DNA of 64,000 nt from Xylanibacter rarus (GTDB lineage: Bacteria; Bacteroidota; Bacteroidia; Bacteroidales; Bacteroidaceae): NCBI RefSeq assembly GCF_001275135.1, contig NZ_LFQU01000002.1, forward strand, positions 124,001-188,000, written 5' to 3'. How positions within the stretch are numbered: the first letter of the stretch is position 1; each line of letters starts with the position of its first letter. This document shows, piece by piece, positions 1 through 64,000 of this stretch. Under the pieces are notes generated by a model. That model had not been told where the DNA came from. It did no database searches and was given only the letters and a program-made list of their open reading frames with translations. The position numbers were made by a program, and so were the translations under genes.

Positions 1-621
1 GACGACGACGTGGCCGTGATAGCCGTTCCGTCGTATGGCGGACGCGTGCCTGCACCGGCAGCTGAACACATAACGCAGATAAGCGGCAACGGCGCAAGGG
101 CCGTAATAGTATGCGTATACGGCAACCGTGCCTATGAGGACACTTTGGCCGAACTGCAAGACTGCGCCCTTAAGGCAGGATTCAGCATCGTAGCAGCCGT
201 GGCAGCCATAGCCGAACACTCTATTGTCCGCCGATATGCCGCCAACCGCCCCGACCAGGACGATTATACCGCACTTAACAAATATGCCGAACAGATAGCC
301 GCCAAGCTGAACAGCAACGACTCTGCCACGCCTGCAATACCCGGCAACAGACCATACAAGAAGGCAGGAAGCGTAGGCTTCGTGCCGCGCCCCACAGGCC
401 AATGCACAAGCTGCGGCCTGTGCGCCTCTAAATGCCCGACAGGCGCTATCAGCACAGACAACCCTGCAAAGGTGGACAAGAAGGCCTGCATATCATGCAT
501 GCGCTGCGCCGCCATATGTCCTCACGGCGCAAGAAAGGTGAACAGACTGCTCCTCTCTGCAGCAAACATAATGCTGAAGAAAGTATGCTCAACAAGAAAA
601 GAATGTGAGCTTTATATCTGA
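1..621 (+). CDS. EFR1-family flavodoxin/ferredoxin protein, 5' partial
   Basis: The frame is open from base 1, so the gene begins outside the window. About 206 residues remain. The first part resembles a flavodoxin-like fold, with a conserved PSYGGRVPAP stretch that fits an FMN-binding loop. The end holds two 4Fe-4S motifs, CTSCGLCASKC followed by CP and CISCMRCAAIC followed by PHGA. This order, flavodoxin-like domain then two clusters, is typical of EFR1-type electron-transfer proteins in anaerobes. It is probably cytoplasmic and moves electrons between unknown partners. The stop is TGA at 619-621. The electron donor and acceptor cannot be told from the sequence. Confidence 0.85.
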   Translation, partial: DDDVAVIAVPSYGGRVPAPAAEHITQISGNGARAVIVCVYGNRAYEDTLAELQDCALKAGFSIVAAVAAIAEHSIVRRYAANRPDQDDYTALNKYAEQIAAKLNSNDSATPAIPGNRPYKKAGSVGFVPRPTGQCTSCGLCASKCPTGAISTDNPAKVDKKACISCMRCAAICPHGARKVNRLLLSAANIMLKKVCSTRKECELYI

Positions 622-690
622 CATCACAGGGCGTATGACTGTTTCCGGCATCTTACCTACAAGATTCCCTACCCCTGACAGCAGCACTTA

Positions 691-1088
691 TTTGTAAACA
701 TTCTTCATATTTTCCCGACCATTTGACGCTCTCAGAACACGCATGCTCTTCGCCATGCTGCGGTCGGGCAGAAAAGGGCAAAAAACGGGGCGTTTTGTTA
801 AGACACTGACTGACAGCGAGTTGCAGCAAATAAGCGTGAAAAGCGGAAGTGTTAAAAAACATAACCGGCCCACTTACGCATAAAAAGTGGCCCGTTTACG
901 GATGAAAAGGTGTCATTTCTGAGGCTCAAACTTATGGTTTCAGGCTCAGAAATGGCTGATTTTAGTGGCATTTTTCGGCTTATTTATAAACGTATGTTAA
1001 TGAAGTGACGTTCTTATTGCCATTTCCTTAACATACGTTTACTTTTTATTTTCCAGATTGAAAAATATTTTTGTCATAAGTTTTTACC
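691..1088. repeat. ~399-bp intergenic repeat, copy A
   Basis: This block is nearly identical to 22220-22618 and is in the same orientation. Both copies begin TTTGTAAACATTCTTCAT and end GTCATAAGTTTTTACC. Each contains a hairpin built on CCACTT/AAGTGG (about 868-893 here) and a second built on ATTTCTGAG/CTCAGAAAT (about 914-952). A more diverged third copy lies at 37110-37509. No open reading frame in it looks real and no transposase is present. It could be a non-autonomous mobile element or a dispersed regulatory repeat. The remaining intergenic bases 622-690 show nothing recognisable. Confidence 0.85.
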
Positions 1089-1141
1089 GCCATCTCCACG
1101 CCTCATTTAAACTATGAAATAAAAAGCGCCTATGAAAAATC

Positions 1142-1201
1142 TAACCAAAATCAGCTCAATATAAAAAATACAGACCGAATACTAACAACCGATTTTGGTT
1201 A
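1142..1201. repeat. Perfect 11-bp inverted repeat upstream of the antiterminator gene
   Basis: TAACCAAAATC at 1142-1152 is the exact reverse complement of GATTTTGGTTA at 1191-1201, with 38 bases between. The right arm overlaps a TTTG that could serve as a -33 element. It may be an operator, or a stem-loop ending upstream transcription. It is too short, and its interior too small, to look like an invertible promoter segment. Confidence 0.6.
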
Positions 1202-1233
1202 AAAAATTTTTCATTATTTTGCGTTATCTTTTG
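1194..1233 (+). promoter_or_regulatory. Tentative promoter of the signalling island
   Basis: A TTTG at 1194-1197 is followed by TTATTTTG at 1214-1221 and by TATCTTTTG at 1225-1233. Both resemble the Bacteroidetes -7 element TAnnTTTG, but neither has both a perfect match and the usual 19-base spacing. It is placed here because the possibly structured leader begins about 50 bases downstream. Weak call. Confidence 0.25.
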
Positions 1234-1282
1234 TTTATATTTATATTTTTATTTAATTTTGTCGACGAACTAATATATCTGT

Positions 1283-1400
1283 TACCTCCGGTGAAGCTGA
1301 ACACAGTTCACTGATAACGGCGGGCATAAGGTCCTGCTGGTGACAGAATGTGGTCGGGGCCTCAAGTGCAAGGCCCATCAGGCTAACACCGGATAAGGTA
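1283..1400 (+). ncRNA. Possible structured 5' leader RNA of the signalling operon
   Basis: Several arms can pair in a compact three-way-junction layout. The closing stem is CCGGTG (1288-1293) with CACCGG (1387-1392). One inner hairpin is TGAAC/GTTCA (1298-1302/1306-1310). A second arm is CCTG (1333-1336) with CAGG, containing hairpin GGGCCT/AGGCCC (1357-1362/1371-1376). The element is GC-rich inside AT-rich surroundings and lies 170 bases before the NusG-like gene. I do not recognise a known riboswitch class. Inference: it could be a loading site for the antiterminator or an unrelated riboregulator. Bases 1401-1567 show no further structure. Confidence 0.45.
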
Positions 1401-1567
1401 TACAATTTACTTATTTTGCATATTAAAGACATTTACCTGCAACTTGTTACTAACTTAAAGATATTTACAGGCATAAGCTTTGTTATCTGAGAATTGAGCA
1501 AACATTTCCTGACGGGTGTGTCTTTTAATTATGTATTTAGCGCTTAACCGCAATACGCTAAGACAAA

Positions 1568-2284
1568 ATGTGCTCGTTGTCTAATGAGAACACCCGGCGA
1601 GGCGGGCAAACCTCAAACACCGGATTTGCCTCCGATGTGTCCCCCAGAACGTGTAAATCAGCTAAAGGGGTGTCCCCCAGTAGTGTCCGGAGACAAAGTG
1701 CCGACCCGCCCGACAAGCCCGACCAGGAGGCTGTGTGGTTCCTGATGAGGGCTGCATACGGACAGGAGAGAAAAGCCAAAGACATACTTGAGGCGGAAAA
1801 CATAGAAGTGTTCCTGCCCGTAACGAACAAAATGCGCATAATAGGCGGCAAGCGCAAGCTGATAACAGAATCGTTGATACCCAACTTTCTGTTTGTACAC
1901 ACCACCGAGAGAATGATAAGAAAATACGTGGGAAGCCCCGGGCTCAGTTTTCTTCATCACTATTATATCCCCAACAAAGACGAAAACGGCTGTCCGATAG
2001 GCAAAAGCGGAATAAAGCCGCTCATAGTTCCCGACGACCAGATGGAGTCTTTCCTCAAATGGTATGAAACTGAAGACGAGAACAAGATGTTCATCTCCGA
2101 CACTGAGAGCGACATATCCAAGGGGGACAAGGTGAAGATAATAAGCGGTAAGTTCACCGGATTCAGCGGCTTTGTCTGCCGCGTAAAAAGGCAAACCCGC
2201 GTGGGGGTAACCATCAATGGCTTCGGCACGATAGTGACGGCATACGTCCCGAAGGCATTTTTACAAAAAGTCACAGAACAGTAA
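1568..2284 (+). CDS. NusG/UpxY-like transcription antitermination protein
   Basis: The product has 238 residues. After a Ser/Pro-rich, probably disordered extension (about 1-55) comes a NusG N-terminal domain beginning AVWFLMRAAYGQERKAK, with the Bacteroidetes UpxY-type pattern of a second core motif ending LIPNFLFVH. A KOW-like segment follows near the end (GDKVKIISGKFTGFSG, about 181-196). UpxY proteins bind RNA polymerase in the leader of long capsule operons and let transcription pass terminators. Here it heads a kinase/FHA operon, with 41 bases to the next gene. An internal ATG at 1744 would delete the first NusG strand, so ATG 1568 is preferred, although the extension is unusually long. 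Confidence 0.88.
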   Translation: MCSLSNENTRRGGQTSNTGFASDVSPRTCKSAKGVSPSSVRRQSADPPDKPDQEAVWFLMRAAYGQERKAKDILEAENIEVFLPVTNKMRIIGGKRKLITESLIPNFLFVHTTERMIRKYVGSPGLSFLHHYYIPNKDENGCPIGKSGIKPLIVPDDQMESFLKWYETEDENKMFISDTESDISKGDKVKIISGKFTGFSGFVCRVKRQTRVGVTINGFGTIVTAYVPKAFLQKVTEQ

Positions 2285-2325
2285 AGAAACAAATTATATC
2301 TACAGCAAATATATTTTAAACAGAT

Positions 2326-3021
2326 ATGGATATCTTAATCGGTAAATTTGGTAATCAGCCATTTAAACTGACCGAACCAAGCATAAGCCGCGAGCATGCC
2401 TTGTTTCATCTTGACGAGGCCACCGGCAAAATGACCCTTAGAGACAACAACTCGACCAACGGCACATGGATAATGTCGGCCAGCGGCAGCTTCAAGCGGC
2501 TTACGGGCGAGGTTCCGGTGAGCCTCAACACGCTTGTGCGCCTCGGGGCAAGACACACCTTCCGCATAAAGGAGCTTATGGCGCAGCAGCCGCCCAAGAC
2601 CGACGACGCCGTGGACATAAGCGAGCTGCGCAACATCTACGAGACCTACAACCGCAACAAGATGTCGCTCGAGGCCAAGACGTCGAACATAATGATGATG
2701 AGAATGGCGTCGCTGTCGCTGGGAAGTATCTTTGCCATACTGCTGACGATGCTTCTGCCCAAGGACTTTGCAGGCGACACCACCGCCAGCGCCGCCATCA
2801 AGGTGGCAGGCAGCATAATAGCCATAGGCTTCTCGTGGATCATAGTTGACGTGAAGAACCGCAGCCTCATACAGCGCAAGGACCAGAACGAGCGCTTTTT
2901 CAGGAAGAAATACTGCTGCCCCAAGTGCGGCTACCACTTCGGCACAAAGCTCTATGAGAACATCCTGGCCGAGGGCAAATGCCCCAACAGCAGCTGCAAG
3001 TGCAAGTTCAAGGGAAAATAG
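2326..3021 (+). CDS. FHA domain membrane protein with C-terminal zinc ribbon
   Basis: The product has 231 residues. An FHA domain occupies about 1-85, with the phosphothreonine-binding signatures SREHA and NSTNGT. A short helical stretch follows, then two membrane segments (about 126-144 and 156-175). The cytoplasmic tail carries a zinc-ribbon pattern CPKCGYHFG ... CPNSSCKC. FHA domains bind phosphothreonine, so the protein probably tethers phosphorylated partners to the inner membrane. It is the first structural gene after the antiterminator and lies 23 bases before the caspase-like gene. Two other FHA proteins of the island also carry CxxC ribbons. Its partner is unknown. Confidence 0.85.
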   Translation: MDILIGKFGNQPFKLTEPSISREHALFHLDEATGKMTLRDNNSTNGTWIMSASGSFKRLTGEVPVSLNTLVRLGARHTFRIKELMAQQPPKTDDAVDISELRNIYETYNRNKMSLEAKTSNIMMMRMASLSLGSIFAILLTMLLPKDFAGDTTASAAIKVAGSIIAIGFSWIIVDVKNRSLIQRKDQNERFFRKKYCCPKCGYHFGTKLYENILAEGKCPNSSCKCKFKGK

Positions 3022-3044
3022 CAACCTTAAAAAGACATCATATT

Positions 3045-3809
3045 ATGAAACACACAAGCATGATTAAGCTGATATCGCTGTCGCTGATGCTACTGCTGGC
3101 AGCAGCGGCATTTCCGCAGAAGACCTACGTGGTGTCGGTCGGCATAGGCGAATACAAGTATCCGCAGGTGGCCCCGCCCCTGCCCTGCTCGGTGGGCGAC
3201 GCCCGTGCCGTGTCGCGCTTCTTCTACAAATACAACGGCAGCAGCGTGTTCATGCTGCTCAACTCCAACGCCACGCGCGACCACATACTGAGAGTGCTCA
3301 AGTCGGAGTTTGCCAAGTCTACGCCCAACGACGAGATAATCTTCGTCTACAGCGGCCACGGCGTGCAGGGCGGACTTACCACCTACGAGACCAAAGACGC
3401 CTCGAGCCTCATCACATACAACGAGATACAGAACATCATGAAGTCGGCCAAGGCCCGCCGCAAGGTGATTCTGGCCATGGCATGCTATTCGGGAGGACTA
3501 ACGCTGAAGAACAGCAACGGCGGCAGGACGCCGCGGCGCAGCACGCAGAAGACAAGCGTGATGCTCTACACGTCGAGCCGCGCCAACGAGGTTTCGTGGG
3601 AAAGTCCCGACATGACCAACTCATTCTTCATCAGCCGCATACTCGAGGCCTTCAGGGGTGCCGCCGACAGGAACGGCGACAGGAAGGTTACGGCGCGCGA
3701 GCTGTTCAACTATGTCAACCCGAGAGTAATCAGCGACACTGAAGGCCAGCAGCATCCGCAAATGTGGGGTAAATTCGACGACAGCATGGTGGTCGTTTAC
3801 GTAAAATAA
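3045..3809 (+). CDS. Secreted caspase-like (C14 family) protein
   Basis: The product has 254 residues, starting at ATG 3045. An upstream in-frame start at 2979 would overlap the previous gene and hide the signal peptide. The N-terminus is a clear signal peptide, basic then a run of Leu/Ala to about residue 25. The caspase-hemoglobinase fold follows, with the catalytic His in YSGHG and the catalytic Cys in ACYSGG. A loop DRNGDRKVTARE near the end resembles a calcium-binding EF-hand loop, as seen in other bacterial caspase-like proteins. The signal peptide puts it in the periplasm or outside. Family knowledge predicts cleavage after Arg, Lys or Asp; the substrate is unknown. Confidence 0.85.
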   Translation: MKHTSMIKLISLSLMLLLAAAAFPQKTYVVSVGIGEYKYPQVAPPLPCSVGDARAVSRFFYKYNGSSVFMLLNSNATRDHILRVLKSEFAKSTPNDEIIFVYSGHGVQGGLTTYETKDASSLITYNEIQNIMKSAKARRKVILAMACYSGGLTLKNSNGGRTPRRSTQKTSVMLYTSSRANEVSWESPDMTNSFFISRILEAFRGAADRNGDRKVTARELFNYVNPRVISDTEGQQHPQMWGKFDDSMVVVYVK

Positions 3810-3826
3810 AAACAACTATAGCAACA

Positions 3827-4447
3827 ATGATAATAAAATGTCCATACTGCGGCCGGCGATTCGAGCTTCAGCGCCGTCCGCCCGAAACATTCTGCTGTCC
3901 CAAATGCTCATACAAGGTGCCGTTCAGCGTGATACTGCAGGAGCAGCACTCTGAGAAGACCATGGCAGCGCCGGCATCAGGCGCCACCGTTACGGCAGGA
4001 GGCGAGCCCCAGGGACTGCCCACGTCGGTCATCAACGGACAGGGAGACAAGACGGTGGTGGTAGAGGGCCTCAACGGCGGACTGAAGACAAGGCTCATAC
4101 CCGAGCTGCAGCAGAAGAGCAAGGGCATACTGCAGGTGAGCTTCCAGGGCATGAGCTTCGGCACTATTAGCCTGCCCCACGGCAACTACTACAACCTGGG
4201 ACGCAAGAGCTCTGACAGCACCGCACAGATAAAGATAACACCCGACATAGCCATGAGCCGCATACATGCAGGCATGCGTACCGTGAAAACGCCCGCAGGG
4301 CAGATTGTCTACCAGATAACATCCGTGAAGACAGAAAACCCCGTATACGTCAACGGGCATGCCATACCCAAGGGCAAGGCTTACAGCCTGAAGACGGGCG
4401 ACATGATAAAGATGGGCGAAACCCTGATGAGGTTTCAAATGGTGTAA
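3827..4447 (+). CDS. Zinc-ribbon FHA domain protein
   Basis: The product has 206 residues with no membrane segment. The N-terminus has a zinc ribbon, CPYCG (5-9) and CCPKC (23-27). The middle is Gly/Ala-rich and contains TSVING and DKTVVVEG, Thr-centred motifs like those in the next gene. The C-terminal FHA domain (about 125-206) has GRKSS, MSRIHA and VYVNG. It probably acts as a cytoplasmic phospho-dependent adaptor. It sits 17 bases after the caspase-like gene. The FHA asparagine-glycine signature is less canonical (ENPVYVNG) than in its neighbours. Confidence 0.82.
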   Translation: MIIKCPYCGRRFELQRRPPETFCCPKCSYKVPFSVILQEQHSEKTMAAPASGATVTAGGEPQGLPTSVINGQGDKTVVVEGLNGGLKTRLIPELQQKSKGILQVSFQGMSFGTISLPHGNYYNLGRKSSDSTAQIKITPDIAMSRIHAGMRTVKTPAGQIVYQITSVKTENPVYVNGHAIPKGKAYSLKTGDMIKMGETLMRFQMV

Positions 4448-4467
4448 ACACTGAACAACGATAGATT

Positions 4468-5181
4468 ATGTCACAGAACAAGACAATAGTACCGGGCGTC
4501 GACTACGACAATCCCGGAAGCAGCGAGTATGACGAGGCAGCGTTCAGCAGCCTCTACACACGTTCGGGCAACGACGACAACCGCACGTGCATAGCCGGCG
4601 CGCAGGGACATGGCTTCCAGGCACAAAGCGCGTCAGGCACAGCCGTGGCCGACAGAGACACCCGGCAGATAACCATGCAGAACCGCGTGATAGTGGGCTG
4701 TCTCTTCTCCATATCCCACGGACTGCTTGGCGAGATGTTCCCGCTCTATCTCGGACGCAACGCCATAGGACAGGCAGCCGGATGCGACGTGTGCCTAAGG
4801 GAGAAGACCGTGTCGCCCGAGCACGCCATACTCTACATACGCAAGGAGGGCAACCCCGTGCGCTTCAACATGACCATAACAGACTACAACTCGGCCAACG
4901 GAACCGAAGTGAACGGCACCGACGCCAGATATAACACTCTGACCGTAAACGAGAACGACGTCATAAGCATAGGCAGACACTACAAGCTGCTCGTAAAGAC
5001 ATTCAACGTGGAGGAGGCCGGCCTCTTTGAGGACGAAGGCTTTGAGGAGACAGGCATGGCGGCTGCAAGCGCCGCAACGGCAGCAGACACCCGCCCCGAG
5101 GCTGACATACAGGACAACTTCTACTCACCATCGGGCAGCAGCGACGACTCGTCACGCACCGTCATATCGGGCATGTTCTGA
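4468..5181 (+). CDS. FHA domain protein with candidate phospho-Thr motifs at both ends
   Basis: The product has 237 residues, acidic and probably cytoplasmic. An FHA domain spans about 95-175 (LGRNAIG, SPEHA, NSANGTEVNG). Three similar short motifs flank it: KTIVPG (5-10), RTCIAG (about 39-44) and RTVISG at the extreme C-terminus (232-237). Each places a Thr after a basic residue and before a hydrophobic residue and Gly. By analogy with GarA/OdhI-type FHA proteins, these could be kinase targets that bind the protein's own or another FHA domain. That role is inference. It sits directly before a PP2C phosphatase gene. Confidence 0.82.
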   Translation: MSQNKTIVPGVDYDNPGSSEYDEAAFSSLYTRSGNDDNRTCIAGAQGHGFQAQSASGTAVADRDTRQITMQNRVIVGCLFSISHGLLGEMFPLYLGRNAIGQAAGCDVCLREKTVSPEHAILYIRKEGNPVRFNMTITDYNSANGTEVNGTDARYNTLTVNENDVISIGRHYKLLVKTFNVEEAGLFEDEGFEETGMAAASAATAADTRPEADIQDNFYSPSGSSDDSSRTVISGMF

Positions 5182-5234
5182 CGCGCCGGCCACACGCCCG
5201 TAAACCATCATACAGAAACATATATCGCTTGACA

Positions 5235-6119
5235 ATGAACGATAACCATCCTACATCTACAATCGGCCTTGAAGAAATAAAACTCATAGCCTCAACAGAC
5301 ACATGCGAGGCATACGGACGCTCCGGCATAGGCGGACGCGAAGAAAACCAGGACTCATACGGCGGCATGGTCAGCGGCAGGGCTGTCATCCTGACCGTAT
5401 GCGACGGCATGGGCGGCATGAACGGCGGACAGACGGCATCGCGCATAGCGGCCACAGAGATAGTGCAGACCCTGGCCGAAGTGCCGGCAGAGAAGATTGG
5501 CCCCGAGGCCGTAAGCAGCGCCGTTGCCAACGCCAACGCAGCCATCTACAGGCGCGCGCTCAACGACCCGCCGCTGCGCGGCATGGGCACCACGACGACG
5601 GTTGTGGCCATAACGCCCGAGGCGGCATATCTGACACACATAGGCGACAGCCGCATCTACCAGCTGAGAGGCGGAAAAAAGATATTCAGAACCTTCGACC
5701 ACTCAAAGGTGTTCGAGATGGTTGCGAAAAATCTGATGACCGAAGAGCAGGCGCGCCTGTCGAGCTTCTCCAACATAATAACAAAGGCCCTGGGCATAAG
5801 GCCGCAGGCAGCTGTCCAGGTGGAGAAGATACCCTACAGGGCCGGCGACAGGTTCATACTCTGCTCCGACGGCATATGGAACTGTGAGCCCGAACCTGAG
5901 ATTATAAAGATGTTCAACGCCTCAAAGCGTCCCGACGAAGCCCTGCGCTATCTAACAGAAAGAGTCAACGCCATAGGCATACAGAACGGCGAAAGCCACG
6001 ACAACCTTACAGCAATAGTTGTCGACATGAAGAAAGACTCAACATACCAGTACAGCTACATGCGGCGCATAAAGGACGCTCTGTCAGAGCAGATAAGGCA
6101 GATAAAGAAGAAGAAATAA
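5235..6119 (+). CDS. PP2C-family Ser/Thr phosphatase
   Basis: The product has 294 residues, starting at ATG 5235; the TTG six bases earlier is less likely. It shows the PP2C metal-binding motifs: REENQDS, CDGMGGM, IGDSR, CSDGIW and a late DNLTA. These residues hold two Mn or Mg ions used to hydrolyse phosphoserine or phosphothreonine. The C-terminus is Lys-rich (IKKKK). No signal or membrane segment is seen, so it acts in the cytoplasm. Placed among FHA proteins and kinases, it is probably the eraser of the phosphorylation cycle. A second PP2C is encoded at 10163. Confidence 0.92.
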   Translation: MNDNHPTSTIGLEEIKLIASTDTCEAYGRSGIGGREENQDSYGGMVSGRAVILTVCDGMGGMNGGQTASRIAATEIVQTLAEVPAEKIGPEAVSSAVANANAAIYRRALNDPPLRGMGTTTTVVAITPEAAYLTHIGDSRIYQLRGGKKIFRTFDHSKVFEMVAKNLMTEEQARLSSFSNIITKALGIRPQAAVQVEKIPYRAGDRFILCSDGIWNCEPEPEIIKMFNASKRPDEALRYLTERVNAIGIQNGESHDNLTAIVVDMKKDSTYQYSYMRRIKDALSEQIRQIKKKK

Positions 6120-6137
6120 AAAAGACAGACATAACGC

Positions 6138-6761
6138 ATGAAGAAAATAACAGTAGGACGCGGCAACGACTGCGACATTGTCATACCCGACGAAAGGGAC
6201 AACGTGAGCAGACACCACATGGTCATCTCGTTCAACCTGCTTGGCAAGATGACCATAAGCGACACAAGCAGCAACGGCACCTTCATCAACGAAAGGAGAA
6301 TGCTGAAAGGAACATCCATACCCGTAACAAGAAACGACAAGATAAGGCTCGGAGACCGCTGGAACTTCGACTGGAACCTGGTAAAGGACCCTTACGTAAC
6401 AATGCGCAAGACTATTATTGCGGCAGCCTCACTGCTGGTTGTTGTCATCATTGCTGCAGTATGGCTCATGTCTGCCGGACAGACGCCGGCACCCGAAGCA
6501 GCTCCTGCTGCACCTAAGGAATATGTAGAGCAAGGCAAAGGCGAATGGAACAAAGACTCCACCAACAAGGTTGCCCCCACGGAGATGTCGATACCCATAG
6601 GCACCAAAGCCGCTGCCGGCGACAACGACGCAAGCACCCGCAGGCGCAGCAGCAGAAAGCAGAGCGCAGGCAAAGCCGTAAAGGCTAAAGGCAACGCAGG
6701 GCAGACCAAGGCATCGGCCAACGTGAATGCACGCACGGACAACATGCCTGTAATAAACTGA
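6138..6761 (+). CDS. FHA domain protein with one membrane span and basic tail
   Basis: The product has 207 residues. The N-terminal FHA domain (about 1-80) is canonical: VGRGNDCDIVIP, VSRHH and SSNGTFINE. A single membrane span follows (about 93-113). The outer part is low-complexity, Ala-rich and then strongly basic (STRRRSSRK ... KAVKAKG). The FHA faces the cytoplasm and the basic tail faces the periplasm. It could link cytoplasmic phospho-state to the envelope. It lies 18 bases after the PP2C gene, with 141 bases before the next gene. No function for the tail is recognised. Confidence 0.82.
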   Translation: MKKITVGRGNDCDIVIPDERDNVSRHHMVISFNLLGKMTISDTSSNGTFINERRMLKGTSIPVTRNDKIRLGDRWNFDWNLVKDPYVTMRKTIIAAASLLVVVIIAAVWLMSAGQTPAPEAAPAAPKEYVEQGKGEWNKDSTNKVAPTEMSIPIGTKAAAGDNDASTRRRSSRKQSAGKAVKAKGNAGQTKASANVNARTDNMPVIN

Positions 6762-6902
6762 CAATAAGCACATCCGGCAGCATGGGCAATAAGCCAAAGG
6801 CCGGATGGCTGACATAAATACCGACCGGCATTAAGGATTACAGCAACAGCTGCCGGCAGAAAGCAGATAAAACACAGAATAATAAAAACGTTTTTAACAA
6901 TA

Positions 6903-8129
6903 ATGCGGACAACTATATACAAGACTGCATCAGCAGTTGTTCTCCTGTTGACCATCATAATTCCTGCATACGCACAGCAGGAAACCACCCTGATAATGAA
7001 AAACGGCTCAAAGATTACGGGCAACATCGTGGTTCAGAGGCCCGGCAAGGACATCACAGTGGAGGCAACAAAAGCACTGCTGGTGGTCAGCGACGGCGAA
7101 ATAAAGTCGAAGAAAGACAAATATGTAAAATACGAAAAACTTCCGCGCGAATGGAAGCGCTGGGCCATGGAGACGAAGGCTCTGCAGGGAAACGCCGACG
7201 GGCGCTATCTGATGATGCACAGCATAACGACCGGAAACTACACCTACACCGACGTGGTGAAGACTGAAAAGGGCAACGCGCAGACCGACACTTACCTGCA
7301 GGCCGTGCCGACGACATTCAGCATAAAATGGAACGACATACAGGAAATCAGGCGCAAGGCTCCTGAGGCTGAAGAGGCCACGGGCGTTGACGACGAGGTG
7401 GAGACGGCGGCAGGAAAGACTTACCGCGGAACCATAGTGTCGCAGAAGATAGGACAGACGCTGGCTGTAAAGACCAGTTCGGCAACGGTAGAGCTGGGCA
7501 TGGGCAACATACGCGAGATACGCAAGGTGGCACGCTCGCTCTCGCAGCCGCTCTTCGGTCAGGCAGGATTTGTCAACACGATAGTGATGAAGGACGGAAC
7601 ATCCAAGGACGGCATAATGACAGTTCAGCATTATGGCGCCAAGACCGACGACCAATATGTAACCCTGCTACACGAGGACGGCTCGAAAGAGAAAATACTG
7701 GCAGCCGACGTAACGGAATACAGGACTGCATACAACGGTGAAGACGGCGAGACATACAAGCCCGGCAGAGTCTACGTAAACGAGTTTGCCATATCAAGGG
7801 CAAGGACAATGACCGAAGACGGCGTCACGGCCTATGTGGACAAGAAGGTGTATCCCTTTCCCGAAGGCATCGTTACCACCTTCAAGGCTGCCGGCGCCAA
7901 GTTTCAGGGCAGCTGGCACCTGATAGCCCTCGACAACGTGGAACTGAAAAACGGCACAAAGAGCCAGGGCTACACCACGAAGACAAGAAAGACCAACTGC
8001 ATTGACCCGTCGACAACCGACATGTCGGGCGGCATTAGCAGCATATCGTTCACCTATCTCTCACCCGGCTTCTATGCCCTCGTATGCGACGACAACCCTG
8101 AAACCTACGTGATAAAAATAACCAAATAG
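6903..8129 (+). CDS. Secreted protein with three small beta-rich repeats
   Basis: The product has 408 residues with a signal peptide (to about residue 24, ending AYAQ). Three related segments occur near 30-80, 165-210 and 225-275. Each begins with a turn such as MKNGSKITGNIV, AAGKTYRGTIV or MKDGTSKDGIM and runs into alternating hydrophobic strands that end near EIR or EYR. These look like small barrel repeats. The C-terminal 100 residues look like a beta-sandwich (SFTYLSPGFYALV). I do not recognise a named family. It is probably periplasmic. Its place among the FHA genes suggests it is an outer component of the same machine. Confidence 0.7.
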   Translation: MRTTIYKTASAVVLLLTIIIPAYAQQETTLIMKNGSKITGNIVVQRPGKDITVEATKALLVVSDGEIKSKKDKYVKYEKLPREWKRWAMETKALQGNADGRYLMMHSITTGNYTYTDVVKTEKGNAQTDTYLQAVPTTFSIKWNDIQEIRRKAPEAEEATGVDDEVETAAGKTYRGTIVSQKIGQTLAVKTSSATVELGMGNIREIRKVARSLSQPLFGQAGFVNTIVMKDGTSKDGIMTVQHYGAKTDDQYVTLLHEDGSKEKILAADVTEYRTAYNGEDGETYKPGRVYVNEFAISRARTMTEDGVTAYVDKKVYPFPEGIVTTFKAAGAKFQGSWHLIALDNVELKNGTKSQGYTTKTRKTNCIDPSTTDMSGGISSISFTYLSPGFYALVCDDNPETYVIKITK

Positions 8130-8327
8130 GCATACATAAAAATAAATATATGCGCAGGCTTTCAGGCTATATCTCCTATAATGAACGACGCCCGCCTGAA
8201 AAAAAATTTGAGTTAACCGTAAGAAAGTCATCCTAAACAAATCTATACTAATATAAAGGCAAAGCCGGCTAAGGGCTGAAGCCTCTGAGAACAGAAAACG
8301 AAAAAATAACCATTAAACTGTAAGATT

Positions 8328-9461
8328 ATGAATACTAACGGAACTAACCCAGGAATGAACGTTGAGGATTATGAGGATAAAGCCATCCAGAAGAGCAATG
8401 CAGCAAAGAGAATAGCTGTTGGCGGAGCAGCCTTCTTAGGAGGAGCGGCAGTGGCCGGCGGAGCAGCCTATGCGGCAGGACAGCCTGAAGGACAGACGGC
8501 AGACGAGACGCTTACAACTGAAGACATAATAGGCGGAGCCGAGGCAGGAAGCGAATATAAGGAAGCTGAAACACAAGAAACCCAGGAGACTCACACCGCT
8601 ACGCACACAACGACAGAACACGTGGTGATAGTGGAAAAACCGGCGGCAGAAGTGTATCATGAGGAGGCACAGGCGGCAGAAGAGCCGAACGTAACATGGG
8701 ACGAAACCACAAACTTCTATGTAGGCGACACAAAGATAGGCTCTATCGAGGAAGGCACCATCAACGGCCATAAATTCGCAATAGCCGACGGCGACGGCGA
8801 CGGTGTGGCTGACCTGCTTGCCGTAGACTCAAACGGAAACAACCGCTTCGACCAGGACGAGTTCATGCAGCTCAGCGAGTCGGACAACATACACATGGGA
8901 CACGAAACGGCTCAGGTAACCAACGAGCGATTCACCCCACAGGAGATAAACGGATACGATGAACAGCATCAAGCAAATGAAAACTATATAGCACAGAACC
9001 AGGAGCCTATATACAACAACTTTGAAGACGAGAAAACCGGCGAGGCATACCACGGCGACTTCGCAGAGAACAATCCTGACTACAACCCTAACGGACTGGT
9101 AGACGGATATAACTCTAACCAGTATCTGGCAGAAAACGACAGGTATTCAGCCGAAATGGAAGGTTTGCCCAACCCTGAAAGCCGTATAGACGACGGATTC
9201 AACGAAGACATAGCCGAAAACGACATATATGCTGCCGACGAACAGCCTGAAGAATATATAGCCGAGAACGATACTTATACTGACGACAGCACATACACTC
9301 CCGAAGTGGACGATCCTGCAATGGCACAAGCCGAAACATACGGCGAGCCAGACAACATTGAATACGACAGTGACCTGGCCGAAAACAATGCTGATGCCGA
9401 GGCCGACGAGAACAGCGAATCGCTCGACTCCATGATGGAGAATGAGGAGTTTCTTGGATAA
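8328..9461 (+). CDS. Acidic repeat protein with EF-hand-like segment
   Basis: The product has 377 residues. An early Ala/Gly hydrophobic segment (about 25-50) could be a membrane span or glycine zipper. A Thr/Glu-rich stretch follows. A calcium-loop-like region comes next, with DGDGDGVAD and DSNGNNRFDQDE (about 148-182). The C-terminal half is Asp/Glu/Asn/Tyr-rich with repeated YLAENDRY, DIAENDIYA, YIAENDTY and DLAENN motifs. Composition is far from globular average. No family is recognised. The preceding 198 bases (8130-8327) contain short GC-rich pairings but no clear terminator. It could be a calcium-responsive extracytoplasmic protein or a flexible scaffold. Confidence 0.72.
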   Translation: MNTNGTNPGMNVEDYEDKAIQKSNAAKRIAVGGAAFLGGAAVAGGAAYAAGQPEGQTADETLTTEDIIGGAEAGSEYKEAETQETQETHTATHTTTEHVVIVEKPAAEVYHEEAQAAEEPNVTWDETTNFYVGDTKIGSIEEGTINGHKFAIADGDGDGVADLLAVDSNGNNRFDQDEFMQLSESDNIHMGHETAQVTNERFTPQEINGYDEQHQANENYIAQNQEPIYNNFEDEKTGEAYHGDFAENNPDYNPNGLVDGYNSNQYLAENDRYSAEMEGLPNPESRIDDGFNEDIAENDIYAADEQPEEYIAENDTYTDDSTYTPEVDDPAMAQAETYGEPDNIEYDSDLAENNADAEADENSESLDSMMENEEFLG

Positions 9462-9507
9462 ATAGAGAAATAACACAGATAGTCAAACAATAAAAACAAT
9501 TAAGAAT

Positions 9508-10158
9508 ATGCCTAAGAAAACTTGTCCAAACGGACATATATACGACTCTAACATCTATGGTGACGAATGTCCGTTGTGCCCGAAAGACGGCAACAGCACA
9601 CAGTTTAACTCAAAACAAGATTTCGGAATGCCTCCGTTCGACCAGGCTCCTGACTCAGCATACAGAACACGCGTTGCCCCTCCTGCAGGAATGCCGCAGC
9701 AGGGGGCAATGGGTTCGCCTGTGATGGGCGGAATGGACGCTGCCGGCGAGACACGCTTCCCCGGACAGCAGCAGTCGGCACAAAGACCCGTGAACGGCAC
9801 CATAATCAGACAGCCCAAAGGCGTGCCCACGGCACAGGGACGCAAGCTGGTAGGATTTCTGGTAACCTACAACCGCGATCCGCTGGGCAAGTCATACAAC
9901 ATTTATGAGGGCAAGAACTTTATCGGACGCGACCGCTCATGCGACATCTGCGTGCCGGAAGACAAGCAGATGTCGGGCCGCCATATGTCGCTCCTTTACA
10001 GAAACGTGGACAACAAGTTCAAATACCGCGACGAGCAGTCGAGCAACGGAACCTTCGTCAACAAGGAGCTTTCAGACGAAGGCGAACTGAAGAACTACGA
10101 CATAATACGCCTGGGCAGCACCGTGTTCATTTTCATAGCAATACCACAAATAGGATAA
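9508..10158 (+). CDS. Zinc-finger FHA domain protein
   Basis: The product has 216 residues. The N-terminus has paired Cys motifs (CPNGH at 6-10, then CPLCP about 15 residues later), as in short zinc ribbons. A Pro/Gly/Met-rich linker holds YRTRVAPP and GETRFPG, possible Thr phosphorylation sites. The C-terminal FHA domain (about 125-216) is canonical: FIGRDRSCDIC, MSGRHMS and QSSNGTFVN. No membrane segment is seen. It lies 4 bases before the second PP2C gene, consistent with coupled translation, so it is probably a partner of that phosphatase or of the downstream kinase. Confidence 0.85.
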   Translation: MPKKTCPNGHIYDSNIYGDECPLCPKDGNSTQFNSKQDFGMPPFDQAPDSAYRTRVAPPAGMPQQGAMGSPVMGGMDAAGETRFPGQQQSAQRPVNGTIIRQPKGVPTAQGRKLVGFLVTYNRDPLGKSYNIYEGKNFIGRDRSCDICVPEDKQMSGRHMSLLYRNVDNKFKYRDEQSSNGTFVNKELSDEGELKNYDIIRLGSTVFIFIAIPQIG

Positions 10159-10162
10159 AATC

Positions 10163-11401
10163 ATGGAAAACTATATAATAGCCAACTGCACCGACACGGG
10201 CAGGGTGCGCAGCGTTAATGAAGACAGCATGACCACGTTCGACTCTCCAAACGGAAGAGTCGTTGTAGTATGCGACGGCATGGGCGGACAGAAGGCCGGC
10301 GACGTGGCATCGCAGCTCGCCGTGGCCGTGATACAGGACATCCTGACCGACAACACATTCGCCACAGCCGAAGAGGCTATCAACAGCTCTATCATTGCCG
10401 CCAACCAGGCCATACTGCGCAGGGCTTCGCAGAACGACGGACTAAGCGGCATGGGGGCTACATGCGTGATGATCATCATCAGGGACGGACAGGTGTACTA
10501 CGGCTCTGTGGGAGACAGCCGCATATACTACGTGGCCAACCGTAACATACATCAGATAACCAAAGACCAGTCGTATGTCCAGGCGCTCGTCGACTCAGGA
10601 CAGATAAGCAAGGAAGACGCCGAGCATCATCAGGACAAGAACCAGATAACCAATGCCCTCGGACTTGAAAACATGACACCTCCCGTGATAGGACAGATGC
10701 CTATAACGCCAGAACCGGGCGGTGTGTTTGTGCTGTGTTCCGACGGCCTCAGCGGAATGGTCAGCAACAATGCCATACTCAACACCGTAACGCGCTATGA
10801 CCTGCCGCTGAAGGAGCGTGCAGACATGCTGGTGAGCCAGGCCAACGATGCAGGAGGAGTAGACAACATAACGGTGCAGCTCGTGGAGTTTCCTGGCGGA
10901 GGAGGCAAGCGCGGCAGCATGCAGCCCAACGGCTACACCTCAACACGCGCAAAGAAAAGCCACACGCTGCTTTACTCCGTAATAGGCCTGCTGATGGTGG
11001 CAATAGCCGGCGGAGGCATCTACTGGTACCTGAACAAGGACAGCAAGCCGCAGACAAAGCCCGAGGTAATAATGAAGAAGACACAGACACAGGCAAAGCC
11101 GCAGCAGAAAGCTGAGACCGCTGAACCTTCAGCACCCGAGACTACCAATAGCACAAAGGAGGTGAAGAAGGTGATTACCGTAAAGGAAAGCGAGCCCGTC
11201 AAGACCGTAAAGCCAAAGGTTACAGACAACAAAATATCTACAAAGAAAGCCATCACGAAAGAAGCTCAAAAAACAACTGACAAGAAAGGAAGCTCAAAGA
11301 CAGAAGAGATAAAGAAAAAGATTGTCGAGGAAAAGAGCGGAGACACCGGCAGGAAAGAGAAAGATGGCATTGTGTATGAAAATCTAAAAGGCGAAAAATA
11401 A
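10163..11401 (+). CDS. Membrane-anchored PP2C phosphatase with Lys-rich tail
   Basis: The product has 412 residues. The PP2C catalytic domain (about 1-240) has VNEDS, CDGMGGQ, VGDSR, CSDGLSG and GVDNIT. One membrane segment lies at about 273-292. The region beyond it is Lys/Thr/Glu-rich, low-complexity and likely periplasmic. Soluble catalysis with a membrane anchor matches PstP-type phosphatases that oppose receptor kinases. It lies 8 bases before a kinase gene, so the kinase and phosphatase are probably made together. The tail has no recognised domain. Confidence 0.92.
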   Translation: MENYIIANCTDTGRVRSVNEDSMTTFDSPNGRVVVVCDGMGGQKAGDVASQLAVAVIQDILTDNTFATAEEAINSSIIAANQAILRRASQNDGLSGMGATCVMIIIRDGQVYYGSVGDSRIYYVANRNIHQITKDQSYVQALVDSGQISKEDAEHHQDKNQITNALGLENMTPPVIGQMPITPEPGGVFVLCSDGLSGMVSNNAILNTVTRYDLPLKERADMLVSQANDAGGVDNITVQLVEFPGGGGKRGSMQPNGYTSTRAKKSHTLLYSVIGLLMVAIAGGGIYWYLNKDSKPQTKPEVIMKKTQTQAKPQQKAETAEPSAPETTNSTKEVKKVITVKESEPVKTVKPKVTDNKISTKKAITKEAQKTTDKKGSSKTEEIKKKIVEEKSGDTGRKEKDGIVYENLKGEK

Positions 11402-11409
11402 TTATCTCG

Positions 11410-12864
11410 ATGAGACAAATTGCTAACTATATCATTGACGACGAGCCTATTGCCCGTGGAGGCATGGGGAGAATATTCCGTGCACGCGACACCAAGGGCA
11501 ACATAGTGGCGATAAAGGAGATTCTCCCGGAATTTGCCACCGACTGGTCGATAATAGACAGAATAGAAAAGGAGGTGAAGTTCCTTGTAAGAATAGACCA
11601 CCCCTCTATCGTAAAGCTCTATTCGGCCTTCCGCGACGAGCACACACAGTGCTACTATATCGTCATGGAACTTGTTGAAGGACTGAACATCGAACAGTAT
11701 GTAACAAGGCATGGCCCCATACCAGAACAGCAGGCTGTGGAGATGATGATGAAAATACTCGACGCGCTGCAGTGCGTACACGACTCACACATCGTGCACC
11801 GCGACATCAAGCCGTCGAACATCATGGTGCGCCCTGACGGCAGCATCTGCCTGCTGGACTTCGGCATAGCCAAGGATCTTGACAACAATAACGGCAACAC
11901 CATACCGGGCTCTATACTCGGCACAAACGGATATATGAGTCCGGAGCAGGCTGCCGGCTACTCCATAAACTACCGTTCGGACATATATGCCGTAGGCTGC
12001 GTGTTCTTCTATATGCTCACAGGACACCATGCCTTCAACACGCTCTCCAACGAGTTTGAGACGAAAGACTCGATAATAAACGACGAATTTCCGAAGCTCT
12101 CCAAATACAAGAAGGGCATATCCGACGTGCTGCAGAAGGTGCTCGACAAGGCTACGGCCAAGAACATGATGCAGCGCTACCAAAGCTGCTACGAGTTTAT
12201 GTCGGCACTGAGCAACGGCACCAACGTAAGCAACATATCATCGCGCAACATGCCGGTGAAGATATCAGTAGGCCGCGAGATGTGCGACATCATAGTGAAC
12301 GACTCGGCACGAAAGATAAGCCGCCACCACGCTGACATAGAGCTGAAGGAGTTTACCGGAGGAAAATATTATGTGTTCACAGACTGCAGCTCAAACGGCA
12401 CTATCGTAAACCGCAAGTCTGTATGCAAGACCTCGGTAAACATCCCCGCCAGCGGGCCTGCCCCGGAGATTTATCTCGCAGGAGTGATTGAGGGACATCT
12501 CGACTGGAACAAAGTGGTGGAAGAACTCGACAAGCGTGCACGTGCCATACAGGACGCGGAAGACACGCCGACGGAAGATGACAACACCGTGTCGGAAACG
12601 ACAACCATATCCAAGCCCAATGAAGAAAACGCTAAATATGTAGAGAAGGATGCCACGGGATGGCTGATAGCAGCCTACATATTTGCCATTCTCGGCGGAT
12701 TCTTAGGAATAATACTTGGCACGGTGGTAGCCACAGGAAAGGTGGAGATGGTGAGCGGCGAAAAAATATACAAATACAAGTCTGACCACCGCAGGCTCGG
12801 ATGGGGTGCGGCAATATTGTCCATCATATCCATGGTCGTGTGGAAATTCGTCATCCTTGTGTGA
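11410..12864 (+). CDS. Ser/Thr protein kinase with FHA domain and two membrane spans
   Basis: The product has 484 residues. The kinase domain (about 1-265) has a glycine loop GGMGRIF, VAIKE lysine, HRDIKPSN catalytic loop, DFGIAKD and SPEQ activation-segment end. An FHA domain follows (about 278-355, VGREMCDIIV, SRHHAD, SSNGT). Two membrane segments close the protein (about 417-440 and 462-483). Kinase and reader domain in one chain suggests it binds its own products or phosphorylated FHA partners. It follows the PP2C gene at 8 bases. The next 293 bases (12865-13157) contain no supported gene. Confidence 0.93.
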   Translation: MRQIANYIIDDEPIARGGMGRIFRARDTKGNIVAIKEILPEFATDWSIIDRIEKEVKFLVRIDHPSIVKLYSAFRDEHTQCYYIVMELVEGLNIEQYVTRHGPIPEQQAVEMMMKILDALQCVHDSHIVHRDIKPSNIMVRPDGSICLLDFGIAKDLDNNNGNTIPGSILGTNGYMSPEQAAGYSINYRSDIYAVGCVFFYMLTGHHAFNTLSNEFETKDSIINDEFPKLSKYKKGISDVLQKVLDKATAKNMMQRYQSCYEFMSALSNGTNVSNISSRNMPVKISVGREMCDIIVNDSARKISRHHADIELKEFTGGKYYVFTDCSSNGTIVNRKSVCKTSVNIPASGPAPEIYLAGVIEGHLDWNKVVEELDKRARAIQDAEDTPTEDDNTVSETTTISKPNEENAKYVEKDATGWLIAAYIFAILGGFLGIILGTVVATGKVEMVSGEKIYKYKSDHRRLGWGAAILSIISMVVWKFVILV

Positions 12865-13157
12865 TAACCTTCCATTACTGATATATAAGACTCTTGGAGA
12901 CATTACCCGCCGGCGGAATTATCCTGACTGGCAGCTGACAGTTATAGTTTCAAAAGATATCATTTCAGCCTGCGGAACATGGGCTTTCGTCTTCTGAAAG
13001 ATAACCTTTCACAACATAAAAGGACACCTTTTGGAAACCTGCCGGAATCAAGAGAAAACCGTAAGAAAAAGCCGCAGAAATGCGACAGACCGTAAGTTCC
13101 GGCGCAATGGCATAAAAAAACCTGACGTCTACCTTGAAAATCATTCATTGAAGCAAC

Positions 13158-16100
13158 ATGATACCGACAGACATACTTAATTATAGAATTGTGCGCCACC
13201 TGGGCTCAGGCGGCATGGGCAGTGTTTACCTTGCAGTAAACACGAACATTGACCAACAGGTGGCAATAAAGGCCTTGAAGCCTGAAATTGCCCGTAACCC
13301 CGCGCTCCGCGCACGATTCAAGCAAGAGGCCGAACTGCTCTGCTCGCTCGACCACCAGGGCATTGTGAAGTTCCTCAACTATGTTGAAACGCCTGAAGGC
13401 GTATTCCTTATAATGGAATATGTCAAAGGAATAACGCTCGAAGACTTCATCAACAAGAAAAACGGCCTGATTGTCGAAAAGAAAGCCTATCCCATGATAT
13501 GTGAGATACTTGATGCGTTTGAATATGCCCACTCAAAAGGCATTGTTCACCGCGACATCAAGCCCTCGAACATAATCATACAGGAAGACGGGCATATTAA
13601 GATAATGGACTTCGGTATAGCGCAGATTGTGTCTGAGGCTAACATGGCTGACAGCAGATACATAATGGGCACACCGACATACATGAGCCCCGAGCAGATT
13701 TACGGCAGGAACGTAGACACCCGTTCGGACATATATTCAATCGGAGTGCTGATTTACCACATGCTGACAGGCCGCGCACCGTATGACTCAACCATGCTTA
13801 CGGCGCAGGAAATAAGGCAGAAGGTGGTGAGAGAAGACATGCCGCGCATGGCAGAATATTATCCTTATATATCAAACAAGATACAGGAGGTTGTAGACAA
13901 AGCCACACAAAAGATTCCCGAAGCACGCTATCAGTCGTGCATGGAGATGAAGGCCGCCGTGAAAAAAGCCATCGCCCCCGACCCTATACCGCGCCCGCTG
14001 ATCTACGGAGGAGCAGCCGTCGCGGTGATACTGATGCTCGTGGGCTTCTTCACATGGGACTACTACCGCACAAAGGTAAAATACTATCGCGATTATGTTG
14101 AAGTCTACGGCATACCCGAAGGAGTGGGCCGGCTGAGCAGCAGCGAAATGTCTCACCGCGAGGCGTCGTACCGCTTTGAATATTCAAGACACAAGCTCCG
14201 CCGCGTGTCGTACGTGAACAGCAAGGGCAAGCTGGTTGACCATCACGACTCTGAAGACAAAGACCGCATAGTTGACATGACGCTGCTTTACACCGAAGGA
14301 AGCGGAAAGGTTGACTCTGAGAAATTCATGGACCGCAGCGGCAAGGTGCTGTACGTAAAAGACTACGACAGCAACATGAAGACCTGCACCTTCAAGCTGG
14401 ACGACGAACTCGGCACCGAGATGACGCTCAACGCACAGGTGAAGCTCTTTCAAAGCGCATTCGATGTTTCTCTCGACGGAAAGGGGAAGATATCAAAGTA
14501 CATTCTCGAATATGATGACGAAGGACATCTCGTGAAGGTTGAATATGCCGGATTCGGCAATGTCAGGGTGCCCGACGGACAAGGCATCTTCGGCCGCAGA
14601 TATGTCCTTGATGACAAAGGACGCGTAATAGAGGAACACTATCTTGGAAAAGACGGCAAGCCCAAGGCCACACAATTCGGCCTAGGCGTGAAGAAATTCA
14701 CCTACGACGATGACGGCAACCTGTCTAAGATTGTTTACCTCACGGTGGACGGAAAGCCGAGCAGCGACGGCAACAACTGCCCGGTGGTGCTGCTGACCTA
14801 CGACAAATGGGGCAACCGCACATCAGAGAAATACACCGACATAAACGGCCAGCCGATGATACGCAAGGACGACGCCTTTGCGGGCATTCTCTACGAATAC
14901 AACGACGACGGCACATGCAAGAAGAGACAGTATCTCGGAGTAGACGGCAGGCTGACATACGTTAAAGGCGTCAGCGGATATGTCAACGAGTATGATGACA
15001 ACGGATACCTGTCGGGCATTTCGTATGTCGATGCCAAAGGAAATGCGGCATACTTCAACGACACGGATGACGAAGCCACATATTCGAAACAGAAATTTGT
15101 CAACGACGACAAGGGGAACATTATCGACCACAAGCTGCTCGACGCGTCGGGCGAACTCGTAGAGACGGCTTACTTTGCCCACAAGAAAAGCACATACGAC
15201 TCGCTTGGCAACATGCTCACAGAATATTACTTCGACAAAAAAGGAAAGATATACGCACCTGCCAAACTGGGATACGCCGGTCTGGAGGCAAGATACGACA
15301 AGCAGGGACGCCTGGCAAGACTCACCTACATGGGCGCGGCCAAGGAGCGCATAATGCTATCAGACATGCACTTCTGCTACTTCACCAAAGAATATGACGC
15401 CCGCGGAAACTGCACGAAGTTCTCTTACTTCGACGACAAGGACAAGCCGGCCATGACATCACAGGGAGCGTCAACGGTGTGCTATGAATATGACGACAAC
15501 GGGAACGAGACAGCGCGCTACTTCCTCGACACCGAAGGCCGCCCGTGCGTGCTCAACAATTTCTGCTCACGCGTGGAATACGAGTACGACAGCCAGGGCA
15601 ACTGCATATCAGAAAGGCACAAGAACACCGACGGAAAACTGATGTCGGTGTCGGGTGTGGCATACTATGAGTGGGAGTTCGACCAGAAAGGCAACGTAAC
15701 GGCCGAACGCTCCATGGGCACAAACGGAAAGCTTGCCGCAGGAAAATATGAGATCAGATACAAATATGACGGACGCGACAACGTAACCGAACGCTCCTAC
15801 TTCAGCAGCGGAAACAGGCCGGCACTGTGTGACGGGGGATATCACAAAGAGGTGATGAAATACAACTCGAACAACATGTGCGTGCAACAGGAATACTACG
15901 GAACCGACGGCAGGCTGAAAAACATCAGCGGACAGAACCTTGCTGTCATAAAGCGCGAATACGACGAGCGCGGAAACAAGACCTCGGAAGTGTTCTTCAC
16001 GCAGAACGGCACACGAGGATGCGACAACGAAAAGGTGCACAAATACTACAACCAGTACGACAGAATTGCCAACAAGGTGAGCCATCAGATTTCATTCGGC

Positions 16101-16940
16101 ATTGACGGCAAGCCAGTTGTAGCCAACAATATCGCGGCTGAAGGCCGCACCGTCTACGACAAGCGGGGCAACATGACCAAGATAATGTGCTATGACGGAT
16201 ACGGAAAGAGCATAAACGGCAGACAGGGATGGAGCGAGTGCAGATTCACATACAACGAAGCCGGCGACATAACCTCGAAGGCATACTTTGACATCAACGG
16301 TAAAGCCGTTGCCGACAAGAGCGAGAAGATACACAAGTATACATACACATACAACGGGATGCGCATGCTAAGCAGCGAATCTTATTACGGCGCCGACGGC
16401 AAGCCGGCAAACACGGCAAGCGGATACAGCACCGTAAAATATAAGTACAACAAGCAGAACCAGCTTACGGAAACGGCATGCTACGGAGCCGGAGGCCGCC
16501 CCGTGGACAACAGTCAGGGATGGCACCGCCTGGTTTACTCTTACAGGGCAGGCACACAGTATAAATGCGTCTTCTACGACAAGAACAACCGCAAGCTGGG
16601 CACAGCCACAAACACAGACGGCAAATGGAGCCTGCAGGTGGAGCAACGGCAGAACATGACCGGAGGCTACGGCTGGCAGGCAGCATGGCGGCAAGCGGCA
16701 AGAGAGTGCCCCACAAGGATAGCCGACGGACTGACAATAGAAAGCGTAACCGTAGGCAACGACGCCGTTACCCTGGCCGTATACATCGAGAACTTTTCAT
16801 CAGAACAGATAACAAGCGAAATGCTCAACGTCCTGCGGCAGTTTGTGTCAACACTTAGAAAGTCGACGTCGACGCCGTCGTATGTTGACATACGCATGAT
16901 AGTGTACGACATGAACCACGAAAGGACAGCCATAATATAA
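13158..16940 (+). CDS. Receptor-like Ser/Thr kinase with large YD-type repeat ectodomain
   Basis: The product has 1260 residues. The kinase domain (about 7-268) has GSGGMGSVY, VAIKAL, HRDIKPSN, DFGIAQ and SPEQ. A membrane span follows at about 277-296. The rest is outside the membrane: roughly 16-18 units of 35-45 residues, each with a Y-x-Y-D-x-x-G-N core and an x-D-G-K/R-P turn, like YD/RHS-type repeats. A different C-terminal segment of about 130 residues closes it. The layout is that of a transmembrane receptor whose repeats could bind a ligand such as glycan or peptidoglycan; no ligand can be named. It begins after a 293-base gap, so it may have its own promoter. Confidence 0.92.
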   Translation: MIPTDILNYRIVRHLGSGGMGSVYLAVNTNIDQQVAIKALKPEIARNPALRARFKQEAELLCSLDHQGIVKFLNYVETPEGVFLIMEYVKGITLEDFINKKNGLIVEKKAYPMICEILDAFEYAHSKGIVHRDIKPSNIIIQEDGHIKIMDFGIAQIVSEANMADSRYIMGTPTYMSPEQIYGRNVDTRSDIYSIGVLIYHMLTGRAPYDSTMLTAQEIRQKVVREDMPRMAEYYPYISNKIQEVVDKATQKIPEARYQSCMEMKAAVKKAIAPDPIPRPLIYGGAAVAVILMLVGFFTWDYYRTKVKYYRDYVEVYGIPEGVGRLSSSEMSHREASYRFEYSRHKLRRVSYVNSKGKLVDHHDSEDKDRIVDMTLLYTEGSGKVDSEKFMDRSGKVLYVKDYDSNMKTCTFKLDDELGTEMTLNAQVKLFQSAFDVSLDGKGKISKYILEYDDEGHLVKVEYAGFGNVRVPDGQGIFGRRYVLDDKGRVIEEHYLGKDGKPKATQFGLGVKKFTYDDDGNLSKIVYLTVDGKPSSDGNNCPVVLLTYDKWGNRTSEKYTDINGQPMIRKDDAFAGILYEYNDDGTCKKRQYLGVDGRLTYVKGVSGYVNEYDDNGYLSGISYVDAKGNAAYFNDTDDEATYSKQKFVNDDKGNIIDHKLLDASGELVETAYFAHKKSTYDSLGNMLTEYYFDKKGKIYAPAKLGYAGLEARYDKQGRLARLTYMGAAKERIMLSDMHFCYFTKEYDARGNCTKFSYFDDKDKPAMTSQGASTVCYEYDDNGNETARYFLDTEGRPCVLNNFCSRVEYEYDSQGNCISERHKNTDGKLMSVSGVAYYEWEFDQKGNVTAERSMGTNGKLAAGKYEIRYKYDGRDNVTERSYFSSGNRPALCDGGYHKEVMKYNSNNMCVQQEYYGTDGRLKNISGQNLAVIKREYDERGNKTSEVFFTQNGTRGCDNEKVHKYYNQYDRIANKVSHQISFGIDGKPVVANNIAAEGRTVYDKRGNMTKIMCYDGYGKSINGRQGWSECRFTYNEAGDITSKAYFDINGKAVADKSEKIHKYTYTYNGMRMLSSESYYGADGKPANTASGYSTVKYKYNKQNQLTETACYGAGGRPVDNSQGWHRLVYSYRAGTQYKCVFYDKNNRKLGTATNTDGKWSLQVEQRQNMTGGYGWQAAWRQAARECPTRIADGLTIESVTVGNDAVTLAVYIENFSSEQITSEMLNVLRQFVSTLRKSTSTPSYVDIRMIVYDMNHERTAII

Positions 16941-16971
16941 AAAGAATAAGAACAATAACACCTATAAGACG

Positions 16972-17895
16972 ATGAAAACTTTAAAAATCATTATCTGCCT
17001 GCTTTTAGCGTTTACGGCATCAGCATCGGCAGGCGATCTGACTCCGGCTCAGAAAGACGCACAGCTAAAACTTTACAACTATTTGCAGAAGAAGAAATAC
17101 GAACCTTCTGTCGACACGTCTGACAACAGTGTATGCTTCCGCCGCGAGGGAGTGCTCTACTGGATAACGTTCGACGAGAACTCGCCCATACTCTACACCT
17201 TCCACAGAAAGGCATTCAAGGTGGGCGCTGACGAGATGTCGTATAAGCGCATACCCAGCATAATAGCTGCCAACGAGGTAAACCGCAAGCACAAGACCGT
17301 GAAGCTTACCGTTGAAGACAAGAAGGTTGAGATAGCCATACAGGTATATGCCGCAAAGACCGAAGACTTCACGGCAGTGTTTTCAAGCTATTTCTCAAGA
17401 TTTGAGGATGTAGACACCGACTTTAAGAACGAATACCAGACGGCTCTAAAGGCTGAGCGCGAATCAATGAACAGACTGGAGGAGGAGGCACGCAAAGACC
17501 TTCCGCCAAGCGTGCTCACCGACAAGATTGTCAACATGTCCTTCCGCCTGCTCGATGCCGACGGCGTGGAGAAGACGGCCTACGACCAGCCTCTGCGCAG
17601 CTTCAACGCAAGATACATACAGGCACGCATAGAGTTTGCGCCATGGAGAGAGAAGGCACAGGACTTCGACCTGCAGCTGAGGGTTACAAGACCTAACGGA
17701 AAGACCATCTGCATGCCAGGAAAGAAAGTAACCTCGGAGATGAACATAACACTCGAGAAGTCGAAGAAGAACCAGATGATAGAGTTAGGACAGTTCGGCT
17801 CGCCTAAAGAAGGATTCTGGAAGGCCGGCGAATACAAGGTGGAAGTCATCGAGTCGGGCGACGTAATTTACACCACCACGTTTAATATCCTGTAA
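16972..17895 (+). CDS. Secreted protein of unknown function
   Basis: The product has 307 residues with a signal peptide (to about 20, ending SASAG). The first third (YNYLQKKKYEPSVD to about residue 125) resembles small alpha/beta YbjN-like domains, which is tentative. The C-terminal part (about 180-307) looks like a beta-sandwich, ending with KAGEYKVEVIESG. It follows the receptor kinase gene at 31 bases and precedes a lipoprotein gene at 12 bases, so it probably works with the kinase ectodomain outside the membrane. No family is recognised with certainty. Confidence 0.65.
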   Translation: MKTLKIIICLLLAFTASASAGDLTPAQKDAQLKLYNYLQKKKYEPSVDTSDNSVCFRREGVLYWITFDENSPILYTFHRKAFKVGADEMSYKRIPSIIAANEVNRKHKTVKLTVEDKKVEIAIQVYAAKTEDFTAVFSSYFSRFEDVDTDFKNEYQTALKAERESMNRLEEEARKDLPPSVLTDKIVNMSFRLLDADGVEKTAYDQPLRSFNARYIQARIEFAPWREKAQDFDLQLRVTRPNGKTICMPGKKVTSEMNITLEKSKKNQMIELGQFGSPKEGFWKAGEYKVEVIESGDVIYTTTFNIL

Positions 17896-17907
17896 AACAC
17901 ACACAAC

Positions 17908-18318
17908 ATGAAAAAGCTAATCATATTTGCCGCCATAGCCGTGCTGACGGCGGCTTTGTGCGTAAGCTGCAAGCAAAAGAACAAAGACATTGAACTGCTG
18001 CAGAACTTTGTTGAAGAGATAAACTCACAGCCGGGCAAAGACCTTGCTAACGGAACAGTGCTGACAAAATGTGAATACAAGCAGGGCGACAGCCTCTTCA
18101 CATACAGGATAAAGATAAGCGACGACCGCTTCAGCAACGTTGCGGCAGACTCGGTGAAGAGCACGCTGTCAAAGAAGCTGACAGAGCCGGGAATGCAGAA
18201 ACTTGTAAAGATACTGTCGCGCAATTCTATCGGACTTCAGTATGTCTACGAGATGGAAGGCAACGAGATGACCGTAGTGTTCACTCCTTCTGAACTTAGC
18301 ACACAGCAGAATCAATAA
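17908..18318 (+). CDS. Small lipoprotein of unknown function
   Basis: The product has 136 residues. The N-terminus is a lipoprotein signal with lipobox-like LCVSC (Cys about 26) followed by KQKNK. The rest is a small alpha/beta domain (LQNFVEEINSQPG ... FTYRIKISDDRF). No family is recognised. It lies 12 bases after the previous secreted protein gene and ends just before a terminator-like structure. It may be an envelope accessory protein of the receptor kinase. Confidence 0.65.
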   Translation: MKKLIIFAAIAVLTAALCVSCKQKNKDIELLQNFVEEINSQPGKDLANGTVLTKCEYKQGDSLFTYRIKISDDRFSNVAADSVKSTLSKKLTEPGMQKLVKILSRNSIGLQYVYEMEGNEMTVVFTPSELSTQQNQ

Positions 18319-18339
18319 CATTTCATCAACGTTGTGTCA

Positions 18340-18430
18340 GAACCGGATTTGCCCGGACACCAGGCTGCAGCAGCGACGCGTTGCATGCTGCGCCTCAGGT
18401 AGCGGTCAAAGCGGTTCCGGCACTTTTTTA
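18340..18430 (+). terminator. Internal terminator-like RNA structure
   Basis: GAACCG (18340-18345) can pair with CGGTTC (18412-18417). Inside, AGGCTGCAGCA (18362-18372) pairs with TGCTGCGCCT (18386-18395) with one bulge. Six T residues follow at 18424-18429. It looks like an intrinsic terminator or attenuator within the signalling operon and could be a site where the NusG-like protein matters. Confidence 0.45.
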
Positions 18431-18447
18431 TTATAATACATATTGTC

Positions 18448-18828
18448 ATGACATTCACAGATTCAGTCAGATCATGCATAAACAAATATGCCACCTTCAG
18501 CGGGCGCGCATCGAGGTCAGAATTCTGGTGGTTCTGGCTTTTCACATTTATTGTGCAGATCGTTTCGCTCACCATATTCTCCGTCATAGGCTATCTGCTG
18601 GGAGGCTACGACGGCTGCACGATATCATTATCTATCTGTTCAGTATTATGCATCCTGCTGCTCACCGTGCCATACTTATCGGTGCTTGTCAGGCGCCTGC
18701 ACGACACTAACCACAGCGGATGGTGGTATTTCATATCGCTGATACCGCTCATAGGCACAATATGGCTGATAATACTTCTTGCCACCGACAGTGACGAGGA
18801 GAACAAGTACGGCCTGCCTGTTTATTAA
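18448..18828 (+). CDS. DUF805 family membrane protein
   Basis: The product has 126 residues. It shows the DUF805 (YhaH/YhaI) signature: an early FSGRASRSEFWWFWLF, three hydrophobic spans and a conserved RRLHDTNHSGWW before the last span. These are small inner-membrane proteins with no established biochemical role, often near envelope-stress or secretion genes. It comes directly after the terminator-like structure and 48 bases before the third kinase gene. Its presence in a kinase/FHA cluster is a contextual clue only. Confidence 0.9.
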   Translation: MTFTDSVRSCINKYATFSGRASRSEFWWFWLFTFIVQIVSLTIFSVIGYLLGGYDGCTISLSICSVLCILLLTVPYLSVLVRRLHDTNHSGWWYFISLIPLIGTIWLIILLATDSDEENKYGLPVY

Positions 18829-18876
18829 CACACAACACCTTTACAAGCAAAGAACTGAAAAAACAACAATAAAAAA

Positions 18877-20295
18877 ATGGCAAAAATAAGACTACAGGGA
18901 GAAGAAGAGAAAAGAAAAAACATATGTTTTGAGGTTGACACCGCCAATCCGCCAATAGGCGAAGGAGGCATGGGCAAGGTGATGAAGGGCGTCTGCATAG
19001 ACATCGCGACCAACATATCGCGCCCCGTCGCCATAAAGTTTCTTTATGAAGACCTGCCGCCACACGCCATCGAGAGGGCACGGCGCGAGGCATCAATACG
19101 CCTGCGCAACGACAACCTGATAGAGATGCTCGGATTCATCGAAACCGAGACTAAGCACGGCACGATGACACGCAAGCACTACCACGTTGTCAGCGAGCTG
19201 CTTAACGGCATTCCGCTGTCGAGCATCTTTGAGGGCAAGTGCACCGACGCCGACGGCCACGAGAATCCGTTTGCCAAGAAGCTGCTAAAAGAGTTTCAGG
19301 CCGACTCCGTACACTTTGCAAAGACCATAATGCTCAACGTGCTTTCAGGACTCATAGCGCTGCACGACGCAGGATACGTACACCGCGACATTGACCCGTC
19401 GAACATCATGCTGACCGAGGACGGACACATCAAGCTGATCGACTTCGGTATAGCGAAGCAGGTGAACAAGCTCACCACCAACGACCGCGGACTGACAACT
19501 GCCGGAACCTTCATGGGCAAGGCTGAATATGCCGCGCCAGAGCTTGCCATAGGCGACCTGAAACACCAGAACCAGACCACCGACATATACGCCATGGGCA
19601 TACTGCTCTATCAGTGCATCGTGGGTCATGTGCCGTTTGAAGGACAGTCGCACGTAGTGCTCGAGAAACAGCTGCACAAGAAAATTCCACTCGCACAGAT
19701 CAAAGACCGCGGCATGCGCAAGATAATAGAATGCGCCACCGACAAAGACCAGAACGTGCGCTATCAGACAGCGGCACAGATGCGCGTGGCGATAGAAAAC
19801 CTCGACGGCAAGAAGCGACAGCTCAAGAAGTCGACAAGAATAACCATAGCTGCCGCCTGCGCTGCCATAGCGGTTGCCATAATAGCCATAGGAGGCGTGT
19901 CATATCACAACAAGAAGGTGGAGCAGGAGCAGATAGCTCTCGAGATAAAAGCCACCAACGACTCGCTGCGCACCAAGACCGAAACCCTCACTCTCACGGC
20001 CGACAAGAGCCTCGCCACGGGCGACAGGCACGACGAGGGATACGAGCGCCACTATATCGACGCCTACAAGAAATACATGGAGGCACTGGCCATTGCCAAA
20101 AAGATAACAGAGAACAAGCCTGACACCAAGAACATAAGCCTCAACCGCGACAAGGCCAAGGATGCCCTGCTGAAGGCAAAGGCCGAACTGGAAGCCAAGG
20201 CTAAAGACTTTGAGGCCAGCGACATGCAGGATATAGCCAAAGAATTCCACACCAGAGTTAAGAACATTACAGACGCATTAAGTTATAATCCATAA
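18877..20295 (+). CDS. Ser/Thr protein kinase with altered catalytic loop
   Basis: The product has 472 residues. The kinase domain (about 14-310) has GEGGMGKV, VAIKF, DFGIAKQ and a normal C-lobe. The catalytic loop reads HRDIDPSN, with Asp where the usual Lys stands (HRDxKxxN). The catalytic Asp and the metal-binding Asn remain, so activity is possible but may be altered. One membrane span follows (about 328-347), then a helical, coiled-coil-like periplasmic part rich in Lys/Ala/Glu. The start fits the 48-base spacing after the DUF805 gene. It is the third kinase of the island. Confidence 0.9.
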   Translation: MAKIRLQGEEEKRKNICFEVDTANPPIGEGGMGKVMKGVCIDIATNISRPVAIKFLYEDLPPHAIERARREASIRLRNDNLIEMLGFIETETKHGTMTRKHYHVVSELLNGIPLSSIFEGKCTDADGHENPFAKKLLKEFQADSVHFAKTIMLNVLSGLIALHDAGYVHRDIDPSNIMLTEDGHIKLIDFGIAKQVNKLTTNDRGLTTAGTFMGKAEYAAPELAIGDLKHQNQTTDIYAMGILLYQCIVGHVPFEGQSHVVLEKQLHKKIPLAQIKDRGMRKIIECATDKDQNVRYQTAAQMRVAIENLDGKKRQLKKSTRITIAAACAAIAVAIIAIGGVSYHNKKVEQEQIALEIKATNDSLRTKTETLTLTADKSLATGDRHDEGYERHYIDAYKKYMEALAIAKKITENKPDTKNISLNRDKAKDALLKAKAELEAKAKDFEASDMQDIAKEFHTRVKNITDALSYNP

Positions 20296-20309
20296 TCTTT
20301 TTTTGAACT

Positions 20310-20936
20310 ATGAGTACTATTGCCAAACTTCTTTTAACCGTTGTCATTGCCGTGTTGTCTCTTCAGGCCAACGCACAGACCGCCGGCGACCGCCTGTTTG
20401 CACAGGGACAGAAGCTGCAGCTGAAGCAGACCGTAAGCTCGCAGAAACAGGCCATTGCAAAGTTCAGCGCAGCCAAGAAGGCCTACGACTCAAGCACCAA
20501 GAAGGCTATGTGCGACAACCAGATTGCAATATGCAGGAGCAACATCAAGCTGATAACGCGAAAGACAAGGACCGTGACGAAAAAAGAGACCGTCGTGCTC
20601 GAGAAAGCCGACTCTGCCGTTCCGCCCGAGGTGGCCAAAGACCCCGTAAGGCTCAGCCTGTCGGTGTCGTCGGTAGAATTTAAGTCGTCAGGCAAGAAGA
20701 GCGACAACCACGAGGTGACGGTAAACTGCAACTACGACGACTGGACCTACACCTTCCCGGAATGGGTCGACGTCACCAAAAACGGCAACAAGCTGACGCT
20801 TACCGCCGACCCCAACAAGACAGACGGAGAACGCTCGGGCGTGCTCACCGTAAAATGCTACGATGAGAAGGCCGAACTGATGATCTATCAGAAAAAGCCG
20901 TTCTCGCTGAAGTCTCTCATCGGCGGCAAGAAGTAA
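20310..20936 (+). CDS. Secreted BACON-domain protein
   Basis: The product has 208 residues. A signal peptide (to about 23, ANAQ) is followed by a helical segment (about 25-75, with TPR-like character). A BACON-type Ig-like domain comes next (about 115-200: LSLSVSSVEF, PEWVDVTKNGNKLTLTADPN, RSGVLTVKC). BACON domains in Bacteroidetes occur in secreted glycan- or protein-binding proteins. The C-terminus is basic (GGKK). It lies 14 bases after the kinase gene and 17 before the sigma factor gene. It may be an envelope ligand or scaffold for the kinase. Confidence 0.82.
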   Translation: MSTIAKLLLTVVIAVLSLQANAQTAGDRLFAQGQKLQLKQTVSSQKQAIAKFSAAKKAYDSSTKKAMCDNQIAICRSNIKLITRKTRTVTKKETVVLEKADSAVPPEVAKDPVRLSLSVSSVEFKSSGKKSDNHEVTVNCNYDDWTYTFPEWVDVTKNGNKLTLTADPNKTDGERSGVLTVKCYDEKAELMIYQKKPFSLKSLIGGKK

Positions 20937-20953
20937 GAACAACATAAGCTGAC

Positions 20954-21550
20954 ATGAATATCACTGACCGTGAAGTGGTCCGGGCACTGCTGCAGCGCGA
21001 CGCCCGGGTCACAAGGGACTTCTTTTACCGTAAATGCTATCCGCTCTTCAAGTCTGTGTACGACAACTACCACACAGACTGCTCGTCGTGCATGGAGTTT
21101 ATAAGCGAAATATACGTCCACATAATGACTCCCGACAAAGCCGGCGGACAATGCAAGCTCGAAGGGTTCAGATACCAGAGCACGCTCTTCACATGGCTAA
21201 AGGCCGTGTGCCTCTTCTACTGCTACAAGAGATATGAGCGCAGGACAAAAATGCCGACAGAACAAATTTCTGAAAAATTTGACGGCCAGGGTGTAAGAAT
21301 CGACACCATTCCCGCATCTATAGAGTTAGACATCTCATCTCTTCAGGCCGACGACGCCGAAACCATACTGAGGCTGATGCCCAACAGAAGATACAGCAGG
21401 CTGATAAGGCTGCGATATCTATGCGGACACACCAACGAGGAGACGGCCATGATGATGGGAATGAACATGAACACCTTCTACAACAAGCACAAGATGGCTA
21501 AAGAACAATTTTTAAAGACACTAAGAACGGAGGAAATGCGACATGGATGA
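20954..21550 (+). CDS. ECF-like RNA polymerase sigma factor
   Basis: The product has 198 residues. Region 2 (about 5-100) has the helical pattern leading to STLFTWLKAVCLFYCYKRYERR. Region 4 (about 135-190) has the helix-turn-helix GHTNEETAMMMGMNMNTFYNKHKMAK. It would direct RNA polymerase to specific promoters, perhaps those of this island. Its stop overlaps the next gene by 8 bases, the usual sign of coupling to an anti-sigma factor. Region 2 is more diverged than in typical FecI-like Bacteroidetes sigma factors, so promoter specificity cannot be inferred. Confidence 0.82.
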   Translation: MNITDREVVRALLQRDARVTRDFFYRKCYPLFKSVYDNYHTDCSSCMEFISEIYVHIMTPDKAGGQCKLEGFRYQSTLFTWLKAVCLFYCYKRYERRTKMPTEQISEKFDGQGVRIDTIPASIELDISSLQADDAETILRLMPNRRYSRLIRLRYLCGHTNEETAMMMGMNMNTFYNKHKMAKEQFLKTLRTEEMRHG

Positions 21551-21950
21551 CTACGGCAACTTTACCCTTGACGAGAACATGTTTTCGGCATGGCTCGACG
21601 GAAATATGACGCCCGACGAGGAAGAGGCTTTCATGGACATGTGTGCCGACGATCCCGCCATGGGCGAAATACTCGACGCCAACGACCAGGTGGACGACTA
21701 CTACGAAAGTCTTATAGACGGAGGATACGAGATACCCGAGGAGCTCGACACCGACTTCGACCTGCCCTACATATCACCGGCAGACGAAGACGACGACATT
21801 TACAGCTATGAAGACATCGAGCCGTATGACGACAGCAGCGACAGCCATGACATGACTGACGACGGCATGACAGACAGCGACGGCTTCGACGACGACAACG
21901 CGACGGATCACTTCGGCAGCGACACTTATCAGGACATGGACTTAATGTAG
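21543..21950 (+). CDS. Acidic putative anti-sigma factor
   Basis: The product has 135 residues and is extremely acidic. The first 45 residues (FSAWLDGNMTPDEEEAF ... DDPAMGEILD) match the short helical pattern found at the start of many anti-sigma factors, although the usual His-Cys-Cys zinc triad is absent. The rest is Asp-rich with no membrane span. It overlaps the sigma gene by 8 bases, so the two are probably translated together. Inference: it binds and restrains the sigma factor. It is the last gene before the strong terminator. Confidence 0.65.
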   Translation: MDDYGNFTLDENMFSAWLDGNMTPDEEEAFMDMCADDPAMGEILDANDQVDDYYESLIDGGYEIPEELDTDFDLPYISPADEDDDIYSYEDIEPYDDSSDSHDMTDDGMTDSDGFDDDNATDHFGSDTYQDMDLM

Positions 21951-22016
21951 CCCATACAGACACATACGGCGTGGCGCCCCGCCAACGGCGGCCGCATGGA
22001 CATCTTAAGAATTACT

Positions 22017-22058
22017 ATCCGCAGCCCTCTCCCATTGAGGTGCTGCGGATATTTTTAT
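22017..22058 (+). terminator. Strong terminator of the signalling operon
   Basis: ATCCGCAGC (22017-22025) pairs perfectly with GCTGCGGAT (22042-22050), and ATTTTTATT follows. This closes the 1568-21950 gene set. After it, bases 22059-22219 hold a TATCTTTG (22097-22104) resembling a -7 element and a three-codon ATGAAAAAATAA at 22160, perhaps the start of a lost gene. Confidence 0.9.
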
Positions 22059-22219
22059 TGCAAACAATATTAATCAATAATTTGCTTTAAAATTCTTATC
22101 TTTGCATAGCAACAAACATCTTGGCTTTGCCGAGGCGCGTTATAAACAATTATATAATTTATGAAAAAATAAACTATAGCAGTTTTTCAGATTAAATCTT
22201 ATGAATATAGCGCAGCTAA

Positions 22220-22618
22220 TTTGTAAACATTCTTCATGTTTTCCGACCATTTGACGCTCTCAGAACACGCATGCTCTTCGCCATAGCGCGGTTTGGGGCA
22301 GAAAAGGGCAAAAAACGGAGTGTTTTGTTAAGACGCTGACTGACAGGGAGTTGCAGTGAATAAGAGAGAAAAGCAGAAGTGTTAAAAAACATAACCGGGC
22401 CACTTACGCATAAAAAGTGGCCCGGTTACGGATGAAAAGGTGCCATTTCTGAGGCTCAAACTTATGGTTTCAGGCCCAGAAATGGCTGATTTTAGTGACA
22501 TTTTTCGGTTTATATGCAAACGTATGTTAACGAAACAACATTCTTATTGCCATTTCCTTAACACACGTTTACTTTTTATTTTCCAGATTGAAAAATATTT
22601 TTGTCATAAGTTTTTACC
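22220..22618. repeat. ~399-bp intergenic repeat, copy B
   Basis: Direct repeat of 691-1088, with only scattered base differences across the full length. The GGGCCACTT hairpin is perfect here (AACCGGGCCACTT with AAGTGGCCCGGTT, about 22396-22430). Together the two copies bracket the whole signalling island. Open frames inside it are not convincing genes. It ends 68 bases before the stop of the next gene on the minus strand; bases 22619-22686 show nothing else. Confidence 0.85.
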
Positions 22619-22686
22619 ACATATTAAACATCTCTCCGTACGTTGCATGGAGCTTTTATTTACAAAAACAATTTTGAATTGAGAAT

Positions 22687-23907
22687 CTATTCAATTAAAG
22701 TGCATTGTTCTGAAGAACAAATTAGACGTGTTAGGGTGATAAATTTATTAACAATTTCGCTCTCATCTTCGTAATCAGATACAGCCCATTCCTTAGAATT
22801 ATATTCGTTATTATGGAAACCTTTATTACTTTGAAGCACAAAATTTTGAAGATCATTGAAAACGTTTGGACGCGAATATATATTTTCAGTCAATCCAGAT
22901 ATTCCCCAAAATGGTTTTTTGTTATTATCATAAGACACACAACAACGGAAACGTGTATTACGATATTTAAAATCGAATCCAAATTCTATATTATCTGCCA
23001 TTGTCAATACAGGATGTCCGGATAATATCTTTACACATTCATCATACCATTGCCTTATATTCTTCTCATTATTCTGACTTTTGTATTCTTGTAACAAAGA
23101 TGACAAGCGTTCACTTATCTTGTCGATGTTATTTATTTGGTCTTCAACAACATTAATTTTCTCTTTAAGAGACATTGACTCCAATCCAAGAGTCTCTATA
23201 ATGGTCTGGTCTAATTTATTATTCATTTCTTTATACTGGCTGTTAATTTTATACTTATTTTCTAAATATGTTCTGTACATCAGCAATGCGCTTTTAAGGA
23301 ACGGCTGTTCATCAAAGTCCACATGCTCATACACAGATGCTACCCATGGAGTTATATTGTCCTTGTAGTTTTTACAAATAATTCTGTCACACAACAAGTC
23401 CTTTGTATCCGATGATATGGAATATTCAGACGGATATTTGTTTGATTCGCCACAAAGATACAATACATAAATTTCATTTGCAGAATAATAGTTAAGAGCT
23501 GTCTGCACATACCTGTCTATTTGTTTATTTTGCTCGCACGCACCATTAATCTTATTTTCTATTATAAGAAAAAATGTATCACCTTTTATAGTCAGATCAA
23601 TTCTTCTTTTGTCAGGATAAGGTATCTCAATACTTTCAAAAGAACAATCTATATCGGGAAGAAAATATTCTATAAAGTCTTTCTGAATATCCTTATTTTG
23701 CAGAAGACCGTAAAGAATCCTACAATGGGCAGTTTCTCTAAGATTTTCTGTATGCAGGGCATCTCCCAACAAATCCACCAAGAAAGGGAAAGAGGATAAT
23801 TCGTTTTTGTATTTAAATGAAGTTCTGCAACAGAAATCAAGTGTATTATTCAAACTTTCCTCAATTACTGAAGATGTATGCGAGATAAAAGAAAATATAT
23901 CATTCAT
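22687..23907 (-). CDS. PD-(D/E)XK nuclease superfamily protein
   Basis: The product has 406 residues and is AT-rich compared with the island before it. A helix with ETAHCRILYGLL, then DLTIKGDTFFLIIENKINGA and QIDRYVQ, form the Asp ... Glu-x-Lys core of the PD-(D/E)XK family (PDDEXK_4-like, about residues 55-135). The family cuts or binds DNA. The C-terminal half is helical with a coiled-coil-like part and a final beta-rich part. Low GC and lack of an operon suggest horizontal gain. A defence role is likely but unproven. Start is ATG at 23907. Confidence 0.82.
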   Translation of the reverse strand: MNDIFSFISHTSSVIEESLNNTLDFCCRTSFKYKNELSSFPFLVDLLGDALHTENLRETAHCRILYGLLQNKDIQKDFIEYFLPDIDCSFESIEIPYPDKRRIDLTIKGDTFFLIIENKINGACEQNKQIDRYVQTALNYYSANEIYVLYLCGESNKYPSEYSISSDTKDLLCDRIICKNYKDNITPWVASVYEHVDFDEQPFLKSALLMYRTYLENKYKINSQYKEMNNKLDQTIIETLGLESMSLKEKINVVEDQINNIDKISERLSSLLQEYKSQNNEKNIRQWYDECVKILSGHPVLTMADNIEFGFDFKYRNTRFRCCVSYDNNKKPFWGISGLTENIYSRPNVFNDLQNFVLQSNKGFHNNEYNSKEWAVSDYEDESEIVNKFITLTRLICSSEQCTLIE

Positions 23908-24042
23908 GTGAATTTATTTTGGCGTAAACAAATGTATAAAATTTTATTGTATTGGGGTCACATTCCATAAATTATTTATAAGAAATCATGAGTAAGTTTT
24001 TATTTCAGAAATATTTTCTCAAACAAATTTCTCCAAAAGCAG

Positions 24043-24118
24043 TTTGAGTATTAGTATTTATTTTATGTCTTTGATAACAAAATTTTGAACAAACGAGAAT
24101 AAAGACTATTCCGTTTTA
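24043..24118 (+). promoter_or_regulatory. Promoter-leader module, copy 1
   Basis: TTTG (24043-24046), 19 bases, then TGTCTTTG (24066-24073). The initial transcribed bases closely match those after the promoter at 28081-28111 (both share AATTTT, CAAA and TATTCCGTT in order). It would drive the nuclease-like gene at 24305 with a leader of about 225 bases. The rest of 23908-24304 is AT-rich with nothing recognised. Confidence 0.6.
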
Positions 24119-24304
24119 GATGCAGATTTATTGAAAATTCGATACTCAGATTCATCGACAATACAGAATAATTCAGTAACTTTGTATTTGGTTATCATCG
24201 CTCGTACTATTTGTAGCTATCTTATTTTCAATCATAAAGATACAAAATACTTGCGAAACTGCCAATTCTTATATATGTTATTTTATCCCAGAATCGCGTA
24301 AATT

Positions 24305-24988
24305 ATGAATAGGAACAATTATCCCAAAGGAAGTAAAGGCATGATTCAAATATTGGTTGAAGAGCATAAAGATTTGTTGGATAAGGTGCTTGGTGTTAAG
24401 CTCAAATGGATATGCCCGATTAAGGAGGATAATTTTAAAGAACTTCAACTGAACGGAGAAAAGATGTGTGGCGAACTTGGATTATCTAGCGAAGATTTCA
24501 AAGATTTTTGGCCGACAAGACAACCGCAATGGGATGGTATAGCAAAAGACGAAAATAATAATTTGTATCTTATAGAAGCTAAATCGCACTTGGATGAAAT
24601 ATGCCCCGGAAACCGTGAGCCTGACGGCTCTAATCAGGATCAGAACATAAACTACAGCATAAAAAGAAAAAGTCTGTTATGCATTAAAAAACATTATAAC
24701 TCAAACGAAGAAAATAAATTATGGCTGCACAAATACTATCAGATTTCAAACAGACTGGCGTTTTTGAAAAAGATGAAAGAACTGTCTAAGAACAAGAAAA
24801 CAGACTATAATGATGTTAAACTTATATTTCTTAACTTTAAAAATGACACCACATGGGGTAAAAAGGCCGTAAAATGCGACGAATGGATAAAGAAATATAA
24901 TAAAATTTGGGATGAACTGGGTGTTAATAAAAACATGTTGGAAGAGGATGGTGTGCTGATTATAGATATAGACGGTAAGGATTTCTAA
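24305..24988 (+). CDS. PD-(D/E)XK nuclease-like protein
   Basis: The product has 227 residues, basic and AT-rich. A central motif QPQWDGIAKDENNNLYLIEA followed by KSH fits the Asp ... Glu-x-Lys core of restriction-endonuclease-like folds. The remaining part is helical with many Lys. No named family is certain. It is encoded next to, but divergent from, the other nuclease gene, with almost 400 bases between. Together they look like a small acquired defence patch. It could also be a DNA-repair enzyme. No methylase or antitoxin is seen nearby. Confidence 0.68.
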   Translation: MNRNNYPKGSKGMIQILVEEHKDLLDKVLGVKLKWICPIKEDNFKELQLNGEKMCGELGLSSEDFKDFWPTRQPQWDGIAKDENNNLYLIEAKSHLDEICPGNREPDGSNQDQNINYSIKRKSLLCIKKHYNSNEENKLWLHKYYQISNRLAFLKKMKELSKNKKTDYNDVKLIFLNFKNDTTWGKKAVKCDEWIKKYNKIWDELGVNKNMLEEDGVLIIDIDGKDF

Positions 24989-25383
24989 GAAAACATGCAA
25001 GAGACTGATTCTGATTAAACAAAGAATGTATGTCTGCAATGGCGATTGTACAAGTCATGAAAGTTTTAGTCATGTTATCTTACTTCAATCTCTTGATTTA
25101 TCGAATAATCCAAACTTTCTAAAGAATAATATCAACATGCGGGCATAAAGCTATGAAAAGCAACACCACGTTTAGCACTTGAATAATAACCTTAACCGTA
25201 TGTCGTCACAAAGGAAAATACACGGAAGACAAAGGAAAATGCAAGGACAACTAAACAACTTAGTTAAAAATGATGTATTCTGTACTACATTCTTATATTT
25301 TCGCTATATTTGCATAACATGAACAGAAATTTGCCTTCTGCATAAAGAAAAGAATATATCGCTAAAATAAAAATTTTATTGCC
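24989..25383. other. Intergenic region with one promoter-like element
   Basis: This stretch is AT-rich. A TATATTTG at 25305-25312 matches the -7 element and would start a transcript for the TPR gene at 25384; the -33 region is weak. No gene, repeat or clear terminator is seen in the rest. Confidence 0.5.
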
Positions 25384-26493
25384 ATGAAAATCATCAGTCT
25401 TATACTATCGCTAATAGTCCTGACGGCAGCTTCAGCCAGAGCCGACAATAACTCAACAGAAGCGATGGGCGACAGTTGCATGAGGATAAACGACACGTTC
25501 AACGCCATGAGATATTACGGCGAGGCGCTGCAGACAGACAGCTCAGACGCGATAAAGGAAAAAATGGCGCACTGCCTGTTTATGCGTGGCGAATACCGCA
25601 AATGCGCGGCAATGCTCGAAACCACGGCAAGGAAAGGCACAGACAGTCTGACTGCGGAGACGATGCGCCGGCTGTTTGACTGCTACAGATACATGGACAA
25701 CACGGCAAAACAAATTGAATGGGGTAACAGGTTGCTGAGCAGGTGCCCAATGGACGGCATCGTGACGGCATATATGGCACGCATATACAACAGCGACGAC
25801 AATATATCGTCGCCGCAGAAGGCTTATGACATTACGGCCAGATATATGCAGACAGACTCTGCGTGTCTGCCCGTGATACGCGAATATGCCGACGCCAACT
25901 TTCTGCTGCGCGACTACGACAAGGCAATAAATGCATATAACAGGCTGCTTGAACTGGGCGACTCTACCTACAATACGGTCTACTCGCTCGGCATGGCCTA
26001 CATGCAGACGGGCAAAAACCCTATGGCACGCAGATGGCTCACCAAGGCAGCCGAAAAAAGCAAGATGCAAAATGCGGGATGCCTTTACCGGCTCGGCATC
26101 GTATGTGTTGACATGGACAGCGTGGCCGAGGGCGTTGATTATCTGGAAAAATCAATCGAACTGATGCAGCCCGACCATACGGTGCTGTTTGTAGTAAAGC
26201 GCGCATTGGGCGAAGGCTACTACAAGCAGGGCAAATACTGGTCGGCAATATACGCATGGCGTGAGGCGCTAAAACTTAACCGCAACAGCATGGCCACGAT
26301 ATTCAACACGGCGCAGGCATACGGACTTGTGGGCAAGCACGACATGGAGAAGGCCTACTACAGAACTTTCCTGAGCATGGCAGCATTGGTGAAGCCCAAC
26401 AAGGAGCTTAACCAGATGGTGGAACAGGCCGAGACCGCAGTGGGAGTGAAGGAAAACTTCAACGGAAACATAATAAGCCTGCCTGCAAACTGA
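25384..26493 (+). CDS. Secreted TPR-repeat protein
   Basis: The product has 369 residues. A signal peptide (to about 20, SARA) is followed by about eight tetratricopeptide-like helical pairs (for example FNAMRYYGEALQTD, YDKAINAYNRLLELGD and YSLGMAYMQTGKNPMARRWL). TPRs bind other proteins. It is likely periplasmic. It has its own -7 element and stands alone, 96 bases before the retropepsin-like gene. The specific partner is unknown. Confidence 0.82.
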   Translation: MKIISLILSLIVLTAASARADNNSTEAMGDSCMRINDTFNAMRYYGEALQTDSSDAIKEKMAHCLFMRGEYRKCAAMLETTARKGTDSLTAETMRRLFDCYRYMDNTAKQIEWGNRLLSRCPMDGIVTAYMARIYNSDDNISSPQKAYDITARYMQTDSACLPVIREYADANFLLRDYDKAINAYNRLLELGDSTYNTVYSLGMAYMQTGKNPMARRWLTKAAEKSKMQNAGCLYRLGIVCVDMDSVAEGVDYLEKSIELMQPDHTVLFVVKRALGEGYYKQGKYWSAIYAWREALKLNRNSMATIFNTAQAYGLVGKHDMEKAYYRTFLSMAALVKPNKELNQMVEQAETAVGVKENFNGNIISLPAN

Positions 26494-26589
26494 CCATGCC
26501 GGCTGCCTAAAACGGGCAGACGCCACGTCGGCACATAATAGAGACAGCTTATCTTAGATTAAAACAATACTAATTAAATATTTAAGCCT

Positions 26590-27789
26590 ATGAAAAGAAA
26601 TCTTTATTTTGTTTCTCTCTTCCTGTTTTTCTTCTCATTAAAAGGCATTGCGGCCATTCCTGAAGGGGCAATACCATTTATCTTTGACAGGCATCTGTAT
26701 TTTCAGTGTACGCTTAATGACACCATACCTGTTACCCTAATTTATGACACCGGGGCTGATTTTCTATACTTAGACCAAGATTATCTGAAAGTAAATAATC
26801 TTCAAAATGCTTTCGGCAGAAAAGGCAGGGCCAAAATCGGGGGAGCAGGCAACAGCGGACCTCAAAGTGTAGAGATATTCATCGAGCCCGTCAAGATTCA
26901 CTGCGGTGATATGGAATATCAAAACAAGATTACTCCTATAATTAAGCTGCGTGACATTCTCGGCAGACATACCGACGGCTTGTTAGGCAACACTCACCTA
27001 CTGACATCTCCTTTGGAAATCAATTTTAGCGAAGGATACATAAAACAGCTTAAAAAACCGTTTAAAGATGATTTGCTTGATAACTATATAAAACTTGACG
27101 CACGATTTGAGAAAAACCGTATTGATGTAAAGGCCAAACTTCAGATTGACGAGAAGAACACCTTGGAAGGATGGTTCAGAATGGATTTAGGATGTGGTTC
27201 CTCAATCAGTCTTACTAACGAGGCAGCATCTTCTCTGAATATTGATGACATACCGAAAGCATACTTCAGGACACAAGCCGGCGGCATTGGCGGCGGTTCT
27301 GACCAGTTTATTATAAGAGCCGCACAATTCTGTATGACAGATACACTTAAAGACATCGTAATAGATTATTCTGTTAATGAAAAAGGCGCTCTGTCATTTG
27401 GTAAGCCATATTTAGGTCTGATTGGAAATGAAATATGGTCGTTATACGATATTGTCTTAGATCCGGAAAACTCTTCAGTGTGGGTGAAACGCAACAAGAA
27501 TAAAGGAGTGTACATGCAATCATCCGTAACCCATATGGCAACTTTTGACCGCACGGATATTTATGAAGGATGGATAGTGAACGGATTATACAAAGGCGGA
27601 ATAGCAGAAAAGGCCGGTATTGAAATTGGAGATATAATCATAGCCATAAACAACCGTCCGGTAAAAGAAATAACATGGGAAGAACAACGAAAGGGGCTAA
27701 ACCTTAATGGAGAAGTTGAATATACCGTCAAAAAAGCCGACGGCAAGATAGTTTGCTATACATTACACGTTGACAAACAGATAATCTGA
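26590..27789 (+). CDS. Secreted retropepsin-like aspartic protease with PDZ domain
   Basis: The product has 399 residues. After a signal peptide (to about 23) there is a first lobe with the active-site motif LIYDTGADFLYL (about 49-60) and a second lobe with RMDLGCGSSISLT, giving the paired Asp-x-Gly of pepsin-like folds. A PDZ domain lies near the end (about 315-390, YKGGIAEKAGIEIGDIIIAI). The family is common in Bacteroidetes, thought to act in the periplasm, and lacks a defined substrate. It follows the TPR gene on the same strand and could be cotranscribed with it. Confidence 0.85.
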   Translation: MKRNLYFVSLFLFFFSLKGIAAIPEGAIPFIFDRHLYFQCTLNDTIPVTLIYDTGADFLYLDQDYLKVNNLQNAFGRKGRAKIGGAGNSGPQSVEIFIEPVKIHCGDMEYQNKITPIIKLRDILGRHTDGLLGNTHLLTSPLEINFSEGYIKQLKKPFKDDLLDNYIKLDARFEKNRIDVKAKLQIDEKNTLEGWFRMDLGCGSSISLTNEAASSLNIDDIPKAYFRTQAGGIGGGSDQFIIRAAQFCMTDTLKDIVIDYSVNEKGALSFGKPYLGLIGNEIWSLYDIVLDPENSSVWVKRNKNKGVYMQSSVTHMATFDRTDIYEGWIVNGLYKGGIAEKAGIEIGDIIIAINNRPVKEITWEEQRKGLNLNGEVEYTVKKADGKIVCYTLHVDKQII

Positions 27790-28080
27790 TTTAATGCCTG
27801 ACTAAATATTAAGTTTTTTATAATCGGGAGAGAAATTCTTATTTTTATAGGAATGAAGCTAAGATAGCCCTATTGCCGTTTTATATTGAATATCTTGCCG
27901 TCCGCTATTTTCTAGACATAGACCGTTATGCCTGCTAAATAGCAGACGGCAAGACAGCAATATGTAAAATAGACAGATGAAAACATCAATCTGCCCGCAG
28001 AAACAAACCATATACCGGCTTGCGACCGATAAAGGTTAAACAGGCTCTTGGGCAAATATGATAAAAATATGAAAAACTGT

Positions 28081-28111
28081 TTGAGCGTTAGCATTTTATT
28101 AGTATCTTTGC
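28081..28111 (+). promoter_or_regulatory. Promoter of the U32 peptidase gene
   Basis: TTTG (28081-28084), 19 bases, then TATCTTTG (28104-28111): a perfect Bacteroidetes promoter. The stretch resembles 24043-24073 base for base over much of its length. The predicted start lies about 143 bases before the gene. Bases 27790-28080 show no gene. Confidence 0.75.
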
Positions 28112-28170
28112 AGACAGAATTTTAAGCAAATCACAATAAGGATTATTCCGTTGTGAAAACATTCAGGTTG

Positions 28171-28203
28171 GCTCGTCGTCCTTTTTTACGGCGGGCATTT
28201 TTT
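28171..28203 (+). terminator. Terminator-like hairpin in the U32 gene leader
   Basis: GCTCGTCGT (28171-28179) pairs with ACGGCGGGC (28188-28196) using two G-T pairs, and six T residues follow (28198-28203). It stands between the promoter and the start codon, so it could attenuate transcription. No upstream leader peptide or ligand-binding domain is recognised. Confidence 0.5.
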
Positions 28204-28260
28204 ATAATGGCCGAAAGGCTTTGACAAATGGGTATTGACAACAAGATTTCACAATAAGTT

Positions 28261-29517
28261 ATGGACACTAACATTTCCGACTATGAGATAATGGCGCCCG
28301 TGGGCAGCCGCGAGAGCTTGCAGGCAGCACTGCAGGCAGGTGCCGACTCGATTTATTTCGGCATCGAGAAGCTGAACATGAGGGCTCACTCGGCAAGCAC
28401 GTTCACCATTGACGACCTGCGCGAGATTGCAGCTACGTGCGGCGAAAGGGGCGTGAAGACTTATCTGACGGTGAACACCATCATCTATGACGACGACATA
28501 GAGCTGATGCACCAGATTATCGACGCCGCCAAGGAGGCCGGCATCTCGGCCGTGATAGCGAGCGACGTGGCCGTGATGACCTACTGCCAGAAGGTGGGCC
28601 AGGAGGTGCACCTGTCTACACAGCTTAACATAAGCAACATCGAGGCGCTGAAGTTCTACTCTCAGTTTGCCGACGTTGTGGTGCTGGCGCGCGAGCTGAA
28701 CATGGAGCAGGTGGCAAAGATACATGAGCAGGCGGAGCAGATGAACATCTGCGGACCGTCGGGCAAGAAGATACGCATAGAGATGTTCTGCCACGGCGCG
28801 CTGTGCATGGCCATCAGCGGCAAGTGCTATCTGAGTCTTGACAACGCGTCGCGCTCGGCAAACCGCGGAGAGTGCATGCAGCTGTGCCGCCGCTCGTACA
28901 TCGTGACGGACAAGGAGACTGGCACGGAGCTGGAGATTGACAACAAATATATAATGAGCCCGAAAGACTTGAAGACGGTGCGCTTCATCGACCGCATGAT
29001 GAAAGCCGGCGTAAGAGTGTTCAAGATTGAGGGCCGTGCGCGCGGCGCTGAGTATGTCTACACCGTGGTGAAATGCTACAAGGAGGCCATACAGAGCGTG
29101 CTTGACGGCACATTCACCGAGGAGAAGAAGGACGAGTGGGACGAGCGCCTGGCAACGGTGTTCAACCGCGGATTCTGGGACGGCTACTACCAGGGACAGC
29201 GCCTTGGCGAATGGAACAAGAACTATGGCTCTAACGCCACGGAGCGCAAGGTTTACGTGGGCAAGGGCGTCAAGTATTTCTCTAAGCTCGGAGTGGCAGA
29301 GTTTACGTGCGAGGCGTGCGAATTCTCAGTAGGCGACAAGATGCTTATAACGGGTCCTACAACGGGCGTGATGTATGTAACCGTTGAGGAGATTCACGAC
29401 GACACTCATGCCGTTGAGACAGCGCAGAAGGGCACCCGAGTATCGTTTAAGGTGCCTGACAAGGTTAGACCGAGCGACAAGCTGTTTAAGCTGGTTAAGG
29501 TGGAGCCGAAGTATTGA
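28261..29517 (+). CDS. U32-family peptidase-like protein (RlhA/YegQ-type)
   Basis: The product has 418 residues. It starts with the family's barrel motif IMAPVGSRESLQAALQAGAD and has the U32 signature EMFCHGALCMAISGKC (about 174-189) plus Cys in NRGECMQLCRR. These Cys probably hold an iron-sulfur cluster. Members act in tRNA or rRNA hydroxylation using prephenate-derived substrates; others were once called collagenases. A C-terminal beta domain follows (about 335-418). Cytoplasmic. The 5' leader has a perfect promoter and a terminator-like hairpin. Exact RNA target cannot be told. Confidence 0.92.
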   Translation: MDTNISDYEIMAPVGSRESLQAALQAGADSIYFGIEKLNMRAHSASTFTIDDLREIAATCGERGVKTYLTVNTIIYDDDIELMHQIIDAAKEAGISAVIASDVAVMTYCQKVGQEVHLSTQLNISNIEALKFYSQFADVVVLARELNMEQVAKIHEQAEQMNICGPSGKKIRIEMFCHGALCMAISGKCYLSLDNASRSANRGECMQLCRRSYIVTDKETGTELEIDNKYIMSPKDLKTVRFIDRMMKAGVRVFKIEGRARGAEYVYTVVKCYKEAIQSVLDGTFTEEKKDEWDERLATVFNRGFWDGYYQGQRLGEWNKNYGSNATERKVYVGKGVKYFSKLGVAEFTCEACEFSVGDKMLITGPTTGVMYVTVEEIHDDTHAVETAQKGTRVSFKVPDKVRPSDKLFKLVKVEPKY

Positions 29518-29529
29518 TTTTTCTTAGGA

Positions 29530-29670
29530 GTTAAAGGAGTTAGAGTAGTTAAAGGAGTTAAAGGCAAATGTTTTTCTTCTTGGGAGTCAAGGAGTTAGGT
29601 AGTTAAGGAGAAATTTCCTTGAGCATAGCGAAAAAAGACAAATGCTTTTCTTCTTGGGAGTTAAAGTCAA
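29530..29670. repeat. Short GGAGTTAAA repeats
   Basis: After the U32 gene there are several imperfect copies of GGAGTTAAAG and variants (GGAGTTAGAG, GGAGTCAAGG), and two copies of a longer unit ending TTTTCTTCTTGGGAGT. It looks like simple-sequence slippage. No gene is supported here. Confidence 0.65.
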
Positions 29671-29788
29671 ATGACTTGTTGCGTAAGAGCAAATATGACA
29701 AAGCTGCTTATGACGACGGAATAGAAACGGAAGCTATTGGTTTCTCCTTGACATACGAATTAAATAAACACATAAAAAAAAGGATATT

Positions 29789-30214
29789 ATGACAATAAAT
29801 GAAGCACAGGACGAGGTGATTGAGGAGTTTTCTGACTTCACCGACTGGATGGACAAATATCAGTTGCTCATTGACCTGGGCAACGAACAGAAGCCGCTCG
29901 ACGACAAGTATAAGACGGAGAGCAACCTGATTGACGGCTGTCAGAGCCGCGTGTGGCTGCAGGCTGACTATGAGGACGGCAAGATTTATTTTACGGCTGA
30001 GAGCGACGCGCTCATCGTGAAGGGCATCATCGCCCTGCTGATACGCGTGCTGAGCGGACACACACCGCAGGAGATTCTCGACACAGACCTCTATTTCATC
30101 GACCGCATCGGTCTGAAAGATCACCTCTCACCCACCCGCTCAAACGGTCTGCTGGCCATGGTCAAGCAGATCAGAATGTATGCGCTGGCGTTCAAAGTGA
30201 AGAACGAAGAGTGA
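29789..30214 (+). CDS. sufE: SufE-family Fe-S cluster assembly protein
   Basis: The product has 141 residues, the usual SufE size. The conserved Cys loop LIDGCQSRVWL (about 48-58) accepts persulfide sulfur from the SufS cysteine desulfurase. The end RSNGLLAMVKQIR is typical too. The protein is cytoplasmic. In this window no sufS or sufBCD is present, so it is a stand-alone copy. Confidence 0.93.
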   Translation: MTINEAQDEVIEEFSDFTDWMDKYQLLIDLGNEQKPLDDKYKTESNLIDGCQSRVWLQADYEDGKIYFTAESDALIVKGIIALLIRVLSGHTPQEILDTDLYFIDRIGLKDHLSPTRSNGLLAMVKQIRMYALAFKVKNEE

Positions 30215-30340
30215 AGAGTGAAGAGTGAAGAATTCATTTGAATTGACAATTCATAATTCTTAATTCACAATTCATAATTTCCGCCTTCTTGGTCAAATCA
30301 TAATTTTCAATTCTCAATTATCAATTCTCAATTTGAATCG
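30214..30340. repeat. AT-rich simple repeats between sufE and the methyltransferase gene
   Basis: Three tandem GAAGAGTGAA units are followed by multiple AATTCATAATT, AATTCTCAATT and related units that can pair with each other. It resembles intergenic simple repeats often seen in Bacteroidales. No coding potential. Confidence 0.65.
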
Positions 30341-30889
30341 ATGCGCAAGTTAAAGGTTACGGAGATGAACCGTCTGACGGTAGACGAGTTCAAGAGTTCT
30401 GAGAAGATGCCGCTCATCGTGGTGCTCGACGATGTGAGGAGCCTGTATAACGTAGGCTCGGTGTTCCGCTCGTGCGACGCATTCCGCGTAGAGGCTGTGT
30501 GGCTCTGCGGCATCACGGCATGTCCGCCTCACGTAGAGATACACAAGACGGCGCTCGGAGCTGAGGACAGCGTTGAGTGGCGCTACTTCAAGACGGCTGC
30601 CGAAGCCGTAAGCGAGCTGCACGCCATGGGATGCAAGGTGATGGCCGTGGAGCAGTGTGAAGGCAGCACCATGCTCAACGAGTTTGTGCCCGACGCCGGC
30701 CAACGCTATGCCGTCGTGCTGGGCAACGAGGTGAAGGGCGTGCGCCAGGAGGTGGTTGACGCCAGCGACGGATGCCTTGAGATACCGCAATTCGGCACAA
30801 AGCACTCGCTCAACGTGTCGGTAACGGCAGGCATCGTGGTGTGGCACTTCGCGCAGGAGCACATCAAATCAGCAAAGCAACAGCAATAA
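30341..30889 (+). CDS. TrmH/SpoU-family RNA 2'-O-methyltransferase
   Basis: The product has 182 residues. The three SPOUT motifs are present: NVGSVFRSCDAF, VVLGNEVKGV and EIPQFGTKHSLNVSVTAG. The knot at the C-terminus binds S-adenosylmethionine and methylates a ribose 2'-OH in tRNA or rRNA. It is short and lacks an N-terminal substrate domain, so the target is uncertain. A later in-frame ATG at 30365 is possible, but ATG 30341 fits better. Confidence 0.9.
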   Translation: MRKLKVTEMNRLTVDEFKSSEKMPLIVVLDDVRSLYNVGSVFRSCDAFRVEAVWLCGITACPPHVEIHKTALGAEDSVEWRYFKTAAEAVSELHAMGCKVMAVEQCEGSTMLNEFVPDAGQRYAVVLGNEVKGVRQEVVDASDGCLEIPQFGTKHSLNVSVTAGIVVWHFAQEHIKSAKQQQ

Positions 30890-30958
30890 TGCCACGGCAC
30901 CGCAATAAGCGGCGGCATAACACAGAACACATACGGCCCTGAAGCCGGCCGAAATAAA

Positions 30959-31004
30959 ACAACGTCCGCAGATATCTGCATCAGGCAGAATCTGCGGACG
31001 TTGT
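30959..31004. terminator. Bidirectional terminator
   Basis: ACAACGTCCGCAGAT (30959-30973) pairs perfectly over 15 bp with ATCTGCGGACGTTGT (30990-31004). It sits between the converging methyltransferase gene and the minus-strand gene at 31029, and has A/T-rich sides, so it can end both transcripts. Confidence 0.9.
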
Positions 31005-31028
31005 ATTTTCTATCTTGCTAATATAATC

Positions 31029-32192
31029 CTATCTGTTCCACACCTTTACAGAGCCCAGCCTTGTAGAGATGATGTATGCACCTGCCGGCATGCTGCTGAT
31101 GCTTATACCCTCCTGCGAGTTATATTTCTTCATGTCCATCAGCACGCCCGTCTGGCTGTACACCCTTACCGGCTCGTTTTCAGCCACGCCCGTCAGGCGC
31201 ACTCTGCCGTCGGCATAAACAGCCTGCACCATGTCCTTCACAGCCGGACGTATCACGTTGATTCCGGTAGACGCCACAGGAGCATATTCCATCACAAGCT
31301 CGTCATACACAGCCATCTCGCCCGTGTTTCTGTCCGTCTGATAAACGATGTTTGAGAGTATGGCGTTCTTCGAGTTGAGATAAACCGTTCCGTCCCACTC
31401 GTTCTCCACGGGATAAAGCGTGTTGACAGTCTCGAGCGACAGGTCGTGCGTGTATTCATCACGGCTCGACGGCTGCTCCTTCACTTCGCTGTATGTCATC
31501 CATTCCACAATGTTTCCGGCTTCGTCATACGTGCACACCTCGCCTCCGGCAGGCATCTTCGCGCCGGTGAAGAAGTCGCCAATGGTGCTTATCTTCTCAA
31601 CCATACGGTCCTTGTCGTCATAAATATACTTCGTGCCGCTCGAGAATGTCATCTCATCGCCGAAGAACGACGAATAGACATTCTCCTCGTCCAGACGTCC
31701 CTTGTCGTCATAAGTATAGATCACCTCCTCGAATTTCTCCGTCAGCGCCTCGTCAACGTAGGTGTTGCGCTTAACGAGCTTGTCGCCTTCGTAGACATAC
31801 TCATAGACACCGCCAAGTTCAAACTCGCCCTTCTTGCGGTTAAGGTTATAGTTGGCACGGCTTAAGATGCGTCCGTTCTCGTCGTAAGTGTATCTCACCT
31901 GCGTAGAATATGTATAGAAGTCGTCGCCCGAGAACTTCTGATATCCCTTCTCGAGCACCTCGTTTCCGTTTTCGTCATAAACATATTTCAGCGTATAGTC
32001 GTAGATAAAGCCTGCCAGTTCGCGATACTGCACCGCACTGTCTACACGGCCGTTGGCATCGTCGTAGAAGTATTTGTAATAGTCATTAGTGTGCTTAGAT
32101 GTTATTCCGGTCAGCTTATATTCATACTGCTGGGCAAATGATGCCGAAGAAAACAATACAGCGATGATAAGGGAGATAAAATTTCTGTTCAT
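31029..32192 (-). CDS. Secreted YD-repeat-like protein with T9SS sorting domain
   Basis: The product has 387 residues. A signal peptide (to about 20, SFAQ) is followed by about six units with VYDENGN, TYDENGR, TYDDKGR and IYDDKDR cores. The last 75 residues look like a type IX secretion (Por) C-terminal domain: RLTGVAENEPVRVYSQTG, then SMPAGAYIISTRLGS and a final KVWNR. It is probably exported to the cell surface and trimmed. The repeats resemble those in the ectodomain of the kinase at 13158. Function is unknown. Confidence 0.82.
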   Translation of the reverse strand: MNRNFISLIIAVLFSSASFAQQYEYKLTGITSKHTNDYYKYFYDDANGRVDSAVQYRELAGFIYDYTLKYVYDENGNEVLEKGYQKFSGDDFYTYSTQVRYTYDENGRILSRANYNLNRKKGEFELGGVYEYVYEGDKLVKRNTYVDEALTEKFEEVIYTYDDKGRLDEENVYSSFFGDEMTFSSGTKYIYDDKDRMVEKISTIGDFFTGAKMPAGGEVCTYDEAGNIVEWMTYSEVKEQPSSRDEYTHDLSLETVNTLYPVENEWDGTVYLNSKNAILSNIVYQTDRNTGEMAVYDELVMEYAPVASTGINVIRPAVKDMVQAVYADGRVRLTGVAENEPVRVYSQTGVLMDMKKYNSQEGISISSMPAGAYIISTRLGSVKVWNR

Positions 32193-32251
32193 AATGCGTT
32201 TGATTTAGAGGTTATACATGTTGTTTCTTAAAAGCTATAGCATTCCGAAAG

Positions 32252-32281
32252 CAAATATAAGCAAAATTTTATAAAAACAAA
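32252..32281 (-). promoter_or_regulatory. Promoter of the T9SS-type gene
   Basis: On the minus strand TTTG (complement of 32278-32281), 18 bases, then TATATTTG (complement of 32252-32259). Located 60 bases before the start codon. The remaining spacer to 32764 holds three copies of a CGGTATTTT motif (about 32570-32640) but no gene. Confidence 0.7.
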
Positions 32282-32764
32282 AGATATTTTGTAAAAATGT
32301 AATAATCTTTTACAAAATCAGCCCTTAAAGTTAAAATTAGTCGTCATGACAATACAATTTGCAGACAATTTCAAGGCAAAAAATCTGTCAGCAGTCGCAT
32401 TGTTTCTATCCATTCAGCCCCAGCGTGCCCTCAGCCGTCCCTATGCTCTTTGCCGGCGTCATGCCATATGACATTTTTGAGGGCATAACACACCATGCCA
32501 AAGAAAACATCCGACGGCACCCTGCCATACATTAAACCGCAAACACAATATCCTATATTCAGAATACAGCCGGTATTTTAACCCCGATCTGTTATTATAA
32601 TCCGGCCGGTATTTTTGCTTTAATACCGAGCGGTATTTTCATTTGACGTTCCGCAGACGTGGCTGATATGCCAAGAAGAAGCCGCCAAAAAGACTGACGA
32701 CGAAGGCAGGAATAAGCCAAACAGGCTGAGCTATATGCTGCCTAAAAAGCCTTTTGAGACAATA

Positions 32765-32802
32765 AATGCGGCAGCCCGGACACTTGTCCCGACTGCCGCA
32801 TT
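32765..32802 (-). terminator. Terminator of the MarC-family gene
   Basis: AATGCGGCAG (32765-32774) pairs with CTGCCGCATT (32793-32802), with an inner GGACA/TGTCC pairing. On the minus strand it is followed by TTATTGTCTC. It ends transcription of the gene starting at 33485. Confidence 0.78.
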
Positions 32803-32834
32803 CAACGCGTCATACCGCATTATATGATATCACG

Positions 32835-33485
32835 TCAGGCACCTGCCGCGCCCTGACTTATTATATCTATAAGTATAGGCTTCATTCCGCCGACGAAACA
32901 TTCAACGGCGATGACCATAAGCAGAAGGCCCATAAGGCGCATCATTACGTTGTTACCCGTCTCGCCGAGCACGCTCACAAGGCGCGTGGAGGCGCGCAGG
33001 ATGAAGTATGTAAGCACGTAGATAAACACTATCGAGCCTATCAGTATGCTCTTCATCGTTATTGTATGGGCGTCGCTCATCAGCACGATGGTGTTGGCGA
33101 TGGCGCCCGGACCGCAGAGCATAGGTATGCCCAGCGGCGTTATCGATATGTCGTTGGCATAGGTCTTTATCTCGTCAGAGTTGAGTTTCACGTGCGTGTA
33201 GCGTGCCTGCAGCATGTCGTAGCCTATCTTGAAGATTATCACGCCGCCGGCTATGCGGAAGCCGTTGGTGGATATGCCGAAGAACATGAAGATAAACTGG
33301 CCGGCAAAGGTGAACACGATGAGGATGATCAGCGCCGTGATGGTGGCGCGCTTTACGATAGACTGGCGCTGCTCTTCGCTCATGCCCTGGGTCATGGTAA
33401 GAAACACGGGCATCGTGCCGAGAGGATTGGCAAGCGTGAAGATTGATGTGAGGCACAACAGTGCGTAAGGAAGTAATGTTTCCAT
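32835..33485 (-). CDS. MarC-family membrane protein
   Basis: The product has 216 residues with six hydrophobic spans. Conserved patches NPLGTMPVFLTMT and ITPLGIPMLCGPGAIA are typical of MarC (UPF0056). These inner-membrane proteins have no proven transport substrate. It is a single gene with its own terminator and a possible -7 element on the minus strand (complement of CAAATTTA, 33505-33512). The call is firm at family level only. Confidence 0.92.
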   Translation of the reverse strand: METLLPYALLCLTSIFTLANPLGTMPVFLTMTQGMSEEQRQSIVKRATITALIILIVFTFAGQFIFMFFGISTNGFRIAGGVIIFKIGYDMLQARYTHVKLNSDEIKTYANDISITPLGIPMLCGPGAIANTIVLMSDAHTITMKSILIGSIVFIYVLTYFILRASTRLVSVLGETGNNVMMRLMGLLLMVIAVECFVGGMKPILIDIISQGAAGA

Positions 33486-33681
33486 GGTTTTTTAAATTTT
33501 TCTGCAAATTTATAAATAAATTAATAATAAAGCCATAAATGTCATGAAAAATAAAAATAATAACCGCCCAATGGTTATTTCGGCTGCACGTGCCGGCAAA
33601 TACAGCCGCCCAAAAAGCACACAGGACAGCGCCGCAAGGGCGCATATTAGGGGTTTCCCTATGCAATTTAGGCCTTTTCCT

Positions 33682-33712
33682 TTTGACATCTCGCCATTTT
33701 TTAGTTTCTTTG
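33682..33712 (+). promoter_or_regulatory. Promoter of the outer-membrane protein gene
   Basis: TTTG (33682-33685), 19 bases, then TTTCTTTG (33705-33712), close to the Bacteroidetes consensus. The start codon is 28 bases further. This short leader supports ATG 33740 as the start. Confidence 0.65.
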
Positions 33713-33739
33713 CACCAAGTAAACAATATTCAGAAACTT

Positions 33740-34459
33740 ATGAGCACGAAAACAATTAAGAGATTTGCCATAGCCGCACTGGCAGCAGTAGGACTCTCAC
33801 TGCCGGCATCGGCACAGCACTACAGCCACAGCCGCTACTACAACGAGAGCACCGGAAGACTGGAATATTCTTACGGACGCCACGACAGCGGACTGGGCAC
33901 GGGCAACATGTATTACGGTTTCCGCATAGGTCCGGCGTTCTCAACGGTCAACTCTGACGACCCTACGCTCGACGGCAGCGACTCGCAGACAGGACTGACC
34001 GTAGGAGCAGTGGTGGGCATTCCGCTGTCGGCCGACATTCCGCTCTACCTTGAGCCGGGACTCTTCTACACCGAGAAAGGCGGAAAGAAGGACATAATAA
34101 ACGACATGGGCGAGAAGAAGAAAATGACCTACGACCTCAACTACATAGAGATGCCCATCGTGCTGAAATACATCTACAGCATCACCGACCACTTCTCCGT
34201 GCAGCCGCAGTTCGGCGGATACCTGGCATGCGGCGTGGGCGGCAAGATGAAGAACTATGACGAGCGCAAGGCCTTCAGCTCGTTCTCCGACGATGCTTTC
34301 CAGCGCTTTGACGGAGGTCTGCGCGTAGGATGCGGCGTGGCTTACGACCTGTTCTACTTCGACATAACATACGACATCGGTCTGTCTAACATCTGTCACG
34401 ACACGTTCGACACATCGCACAACGGATGCCTGTCGCTCAACTTCGGCGTAAACTTCTAA
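33740..34459 (+). CDS. Outer-membrane beta-barrel protein (PorT-like)
   Basis: The product has 239 residues starting at ATG 33740; an upstream in-frame start at 33590 would run through the promoter. A signal peptide (to about 25, ASAQ) precedes alternating strands typical of an 8-strand barrel (YYGFRIGPAFS, LTVGAVVGIPLS, YLEPGLFYTEKG, FSVQPQFGGYLACG) and it ends in LNFGVNF, with a terminal Phe as in outer-membrane proteins. Its cargo or role is unknown. Confidence 0.87.
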   Translation: MSTKTIKRFAIAALAAVGLSLPASAQHYSHSRYYNESTGRLEYSYGRHDSGLGTGNMYYGFRIGPAFSTVNSDDPTLDGSDSQTGLTVGAVVGIPLSADIPLYLEPGLFYTEKGGKKDIINDMGEKKKMTYDLNYIEMPIVLKYIYSITDHFSVQPQFGGYLACGVGGKMKNYDERKAFSSFSDDAFQRFDGGLRVGCGVAYDLFYFDITYDIGLSNICHDTFDTSHNGCLSLNFGVNF

Positions 34460-34556
34460 GTCTGCCGATGCCATTTAAAAGTGTGTACCCGGACGCATGC
34501 CGCAAGGCATGACGACAACATATCACAATTTATTTTATAATGTTATTTTTAAACTG

Positions 34557-34629
34557 AGGCTGCCTGCCCGCAAGGGGCACGGCGGCCTTTTTCGTTGACA
34601 GCCTTACGGGCTGCGCCACCGCCCGTAAG
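34557..34629. terminator. Two hairpins after the beta-barrel gene
   Basis: AGGCTGCC with CGGCGGCCT plus inner TGCCC/GGGGCA (34557-34588) is followed by TTTTTC, a plus-strand terminator. A second hairpin CTTACGGGC/GCCCGTAAG (34603-34611/34621-34629) may serve the minus-strand gene ogt. Bases 34630-34769 contain nothing else. Confidence 0.7.
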
Positions 34630-34769
34630 ACAAGCGGTCAGCCCAGCCCAAATCCGGCGTTATTGTTCAGCCTGAATTTTTGCCTCATAACAATCCCGAC
34701 GCATATAACAACATACCCTACAATGCGCCCCACATGAAGCCTCTGTAAGGCCGAACCGCAACAGCCTCA

Positions 34770-35291
34770 CTACACAAGTCTGCCTTCTGCCATAGAGCGC
34801 TCCGCCTGCAGCAGCCACTCCTTGCGCCATACGCCCCCGGCATATCCCGTCAGGCTGCCGCCCGAACCGATAACGCGGTGGCAGGGCACTATGAGCGACA
34901 CGGGATTGCGCCCTATCGCCGCCGCCACGGCCCTCACAGCCCCAGCGCCACACTCGCCGCAGGCAGCCATGCGCAGCGTCAGTTCCTTGTATGTCAGCGT
35001 AGTTCCGCATGGAATGTCCATCAGTCTGCGCCACACAAGGCGGCTGAACGGCGTGCCTGTGAAACTCAGCGGCGGCACAAACTGCGGCTCATGGCCGCTG
35101 AAATATTCGTCGAGCCACCTCACGGCAAGCCTCAACACGGGCACGTCTGCCTCTTCGGTTCTACCGGTCAGCGTGCTGCCGTAGTGTTTCTGTCCGTCAA
35201 ACCACAGCCCCGTAAGCCTGTCGTCGCGGCATGCCAGGGTTATCTCTCCCAGCGGCGAATGATATTTGCATGTAAATGAAATGTCGCTCAT
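34770..35291 (-). CDS. ogt: Methylated-DNA-protein-cysteine methyltransferase
   Basis: The product has 173 residues. The active-site motif IVPCHRVIGSGGSLTGYAGG is complete. The Cys accepts methyl from O6-methylguanine and repairs DNA. The N-terminal domain (CKYHSPLGEITLACRDD) is the usual Ogt-type start. No Ada regulatory domain is present. It lies downstream of a DUF4143 ATPase gene with 158 bases between, on the same strand. Confidence 0.93.
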   Translation of the reverse strand: MSDISFTCKYHSPLGEITLACRDDRLTGLWFDGQKHYGSTLTGRTEEADVPVLRLAVRWLDEYFSGHEPQFVPPLSFTGTPFSRLVWRRLMDIPCGTTLTYKELTLRMAACGECGAGAVRAVAAAIGRNPVSLIVPCHRVIGSGGSLTGYAGGVWRKEWLLQAERSMAEGRLV

Positions 35292-35449
35292 GCGGATATG
35301 TTTTTACCTGTTAAACGATTAATGCGGCACGACAGACTGCCCGTTTACATGCCCGGCGCCACATTTCATCATAATATATGGCACGACAGAAACAGACTAT
35401 ACACACCAGAAAGCCTCATGCCGCCATACGGCTTTGCTCATTCAAGGAG

Positions 35450-36796
35450 CTACCTCCGTTTGCTCTCAGCCACGAATCTTCGCAGCAGAAAGGTCAGGAA
35501 ATATGGAAATGTATAGAATTTGCCGTTGAATCCGATGTTCCTGTAGCCCAGTTTGATGCCATACTTCACGTCATTATATTTGTCATCATTCAGCAGTCTG
35601 TTCAGCGAAGCCGTAGCCCCGTCGTTGGCTTTCACCTCTACAGGTATAAGCGAATCGGCGTCCCTTATAAAGAAGTCCATCTCAAGAGCCGGCCTGTCGC
35701 TGTGATAGTAAAACAGCCGATAGCCCTGCTTTACGAGCATGTCGCCTACGATATTCTCGTATATCGCCCCTTTGTACGTGCCGAGATTCTTGTTTGCCCT
35801 CAGGTCTTCCTGTGCCTCCTCGTCGAGCGAGGCTATCAGCAGTCCTGTGTCCTTAAAGTATATCTTATACATCTTTGGGTCGTAGTTGCCTTTCAGCGGC
35901 AGCTCGGGCTGATTAAGACAGTAGCACACGTTCACCACTCCGGCATCGGCGAGCCATTCAACGCATCCCATATAGTCTCTGTTGCGCGCGTTTCTGGCTA
36001 TCTTGGTTATCTGGAACCGCTTGTTCTCCTTTGCCAGGAAGGTCGAGATATGGTTATACACCGCCTTCACCTTTGCCTTGTCCAGACCTTCAACATATTT
36101 TGTTATGTCCTCCTCATAGTCTTTCAGCAGCTGGCGCTGAATGTCGAGCGTGCCGCTGAAATTCTTGTTCCTAACATACGTGCTGACCACTTCGGGCATG
36201 CCTCCGATTATGACATAGTCGCGGAACAGGCTCATCAGTGTGTCCATCTGCAGTTCAGACAGCGGCCTTACATCAAGCATGTGACTTAGCAGGTCGGCCG
36301 TGAAATCGTCGTTATAGCCCATTGCCCACAAAAATTCCTCAAAGTCCATCGAGTGCATCTCGTAGTCCTCTTTATATCCCACGCTGTTAGATTCTATCTC
36401 ATTGTAGCTTATCCCCATGAGCGAGCCTGAGCAGATTACGTCGAAACGGCCGTCGAGCTTAAAAAACTTCAGCGACGTGGCGCAGTTGGGGCACGCCTGA
36501 AGCTCGTCGAAGAAGAATATGGTATTGCCGGGAATAAACTTCAGTTCAGGATTCAGCAGTGATATATTCTTCAGTATGGCGTCCACCTCAAATCCGTCGT
36601 TGAATATCTCACGGTATTTTTTCTGTTCGATAAAGTTTATCTCTATCACGCTTGCATAATTCTGACCGGCAAACCACTCTACTGAGCGCGTCTTGCCTAT
36701 CTGCCTGGCGCCCTTGATGATAAGAGGCTTCCTGTCTGGTCTGTTTTTCCAGTCAGTCAGATATTTGTCAATCTTTCTTTTCAGCAACTTCTCCAT
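35450..36796 (-). CDS. AAA_14/DUF4143 ATPase
   Basis: The product has 448 residues. The AAA domain has Walker A GARQIGKT and Walker B IFFFDELQA, then GSLMG (sensor). The C-terminal DUF4143 includes a nuclease-like LEMDFFIRD ... PVEVKAND, a PD-(D/E)XK-like motif. These are common, often multiplied ATPases in Bacteroidetes with unknown function, often linked with defence or mobile-element regions. The gene is preceded by a 33-bp tandem repeat and a TATATTTG -7 element on the minus strand (complement of 36822-36829). Confidence 0.9.
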   Translation of the reverse strand: MEKLLKRKIDKYLTDWKNRPDRKPLIIKGARQIGKTRSVEWFAGQNYASVIEINFIEQKKYREIFNDGFEVDAILKNISLLNPELKFIPGNTIFFFDELQACPNCATSLKFFKLDGRFDVICSGSLMGISYNEIESNSVGYKEDYEMHSMDFEEFLWAMGYNDDFTADLLSHMLDVRPLSELQMDTLMSLFRDYVIIGGMPEVVSTYVRNKNFSGTLDIQRQLLKDYEEDITKYVEGLDKAKVKAVYNHISTFLAKENKRFQITKIARNARNRDYMGCVEWLADAGVVNVCYCLNQPELPLKGNYDPKMYKIYFKDTGLLIASLDEEAQEDLRANKNLGTYKGAIYENIVGDMLVKQGYRLFYYHSDRPALEMDFFIRDADSLIPVEVKANDGATASLNRLLNDDKYNDVKYGIKLGYRNIGFNGKFYTFPYFLTFLLRRFVAESKRR

Positions 36797-36834
36797 ATTT
36801 CCAAACGTCTTGATACATCTGCAAATATAGTAAA

Positions 36835-36972
36835 TTTCACATTTTCCGCATCATAAAAACCCATATTTTTCACACTTTCCGTGCCATATTGCCCCATTAT
36901 TTTCACATTTTCCACACAATATACAGCCATAAATTTCACACTTTCCGCATCCAAAAGGCCTATAAATTTCAC
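36835..36972 (-). repeat. 33-bp tandem repeat upstream of a DUF4143 ATPase gene
   Basis: The motif TTTCAC(A/C)(T/C)TTTCC starts exactly at 36835, 36868, 36901, 36934 and 36967, giving a 33-base period. Read on the minus strand as codons, it gives 11-residue units of the type VKxMxxYxxEN in an open frame from 36972 to 36781, which overlaps the ATPase start. Units are contiguous without unique spacers, so it is not a CRISPR array. Confidence 0.85.
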
Positions 36973-37109
36973 ATTTTCCCCTTATTAAGGCCAAAAGTAA
37001 TCAGCTGTATAAGCAGACTAAGCCAACTGACGATACTTATTCTGACGGTACCTGTATAATGACATCATGAAGGTCGTGCGGCACACCACACACCGTGGCG
37101 CCGCCGCAT

Positions 37110-37509
37110 TTTGTAAATATTTCAGACAAAGTCCATACCGTTTGACGTCTTCAGAATGCCCATGCTCCTCACGTCTCCGCGATTTTGCCTGAAAAACGTC
37201 AAAAACAAGCATTCGCACTAAAGCATTGACATACAGACATTTAAGCCATTTTGAAAGCAAAAGCCGCAGTGTTAAAATATATTACTCTGCCACTTTCGTT
37301 GCAAAACCCATAGGTTTACGCTCCAAAAGCAGTGCTATTGCAACGCAAAACAAGCCCTTACATGCCCCAAAAACATCATCTTCACACTCTCTTTAGCCGC
37401 ACAAAAGCAAACATAAGTTAAAACAAAGACACTCAGCACATCATTTCTTTAACATCCATTAAAGCCTTCTTCTCCAGATTACAAAAAAATTTTGTCCTGA
37501 CTTTTTACC
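37110..37509. repeat. Diverged third copy of the ~399-bp repeat
   Basis: This block starts TTTGTAAATATTTCAGA and ends CTTTTTACC, is 400 bases long and aligns in order with 691-1088: for example GACGTCTTCAGAATGCCCATGC matches the GACGCTCTCAGAACACGCATGC position. Internal hairpins are degraded. It lies between two divergent DUF4143 ATPase genes. Confidence 0.6.
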
Positions 37510-38240
37510 GCGTTTTTAGTTTTTGTATGAAAGTAGTGAAATTATTTGTTGATACAATATAGGCACATTTTATCATCAATGATAATAACGTTCCAGAAGA
37601 TACAAAAGCAAGGCAAATTCAGAAAATTACCATAACTATAGAATTTTGTTTTTTACATAAACAAGCACAAAAAATCAATATAATTTGCCAAATCACATTA
37701 AATTTTAGAGATTTGGCAAATTATAGTTTATTTTTAATCAAAAAAGAGCCAAAATCTGTATATATCATCAAGACTCTTTATCTTCACGTTTGCAGTTCTC
37801 TGCAGTTACAATCACTTTGAAACAGACATAGCGCTCTATTATTTTGATCCGTTCTACAAATGATACATAAAATGTAACTACAAAAATTGTTGCAACAAAA
37901 AGTGTATATACATTTATTGTAGTATTTTAATGACCTGCATCGTTTTTATATAAATATCAAGCCAAAGATTGTACAGCCATAATGGGCTTGAGCATTTGTA
38001 TAGAAACAATATATTGTTTGTTAGAAGTGAAATAACGTGAGAAGAAAATTATTTTGTGTTCTAAGGATAAAACGTTCTCTGTCGACCTTTCTGTCGGTAT
38101 GGCTGTTTTTGCACTCGATAATGCTAAAGTTTACTCAATAACAATCTTATACTGCATAAAATAATACATATTTTGTGCAATAGGCATTGTTATTTGAATA
38201 AAAAACAGTAATATTGTATTTGAATAACAACATATAAAAG
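37510..38240. other. AT-rich intergenic region before the Wadjet operon
   Basis: No gene is supported. A block at 37731-37795 resembles one at 45820-45875 after the operon (both carry TTTTTAA, ATCAAAAA, AGCCAAAATC and GTATATAT in order). TATTTGAATAA occurs twice (38191-38201 and 38217-38227), which could be operator sites for the gene starting at 38241. Confidence 0.45.
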
Positions 38241-39485
38241 ATGAAAACAATCATTCTGAATCAACGCAAAGAACGTGACGAGCTGATGTCTCGTCCGTAT
38301 TTGACGCGTAAGAGCAACCAAAATACAGATTTGCTATTGGGCAGCCATCTTATCAAGTTGATAACAGGTCCACGGCGAGTGGGTAAATCCACTCAGGCAC
38401 TATTGATGCTGCGGGACAAGAATTTTGCATACTTGAACTTCGATAACTATCAATTGCTAGAAGCCTGGGATGCTGATTTGGTAATGCGGATGCTGGATGA
38501 TGTATATCCCGGGTATGAATATATGTTGTTGGACGAGGTACAGAACCTTGACGGATGGGATCTGTGGGTCAGTGAACTGTATAGAATGGGAAAGAATCTC
38601 GTGATAACAGGCAGTAATGCCAGAATGCTCAGCAGCGAAATGGCTACAGTATTAACCGGTAAGTATCTTCAGGTAGAAATGTTGCCTTTTAGTCTTGAAG
38701 AGTTTTTCAACTGGAATAAGCTTGATTTGCATGTACAGGAACCAGAACACAAGACGGAATCTCTTGTGCTGACAGACGACTATTTGAGGTATGGCGGTTA
38801 TCCGGAAGTAGTTGCTTCACGCCAACTGACCCGTAGTTACCTTGATACGTTATTTGATTCCATCATATGGAAAGATGTTGCCAAACGTCATAATGTCCGG
38901 AATGTGACCGATTTGAATAATCTGGCCATGTATCTTGTCTCAAACTTTTGTAATCCTGTCAGTGCTAATGAGTTAGCAACAGAACTTGACTTCTCCAGTG
39001 TCAATACGACAAAGAAATATATGGACTATCTCCATGAACCATACCTTTTCTATTATTTATCACGCTACAATAACAAACTTAAGCTGATGAAAAAAGCTCC
39101 AAGGAAAGTGTATGTAGTTGACAATGGCTTTGTGGTGTCCAAGGCTTTTTCTTTAAGTGACAATCTGGGACGATTGCTTGAGAATCAAGTTTTCATAGAA
39201 CTTATACGCCGAGGTTATGATGTTGAAAAGACCATATTCTATTATCGTTCACGAAACGATAAGGAAGTTGATTTTGTACTTCGTGAAGGAACTCGCATAT
39301 TACAACTTGTACAGGTCTGTTATGATATGAGCAGTCCTAAAACGGAGAAGCGAGAAGTGGACAGTATTGTTGAATGTGCCGGAGAATTAAAGTGTGATAA
39401 TCTCGTTATTGTGACTTATAATAACAAACGCACAATAGAGAAAGACGATTATAAGATAGATGTAGTGCCAATCACAGAGTTTTAA
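38241..39485 (+). CDS. AAA_14/DUF4143 ATPase, first gene of the Wadjet operon
   Basis: The product has 414 residues. Walker A is GPRRVGKS and Walker B is YMLLDEVQN, followed by the sensor TGSNARML. The C-terminal DUF4143 shows RNDKEVDFVLREG and then a short tail. It ends only 4 bases before jetA, so the five genes probably form one operon. This ATPase is not part of the canonical Wadjet set. It might regulate it or be a second defence protein. Low GC supports recent transfer of the group. Confidence 0.9.
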   Translation: MKTIILNQRKERDELMSRPYLTRKSNQNTDLLLGSHLIKLITGPRRVGKSTQALLMLRDKNFAYLNFDNYQLLEAWDADLVMRMLDDVYPGYEYMLLDEVQNLDGWDLWVSELYRMGKNLVITGSNARMLSSEMATVLTGKYLQVEMLPFSLEEFFNWNKLDLHVQEPEHKTESLVLTDDYLRYGGYPEVVASRQLTRSYLDTLFDSIIWKDVAKRHNVRNVTDLNNLAMYLVSNFCNPVSANELATELDFSSVNTTKKYMDYLHEPYLFYYLSRYNNKLKLMKKAPRKVYVVDNGFVVSKAFSLSDNLGRLLENQVFIELIRRGYDVEKTIFYYRSRNDKEVDFVLREGTRILQLVQVCYDMSSPKTEKREVDSIVECAGELKCDNLVIVTYNNKRTIEKDDYKIDVVPITEF

Positions 39486-39489
39486 ATAT

Positions 39490-40689
39490 ATGGATGTCCT
39501 GACGCATTTTAGAAGCATAGAAGAATTAACAAAGACACTCTCACGTGAGCAAGGATTGCTGAGCGAGATGTTTGAAAAGCGAAAACTTATGAAGTTTCCG
39601 GTCGGGCTTGCCATAGACCTTGTCGGAGGAAATGAAACAAGATTGAGGAAACTGGTGGACTACGGTGTACTAGTGGAAACTGGCAATACGGTTGAGATAG
39701 AGAGTGACTACCTGAACTTCTTCGAAGAAGTGCTGAATGTAAATGAGGAAATCAGTGTGTTGAGCGTACAGGAATGTATCAACACATTGAAGGAGTATAT
39801 AGGCTATTTCCTGCAAGAAACTAATACCAACCGTAAAGCCGGATATCAGGATAGTGTGCGCCAGCTTTTAAAGAAGACCGGATTCAGGACTTTAAAGAAT
39901 GTGGTTGATTTGAAGCGCAATATGGATAATGCCTATAAGCAGGAACCCAATTATATTATCAAAAAGAAAAAACTGGAGAACTTAGATGAAAAGAGCCATA
40001 GCATTCGTGCAATGATACGTGAATGTGAGAAACTGATGGATAACGAGCATGCTTTTTTCATTATGGCCAATGATCCGCACATGGCCAAGACTTGTAGCGA
40101 TGTGAAGCATGATTTTGTAGAAGCCTATCATGCGTTAATGGAGATTGACAGACAGATTATTTCTTATATCAATCAGATAGACCAGCAGAATAAACTTTAC
40201 AAAAAGATACGAAGACTGAAGTATCTGCAAGATCAGCTACTGATCAAAAGTGGCACAAATATTAAAAATGTGTTGGAGGAAAGAAATCCTCTGTGGATGG
40301 AATCCCGTCAATACAATAAGATTCGTCTGTCTTTAGAAATGCTGCGGGAAGACGAATTGGTAGTAAAGATTCTGAGACGGATTGCCGAGCGTAATGGAAT
40401 ACATAAAACAGCAAAAACGGAAGCCGATCCCTTGACTGAAGAAGAACTGCAAAATCATGTCCGACTATTAAAGGATGTGGATTCTGCTGAAGTATGGAAT
40501 TCATTCCTGGCATCAAGCTATAATTTGTTTGAATTCATCTTGAGGTACGACTATAAGGTAAAACGTAATATTGAAGAGCATGTTACTCTTTTCTGTCAGT
40601 TGGTCATCCTGCATCCGGATGAATGCCGGATGACAGGAAAATATGCAATTTATCAAGACATCGAATATCCTATAATTTATGCGAAATAA
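39490..40689 (+). CDS. jetA: Wadjet JetA-like (MukF kleisin) subunit
   Basis: The product has 399 residues, mostly helical. The call rests on position in a four-gene set ending in an SMC ATPase and a toprim protein, with a length and winged-helix/helical organisation like MukF-type kleisins. JetA links JetB and JetC in a ring that extrudes DNA loops. Its last codons overlap the jetB start by 11 bases. On sequence alone it has no strong motif. Confidence 0.78.
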   Translation: MDVLTHFRSIEELTKTLSREQGLLSEMFEKRKLMKFPVGLAIDLVGGNETRLRKLVDYGVLVETGNTVEIESDYLNFFEEVLNVNEEISVLSVQECINTLKEYIGYFLQETNTNRKAGYQDSVRQLLKKTGFRTLKNVVDLKRNMDNAYKQEPNYIIKKKKLENLDEKSHSIRAMIRECEKLMDNEHAFFIMANDPHMAKTCSDVKHDFVEAYHALMEIDRQIISYINQIDQQNKLYKKIRRLKYLQDQLLIKSGTNIKNVLEERNPLWMESRQYNKIRLSLEMLREDELVVKILRRIAERNGIHKTAKTEADPLTEEELQNHVRLLKDVDSAEVWNSFLASSYNLFEFILRYDYKVKRNIEEHVTLFCQLVILHPDECRMTGKYAIYQDIEYPIIYAK

Positions 40690-41236
40690 TACTCGAAGAA
40701 TATACGACAAGTTAAGCCGGGGAGAATTTCTTTCGGTGGACAGTGCAGACGCTTCTGTACGCCATCTTTATGAGGATGTCGAAGAGAATTTGGAGGATTA
40801 TAAAGAATATTTCAAGGAAATAGGTCTGCAATTGGAATCAGGTAATGGTTACTTCTATTTTTCAAGGATAGGAGAGGCTAAACAGTCGATAGAGCAGAAA
40901 TTGGACAGCTTTTCAAAATGGATTGACTATCTGGATTTTCTCAAATGCTATAATCAGTCATTTGCAGCTGGATATCAGTTCCGTAAAAGCCATTTGATAG
41001 AACAGATTAGTCTGGATATAGAACTGAAGGAAAAGGCGCACCATCTGTTCAAAAAATACGGCGTAGGCTCAAATAGTGAGATAGTAAACAAACTGTTACA
41101 GGAAATGCAGAATATGGGCTTTGCGGAGTGTATCAGTGAACTTGAGGAAACGTATAAGGTTACTTCTGCATTCCGTTATGTCGAAGAGTTAGTTGATATA
41201 ATTCAAATAGCAAATGAAGATGAAATACCTGAATAA
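40679..41236 (+). CDS. jetB: Wadjet JetB-like (MukE) subunit
   Basis: The product has 185 residues, helical and charged, with an early SVDSADASVRHLYEDVEENLE and a later YFYFSRIGEA segment typical of the winged-helix MukE-like partner. It overlaps jetA by 11 bases and jetC by 23 bases, so translation is coupled. The identification is from length, fold type and position. It should bind the kleisin JetA. Confidence 0.78.
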   Translation: MRNNTRRIYDKLSRGEFLSVDSADASVRHLYEDVEENLEDYKEYFKEIGLQLESGNGYFYFSRIGEAKQSIEQKLDSFSKWIDYLDFLKCYNQSFAAGYQFRKSHLIEQISLDIELKEKAHHLFKKYGVGSNSEIVNKLLQEMQNMGFAECISELEETYKVTSAFRYVEELVDIIQIANEDEIPE

Positions 41237-44200
41237 GATTATTTTTATCAATAGTGCCAATATCCCGTATGCAGAGATTTCTGTAGATGGGAATGTACAT
41301 TTTACAGGAACCCAGGGCGTTGGTAAAAGTACTGTGTTGAGAGCATTGCTGTTTTTCTATAATGCAGATAAACATCGTTTGGGTATTCAACAGGGACAAA
41401 AATCGTTTGATGATTTCTATTTCAGTCAGTCAAACTCTTATATACTTTATGAGGTGATGCGTGATAATGGGGCTTATACGATTGTTGTATGCAGATATCA
41501 GGGGCGTGCTTCATGGAGGTTTATTGATGCTCCTTATCAGCGTGAATGGTTAATCGATGGCGATAACCGAGTACTGAGTGACTGGGTAAAGATTCGTGAA
41601 CGTATAGACAAAAATGTAGCTGTTTCTGCCAGAATAGAATCCGGTGTGATGTTTAAGGATATAATTTTCGGTAACACCCATGACCATAAATATACACGTT
41701 ATGCATTGGTTCAGAGTCCGCATTATCAGAATATTCCACGAAGTATTCAAAATGTTTTTCTAAATACAAAACTTGATGCAGACTTTGTAAAGGATACTAT
41801 AATACAATCCATGACAGATGAAGATTTACCGCTTGATTTGCAGACCTACAGACGACTCGTTACAAATTTTGAACGAGAGTATGACGAGATAGACTGTTGG
41901 TTTCGCCAATCACGTGATGGTAGTTATCCCGTTCGTCAGCAGGCTTTGAAAATAGCTGAACAAGGGCGTATAATCGTTGCACTTGACCAGCAGTTGGCAG
42001 ATGTATGGCATATGCTCAATCATGCTGTAGCCTATAGTGAAGAGCACATACCTCTTTGGGAAGCTAAAGATATCGAAACTAAGGCTGAAATAGAGAAAGA
42101 ACTTAACCGTGAAAAAGAACTCACATCTGAATATGATAAAGAAAAGGACTCTCTCAATCAAGATCTTGGTTCAAAGAAAGGGAAACTGAAAGATATAGCA
42201 CAGGCAAGAAAGGAATTTGAGGCTATAGGTATAGACGAAAAGCTGGCTCTTGCCTGTCGTGAATCTGCTATCAAGCAGGAAATAACTGAAAAACAAAATC
42301 TATTGGATGATTTATTGAAAACTCATGCATCTATAGAAGAAAAGTACAATATTGCAAGGGAAAAACTGGAAAATGCACGTCAGGCGTTCGAGAATGTTCA
42401 GAAAAAGGCGTATTATCATAAGCAGGACGAACTTCAGATAAAGCGTAAGTATTTGGAAGAGGAATATATCAAAAACAGAAAGCAGATTATGGATGCTTTC
42501 AACAACTGGCAACATGACTCGGATGAGCGTTTGCAAATTCTGTTGGTTGAACAGAACAAGGCAGATAGCGCACTTAAAGAACTTCGTCACTGGAATCCAA
42601 AGGCAGATGAAATAAAGCAGGTGGATGATGAACTACAGAAATTGAATTTTAAAGAGAAGGAAAATACGATCCTGCAAGCAGCAGTAAAAAGCCAGATAGA
42701 TCGGATTACAGCCGAGTACAGGATGAAAGAAACGGAAATAAAACAGGAGTCGCAGCATGAGCAGGAACGTCTTGAAAGTGAGCGTATAACTCTTCGTGAA
42801 CAGATGGCGAAGATTGATGATATATTGGCTCATTTAGACGGTTCTCTATATAAGTGGCTTTGTGATAATTCGGAAGGTTGGGAGAACACTATAGGCAAAG
42901 TTGTTGACGAAGAAAGAATTCTATATGCTCAAGGACTGGAACCTCAATTGGATACAGAGTCCAATGGTCTGTTTGGTATAAAATTGAACCTGGATAACAT
43001 TGCTTCTGTACATCGTACGCCTGACGATTATAGATTAGAGAAGAGCCACCTGGAAGAACAGGTGCAACATATTAACCGTAGGCTTGCACAATTACCAATT
43101 AACCTTCAAGAAGAGATTTCTAAACTTGGCAAGAAACATGCCGCTCAGATAAATCCCCTTCGTCAGAAGAGGACATCGCTGAGGGTTGAAGAAGGACAAA
43201 TACCCGTCAAACGGCAAAACCTACAAACCAGTAGGCATAAATTTCAGATGGAGGAACAAGAGCTGATTAAGCAAGAAAAGGATATCCGCGAACGCTCCTA
43301 TAATGAATCTGTTTTGCATGTAAATTCGGAGCGGGAAACTCGTGATAAGAATAAAAGCAAAAATAAGAAAGACCTTAAGAATCTTGATTCATCATTTAAA
43401 AAGGCTACGAATCTTCTTGAAGATGAATTACGTATTTTCAAAGATAGACAAGAGGATGAAGCCAGAGAGCGTTATCAGGAGTTTTCCGAACAGAAAAAGC
43501 AACTTGATGAACAGCAGACAGCAGAACTTGCCGGAAAAGGTGTTGATACAAATTTGTTTGAGAAATATCGTGTAAATTTAAATAAATTAAGGGGACTTTT
43601 GGCAAAAATTGAAGATGAACGTTCAATAGTTTTCAAATATCGTCACACTGAGCAAAATCTTTTTGCTAAGGAACCGGAAATAAGAAAGGAAATTAAAAAT
43701 ATTGAACAGCGACTTGCCATGATACGTCAGCGTTATGAAGATAAACGAATACGTATCGAGAAAAAATGTAAAGAAATGAAAGAACACCAGGAAGAACTCC
43801 ATAATGAACTTTTACATATGAGAGAAGGCTTAGAACTTTATCATCAAATGGTAGAGAATGAGCATCTGGTACCTGATACTTTCCTCTCGGATGACAAAAC
43901 GAAGAATACTGAGCTGGATTGTCAGCAACTTTTAAGTCAATTTAGGGGTACTGTAAATCAAAAACGCGAATCAATTGAAAAACTTAAGTCATTAGTTGTC
44001 AATTTCAATCGTAACTTCAAGCCTCAAAATGCTTTCCATTTTAATACGATGCCAATAACAGATAATGACTATTTGCAGATTGCCTTTGATTTGCAGGACT
44101 TCATGGATAATAACAAAATAGAGGATTTCCGCAGACGTACAAGCGAACACTATAAAGATATTTTAGGACGTATCTCGACAGAAATAGGGTCACTGATAAA

Positions 44201-44870
44201 ACGCAGATCAGATGTAGATGGGGTGATACAAGACATAAACCGTGATTTTATAGAAAAGAATTTTGCTGGTGTAATCAAGAGTATTGAACTCAAGTCAGAT
44301 GAATCATCAGACAAACTTATGAAACTGCTTATATCCATTCACGATTATGCTGTAGAGAATGCTCTTTCAATAGGTGAATTGAATCTTTTCTCAAGTAATA
44401 ACCGGGATGAAGTGAACCATAAGGTCGTGGATTATCTGAAGAGTCTGTCTCATCAGCTACATAATGAACCTAATCGTCCGACTGTATCGTTAGGTGATGC
44501 TTTCCGTTTACAGTTTCGCGTGAAGGAGAACGACAATGACACAGGCTGGACCGTACGTATTAATAATGTTGGATCTGACGGTACGGATATCCTTGTGAAA
44601 GCAATGGTCAATATCATGCTCATCAATGTTTTTAAGAAAAAGGTAGCCAGAAAAAGTGGTGATTTCATTGTACACTGTATGATGGATGAGATAGGACGCT
44701 TACACCCTAACAATATAAAAGGCATTCTGCAGTTTGCCAATACGCGCAATATATATATTATTAACAGTTCACCGACATCGTATAATGCTTACGACTACCG
44801 CTATACCTATATGTTAAGTAAGCATGGGGTGAGGACGAGAGTGGAAAAGTTGTTAAAACGAATAAATTAG
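41214..44870 (+). CDS. jetC: Wadjet JetC-like SMC/MukB ATPase
   Basis: The product has 1218 residues. Walker A is TGTQGVGKST near the N-terminus (about 32-41). Long coiled-coil arms run from about 260 to 930 with a hinge-like middle. Near the C-terminus there is Walker B with IVHCMMDEIGRL (about 1158-1169). It powers loop extrusion on DNA and lets JetD cut circular plasmids. Start ATG 41214 is preferred; a second Met lies two codons later. The gene is AT-rich. Confidence 0.9.
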   Translation: MKMKYLNKIIFINSANIPYAEISVDGNVHFTGTQGVGKSTVLRALLFFYNADKHRLGIQQGQKSFDDFYFSQSNSYILYEVMRDNGAYTIVVCRYQGRASWRFIDAPYQREWLIDGDNRVLSDWVKIRERIDKNVAVSARIESGVMFKDIIFGNTHDHKYTRYALVQSPHYQNIPRSIQNVFLNTKLDADFVKDTIIQSMTDEDLPLDLQTYRRLVTNFEREYDEIDCWFRQSRDGSYPVRQQALKIAEQGRIIVALDQQLADVWHMLNHAVAYSEEHIPLWEAKDIETKAEIEKELNREKELTSEYDKEKDSLNQDLGSKKGKLKDIAQARKEFEAIGIDEKLALACRESAIKQEITEKQNLLDDLLKTHASIEEKYNIAREKLENARQAFENVQKKAYYHKQDELQIKRKYLEEEYIKNRKQIMDAFNNWQHDSDERLQILLVEQNKADSALKELRHWNPKADEIKQVDDELQKLNFKEKENTILQAAVKSQIDRITAEYRMKETEIKQESQHEQERLESERITLREQMAKIDDILAHLDGSLYKWLCDNSEGWENTIGKVVDEERILYAQGLEPQLDTESNGLFGIKLNLDNIASVHRTPDDYRLEKSHLEEQVQHINRRLAQLPINLQEEISKLGKKHAAQINPLRQKRTSLRVEEGQIPVKRQNLQTSRHKFQMEEQELIKQEKDIRERSYNESVLHVNSERETRDKNKSKNKKDLKNLDSSFKKATNLLEDELRIFKDRQEDEARERYQEFSEQKKQLDEQQTAELAGKGVDTNLFEKYRVNLNKLRGLLAKIEDERSIVFKYRHTEQNLFAKEPEIRKEIKNIEQRLAMIRQRYEDKRIRIEKKCKEMKEHQEELHNELLHMREGLELYHQMVENEHLVPDTFLSDDKTKNTELDCQQLLSQFRGTVNQKRESIEKLKSLVVNFNRNFKPQNAFHFNTMPITDNDYLQIAFDLQDFMDNNKIEDFRRRTSEHYKDILGRISTEIGSLIKRRSDVDGVIQDINRDFIEKNFAGVIKSIELKSDESSDKLMKLLISIHDYAVENALSIGELNLFSSNNRDEVNHKVVDYLKSLSHQLHNEPNRPTVSLGDAFRLQFRVKENDNDTGWTVRINNVGSDGTDILVKAMVNIMLINVFKKKVARKSGDFIVHCMMDEIGRLHPNNIKGILQFANTRNIYIINSSPTSYNAYDYRYTYMLSKHGVRTRVEKLLKRIN

Positions 44871-44879
44871 TCAGATGAT

Positions 44880-45731
44880 ATGGCAATAAGCGCATCTATA
44901 CAGGCATTGTTGGCTGGTGAACAGGTTGCCGGCTCAAAACTAAACAATAAGTTGCTTGATGAACTGTTGGCTGAAGGTATGCTATTGGTGATATCACATG
45001 GTTCAAGAAAATCATATCTTGCCCGTGACACAGATGCTCTTAAAAGGTTTCTTGTAGATAAGGATGAAAGTTACCGAATTCTTGAAGTAAACGTTCCTGA
45101 TTCCCGTGCGTCAATGGCAATGGAAACAGGAAATTCAAAACTTGCTACAGTTCGTTCCTGCCCTGGATTTCCTATAAACAGCTACGAACCTATTGAATGT
45201 TTTCTTTGTGGAGAGCCATTTTTGGTAAATCCGCAGGAAGGAAGCTTCCTGTTTGTCTCAGACTGGGAAAAATTTACGATTCCAGAAGATGTGGTAATAA
45301 TTGGTATCGAGAATATGGAAAATTTTAGGATGATTCGTAAACAAAGAGAATTATTTGAAAATTATCTCAAAACACATGATTTTTCAAACAGAGTACTCTT
45401 TGTATCCAGATATCCACAATCTTCTGACCTTAGAAGGTGGCTGTGTTCTATTCCAAATTATTATCTCCATTTCGGAGACTTTGATTTGGCTGGAATTAAT
45501 ATATTTCTCTTAGAATTTCATCAATATCTAGGCAAGGAACGTTCTTCATATTTAATTCCTGACGATATTGAATTCCGTCTGCAGTCTGGCTCTCGGAAAA
45601 GATATGATGAACAGTATAACTATTTCAAAGATATCAAATCAGATTTATTCGAGTTGCAGCAATTGATAACTTTAATTCATCGTGAGCAAAAAGCCTATGA
45701 TCAGGAGGGTTACATATGTTGTAATTCGTAA
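44880..45731 (+). CDS. jetD: Wadjet JetD-like toprim nuclease
   Basis: The product has 283 residues. The C-terminal toprim shows VVIIGIENMENF with a catalytic Glu and LHFGDFDLAG with the DxD pair, as in JetD. It should cut closed circular DNA after JetABC loop extrusion. The start is 9 bases after jetC. The protein is shorter than the largest JetD members and its N-terminal domain is brief. Downstream there is a hairpin TGTTGTCA ... TGACAGCA with an inner ACTGAG/CTCAGT palindrome (about 45765-45799), possibly a weak terminator. Confidence 0.83.
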   Translation: MAISASIQALLAGEQVAGSKLNNKLLDELLAEGMLLVISHGSRKSYLARDTDALKRFLVDKDESYRILEVNVPDSRASMAMETGNSKLATVRSCPGFPINSYEPIECFLCGEPFLVNPQEGSFLFVSDWEKFTIPEDVVIIGIENMENFRMIRKQRELFENYLKTHDFSNRVLFVSRYPQSSDLRRWLCSIPNYYLHFGDFDLAGINIFLLEFHQYLGKERSSYLIPDDIEFRLQSGSRKRYDEQYNYFKDIKSDLFELQQLITLIHREQKAYDQEGYICCNS

Positions 45732-46063
45732 TATATAAAAACTCTTTAATTTATAAATTATCCCTGTTGTCATTCCCACTGAGTTCTCAGTTGACAGCAT
45801 AAAATATTAATAGTAATAATTTTTAAATCAAAAACAGCCAAAATCAGTATATATAATCATTTATCCGATTCTTCGTATTCTAACTCACAAGATGTATTGT
45901 TCGAGGATATTATGTCGTTCTATTTCGCCTTCAAACCGGCAGGTATAAATAGAGACTTGGGAACGAAACTTCGCTCGCCTTATCACGTAGGAAAAAAATA
46001 CTATTTACGCCTATTTGCCGGGGGAGACTGCGGAAGAAGATGTAAATTGTCGGGAGACTGGCT
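45732..46063. other. Intergenic region after Wadjet
   Basis: It contains the hairpin after jetD, the 45820-45875 block resembling 37731-37795, and AT-rich sequence. A small open frame at 45897-46097 has no supporting features and runs over the 3' end of the kinase gene on the other strand. Confidence 0.4.
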
Positions 46064-47050
46064 CTACTTTTCACCGCGTTCGGGCCACAGGGTGTAGTCT
46101 AAGGCGCGGTTGCTGTCGGGAGCAATCTCTATCGGAGCATTGTCCTGCCGTGCGTCGTCTGATGCCGTGGAGCGGTTGTAGAGCGTAACAGCCACATAAG
46201 CAGTGAGCGCAGCAACAACTAATGACAGCAATGCAACTACGATGCGCTAACGGTTGTCTGTGCGCGGCAGCGACATCACGGCCGACATGTCTGCCGGACG
46301 CTCAGAGGCGTTGCGCCGGGTGCAGGCTGCGGCTATGCGGCGCAGATAGGCGTCGCCAGTAAGCCGGGCCATGTCTCTTACCACCATTCCGAACGAATAG
46401 ATGTCGGCCTTTATGTCGGGCTTGGCGTCGGGCTGAAGCTGCTCCGGGGCGATGTAGCCCGATGAGCCGGCAGGACATTTCAGTACGTTGAAATAGTCGC
46501 TGTCCGACAGGCTGAAGTCTATCAGCTTGGTGTTGTGGCCGTTGTGCGTTATCATTATGTTCGAAGGCTTCAGGTCGCGGTGTATTATCTGCTTGCTGTG
46601 TATGTATCCGAGTGCGTCGGCCAGCTGCTCGGTTACTCTGCGCGCCATGTCGGGCGTCAGCGTCTTGCTGTCAATGAGGCTCTTCAGCGTGTCGCCGTCG
46701 ATATATTCCATAACGATGACCGTGCCCAGTTCTGCCACCTCCTCCATGCTTATGGTGCGGCAGATGTGCGGATGGTCCATCTGCAGCCCAATCTCAAACT
46801 CCTTGGCAAGGGCCTGACGGTAGACGGGCGTGTAGGCAAAGTCGGGCTTCAGGCATTTCAGCGTATAGCGCTTGCCGAAGCGTGTAGCTGTCAGCAGGCG
46901 CGTATGTCCCGACCTCGACACATAGAACTCGCTTATGTCTCTGAAGGCGTTCTGCACGGGTATGCGCACGGCGCTGTCCATCTCGCCGTCTATGTCGCTC
47001 ATGTATCCTGAGGGGCTGTCGTCCAATATTTCGGTGTCTGAATTGTTCAT
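46064..47050 (-). pseudogene. Ser/Thr kinase cut by an in-frame TAG
   Basis: The main frame (47050-46247) gives 267 residues of kinase: LKCLKP lysine, IIHRDLKPSN, then IDFSLSD (Ser instead of the usual Gly of DFG) and APEQL. It stops at TAG (complement of 46247-46249). The same frame continues for 60 codons to a stop at 46064, and these encode a clear membrane span (RIVVALLSLVVAALTAYVAV) and an acidic outer tail. So one base change removed or separated the anchor. The kinase domain could still work as a soluble protein. Sequence error or readthrough are alternatives. It overlaps the previous gene by 4 bases (ATGA). Confidence 0.83.
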
Positions 47051-47628
47051 TTCTCGATGTTGATGACGTTAATTATGGTTAGTCCGCCGTTGCGGCCTGC
47101 CACAAAGGGCGCCGTGCGGCCGTCAGGGCGCTCGATGTAGGGCAGATAGAGCGGCTGCTCCTTGATGAAGCATCCTGTGACGAAGCTGTCGCCGGGCACG
47201 AGCTTGCTGTTCTGCGACAACACCACCTCATAGCGGCTCTCGCCCACGTAGCGCAGGCGCACCAGGCGGTTAGGGCTCCAGCCTATCTCCACCTCAGTTC
47301 CGGCATCGAGCTCGTTGCTGATGAGCTGCTTGGCGTTGAAGAACGACGAGTTGTAGCGTGTGCTTGTCTTGAGCCACGAAACAAAGGCGTAATAGTTGGC
47401 ATGGCCAAGATACTGGGCCAGGATGTCGAGCGTAAACATGCGCGGTTTGTGGCTGTCGTTGACATATCCCCAGAGCCTCTTGAGCGTCGACGCCGACACG
47501 TTCTGTCCGGTGTCGTGGCTCAGATGAACCGAAAACTCCTCAAAGTCGGTTGTCGTGCCGAGCGTCTTTCCATATTTCTGTTCAATGAGCAGCTTCAGCT
47601 CCTCTATTTCAGGTGTATTCATTGTCAT
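47047..47628 (-). CDS. Helix-turn-helix-like protein next to the kinase
   Basis: The product has 193 residues. The first half has an HTH-like pattern seen in several Bacteroidetes proteins (SASTLKRLWGYVND followed by FTLDILAQYLGHANYYAF). The second half is beta-rich (VRLRYVGESRYEVVLSQNS, NGGLTIINVI). It is likely a cytoplasmic regulator. The ATGA overlap with the kinase gene points to coupled translation. An alternative Met lies two codons in. No target site is visible. Confidence 0.72.
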   Translation of the reverse strand: MTMNTPEIEELKLLIEQKYGKTLGTTTDFEEFSVHLSHDTGQNVSASTLKRLWGYVNDSHKPRMFTLDILAQYLGHANYYAFVSWLKTSTRYNSSFFNAKQLISNELDAGTEVEIGWSPNRLVRLRYVGESRYEVVLSQNSKLVPGDSFVTGCFIKEQPLYLPYIERPDGRTAPFVAGRNGGLTIINVINIEK

Positions 47629-47668
47629 AAACTTAAATGCTGTTTTGTTTGTAAATGAGCAGCACGCG

Positions 47669-49297
47669 TCATTCCTCTACGATGGTGCCGAAGCGCTTCC
47701 AGCTCGAGTCGGCACGATAGAAGTTGCGCCGTCCCTTGGGCACGTGCAGCGTGCATGTAGGCAGAAAGTCGGGCGTGCTGGTCAGGGCGTTGCTGTTGCA
47801 CACGGGCGGATACTGTGCGTCGACATACAGATGCTCGAGCGGACAGCCGTCGAACACATAGTCGGATATCAGCTCTGTGGCTGCACCGAGGCGCACCGTG
47901 GTGAGCTTGTCGCACTTCTGGAAGGTGGCTGTGGGTATGAGTCTAAGCCCTGACGGCATGACCACTTCCTCTACGCTGCTGCCGTAGAACACGGCTTGCC
48001 CTATCTCCGTGAGGTTGTCGGGCAGGGTGAAGCGTGTTATGTGGCAACCCTGGAAGGCATAGTCGCCTATAGCCTTGACTGTGGACGGCAGCGTATAGTC
48101 GCCCTGCTTGCCTATGGGGAACCACAGTATCTCTGTGGCACCGGCGTCGAACAGCACTCCGTCTATGCTGCTGTATGCAGTGTTGGCGGCTGACACGTTG
48201 ATGGCGGCGAGCGCCGTGCAGCCCGACGACGGACTGATGTCGGTGGCTGATGCCGGTATGGTTATCTCTTTGAGCGCCGTGCAGTTCATGAAGGCGTCTT
48301 TCTCTATCTTGACGGCATCGGAAGGCAGAGTAACGCTTGTAAGCAGGGTGCAGTCGGCAAAGAGGCCGTAACCCACTACATTATTCTCGGTGTATCGCGA
48401 CGAGCCGTACACTCCTCCGCCCTCCACGATATGGGCGTCGGCCATGTTTACCTGCGCAAGGCGGCCAGCCGTGGCAGAGCCGTCGATGTCGCGTCCCATC
48501 ATCTGGCGCAGGCACCGCAGGTCGTCGCCGTTCATAGGGCCGGCAATAGACAGCGTAGTATACTCGTATTTGCTGTCGCCCATAAGTTCTTCAAACTCGC
48601 CCGCATCGGCCAGCAGAACGGCATCAGACGTGGTTATGGTCAGCGCCTCGCCCACGCTCTCGCCCTCGCCGTTGGCGGCGTAGGCCTTTATCTCGTAGGT
48701 GGCATTCTGGCGCAGTCCGCCTATGCGCACCCTCATGCCAACGCCTTCAGCGCCCGGCGTCTCAGCCTCTACGCTCTGCGTGTCGCCCGTCTCAATGTCG
48801 GTTACGTAGCATCCCGTGGAGGTTATAGTCTCGTTGCCGTCGTCCGTTATTTCATATTCTACAATGACGCTCATTGGGCCTTGGCTCAGCACTGCCGGCA
48901 CGCCCACCGTGGGCCTGTCGTTTGGCACGGTTACAAAGGTCATCGTGTTGCCATGCAGCTCCACGCGGCCATTGGTAGCATGGAGTCTGTAGTAGTACAT
49001 CGTGCCCGGCTGAAGCCCCGTCAGCTGTATTTTCACCTTGTTGCCGTCGGGGGCAAGCACGCCTGTGGTGTGGTCCATCTGGTCTGTCGTACCGTATCTG
49101 AAGCGCAGCTCCGGCATGTCGGTACTTCCCTGCAGCACCACCTCGCCTGCGATGACGGCCTCTGTGCGCGTTACGCCCGAAGCCTCACCCGTTACGAGGC
49201 GCGGCTCAAAGTTATCCGGAGCCTCATCGCTGCTGCATGCGGCCAGCGTCAGCAGCAGCGCTATCAGTGTGGTGAGTGATAATATCCTTGTCTTCAT
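47669..49297 (-). CDS. BspA-like LRR surface lipoprotein with fibronectin-like domains
   Basis: The product has 542 residues. A lipoprotein signal (LTLAACSSDE, Cys about 20) has acidic residues after the Cys, as in surface-exported Bacteroidetes lipoproteins. Two Ig/fibronectin-like domains follow (about 30-225), ending with YEIKAYAANGEGES. LRR_5 (BspA-type) repeats fill about 300-520 (FADCTLLTSVTLPSDAVK, FMNCTALKEITIPAS, FQGCHITRFTLPDN). Such LRRs bind host or bacterial surface molecules. It overlaps the previous gene by 4 bases. Confidence 0.9.
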   Translation of the reverse strand: MKTRILSLTTLIALLLTLAACSSDEAPDNFEPRLVTGEASGVTRTEAVIAGEVVLQGSTDMPELRFRYGTTDQMDHTTGVLAPDGNKVKIQLTGLQPGTMYYYRLHATNGRVELHGNTMTFVTVPNDRPTVGVPAVLSQGPMSVIVEYEITDDGNETITSTGCYVTDIETGDTQSVEAETPGAEGVGMRVRIGGLRQNATYEIKAYAANGEGESVGEALTITTSDAVLLADAGEFEELMGDSKYEYTTLSIAGPMNGDDLRCLRQMMGRDIDGSATAGRLAQVNMADAHIVEGGGVYGSSRYTENNVVGYGLFADCTLLTSVTLPSDAVKIEKDAFMNCTALKEITIPASATDISPSSGCTALAAINVSAANTAYSSIDGVLFDAGATEILWFPIGKQGDYTLPSTVKAIGDYAFQGCHITRFTLPDNLTEIGQAVFYGSSVEEVVMPSGLRLIPTATFQKCDKLTTVRLGAATELISDYVFDGCPLEHLYVDAQYPPVCNSNALTSTPDFLPTCTLHVPKGRRNFYRADSSWKRFGTIVEE

Positions 49298-50271
49298 CTT
49301 TTGCCAATGTTAATGCCTACACCTATGCAGCCCTGCCACTGGCGTCCGGCTATGGTTACGGCAGATGCCGACACGCTTATCCGTCCGAACGACAGCACCA
49401 CGCCAAGCTCGGCTGCGAGGCCCTTGTGTGTCAGGCCGTCGTTGAGCGCAAGTCCGCCTCCTTCGCTCTCAGCCAGCTCCCATGCCGTGGCCGTGCGGCC
49501 ATAGCCAATGCCCTCAAACAGGCTGACCATGCGCCCGAGGCGGTGTATCGCTCCGGCCGTCACGGTGTATGTCGAGTGGCGTGTCTGTCCTGTGTAATAT
49601 GGTTTTATGCTGCTTCCGTCGGTAAATCCTTCCTTGTCGCAGGTGGTTACGGTCTTGCCTATGCTGCGCAGGTCGGCACTTGCATGAACGAAGAAGCCAT
49701 GGCGGCGCATTAATGCCACCATGACACCCCACGAAGGTCCGTTTTCGTGCATCGAAACTGTAAACAGGGCATGAGTCCTGAGCGGCAGCTTCGGCCGCCG
49801 CTTCTTCACGGCTATTGTGTCGACGATGGTCTTTGTCAGCACAATAGTGTCGTGCTTAAGGGCTATGTCAGGCTTGGGCGAGTTGATGACCATCTCGTAG
49901 GTCATGTGGCTCTCGAGCGGTTTCTCAAACTTATAGTCGCGCATGACGCCCCATTCAGGATGTTTTATGGTAATCTTTTTTGTGCCTTTGGGCAGATAAA
50001 GCCATATCTCGCCTACATTGTCCTTACGCATGACAATGCCCAAAGGCGACGAGAAGGCATACTCGGGCGTGGCCGTAACCTTCAGCAGGGCGCACGCCTC
50101 GTCGTTGAGGTCGCGCACCGGAGTGATAAAGGCGCTCACGTCGTTGGGCAAGACGCGAAACTTAGTCACGCTGAACTGCTGTGCCAGGGCCGTGCCGCAG
50201 CCTGCCATGCAGAGCATGAGCGTCAGCAGCAGTGCCTTTAACGTGCGTATATGTAACATCTTGCCTGTCAT
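49294..50271 (-). CDS. Secreted protein with PEGA-like start and barrel-like end
   Basis: The product has 325 residues. The start has a signal peptide, with a MAGC that might be a lipobox. The N-terminal half contains a beta domain with LYLPKGTKKITIKHPEWG, as in PEGA-like domains. The C-terminal half (about 170-325) has alternating strands ending in GINIGKR, like a small outer-membrane barrel. No family is assigned. An alternative start is Met 5. It is cotranscribed with surface lipoproteins and the kinase. Confidence 0.65.
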   Translation of the reverse strand: MTGKMLHIRTLKALLLTLMLCMAGCGTALAQQFSVTKFRVLPNDVSAFITPVRDLNDEACALLKVTATPEYAFSSPLGIVMRKDNVGEIWLYLPKGTKKITIKHPEWGVMRDYKFEKPLESHMTYEMVINSPKPDIALKHDTIVLTKTIVDTIAVKKRRPKLPLRTHALFTVSMHENGPSWGVMVALMRRHGFFVHASADLRSIGKTVTTCDKEGFTDGSSIKPYYTGQTRHSTYTVTAGAIHRLGRMVSLFEGIGYGRTATAWELAESEGGGLALNDGLTHKGLAAELGVVLSFGRISVSASAVTIAGRQWQGCIGVGINIGKR

Positions 50272-50324
50272 ATAGGTTTGTTTAAAGTGATAATGTCGTT
50301 TGTCTTAGCTTAACTTGTCTTTAG

Positions 50325-51355
50325 TTACTCCAGGTTGAAGTCTCTGATGTTCATCACTTCGTTATCATCGCTGATGGTCTCTGTCGGCTGCCATGTGCGC
50401 ACATGTATCAGCGGCATCGACTCGTTGCGGAAGTCCCAGAGCAGGAAGAGGTAGCCGTCGTCAGCATAGCGGTCGCTCTTGTACTGCTGGCGGAGGCTGA
50501 CGCCGTAGATGCCGTCCATGGTTGGATGGCGCATTATGCGGAAGTCGGAGAACTTTACGCTTATGTTCTTGCTGGCGGCAAAGGCCTTGCTTAGCCGCGA
50601 TATGTATTCTTTCTTGGTGCGGATGTTATACTCAACACGCGACGCCGGCATAAACTTGCCTTCGCTGCCGGCCTTGGTCTTGACCACGTTGCCCACGATG
50701 ATGAGGGCCTGCTCGCTGAACACCTGGCGCAGAAAGTCGATGTCCTTGGTAGTGTAGGCCATGCGGAAGTGTTCGCAGTAGTTGAGTATCACGCGGCGGC
50801 GCTGAGCGTCGTCAACTGACAGTTTGCCTGCAAGGATCTTGGCAGCCTCCTTATAGAAAGGATTGCTGCGTGCCATTTGTTTCAGGTCACCGCCGGTCAT
50901 GCTGCCCGACCTGTCTGCCTTGCCGCTATTCTGTCCGCCTTCGTATGTGCTCTGTCCGGGGGCCTGTGCCATGGTGCTGCTCTCCTCTTGCTCAACCGTA
51001 GAGGGTATGCCAGTGCCTGTGCTGAAGAACGTCACGTTGCCGTTGCGGTCGACAAATCCCTCGCGGCCTGTGCCGTTCTCGCGGAAGCGCAGCTGTCCGT
51101 TGCGGTAGCGCACGTCGAACATGCAGTTGCGCAGCGGTATGGCGAAGAGCAGTCTGTCGTTTTCGTCTACCACCGCAAAGGTCTCATATCCCTTGCCGTC
51201 AACGCGGCCAACAAGCTCGAGCCCCTCATGCAGCCCGTATCTGTTGATGTTTTTTTGCTGTCAGTCTGTCCGAGGGTGGGCTGCAGCCCCAAAGCCACAG
51301 CCACACCCCCTAAAATGAGAGTTAGTATGGATAGTATATATATTGTCGCTTTCAT
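50325..51355 (-). pseudogene. Frameshifted secreted protein (signal peptide and body in two frames)
   Basis: The signal-peptide frame (start 51355) begins MKATIYILSILTLILGG, reads ...GQTDSKK and then would stop soon. From the A7 run (complement of 51250-51256) a -1 shift opens the body frame NINRYGLHEGLELVGRVDGK..., which continues to the stop at 50325. The body has a small WG-like repeat pair (GREGFVDRNGNVTFF), a Ser/Gly-rich linker and an NTF2-like domain of about 150 residues (MAYTTKDIDFLRQVFSEQAL). It is either programmed slippage at A7 or a one-base loss or assembly error. Without the shift no signal peptide is joined. Confidence 0.8.
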
Positions 51356-51376
51356 TCAAGTTGATAACCGGCAAGA

Positions 51377-52243
51377 CTATTGCCAACCGACAATCTCGCC
51401 TCCTATTTCAATTTTAATCTGTTCAGGGTTGCCTGATATGATGAAGTTTACAAGATGTTCCGTACCGGGCTTAAACTGGAACGTGCTCTCGTAGAGATAC
51501 GACACGCCGTCCATCACAACCTCTATCAGCGGCATGCGGTTGGCCACGCGCTGAGGCACTATTATGGCCGAATAGATATAGCTGCTTATCTGTCGGGCCC
51601 TTATCGTGGTGCCGTTGCCCCTTACATATTTTGTGGCAACGCCGGCACTTAGGTCTATGGTCGACTCAGGCACAGTGTTATGCACATACACCTCGGCGTA
51701 TGTAGGCATCTCGCCCTCAAAGTCCTCGCCCTTTATCAGGCGTATGGTGAGCTTGCTCATTATGTGCTTGAAGGCCAGGGTTACGGGAGAGTTTGACGCG
51801 CTGACGTTGTTGGTCTGTGCATACAGGAAGTCGCTGGCCTCATAGCCGTCGGCCGTGCTCTGGTCGGTCTGCACGCTGAAGGGCAGGTCCTCGATAGAGC
51901 TTACGGACGTCATGTAGGGATAATAGGCGTAGAAATTATACGTGCCTTCATCCCAATAGAGTGTGCGGCTTGCAGTCCATGAGCTGCCGCTGCACGTCAG
52001 CGGCTCGTTGTTCACAAGATTGCCGCCTATCTCGAGGGGCTTGTCGGTGCTGCTTGCGAACAGGCCTATCCTGTCGCCGTTCTCGAATCCCGAGTCGGTC
52101 ACCCTTGTGCGCTGTGAAGGATGAGTCACCTCAAACCTCATGGGCGTATGCCTTGCGTCTACCGGTGTGTCGTCTTCCTGGCTGCATCCGGCTGCTATCA
52201 GCGCAACAAGTGCAAGACCTATATGTATAATACGCTTTTTCAT
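51377..52243 (-). CDS. Fimbrillin-family lipoprotein
   Basis: The product has 288 residues. A lipobox AAGC at about 20 is followed by SQEDD (surface-export type). The fimbrillin-like pattern (RVTDSGFENGDRIGLF, YNFYAYYPYMTS, GYEASDFLYA, FKHIMSKLTIRL, IIVPQRV) is clear. Such proteins form or cap Mfa1/FimA-type pili or act as adhesins. It lies 80 bases after an M64 lipoprotein gene. Confidence 0.92.
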   Translation of the reverse strand: MKKRIIHIGLALVALIAAGCSQEDDTPVDARHTPMRFEVTHPSQRTRVTDSGFENGDRIGLFASSTDKPLEIGGNLVNNEPLTCSGSSWTASRTLYWDEGTYNFYAYYPYMTSVSSIEDLPFSVQTDQSTADGYEASDFLYAQTNNVSASNSPVTLAFKHIMSKLTIRLIKGEDFEGEMPTYAEVYVHNTVPESTIDLSAGVATKYVRGNGTTIRARQISSYIYSAIIVPQRVANRMPLIEVVMDGVSYLYESTFQFKPGTEHLVNFIISGNPEQIKIEIGGEIVGWQ

Positions 52244-52323
52244 CGTCTTTATTATTTAATTTACTTAAAAATTTATACTAAAATAGCATTTTTCACGTTA
52301 TCCACAATTTCCGTTTCATGTTT

Positions 52324-55300
52324 TTATCTGTGGCGGCGTGCCTTGCGCATGTTGCTGAGCGGACTGCCCTTATGTATCTTGGGCGGCATATGCTGTCCGT
52401 GCCCGACGCTTACAGAACCGACACCCATGCCGCGGGTTACGATGCCTGCATCACGTTTGTCGTTGGCAACAAATTCCTCGAACGAGAATGTCTCGCCGGC
52501 ATAGCGTTTGATACGCCTTACGATGCTCTCACGGCTTATTGTGCTGTAATAAGGAATATCGTTGTTCATGCATGAATTCTGTTCTGAACGGAACACTCCG
52601 CGACTGTGCATGAATCCGCCTTCATAGATGTCAACAACATCGCTGTATCGGCTGTCGGAAATAAGGTGGCTCCATGGCACTTCGTGCATCTTGCCCGTAA
52701 GCGACAGGTTGTCGTACCATCCAAGCGACTTTGCCCAGTTGATGGCGTCTACATGGCCGCAGCACGTGCAGTTGCAGAAGTCGATGAAGGCGTTATGGTA
52801 GATATACTCGTCGCCAAGCTTGCCGAAGCCGTGGCCGCCTGCCTCATGTTGTATCACTCCGCGGGTGTCGAGCGGATAGCCATAGGTGCTCCGCGGACAG
52901 AAGGCTATAGCCGAACCATCCTCCCACATCTGGCAGATGCCGCCGTATTCGGTAGTGTTGGGCACAATTATTATCAGCGTCTGGTTCAAGTTGTTCTGGT
53001 TTACGGTCGGTGCATTGAGTGCATAGCTGAATATCTCGTCATAGTCGGCACGCAAGCCGACACCACTGGTGAATGTTGTGCCGAAACGGTTGTAGCGTAT
53101 GGTGTTCACCGTGCCTATACCGCTCTCGTTAGACATGGCAAAACCTATGTAGATGTTGAAGTATTTTGAGTATGTCTTATAAGGCTCTATGGTTATAAGA
53201 TATTGAGCAGCCTCTTTCAGGGCAGGAAGACAGTCGCCTTCGGCTATGTCTTTGGCGTTGTATCCGTCGCCTATAATCACAACGTTTATTCCGCCTGTGT
53301 TGCCTCGTGTTGCTTTCTGCAGCGTCAGCCACTCGTCTTCACCATAGATGTAGTCATACTGGCTTACGCTGCACGTATGGGTATAGTCTTCATTTTTCAG
53401 TTTGAACACCACTTCGCCGGTTCTGTTGCCGGCACCTTTCGACAAAGTGTTTATACTTATGGTAACCTCCGTCTTGCCTTTGCCGCTCATTGGCGACAGT
53501 TCACACCAGTCGGGCTTGCTCTCCACTTCCCATTCGCCTTCAGCATCCAGCACCAATGTCTGCGTATGTCCGTTGTTCAGTGCGCATACCGTAGACGGAC
53601 GGCATACCAATTCATGATGGGCGGCAATGCGCTTGAAGTCGCACCATCCCGGTGCCGCCTGATACTGGGCTATGGCACTTTCGGGCACCTCAAGCGTAAA
53701 ATTATCCTTGGCAACACCGTTGAAAGAATTATCCGACACACGCGGTGGCACTTCACCCTTACATACAATCGAACCGATGCCGTAGCACTCGTTAAAAGCA
53801 TTGCTTTGTATGTTTTCAATACTTTCGGGTATTATCAATCCTTCCAGGCTGCGGCAGTTTGAGAATGCATCAGAGCCTATTGTCTGCAAGCCATCAGGAA
53901 ATTCAACAACACCCATAAGACGCCAGTTGCCGGCAAATGCACCATTTCCTATCGATGCTATATCATTAGGAAGTTTAAGCGTACCTGAAAAATCGCATCC
54001 GAAAAAAGCGTTTGCTCCAAGCGTTGTCAAATCCTTTGGTAATACTAATTCACCTTTGAGAGGACTACCTTCAAACGCACCTGTCTGTATCCCCGTTATG
54101 CCATCATGCAATTGGAGAGTTCCATTAAGACCTGTATTTTGGAATGCATATTGTGATATTGATGTTACTCCTTGCGGTATTCTCAGGTCACCTGAAAGGT
54201 TAGTAGCTTTTGCAAAAGCAAAGTCACCTATGAATTCTAGCTTTTCAGGAAGTACAAGATTGCCATAATAACCATCATTTCCAGCAAAAGCATTATGTCC
54301 GATATATTTCAAATTGTTTGGAAGTTTCAGTTCGCAATTAAAATGACAATCGTTAAATGCTCCATGAATGTCTGCAGCTCCGCCACCGCCAATATACTCA
54401 AGAGTACTTGGCAATGACAAAGTTCCTGTAAGTGATGTGCACCATAAAAATGCGCTTGGTCCAATTTCGGTTACACCTTCAGGTATTGTTATTGAGCCGG
54501 TAAGATTTACACAACTACGAAAAGCACATTCACCAATACCTTTTAGCGTGTCTGGGAGAACAACTCTCAGAAGTGAAGTTTTTTCGTTAAACGCACTTCT
54601 AGTTATTATATCATCTTTTTCTTCATTACTATCGGGTGCATCGCCTTTAACCCAAGGTTTAAGTCCCATAGCTCCACTAACTCTAACTTCTTTCATGTTC
54701 AGCGACTGCAACATATCCATAGAGTCACGCATGAAATAGAAGTCTTGACTGTTTATCCTTCCCGTTATCTTCAGGTTCTTCAACCTTGTATAGTCTTTGT
54801 TTGCGGCAATTATTGCGTCTTTAAGATGGCCGGGGGTAGAGTTTATTATAATATACTCTTTTGCAGTGGCGTTATGGCTTACGAGGTCGTTCTCCCATGG
54901 CGTGATGCTCTCGCTTACAAGTGTGAGGGCATATTGTCCGCTTACAGACTTTTTATCGACGCGGATTGTGAAGTTGCTCATCTTTCCTGCCGTATACGTA
55001 AACGCCTCGTTCTTACTGAACTTATAAGGTATTCCGCCGATGGTTATGCTGAACAGCGTGGCTCCTGCCGGTACGGTCTGAGGCACAACTATTGCACGCC
55101 ACTCGTCGCCTACGCGTGCCGGCATTGTTGATGTCTGCTCTATGCCGCCGCTTGCCTTTACAGTTCCGTCAGCAAGGTTTATCGTAGCCTCGCGTATCAG
55201 GTTGGTGGCAAGTACCACACGCTCTGTCTGCTCCCATTCTCCGTCGGCAAAGCCTGTACCCTCAGTAAGTGTTACGCGGGCGTTGGCCATGCGGTGAGCC

Positions 55301-55830
55301 ATGGGCAGACGGATAACCTTATCTGTCGGAGCCACGTCGGCCACCTTGCCCCACAGAAAGTCGCTGGCCTCATAGCCGCCCATCGTGCCGTCTTCCGATG
55401 GTTTGCTCTGGTCGCGCTCTACGGTGAACTGATAGGCGTCTATGCTCTCGGGACTGCCGAAGGGATAATATCCGTATATGTCCACGTGAGTGTGGTCGTC
55501 TTTCCAATAAATATCATAGGCCGAGTTCCATTTATAGGCAGCTTCGTCGAACGTATGGCGCACGTTGTCTGCCCTATTGCCGTTCAACTGCAGTGTTCCC
55601 GGCGTGTTGCCGTTATAGTCGACAATATACACGCCCATCACGTCGCCGTCGGCAAAGCCGTTGTCGTTTACTCTCGTAACCGCCAGCTGGTCAATCTCGC
55701 CCGACAAAGTTATCTTCTTTCCGTTGCCGCGACCTGTGTCATCGGTAAACAGATCATCAGAGCATCCTGCCAACAGGTGGCAGAATGCTAATATATATAT
55801 TAAAATTTTGTATTGGTTCTGTCTTCTCAT
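52324..55830 (-). CDS. Fimbrillin-LRR-BACON-M64 peptidase lipoprotein A
   Basis: The product has 1168 residues. Lipoprotein signal ends LLAGCSDD (Cys 23). A fimbrillin-like domain (about 40-320) is followed by BspA-type LRRs (about 400-700), a BACON domain (about 715-810) and a C-terminal M64 peptidase (VVIIGDGYNAKDI, TEYGG). The zinc site reads HEAGGHGFGKLGDEY (about 995-1009). The M64 family was first known from IgA peptidase. It is likely a surface protease bound to a pilus-like adhesin domain. It is a close paralogue of the gene starting at 59381. Confidence 0.92.
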   Translation of the reverse strand: MRRQNQYKILIYILAFCHLLAGCSDDLFTDDTGRGNGKKITLSGEIDQLAVTRVNDNGFADGDVMGVYIVDYNGNTPGTLQLNGNRADNVRHTFDEAAYKWNSAYDIYWKDDHTHVDIYGYYPFGSPESIDAYQFTVERDQSKPSEDGTMGGYEASDFLWGKVADVAPTDKVIRLPMAHRMANARVTLTEGTGFADGEWEQTERVVLATNLIREATINLADGTVKASGGIEQTSTMPARVGDEWRAIVVPQTVPAGATLFSITIGGIPYKFSKNEAFTYTAGKMSNFTIRVDKKSVSGQYALTLVSESITPWENDLVSHNATAKEYIIINSTPGHLKDAIIAANKDYTRLKNLKITGRINSQDFYFMRDSMDMLQSLNMKEVRVSGAMGLKPWVKGDAPDSNEEKDDIITRSAFNEKTSLLRVVLPDTLKGIGECAFRSCVNLTGSITIPEGVTEIGPSAFLWCTSLTGTLSLPSTLEYIGGGGAADIHGAFNDCHFNCELKLPNNLKYIGHNAFAGNDGYYGNLVLPEKLEFIGDFAFAKATNLSGDLRIPQGVTSISQYAFQNTGLNGTLQLHDGITGIQTGAFEGSPLKGELVLPKDLTTLGANAFFGCDFSGTLKLPNDIASIGNGAFAGNWRLMGVVEFPDGLQTIGSDAFSNCRSLEGLIIPESIENIQSNAFNECYGIGSIVCKGEVPPRVSDNSFNGVAKDNFTLEVPESAIAQYQAAPGWCDFKRIAAHHELVCRPSTVCALNNGHTQTLVLDAEGEWEVESKPDWCELSPMSGKGKTEVTISINTLSKGAGNRTGEVVFKLKNEDYTHTCSVSQYDYIYGEDEWLTLQKATRGNTGGINVVIIGDGYNAKDIAEGDCLPALKEAAQYLITIEPYKTYSKYFNIYIGFAMSNESGIGTVNTIRYNRFGTTFTSGVGLRADYDEIFSYALNAPTVNQNNLNQTLIIIVPNTTEYGGICQMWEDGSAIAFCPRSTYGYPLDTRGVIQHEAGGHGFGKLGDEYIYHNAFIDFCNCTCCGHVDAINWAKSLGWYDNLSLTGKMHEVPWSHLISDSRYSDVVDIYEGGFMHSRGVFRSEQNSCMNNDIPYYSTISRESIVRRIKRYAGETFSFEEFVANDKRDAGIVTRGMGVGSVSVGHGQHMPPKIHKGSPLSNMRKARRHR

Positions 55831-55892
55831 AATCTTATGGCTTTATCATTTGTTTAAGACTTTAGCCGCCATCCATATAGACTCGAACGTGG

Positions 55893-58800
55893 TCAGCGTC
55901 TGTGCCTGCGCGCTTTCCTTATGCTCTTTAGCGGACTGCCCTTATGTATCTTGGGCGGCATCTGTCGTCCATGATATGTTGATGTTGAGCCTACGCCGCG
56001 TGTGGCACTGACTGCACTACTTGCGTCAGTCTTGTCGTTGGCCACAAATTCCTCAAACGAGAATGTCTCGCCGGCATATTTCTTTATTCGCCTTACTATA
56101 CTCTCGCGGCTTATGGCGTTGAAGTATGGCACATTGTTGTTCATGCACGAGTTCTGCTCTGAACGGAACACGCCGCGACTGTGCATAAATCCGCCTTCAT
56201 AAATATCTACAAGATTGCTGTATCGGCTGTCGAATATCAGATGGCTCCATGGCACTTCGTGCATCTTGCCCGTGAGCGACAAGTTGTCGTACCAGCCGAG
56301 CGACTTTGCCCAATTAATAGCATCCACATGAGAACAACACATACAATGACATGCGTCGATGAAGGCATTGTGATATATATACTCATCGCCAAGCTTACCG
56401 AAGGCATGACCGCCTGCCTCATGCTGCAAAACTCCACGCGAGTCGTAAGGATATGCGTCTGTGCTGCGCGGACATATGGCTATGGCAGATCCGTCTTCCC
56501 ACATCTGCGTTATGCCGCCGTATTCGGTAGTGTTGGGCACAATTATTATCAGCGTCTGGTTCAGGTTATTCTGGTTTACGGTCGGTGCGTTAAGCGCATA
56601 GCTGAATATCTCGTCATAGTCGGCACTTAGTCCGGTACCGCTAGTAAACGTTGTGCCGAAGCGGTTGTAGCGTATGGTGTTCAAAGTGCCTATACCGCTC
56701 TCGTTAGACATGGCAAAGCCTATGTAGATGTTAAAGTATTTTGAGTATGTCTTATATGGCTCTATGGTTATAAGATATTGTGCAGCCTCTTTCAGGGCAG
56801 GAAGACAGTCGCCTTCGGCTATGTCTTTTGCGTTGAATCCATCACCTATAATCACAACGTTTATTCCGCCTGTGTTGCCTCGTGTCGCCTTCTGCAGCGT
56901 CAGCCACTCGTCTTCACCATAGATGTAGTCATACTGGCTTACGCTGCACGTATGGGTATAGTCTTCATTTTTCAGCTTGAACACCACTTCGCCAGTTCTG
57001 TTGCCGGCACCTTTCGACAAAGTGTTTATACTTATAGTTACTTCCGTCTTGCCGTTACCGCTCATTGGCGACAGCTCACACCAGTCGGGCTTGCTCTCCA
57101 CTTCCCATTCGCCTTCGGCATCCAACACCAATGTCTGCATGTGTCCGTTGTTCAGTGCGCATACCGTAGACGGACGGCATACCAACTCATGATGGGCGGC
57201 AATGCGCTTAAACTCATTCCAGCCGGTGGCTGTCTGATATTGTGGAACAGCCGACTCAGGCACTTCAACCGTAAAATTATCCTTTGGCACGCCATCGAAA
57301 GCATTGCTGCCAATATAAGGAGGTATTTCTCCTTCACATACGATAGAGTTTATGCCGAAGCAACTTGAAAAAGCTCCTTGACGAATACTTTCAACACTTC
57401 TAGGAATAATTAATCCTTGCAATCCTGAACAATAGCTAAATGCGTTATCTCCTATAGTTTGTATTTTATCAGGAAACTCCAAAATTCCAGACAACCGACT
57501 ATTTTCATTAAAAGCATTATTACCAATTGACAATAAACTCTCAGGAAATTTTAAATTACCTGAAAAAGAACAACCGGTAAAGGCACCATCGCCAATTTTT
57601 GTAAGACCTTTAGGAAGTATAAGTTCTCCTTTAAAATCATTATTACAAAATGCCATACTCTCTATTTTTGTAATGCCATCTGGAAGATAAAGTGTGCCAT
57701 TAAAACTACAATTGCCAAAAGACATTCCTGATATTTCTTTAATTTTTTGTGGTATTTTTAAATCACCTCTTAAATTTGTGCAAGAATTAAAAGCGCAAGC
57801 TCCAATATACGTCAAATTATCTTGAAGACTTAAATTACCATAAAATCCATTGTTATATTCAAATGCGTTAGCACCTATATATTGTAAATTTATGGGAAGA
57901 ATTAATTGACAAGTAAAATCACAGCTATGAAATGCAGAACTAGCAATATATTTTAAAGTATTAGGCAAAGACAAATCCCCTTTTATACCTCTACAAAAGG
58001 CAAATGCGCTGTATCCAATACGTGTTACACCTTCAGGTATCATCAATGATCCACTAATATTTATACAATTTGAAAATGCACGTTCAGAAATAGCTTCAAG
58101 TTTATCTGGAAGCACTAGATACAACAATGACGACTTACCTTCCATTGCTACATAAGGTATCACGCCCTCTTTTTCTACATTATCACTTATCCCATTCCAT
58201 TCTTGTTCCCCAAATTTTCCATACACTTTGACATCCTTCAAATTCAACGCCTCGAGCTGAGTCATCTCATTTTTCATAAACTCAAAATCTGTTGCGTCTA
58301 TCTCTCCTGTTATCTTCAGGTTTTTCAGCTTTGTGTAGTCTTTGTTGGCAGCAATTATAGAACTTTTAAGATGTCCGCGTGTCGTGTTTATCACAATATA
58401 CGCCTTGCCTTCGGCGTCGTGGCTTACTAGGTCGCTCTCCCATGGCGTGATGCTCTCGTTGACGAGCGTAAGAGTGTATTGTCCTGTTTCGGCTTTCTTG
58501 TCAACACGGATGGTGAAGTTGCTCATCTTTCCTGCCGTATAGGTGAATGCCTCGTTCTTGCTGAACTTATAAGGTATGCCGCCCACGGTTATGGTGAACA
58601 GCGTTGTGCCTGCCGCTACTGTCTGAGGCACAACTATGGCGCGCCACTCGTCACCTACTCTTGCAGGCACTGTGGCCGTAGGCTCTACGCTGCCTTTGGC
58701 TTTCACCGTTCCGTCGTTAAGGTTTATCTTTGCCCCTCGTATCAGGTTGGCCACGAGCACAGTGCGTTCTGTCTGCTCCCATTCGCCGTCGGCAAAGCCT

Positions 58801-59381
58801 GTACCCTCAGTAAGTGTTACGCGGGCGTTGGCCATACGGTGGGCCATGGGCAGACGTATTACTCTGTCAGTCGGGGCCACGTCGGCCACCTTTCCCCACA
58901 GAAAGTCGCTGGCCTCATATCCGCCCATCACGCCGTCCTCCGAAGGCTTGCTCTGGTCGCGCTCCACGGTGAACGGGTAGGCGTCTATGCTCTCCGGACT
59001 GCCGAAGGGATAGTATCCGTAGACGTCAATGTGTGTGTGGTCATCTTTCCAGTAGATGTCGTAGGCAGAGTTCCATTTGGCGTTGGCGGCGTCGTATGTA
59101 TGGCGCACGTTGTCTGCCCTGTTGCCGCTCGGCTGCAGAGTGCCGGGCGTGTTGCCGTTATAGTCGACAATATACACGCCCATCACGTCGCCGTCGGCAA
59201 ACCCGCTGTCGTTTACTCTCGTAACCGCCAGCTGGTCAATTTCGCCCGACAGTGTTATGCGGTTGCCGCTGCCGCGGCTTTCGTCTCCGCCGAAAAGATC
59301 GTCAGAACAGCCTGCCAATAAATGACAGACTGTGATTATATATATTAAAAGTTTGTATTGGTTGCTTTTTATGGTAATCAT
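55893..59381 (-). CDS. Fimbrillin-LRR-BACON-M64 peptidase lipoprotein B
   Basis: The product has 1162 residues with the same order of domains as A: lipobox LLAGCSDD, fimbrillin-like, LRRs, BACON and M64 with HEAGGHAFGKLGDEY (about 987-1001). The first 300 and the last 450 residues are nearly identical to A, while the LRRs and the segment before them differ strongly and are more AT-rich (about 57240-58300). The two genes are in tandem, 62 bases apart, so gene conversion of the ends or replacement of the middle is likely. Confidence 0.92.
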   Translation of the reverse strand: MITIKSNQYKLLIYIITVCHLLAGCSDDLFGGDESRGSGNRITLSGEIDQLAVTRVNDSGFADGDVMGVYIVDYNGNTPGTLQPSGNRADNVRHTYDAANAKWNSAYDIYWKDDHTHIDVYGYYPFGSPESIDAYPFTVERDQSKPSEDGVMGGYEASDFLWGKVADVAPTDRVIRLPMAHRMANARVTLTEGTGFADGEWEQTERTVLVANLIRGAKINLNDGTVKAKGSVEPTATVPARVGDEWRAIVVPQTVAAGTTLFTITVGGIPYKFSKNEAFTYTAGKMSNFTIRVDKKAETGQYTLTLVNESITPWESDLVSHDAEGKAYIVINTTRGHLKSSIIAANKDYTKLKNLKITGEIDATDFEFMKNEMTQLEALNLKDVKVYGKFGEQEWNGISDNVEKEGVIPYVAMEGKSSLLYLVLPDKLEAISERAFSNCINISGSLMIPEGVTRIGYSAFAFCRGIKGDLSLPNTLKYIASSAFHSCDFTCQLILPINLQYIGANAFEYNNGFYGNLSLQDNLTYIGACAFNSCTNLRGDLKIPQKIKEISGMSFGNCSFNGTLYLPDGITKIESMAFCNNDFKGELILPKGLTKIGDGAFTGCSFSGNLKFPESLLSIGNNAFNENSRLSGILEFPDKIQTIGDNAFSYCSGLQGLIIPRSVESIRQGAFSSCFGINSIVCEGEIPPYIGSNAFDGVPKDNFTVEVPESAVPQYQTATGWNEFKRIAAHHELVCRPSTVCALNNGHMQTLVLDAEGEWEVESKPDWCELSPMSGNGKTEVTISINTLSKGAGNRTGEVVFKLKNEDYTHTCSVSQYDYIYGEDEWLTLQKATRGNTGGINVVIIGDGFNAKDIAEGDCLPALKEAAQYLITIEPYKTYSKYFNIYIGFAMSNESGIGTLNTIRYNRFGTTFTSGTGLSADYDEIFSYALNAPTVNQNNLNQTLIIIVPNTTEYGGITQMWEDGSAIAICPRSTDAYPYDSRGVLQHEAGGHAFGKLGDEYIYHNAFIDACHCMCCSHVDAINWAKSLGWYDNLSLTGKMHEVPWSHLIFDSRYSNLVDIYEGGFMHSRGVFRSEQNSCMNNNVPYFNAISRESIVRRIKKYAGETFSFEEFVANDKTDASSAVSATRGVGSTSTYHGRQMPPKIHKGSPLKSIRKARRHRR

Positions 59382-59445
59382 CTGCAGACTTTATTTAATG
59401 GCGTTAAATTTTTACATGCTACATTAGTACAACCGACCTGAAACA

Positions 59446-60372
59446 TTATTCTGCCGTTCCGCCATTATCTGTGCCGTCGTCTTCCCAATCATCTATGTCG
59501 ACGTTTATTCCGTTGCTTGTCTTGCTCAGCGTCACGGTGAATTTGTGGCGCTTGCCGCTCTCAAATGTGAATGCCTTCTGCAGGTTGTAGTCGCGGCCGT
59601 CAACGGTTACAGTCACCAGGTTGCCCTGTGCCACTGTCTGCGGCACTATTATGGCCTTGTAGCTTCCGTTTTCTTTCAGCGGTGTTATGCTTGTGGCTGT
59701 TCCCGTGGGCGTAACGGCTTTTGTTGCAAGGTCTACCGTGGCCTGTGTCTTTATGCCGTTTATCTTCACGCTTACTGATGCTGCGGCCAGGCTCTCGTCG
59801 GTAAATCCGTTGCCTGCCGCCAGATTTATCAGCATCTGGCTCATCACGTGCGATGCAGTTATGCCAACGGCAGCCTCTGTGGGTGCCACGTCTTTTGTAA
59901 TTCCCACAAGCAGGTCGGATGCCTTATAGTCGCTTGTGTTGCTCTGGTTGGCCATCGTGCTGAACGGCATTGCGTTTACCGATGTCAGCGACGGTGTGTA
60001 GGGGTAGTAGAGATAGAAGTCGGCGTGTGTGGTCTCATCTTTCCAGTATATCTGTTCGTCAGGAGTCCATGTTCCGCTGTATGTAAACCTCATGTTGTCA
60101 ACATGGTTGCCGACCGGCTGCAGCGTTCCCGGTGTTCCGTCGGCATTATGGTTCACTACGAACAGACCTATCCTGTCGCCGGCCTCAAATCCGTAATCTG
60201 TGGCTCTCGTGCCGTCTACGCTCTCCATCGTAGTGCTTATCTTTATAGGCACGGCGTGGGGCGACGGCGGATCGATTTCGCCTTCATCTCCGTTGTTTTC
60301 ACTTGATGAACATGCGCAGAATGCAAGTGCGGCAGTCATCCATATAAGTATATTTTTCTTAATCATACCCAA
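59446..60372 (-). CDS. Fimbrillin-family lipoprotein, first gene of the surface operon
   Basis: The product has 308 residues. A lipobox FCAC (Cys 21) is followed by SSSENN. The fimbrillin-like motif set is similar to the N-terminus of the M64 proteins (TDYGFEAGDRIGLFVVNHN, YWKDETTHADFYLYYPY, ITASHVMSQMLIN, IIVPQTV), but no protease follows. It is probably a pilus or adhesin subunit. It lies 64 bases before M64 gene B and directly after the operon promoter. Confidence 0.9.
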   Translation of the reverse strand: MGMIKKNILIWMTAALAFCACSSSENNGDEGEIDPPSPHAVPIKISTTMESVDGTRATDYGFEAGDRIGLFVVNHNADGTPGTLQPVGNHVDNMRFTYSGTWTPDEQIYWKDETTHADFYLYYPYTPSLTSVNAMPFSTMANQSNTSDYKASDLLVGITKDVAPTEAAVGITASHVMSQMLINLAAGNGFTDESLAAASVSVKINGIKTQATVDLATKAVTPTGTATSITPLKENGSYKAIIVPQTVAQGNLVTVTVDGRDYNLQKAFTFESGKRHKFTVTLSKTSNGINVDIDDWEDDGTDNGGTAE

Positions 60373-60403
60373 CAGTCTTTATAAGGTTTATCGTTTGTGA
60401 GTG

Positions 60404-60435
60404 CAAAGATACGCCAAAAGCAAACGCAAAACAAG
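60404..60435 (-). promoter_or_regulatory. Promoter of the fimbrillin/M64/kinase operon
   Basis: On the minus strand TTG (complement of 60432-60434), 20 bases, then TATCTTTG (complement of 60404-60411), 31 bases before the start codon of the first gene. All nine genes from 60372 down to 46064 have gaps of no more than 80 bases, so this may be the only promoter. Bases 60436-60625 contain no gene. Confidence 0.65.
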
Positions 60436-60625
60436 TTCACAATGGTTCACAAACTTAAAAAAGTGAATATTTAATATGTATGAGCGTCAAAAACGGATGT
60501 TTTATGGACATTTTACCATAAAATAAGACAGAAATTCATGTTTTTTATGTGCACGCATAAACAGCAGCTGATACCGATGCGTTTTCTGTCTTCAGCGAAA
60601 ATTGTGTATATCCGCATAACAATAG

Positions 60626-60876
60626 ATAATATTAGGAGGCGGCTCGGAAAGACAAACTCAAAAAAAGTGGTTTTTGTTTTGCAATGCACTCGCCTTTCAC
60701 TATATTTAATAATATAGGAGACGGCTCGGAAAGACAAACTCAAAAAAACGTGGTTTTTGTTTTACATTGCACTCGCCTTTCACTATATTTACATAATATA
60801 GGAGGCGGCTCGGCAAGGCAAACTCAAAAAAAGTGTTTTTTTGTTTTGCATTGCACTCGCCTTTCACTATATTTGC
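60626..60876 (+). repeat. Three tandem ~83-bp promoter repeats
   Basis: Units of 83 and 84 bases begin near 60626, 60709 and 60792. Each holds AGGCGGCTCGG (or AGACGGCTCGG), a run of A, a run of T, GCACTCGCCTTTCAC and a -7-like TATATTT. Only the third copy has the exact promoter: TTTG (60845-60848), 19 bases, TATATTTG (60868-60875). The first two end in TATATTTA. Confidence 0.85.
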
Positions 60877-60938
60877 ATAATGAACGGGCGGACTTCCGCC
60901 GTATAAGTCAACCATACATAGAAAGGAAAGACGCAAAA

Positions 60939-62507
60939 ATGAAATACCCAATAGGAATACAGAGCTTCGACCGGATTATAGAAGACGGCTACGTTTATGT
61001 AGACAAGACGGACATGATTTACGACCTCACGCATGAGGGCGGAATCTACTTTCTGAGCCGTCCGCGCCGCTTCGGAAAGAGTCTGCTTGTGTCTACGCTG
61101 AAGAACTACTACCTTGGCCGCAAGGATCTTTTCAAGGGTCTTGCCATCGACGGCATGGAGAAGGAGTGGAACGTTTATCCTGTGTTCCATGTTGACTTCA
61201 ACGGCGGAAACTTCACAAATGCGGGCGAACTTGAACTGAAACTCAACTTCTGTCTGTCGGAATGGGAGCATCTTTATGACATGCCTGTACGCCAGAACGA
61301 GCTGGGCTACGGCGACCGCTTTGTTGAAATTTTGCGTACTGCTCATGCCAAGACTGGCCGCCGCGCTGTGGTGTTGATAGACGAGTATGACAAGCCGATA
61401 CTCGACGTGCTCGACATGAGCCGCGAGCTTGAAGACCGCCACCGCAACGTTCTCAAAGCCTTCTACTCTGTGTTTAAGGGAGCCGACGCCCATCTGCAGT
61501 TTGTCCTGCTAACGGGCGTAACCAAGTTCTCGCAGGTCAGCGTGTTCAGCGGTTTCAACCAGCCCAAGGACATCAGCATGGACGCACGCTACGAGACGCT
61601 CTGCGGCATAACGCAGGATGAACTTGAGCGGTATTTTGCCGAGCCTGTTGAACTTATGGCCAAAGACTATAAATGCAGCACCGACGAGATGAAGCAGCGG
61701 CTCAGACGCCAGTATGACGGATATCACTTCAGCGACAGAATGACAGGCGTCTACAATCCATTCAGTCTGCTCAACGCCATGGACAGCCGCAGAATGTATG
61801 ACTACTGGTTCCGCTCGGGCACTCCTACCTATCTTATCCGCCTGCTTGCACACTTCAACGAGAACATGAACGAGCTTACGGGCAAATATTACGCCATGGA
61901 GGAGTTCATAGACTATAAGGCCGACGTGGAGCGCCCGCTGCCCATGATATATCAGAGCGGCTACCTCACGATAAAGGACTACAACATGCGCCACAACACA
62001 TTCCTTCTCGACTTCCCCAACGACGAGGTAAAGAAGGGCTTTCTCACGATGATTGCTTCTTCGTATCTTCAGCCGCGCGAGCGTCTCAACGGATGGATAT
62101 TCGATGTGATTGACGCCATGGAGGCCGGCGAGGCTGACAGTCTGCGCACGCTGTTCACCTCCTTCCTGTCGAGCATCCCCTACACCATGCGCCGCAAGGA
62201 CAACGAGGCGGAGCGCGAACGCTACTTCCAGTACACATTCTATCTCATCATGCGGCTTATCAGCGTCTACACAGTTTACACAGAGAAGGTGCAGAGCCAG
62301 GGGCGTGTTGACTGCGTGGTGGAAACTCCGCAGTATGTCTATATCTTTGAGTTCAAGCTCGACGGCACGGCAGACGAGGCTCTCAGTCAGATAGAAGACA
62401 AGGGCTATGCCCGCGAATACGAATCAGACAGCCGCCGTGTGTTCAAGATCGGCGCCAGCTTCTCGTCGGAGACGGGAACTATATCCGACTGGAAAGTGCA
62501 GGATTGA
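60939..62507 (+). CDS. AAA-ATPase-like protein with PD-(D/E)XK nuclease domain
   Basis: The product has 522 residues starting at ATG 60939; an upstream frame through the repeats is not credible. The AAA-ATPase-like part (about 1-330) has FLSRPRRFGKSLLVSTLKNY (Walker A), VVLIDEYDKPI (Walker B) and TGVTKFSQVSVFSGFN. The C-terminal nuclease-like part has RVDCVVETPQYVYIFEFKLD (D ... E-x-K). The family is common and multicopy in Prevotella and Bacteroides, of unknown function, perhaps defence. Terminator at 62583-62618. Confidence 0.93.
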   Translation: MKYPIGIQSFDRIIEDGYVYVDKTDMIYDLTHEGGIYFLSRPRRFGKSLLVSTLKNYYLGRKDLFKGLAIDGMEKEWNVYPVFHVDFNGGNFTNAGELELKLNFCLSEWEHLYDMPVRQNELGYGDRFVEILRTAHAKTGRRAVVLIDEYDKPILDVLDMSRELEDRHRNVLKAFYSVFKGADAHLQFVLLTGVTKFSQVSVFSGFNQPKDISMDARYETLCGITQDELERYFAEPVELMAKDYKCSTDEMKQRLRRQYDGYHFSDRMTGVYNPFSLLNAMDSRRMYDYWFRSGTPTYLIRLLAHFNENMNELTGKYYAMEEFIDYKADVERPLPMIYQSGYLTIKDYNMRHNTFLLDFPNDEVKKGFLTMIASSYLQPRERLNGWIFDVIDAMEAGEADSLRTLFTSFLSSIPYTMRRKDNEAERERYFQYTFYLIMRLISVYTVYTEKVQSQGRVDCVVETPQYVYIFEFKLDGTADEALSQIEDKGYAREYESDSRRVFKIGASFSSETGTISDWKVQD

Positions 62508-62582
62508 GCTTTCGCCTTACAGCAGATATGGCCGTAGGTTACGGCGACATAATAATAATTTTTGTTTTACATAGTTCACATT

Positions 62583-62618
62583 CCGGTTCGGGCTTCGTGT
62601 CCGGGCCGGATATTTTTT
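62583..62618 (+). terminator. Terminator after the AAA-nuclease gene
   Basis: CCGGTTCGG (62583-62591) pairs with CCGGGCCGG (62601-62609), including two G-T pairs, and TATTTTTTA follows. It ends the plus-strand transcript. The stretch 62619-62776 shows no gene. Confidence 0.82.
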
Positions 62619-62776
62619 ATCCATGACCAGCCATTTTACACCCGGCTGTGTTGCCGTTTTATATCGGGCTTATGGCCGTCTGATTTACATTAAGCGAGAA
62701 TCCCGGCTGAATAATAAAGCCCTGTATGGGTTAAAAAAACTGCATGCCGGCTGTTTATGATTAGCCAATATTTTTG

Positions 62777-62784
62777 TAACTTTG
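62777..62784 (+). promoter_or_regulatory. -7 element before the PurF-like gene
   Basis: TAACTTTG matches TAnnTTTG. The -33 element is weak. It lies 50 bases before the start codon at 62835. Confidence 0.55.
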
Positions 62785-62834
62785 CAGCCACCGAAAACCA
62801 TTCGGATTCTTGAACACTAACAAAAACATATCTT

Positions 62835-64000
62835 ATGGGAGGATTCTTCGGAACAATCTCGAAGTCGAATTGTGTTACAGACCTGTTCTACGGTACTGAC
62901 TATAATTCGCATTTGGGAACAAAGCGTGGCGGACTTGCCACTTATAATGCGGAGGAGAAACAGTTTATGCGCTCAATCCACAACCTTGAGAGCACATACT
63001 TCCGCACTAAGTTTGAAGACGAGCTCGGCAAGTTTTCAGGTAACTCAGGCATAGGCATCATCAGCGACACTGACGCCCAGCCTATCATCATCAACTCACA
63101 CTTAGGACGCTTTGCCATCGTAACCGTGGGCAAGGTGAACAACATCAGCGAACTTGAGCAGGACCTGCTGGCCAGGAACATGCATCTGGCGGAGCTGAGT
63201 TCGGGCAAGACCAACCAGACCGAGCTCATAGCGCTGCTGATAATCATGGGCAAGAACTTTGTTGAGGGCATCGAGAATGTGTTCAACAAGATAAAAGGCT
63301 CGTGCTCGCTGCTGCTACTCACCGAGGACGGAATCATAGCGGCGCGCGACAAGTGGGGCCGCACGCCTATCGTGATAGGCCGCAAGGAAGGCGCGTTTGC
63401 AGCCACGAGCGAGTCGAGCAGCTTTCCTAACCTCGACTATGAAATCGACCGTTATCTTGGTCCGGGCGAGATTGTGCGCCTCAGGGCCGACGGCGTAGAG
63501 CAGATGCGCAAGGCCGAGAAGCAGATGCAGATATGCTCGTTCCTGTGGGTTTACTACGGATTCCCCACGTCATGCTACGAAGGCCGCAACGTTGAGGAGG
63601 TGCGCTTCGAGATGGGAAAGAAGATGGGACAGCAGGACAAGTCGGAGGTAGACTGCGCCTGCGGAATACCCGACTCGGGCGTGGGCATGGCTCTCGGATA
63701 TGCCGAAGGCAAGGGTGTGCCCTACCACCGCGCCATATCTAAATATACGCCTACATGGCCGCGAAGCTTCACTCCAAGCCGTCAGGAGCTGCGCAACCTC
63801 GTGGCAAAGATGAAGCTGATACCCAACCGCGCCATGCTCAAGGACAAGCGTCTGCTGTTCTGCGACGACTCTATCGTGCGCGGCACGCAGCTGCGCGACA
63901 ACGTTAAGGTGCTGTTCGACTACGGCGTGCGCGAGGCTCACGTGCGCATAGCCTGTCCGCCGCTCATCTACGGCTGTCCGTTCATCGGCTTCACGTCGTC
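62835..64000 (+). CDS. Amidophosphoribosyltransferase (PurF) paralogue without catalytic Cys, 3' partial
   Basis: The frame starts at ATG 62835 and is open to the window end (388 codons). It shows the Ntn-hydrolase fold of the glutaminase domain and the phosphoribosyl-transferase motif LLFCDDSIVRGTQLRDN (about 342-358). The N-terminus reads MGGFFGTISKSNC, so the nucleophile Cys that normally follows Met in PurF (MCGIFG) is Gly. Family knowledge says this Cys releases ammonia from glutamine, so the protein cannot do this in the usual way. It may use free ammonia, or act in regulation. A genuine purF is probably elsewhere. Confidence 0.92.
   Translation, partial: MGGFFGTISKSNCVTDLFYGTDYNSHLGTKRGGLATYNAEEKQFMRSIHNLESTYFRTKFEDELGKFSGNSGIGIISDTDAQPIIINSHLGRFAIVTVGKVNNISELEQDLLARNMHLAELSSGKTNQTELIALLIIMGKNFVEGIENVFNKIKGSCSLLLLTEDGIIAARDKWGRTPIVIGRKEGAFAATSESSSFPNLDYEIDRYLGPGEIVRLRADGVEQMRKAEKQMQICSFLWVYYGFPTSCYEGRNVEEVRFEMGKKMGQQDKSEVDCACGIPDSGVGMALGYAEGKGVPYHRAISKYTPTWPRSFTPSRQELRNLVAKMKLIPNRAMLKDKRLLFCDDSIVRGTQLRDNVKVLFDYGVREAHVRIACPPLIYGCPFIGFTS

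Follow-up and report, generated by a model that had tools for sequence, protein, structure and literature searches.

A phosphothreonine signalling island of Xylanibacter rarus as a possible variant of a trans-envelope switch family in Bacteroidales

What might a block of 20 same-strand genes dominated by FHA proteins, kinases and phosphatases do for Xylanibacter rarus, and is it a system of its own? This island occupies positions 1568-21950 of the window, the 64,000-nt stretch analysed here (NZ_LFQU01000002.1, positions 124,001-188,000; genome G000), and is followed by a terminator (Table 1). Its coordinates and gene order in a preliminary description agree with the open reading frames. Pfam and NCBIfam likewise confirm the collinear content reported there: an UpxY antiterminator, six FHA domains carried by six proteins, two PP2C phosphatases, three proteins matching Pkinase, a secreted caspase-like protein and envelope proteins. 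Six of the seven FHA matches of the whole genome lie inside the island (E 0.001). Most gaps were said to be shorter than 60 nt, and 15 of 19 are, the other four measuring 141, 198, 293 and 129 nt. Inspection of the translations revealed GK in FHAa where the other five island FHA domains show GR, and a glycine loop ARGGMG in the kinase-FHA fusion. Signal-like amino termini are found in the caspase, proteins 8, 14 and 15 and the BACON protein. Comparison with solved structures gave no match for protein 8 and one weak match for protein 14.

Table 1. Features of the island and its borders (positions in the window)
Feature	Position	Strand	Basis
Bacteroidetes-type promoter motif TTTG-N20-TAATTTTG	1230..1261	+	motif scan
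UpxY-family NusG antiterminator	1568..2284	+	NF033644, 135.5 bits, cut-off 100; profile covers residues 57-232
FHAa: FHA, two TM helices, C-terminal Cys4 motif (by eye)	2326..3021	+	Pfam FHA 3.5e-9; TM prediction; homologues L102, L104, L120, L123
Secreted caspase-like protein (C14)	3045..3809	+	Peptidase_C14 8e-20; His105, Cys147 invariant in 5/5
FHAb: Cys-rich N-terminus (by eye) and FHA	3827..4447	+	Pfam
FHAc: FHA	4468..5181	+	Pfam; best-hit label in 58/76 loci
PP2Ca phosphatase, metal-binding motifs present	5229..6119	+	Pfam, residue inspection
FHAd: FHA and one TM	6138..6761	+	Pfam, TM prediction
Secreted protein 8, no named family above cut-off	6903..8129	+	Pfam/NCBIfam; label in 43/76 loci
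Acidic protein 9: Gly-rich hydrophobic segment, DxDGxG-type motifs (by eye)	8328..9461	+	no Pfam match
FHAe: Cys-rich N-terminus (by eye) and FHA	9508..10158	+	Pfam
PP2Cb phosphatase, one TM, C-terminal tail	10163..11401	+	Pfam, TM prediction
Kinase-FHA fusion, two C-terminal TMs	11410..12864	+	Pfam, TM prediction
Kinase 13: kinase, TM, long RHS/YD-repeat region, presumably outside	13158..16940	+	Pfam, TM prediction
Secreted protein 14 (block B)	16972..17895	+	no Pfam match
Probable small lipoprotein 15 (by eye; lipobox scan did not match)	17908..18318	+	
DUF805 membrane protein	18448..18828	+	Pfam
kin17: kinase, HRDIDPSN catalytic loop, one TM	18877..20295	+	Pfam, TM prediction; mainly BACON-linked clade
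Secreted BACON-domain protein 18	20310..20936	+	Pfam
ECF-like sigma factor	20954..21550	+	TIGR02937 37.5 bits, below cut-off 42.9
Acidic small protein overlapping sigma gene, putative anti-sigma	21543..21950	+	no family match (Pfam/NCBIfam)
Intrinsic terminator	~22015..22055	+	fold z -3.06, 0/200 shuffles as good

The sequence TTTG-N20-TAATTTTG, which we take to be a Bacteroidetes-type promoter motif, occurs in full five times on the + strand of the window and 0 times on the - strand, with one copy at the island, ahead of the UpxY gene. The leader that follows (1268-1570), in which an UpxY protein would have to suppress termination, is predicted to fold (z -2.53, equalled by 1 of 100 shuffles). 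The start of UpxY is unsure and may lie downstream, because the 56 amino-terminal residues of the reading frame fall outside the profile. The -7 motif TAnnTTTG is no rarer inside the island than expected (2 seen against 1.74), so that the motif count gives no evidence for a single transcript. The strong terminator claimed to close the island is borne out by its fold, and no RNA family reached gathering scores between positions 1 and 26000.

The same arrangement was followed in other genomes by a kinase scan of 84,980 genomes, from which 76 loci were drawn out of the best 80 of at least 406 confirmed matches. All of these loci except L064 and L104 carry a group name, and every group named is Bacteroidales. 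Gene labels in these loci are best BLAST matches to window and seed proteins, among paralogues, and do not denote orthology; "13kinYD" in relatives mostly designates a short kinase resembling the catalytic domain of kinase 13, and label counts based on reading frames are too low, since picking the longest frame hides genes behind antisense frames. The 538 labelled family genes all run with the query kinase, and 388 of 432 neighbour gaps are below 60 nt (median 13). Pair orders are mostly one-way across the 76 loci: the kinase-13-like gene precedes PP2Ca in 44 cases against 0 and FHAc precedes kin17 in 43 against 0, with less strict orders for PP2Ca and FHAd (48 against 12) and for PP2Ca and kin17 (19 against 4). 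The island arrangement is thus beyond chance, because its gene order recurs in other genomes, and homologues are not merely scattered without order.

No name for this gene set was found in the literature searched (one open library), in line with the earlier remark that no such Bacteroidales system had been described; the set is apparently undescribed and patchily spread. Spread by plasmids was considered and rejected: 210 plasmid records match PP2Cb, but coverage stays below 80% in every one, and the matches, with at most 69% coverage among the 20 listed, look like generic PP2C. Viral contigs yielded no confirmed PP2Cb relative. The left-flank gene has relatives at 66, 52, 51 and 49% in 4 of 248 other genomes of the genus (E 1e-60); no gene of the right flank had a match in three stretches carrying such relatives, so that no empty site was found.

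The core operon of the relatives has the order FHAc, kin17, kinase, PP2Ca, FHAd, FHA2x, WG, OMP, lipoprotein, protein 8. The window keeps FHAc, PP2Ca, FHAd and protein 8 in this order and has kin17 elsewhere. Pfam and locus comparison detected in the island none of the WG-repeat protein, outer membrane beta-barrel, large lipoprotein and FHA-TM-protease of the relatives. Writers, readers, erasers and envelope parts are indeed found together, but the view of the island as self-contained is doubtful for lack of these four components.

The island consists of a block A (caspase-FHA) and a block B (acidic-FHA-PP2C-kinase-BACON), and close relatives have A or B. They might be two independent phospho-signalling operons placed merely in tandem, each with its own output, which we regard as rather improbable. 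B-type genes do occur without A genes in G052 (L030). The kin17 phylogeny points the same way: the window protein falls on the B side, in an 18-row clade where a BACON gene adjoins kin17 in 17 rows (none is labelled for L077), apart from the kin17 proteins encoded after FHAc in L102, L104, L120 and L123 (SH-aLRT 93). Against two operons, genes of both blocks are joined on three contigs: RUG11857, L073 (the end of the caspase, FHAb and FHAc ahead of B genes) and L065 (FHAd ahead of B genes). Block A of the window contains no kinase, and the island displays one promoter motif and one terminator. Nor do L102, L104 and L120 provide a case of A without B, their stretches ending ahead of the place of B. 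The tree is a quick one without bootstrap (80 rows, identity at least 44%, more than 300 aa) whose groups were set by a neighbourhood rule, and 10 rows belong to none of the three main groups. Of these groups only the T6SS one forms a single clade, since 3 label changes are required for group B and 9 for group C. In L065, L069 and L073 the segment matching DUF805 is the carboxyl-terminal end of the kinase-FHA gene.

FHA2x of the relatives is an FHA-TM-HtrA-like protein whose protease part is present in 51 of the 76 loci (tblastn). Pfam recognises two FHA domains and Trypsin_2 in the copy from L131, the one searched. Each of the 49 full-length copies (more than 400 aa, one fragment of 50 being dropped) has one predicted transmembrane segment and the His-Asp-Ser triad of serine proteases; solved structures matched its FHA part only. 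The caspase gene is found by tblastn in 4 of 76 loci, L073 showing only the gene end at the edge of its stretch. Caspase and FHA2x protease part never occur together (overlap 0, chance 0.0099 over 76 loci, kinship ignored). Other exported proteases recur, namely M6 in four loci (L104, L123, L082 and L068) and S41 in four (Pfam on one of each); the eight M6 matches also include L029, which is the same stretch as L123, and L130, L091 and L094, where the gene lies apart from the operon. RUG11857, the fullest relative, has an M6 protease and neither a caspase nor an FHA2x match. This absence in RUG11857 weighs against the reading favoured below, as do the small number and possible kinship of the caspase loci and the lack of any FHA or transmembrane tie between the caspase and the relay.

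Kinases, phosphatase and caspase could also form an anti-phage or programmed-death system, the former acting as in KKP or Stk and the caspase killing the cell. PADLOC kinase and caspase models match island proteins, and the region downstream has PDC-S26, two PDC-S01 and weak JetC/JetD matches. This is unlikely, as the 10 island proteins submitted to PADLOC gave only generic kinase, caspase and PP2C-like domain matches, the kinases are membrane-bound, and the signal-like amino termini of five proteins, together with the T6SS coupling and outer membrane beta-barrels of relatives, point to the envelope. KKP, a prophage/defence module, is defined by two kinase genes of 900-1300 bp behind a PP2C gene and by the fusion of a kinase to a cold-shock domain (PMC11341870). 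The order PP2C, kinase-FHA, kinase is found in the island (10163-16940), but its membrane kinases are encoded by 1455 and 3783 bp within a 20-gene block that includes exported proteins, and Pfam detects no cold-shock domain in it. EACC1-type caspase and STAND/vWA-MoxR conflict systems also have a caspase-fold protein near phospho-signalling domains; the island caspase differs in looking exported and in scoring 65.4 bits with the EACC1-type model NF047832 (cut-off 140), no STAND or vWA-MoxR match was obtained, and no solved structure matched the caspase. Of the envelope-stress, surface or defence roles first suggested, envelope signalling fits best; defence has no direct support.

Four contigs have a core operon upstream of a Bacteroidales T6SS, a tie in few relatives that the preliminary description had not foreseen. 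In SW299 (G013) the genes FHAc, kinase, PP2Ca, FHAd, FHA2x, protein 8, kin17 and WG share a strand and immediately precede those for a ClpB/ClpV-type ATPase, TssC, TssD and VgrG, with a second kinase-kin17 set after the baseplate genes. The three further contigs, which come from the best 80 of at least 406 kinase matches, have core and T6SS sets in the same orientation, separated on three contigs by roughly 8-12 kb. In the proteobacterial T6SS threonine phosphorylation pathway (PpkA-PppA-Fha, TagQRST), the switch for assembly is phosphothreonine on Fha or TssL. The Ser/Thr kinase, PP2C, FHA scaffold and envelope accessory proteins of that pathway have counterparts here, the first three encoded together in the island. 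The family differs by its FHA-TM-HtrA or caspase proteins, and the island by its three kinases and six FHA domains; TagF is absent from the Pfam matches.

Could the island then regulate a T6SS located elsewhere in the genome? The adjacency in relatives and the frequency of TssD, found in 6 of 16 genomes with kin17 against 32 of 233 others in the genus sample (Fisher p 0.021, kinship ignored), would favour it. This is nonetheless largely excluded for the window: its genome (99.91% complete) has no TssD match in a search positive in 5 of 24 genomes and no match to a VipB model, which is distinct from the Bacteroidales TssC model. Moreover, most of the 76 loci lack a T6SS label in the analysed stretch, and the kin17 proteins of T6SS loci form a separate clade. 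The words "kinase" and "FHA" have 0 occurrences in the main text of two papers on Bacteroidales T6SS (PMC4714493, PMC10781749).

The NusG-like antiterminator said to head the island is present there and at two of the three caspase loci with upstream DNA (L102 and L104, not L120) but is no general trait of the relatives, tblastn finding an UpxY gene in 4 of the 47 loci whose upstream DNA exceeds 1.5 kb (T6SS-type loci left out). UpxY proteins act on capsule operons in B. fragilis (PMC7819879), which would suit a regulator of surface polysaccharide or of some other surface locus of the UpxY type. With the UpxY-headed capsule operons of Bacteroides the island shares an UpxY gene placed first in a long block behind a leader. 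Such a role is most improbable given that Pfam finds no glycosyltransferase or polysaccharide-export protein in the island and that 43 of those 47 relatives have no UpxY match.

Kinase-controlled ECF sigma factors are known from EcfP/PknT-type systems. The island likewise has an ECF-like sigma gene near a Hanks-type kinase, but its sigma is divergent and lies beside an unmatched partner protein. Of the sigma/anti-sigma pair of the first description, the sigma factor has its sub-threshold match and homologues in L062 and L069; the presumed anti-sigma matches no family, and all that recurs is its position next to the sigma gene (L062, RUG11857).

The explanation that we favour, with a probability of about 0.5, places the island, as one variant, in a Bacteroidales family of trans-envelope switches based on Ser/Thr phosphorylation, with proteolysis and perhaps sigma activity as outputs. 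From the initial interpretation it retains one conserved kind of gene set that combines writers, readers, erasers and envelope parts. The YD-repeat kinase and kin17, through their outer domains, and the membrane-bound kinase-FHA would sense a signal at the envelope or surface with the help of secreted and lipid-anchored partners, and would phosphorylate threonines of partner proteins in the cytoplasm or the membrane. FHA proteins might then dock at the phosphothreonines to assemble a complex that the two PP2C enzymes would reset. Most relatives would employ a membrane FHA protein whose HtrA-like protease lies across the membrane; with FHA inside and protease outside, as topology from hydropathy suggests, we propose that the inner phospho-signal is read out as envelope proteolysis. 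The window has no FHA-TM-protease, so this readout is carried over from the relatives, and the secreted caspase-like protein would fill the protease slot. Such a switch, built like the T6SS threonine phosphorylation pathway, probably steers envelope proteolysis here; the sigma factor is perhaps a further target, adding a transcriptional output, and UpxY may let polymerase run through the ~20-kb unit. More tentative is the wider idea of an unnamed class of inside-out signalling machines in Bacteroidales: membrane kinases would produce phosphothreonine in the cytoplasm, which would gate an envelope protease via a transmembrane FHA-FHA-TM-HtrA receptor, the caspase being the alternative output here and one branch having joined the Bacteroidota T6SS to control it by threonine phosphorylation.

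If this is true, it would give a name to a signalling system overlooked in Bacteroidales of gut and rumen and reveal a new route by which a phosphothreonine signal crosses a membrane, with FHA inside and a serine protease outside. It would also provide a candidate phosphorylation control for the T6SS of Bacteroidota.

Domain matches confirm that the FHA/PP2C/kinase/caspase island of the preliminary description is real and lies where it was placed. The genome carrying it (3.79 Mb, 99.91% complete) has 6 of its 7 FHA matches there. The island kinases retain the VAIK, HRD and DFG motifs, the PP2C phosphatases their aspartate motifs and the caspase its His/Cys residues. The glycine loop of the kinase-FHA fusion reads ARGGMG, not GxGxxG, and GK replaces GR in FHAa. 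Ser/Thr kinases usually feature HRDxKPxN in their catalytic loop, which is HRDIDPSN in kinase 17 (kin17), with an aspartate invariant in 7/7 sequences. Hydropathy predicts transmembrane helices in every kinase of the island as well as in PP2Cb, FHAa, FHAd and the DUF805 protein.

Features of the window and of loci from relatives (L, locus; G, genome)
Feature	Coordinates	Strand	Remarks
Island	1568-21950	+	twenty genes, all on this strand
FHA genes of island		+	FHA proteins a-e plus kinase-FHA fusion
Phosphatases of island		+	PP2C a and b
Kinases of island		+	12 (kinase-FHA), 13 (YD-repeat) and 17
Caspase-fold C14 protein		+	island
Proteins 8, 14, 15, 18		+	signal-like N-termini
Protein 9		+	acidic
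DUF805 protein		+	island
ECF-like sigma factor, divergent		+	with small acidic partner
Full promoter motifs	1230; next, 28080	+	Bacteroidetes type; window motif scan
Flank repeats	687-1095; 22216-22618		direct, ~400 nt, 92% alike
AT-rich segment directly 3' of island	22001-25000		G+C 33% (island 52%); defence gene candidate of PDC-S26 type; a further ORF looks nuclease-like by eye
Four Wadjet-like genes	39490-45731		resemble JetABCD set
Small Ser/Thr kinase	46247-47628		outside island, beside unmatched gene
Tandem near-duplicate ORFs	52324-59381		1168 and 1162 aa; leucine-rich-like repeats, HEAGGH motif near C-terminus (by eye)
L052 (G052), second set	630-11212		large kinase, PP2C, zinc-ribbon-like proteins
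L044 (G066), different cluster	471-9766		caspase, FHAa-like protein, PP2C, kinase; second PP2C, vWA-like gene, Gly-rich acidic protein (by eye)
L046 (G013)	12439-13746		DUF4280 protein, Ntox46-like C-terminal domain, in T6SS cluster adjoining core operon
L028 (G083)	998-2353		closes RUG11857 island; many DxDGDG motifs, C39-like C-terminal part (by eye)
DUF805 segment as C-terminal end of kinase-FHA	L065 4708-5064; L069 2117-2518; L073 6222-6560		separate gene in window

The claims of mostly short gaps and of a strong terminator were borne out: 15 of the 19 intergenic gaps are below 60 nt, and the terminator 3' of the island has a z of -3.06. The leader ahead of the UpxY gene is also structured (z -2.53). 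One full Bacteroidetes-type promoter motif, scanned with what we take to be its consensus, precedes the island and the next on the same strand lies beyond it; the -7 motif alone shows no depletion inside the island. Spacing, promoter motif, leader and terminator are compatible with one long transcription unit, short of proof.

The kin17 alignment was scanned against 84,980 genomes and at least 76 loci were kept; counts out of 76 refer to the matches listed. All listed loci whose titles name a group are from Bacteroidales, among them Prevotella, Bacteroides, Phocaeicola, Muribaculaceae, Porphyromonadaceae and Lentimicrobiaceae, and all 538 labelled genes (538/538) share the orientation of the query kinase. 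Relatives show three main arrangements. Block A (L104, L102 and L120; L123 without caspase) runs FHAa, caspase, FHAb, FHAc, kin17, PP2Ca, FHAd and a WG-repeat protein (WG), to which L104 adds a beta-barrel, a lipoprotein, an M6 protease and protein 8. Block B (L062, L065, L069/L123, L073 and L074, several incomplete at one end) runs acidic protein, FHAe, PP2Cb, kinase-FHA, kinase 13 (missing in L073), protein 14, lipoprotein, further PP2C, kin17 and BACON; in two cases the sigma factor and its partner stand just ahead of kin17. The commonest arrangement, core C, has the order FHAc, kin17, short kinase, PP2Ca, FHAd, FHA2x (an FHA-FHA-TM-HtrA-like protease), WG, beta-barrel, lipoprotein and protein 8.

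Compared with these relatives, the window carries A, minus its kin17 and its WG-to-M6 stretch, fused to B. Two more loci link genes of the two blocks: B is preceded in L073 by a caspase end, FHAb and FHAc, and in L065 by FHAd. Most island genes lie within 29 kb in RUG11857 (G083), A side before B side, with kin17 after FHAc, WG, beta-barrel, lipoprotein, M6 protease and a further PP2C as extras; there the caspase is absent, the DUF805 segment ends the kinase-FHA gene and the sigma pair is placed before kin17-BACON, not after. The protein closing that island gave no Pfam match. FHAe, PP2Cb and kinase-FHA are common to G052 and G071, G052 having kinase 13 as well; its second kinase set lies ~12 kb from this operon. 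In the kin17 tree the window groups with L062, L069, L073 and L074 (99%) inside a clade of 18 rows (96%), 17 of which have the BACON gene adjoining kin17. The distribution of kin17 is patchy: 16/249 genus genomes have it, counting the one that carries the window, as do 2/395 in a phylum sample (G013 and again the window genome). PP2Cb is matched in 17/151 genomes of the taxonomic family, also including the window's (E 1e-20). The breadth first proposed was understated and the self-sufficiency overstated.

The idea of an antiterminator-headed island holds for the window, where the UpxY-family protein scores 135.5 bits against a profile cut-off of 100, but not as a family rule: of the 47 listed loci for which over 1.5 kb of upstream sequence is available (T6SS-type loci excluded), tblastn places UpxY immediately before the first gene of the set in 4 (L102, L104, L130 and L132). 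Two of these four have the caspase, and L120 has it without UpxY. Genome-wide, the window's host shows four UpxY-type matches, of which two exceed the cut-off. UpxY proteins target capsule operons in B. fragilis, according to PMC7819879.

In SW299 (G013) core genes, including an FHA2x with intact triad motifs, share a strand with genes for a ClpB/ClpV-type ATPase, TssC and TssD and lie directly upstream of them; another kinase and kin17 come after the baseplate genes. Pfam confirms TssC (436 bits), TssD, VgrG-type and DUF4280 domains in this cluster and matches TssK and TssF weakly; TssB, TssE and TssG are presumably present too. Six listed kin17 loci were classed as T6SS-type, five with Tss-like neighbours; the sixth, L128, has the same partner kinase and no such neighbours. 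A core operon lies upstream, on the same contig and in the same orientation, for 4/6 (L124-L042, L127-L134, L133-L126, L119-L132), the L128 contig being 4.7 kb long and the L129 stretch ending short of the further-upstream part. Within the genus TssD occurs in 6/16 kin17 genomes versus 32/233 others (Fisher 0.021, kinship ignored). The T6SS is a partner of one family branch and not the job of this island, because TssD has no match in the window genome and T6SS-type kin17 form their own clade (100%).

PMC5995506 describes a proteobacterial T6SS threonine-phosphorylation pathway with kinase, PP2C and FHA protein, and TagQRST in Pseudomonas. The island appears alike in working, not in membership, as no T6SS was found. 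KKP, as described in PMC11341870, has the PP2C-kinase-kinase order in common with the island, whose genes differ from it in length and have no cold-shock domain. Passages of the conflict-systems paper PMC7159879 report FHA only sporadically among effectors, and an actinobacterial kinase-PP2C-vWA set. "Kinase" and "FHA" are absent from the main text of a Bacteroidales T6SS survey (PMC4714493) and of a membrane-complex paper (PMC10781749). No description of this gene set was found in the literature searched, which reached few subscription papers.

The island flanks are the only two long repeat copies at 92% among the 40 of 86 candidates scored; the 34 other matches are weaker or partial, one lying inside the repeat itself. 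They could mark a unit of insertion, duplication or recombination. PADLOC gave weak JetC (2.9e-5) and JetD (8.5e-4) matches, and no others, in the Wadjet-like genes. A caspase stands beside FHA proteins in the L044 cluster too, as in the island.

FHA2x combines two FHA domains with Trypsin_2 (Pfam, single copy scanned, L131). One predicted transmembrane segment and the His-Asp-Ser triad (TNxH, Dx[AS], GxSGS) are each kept in 49/49 full-length copies; the predicted topology places the FHA domains inside and the protease outside. Of the 76 loci listed, 51 have the protease part and four the caspase, one as a gene end; the two never co-occur (0 loci; chance 0.0099, kinship ignored). The window genome has no FHA2x among its FHA profile matches, because the sole one outside the island sits in a 182-aa frame. 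RUG11857 has neither FHA2x nor caspase but an M6 protease; further operons also contain proteases of the M6 or S41 type, and the caspase dyad is invariant in 5/5 homologues. Triads, topology, the mutual exclusivity of FHA2x and caspase, and the recurring proteases lead us to propose that the phospho-signal output would be envelope proteolysis, a mechanism drawn from the anatomy of the gene set. This putative phosphothreonine-to-envelope-protease link in the core family is the most testable new claim.
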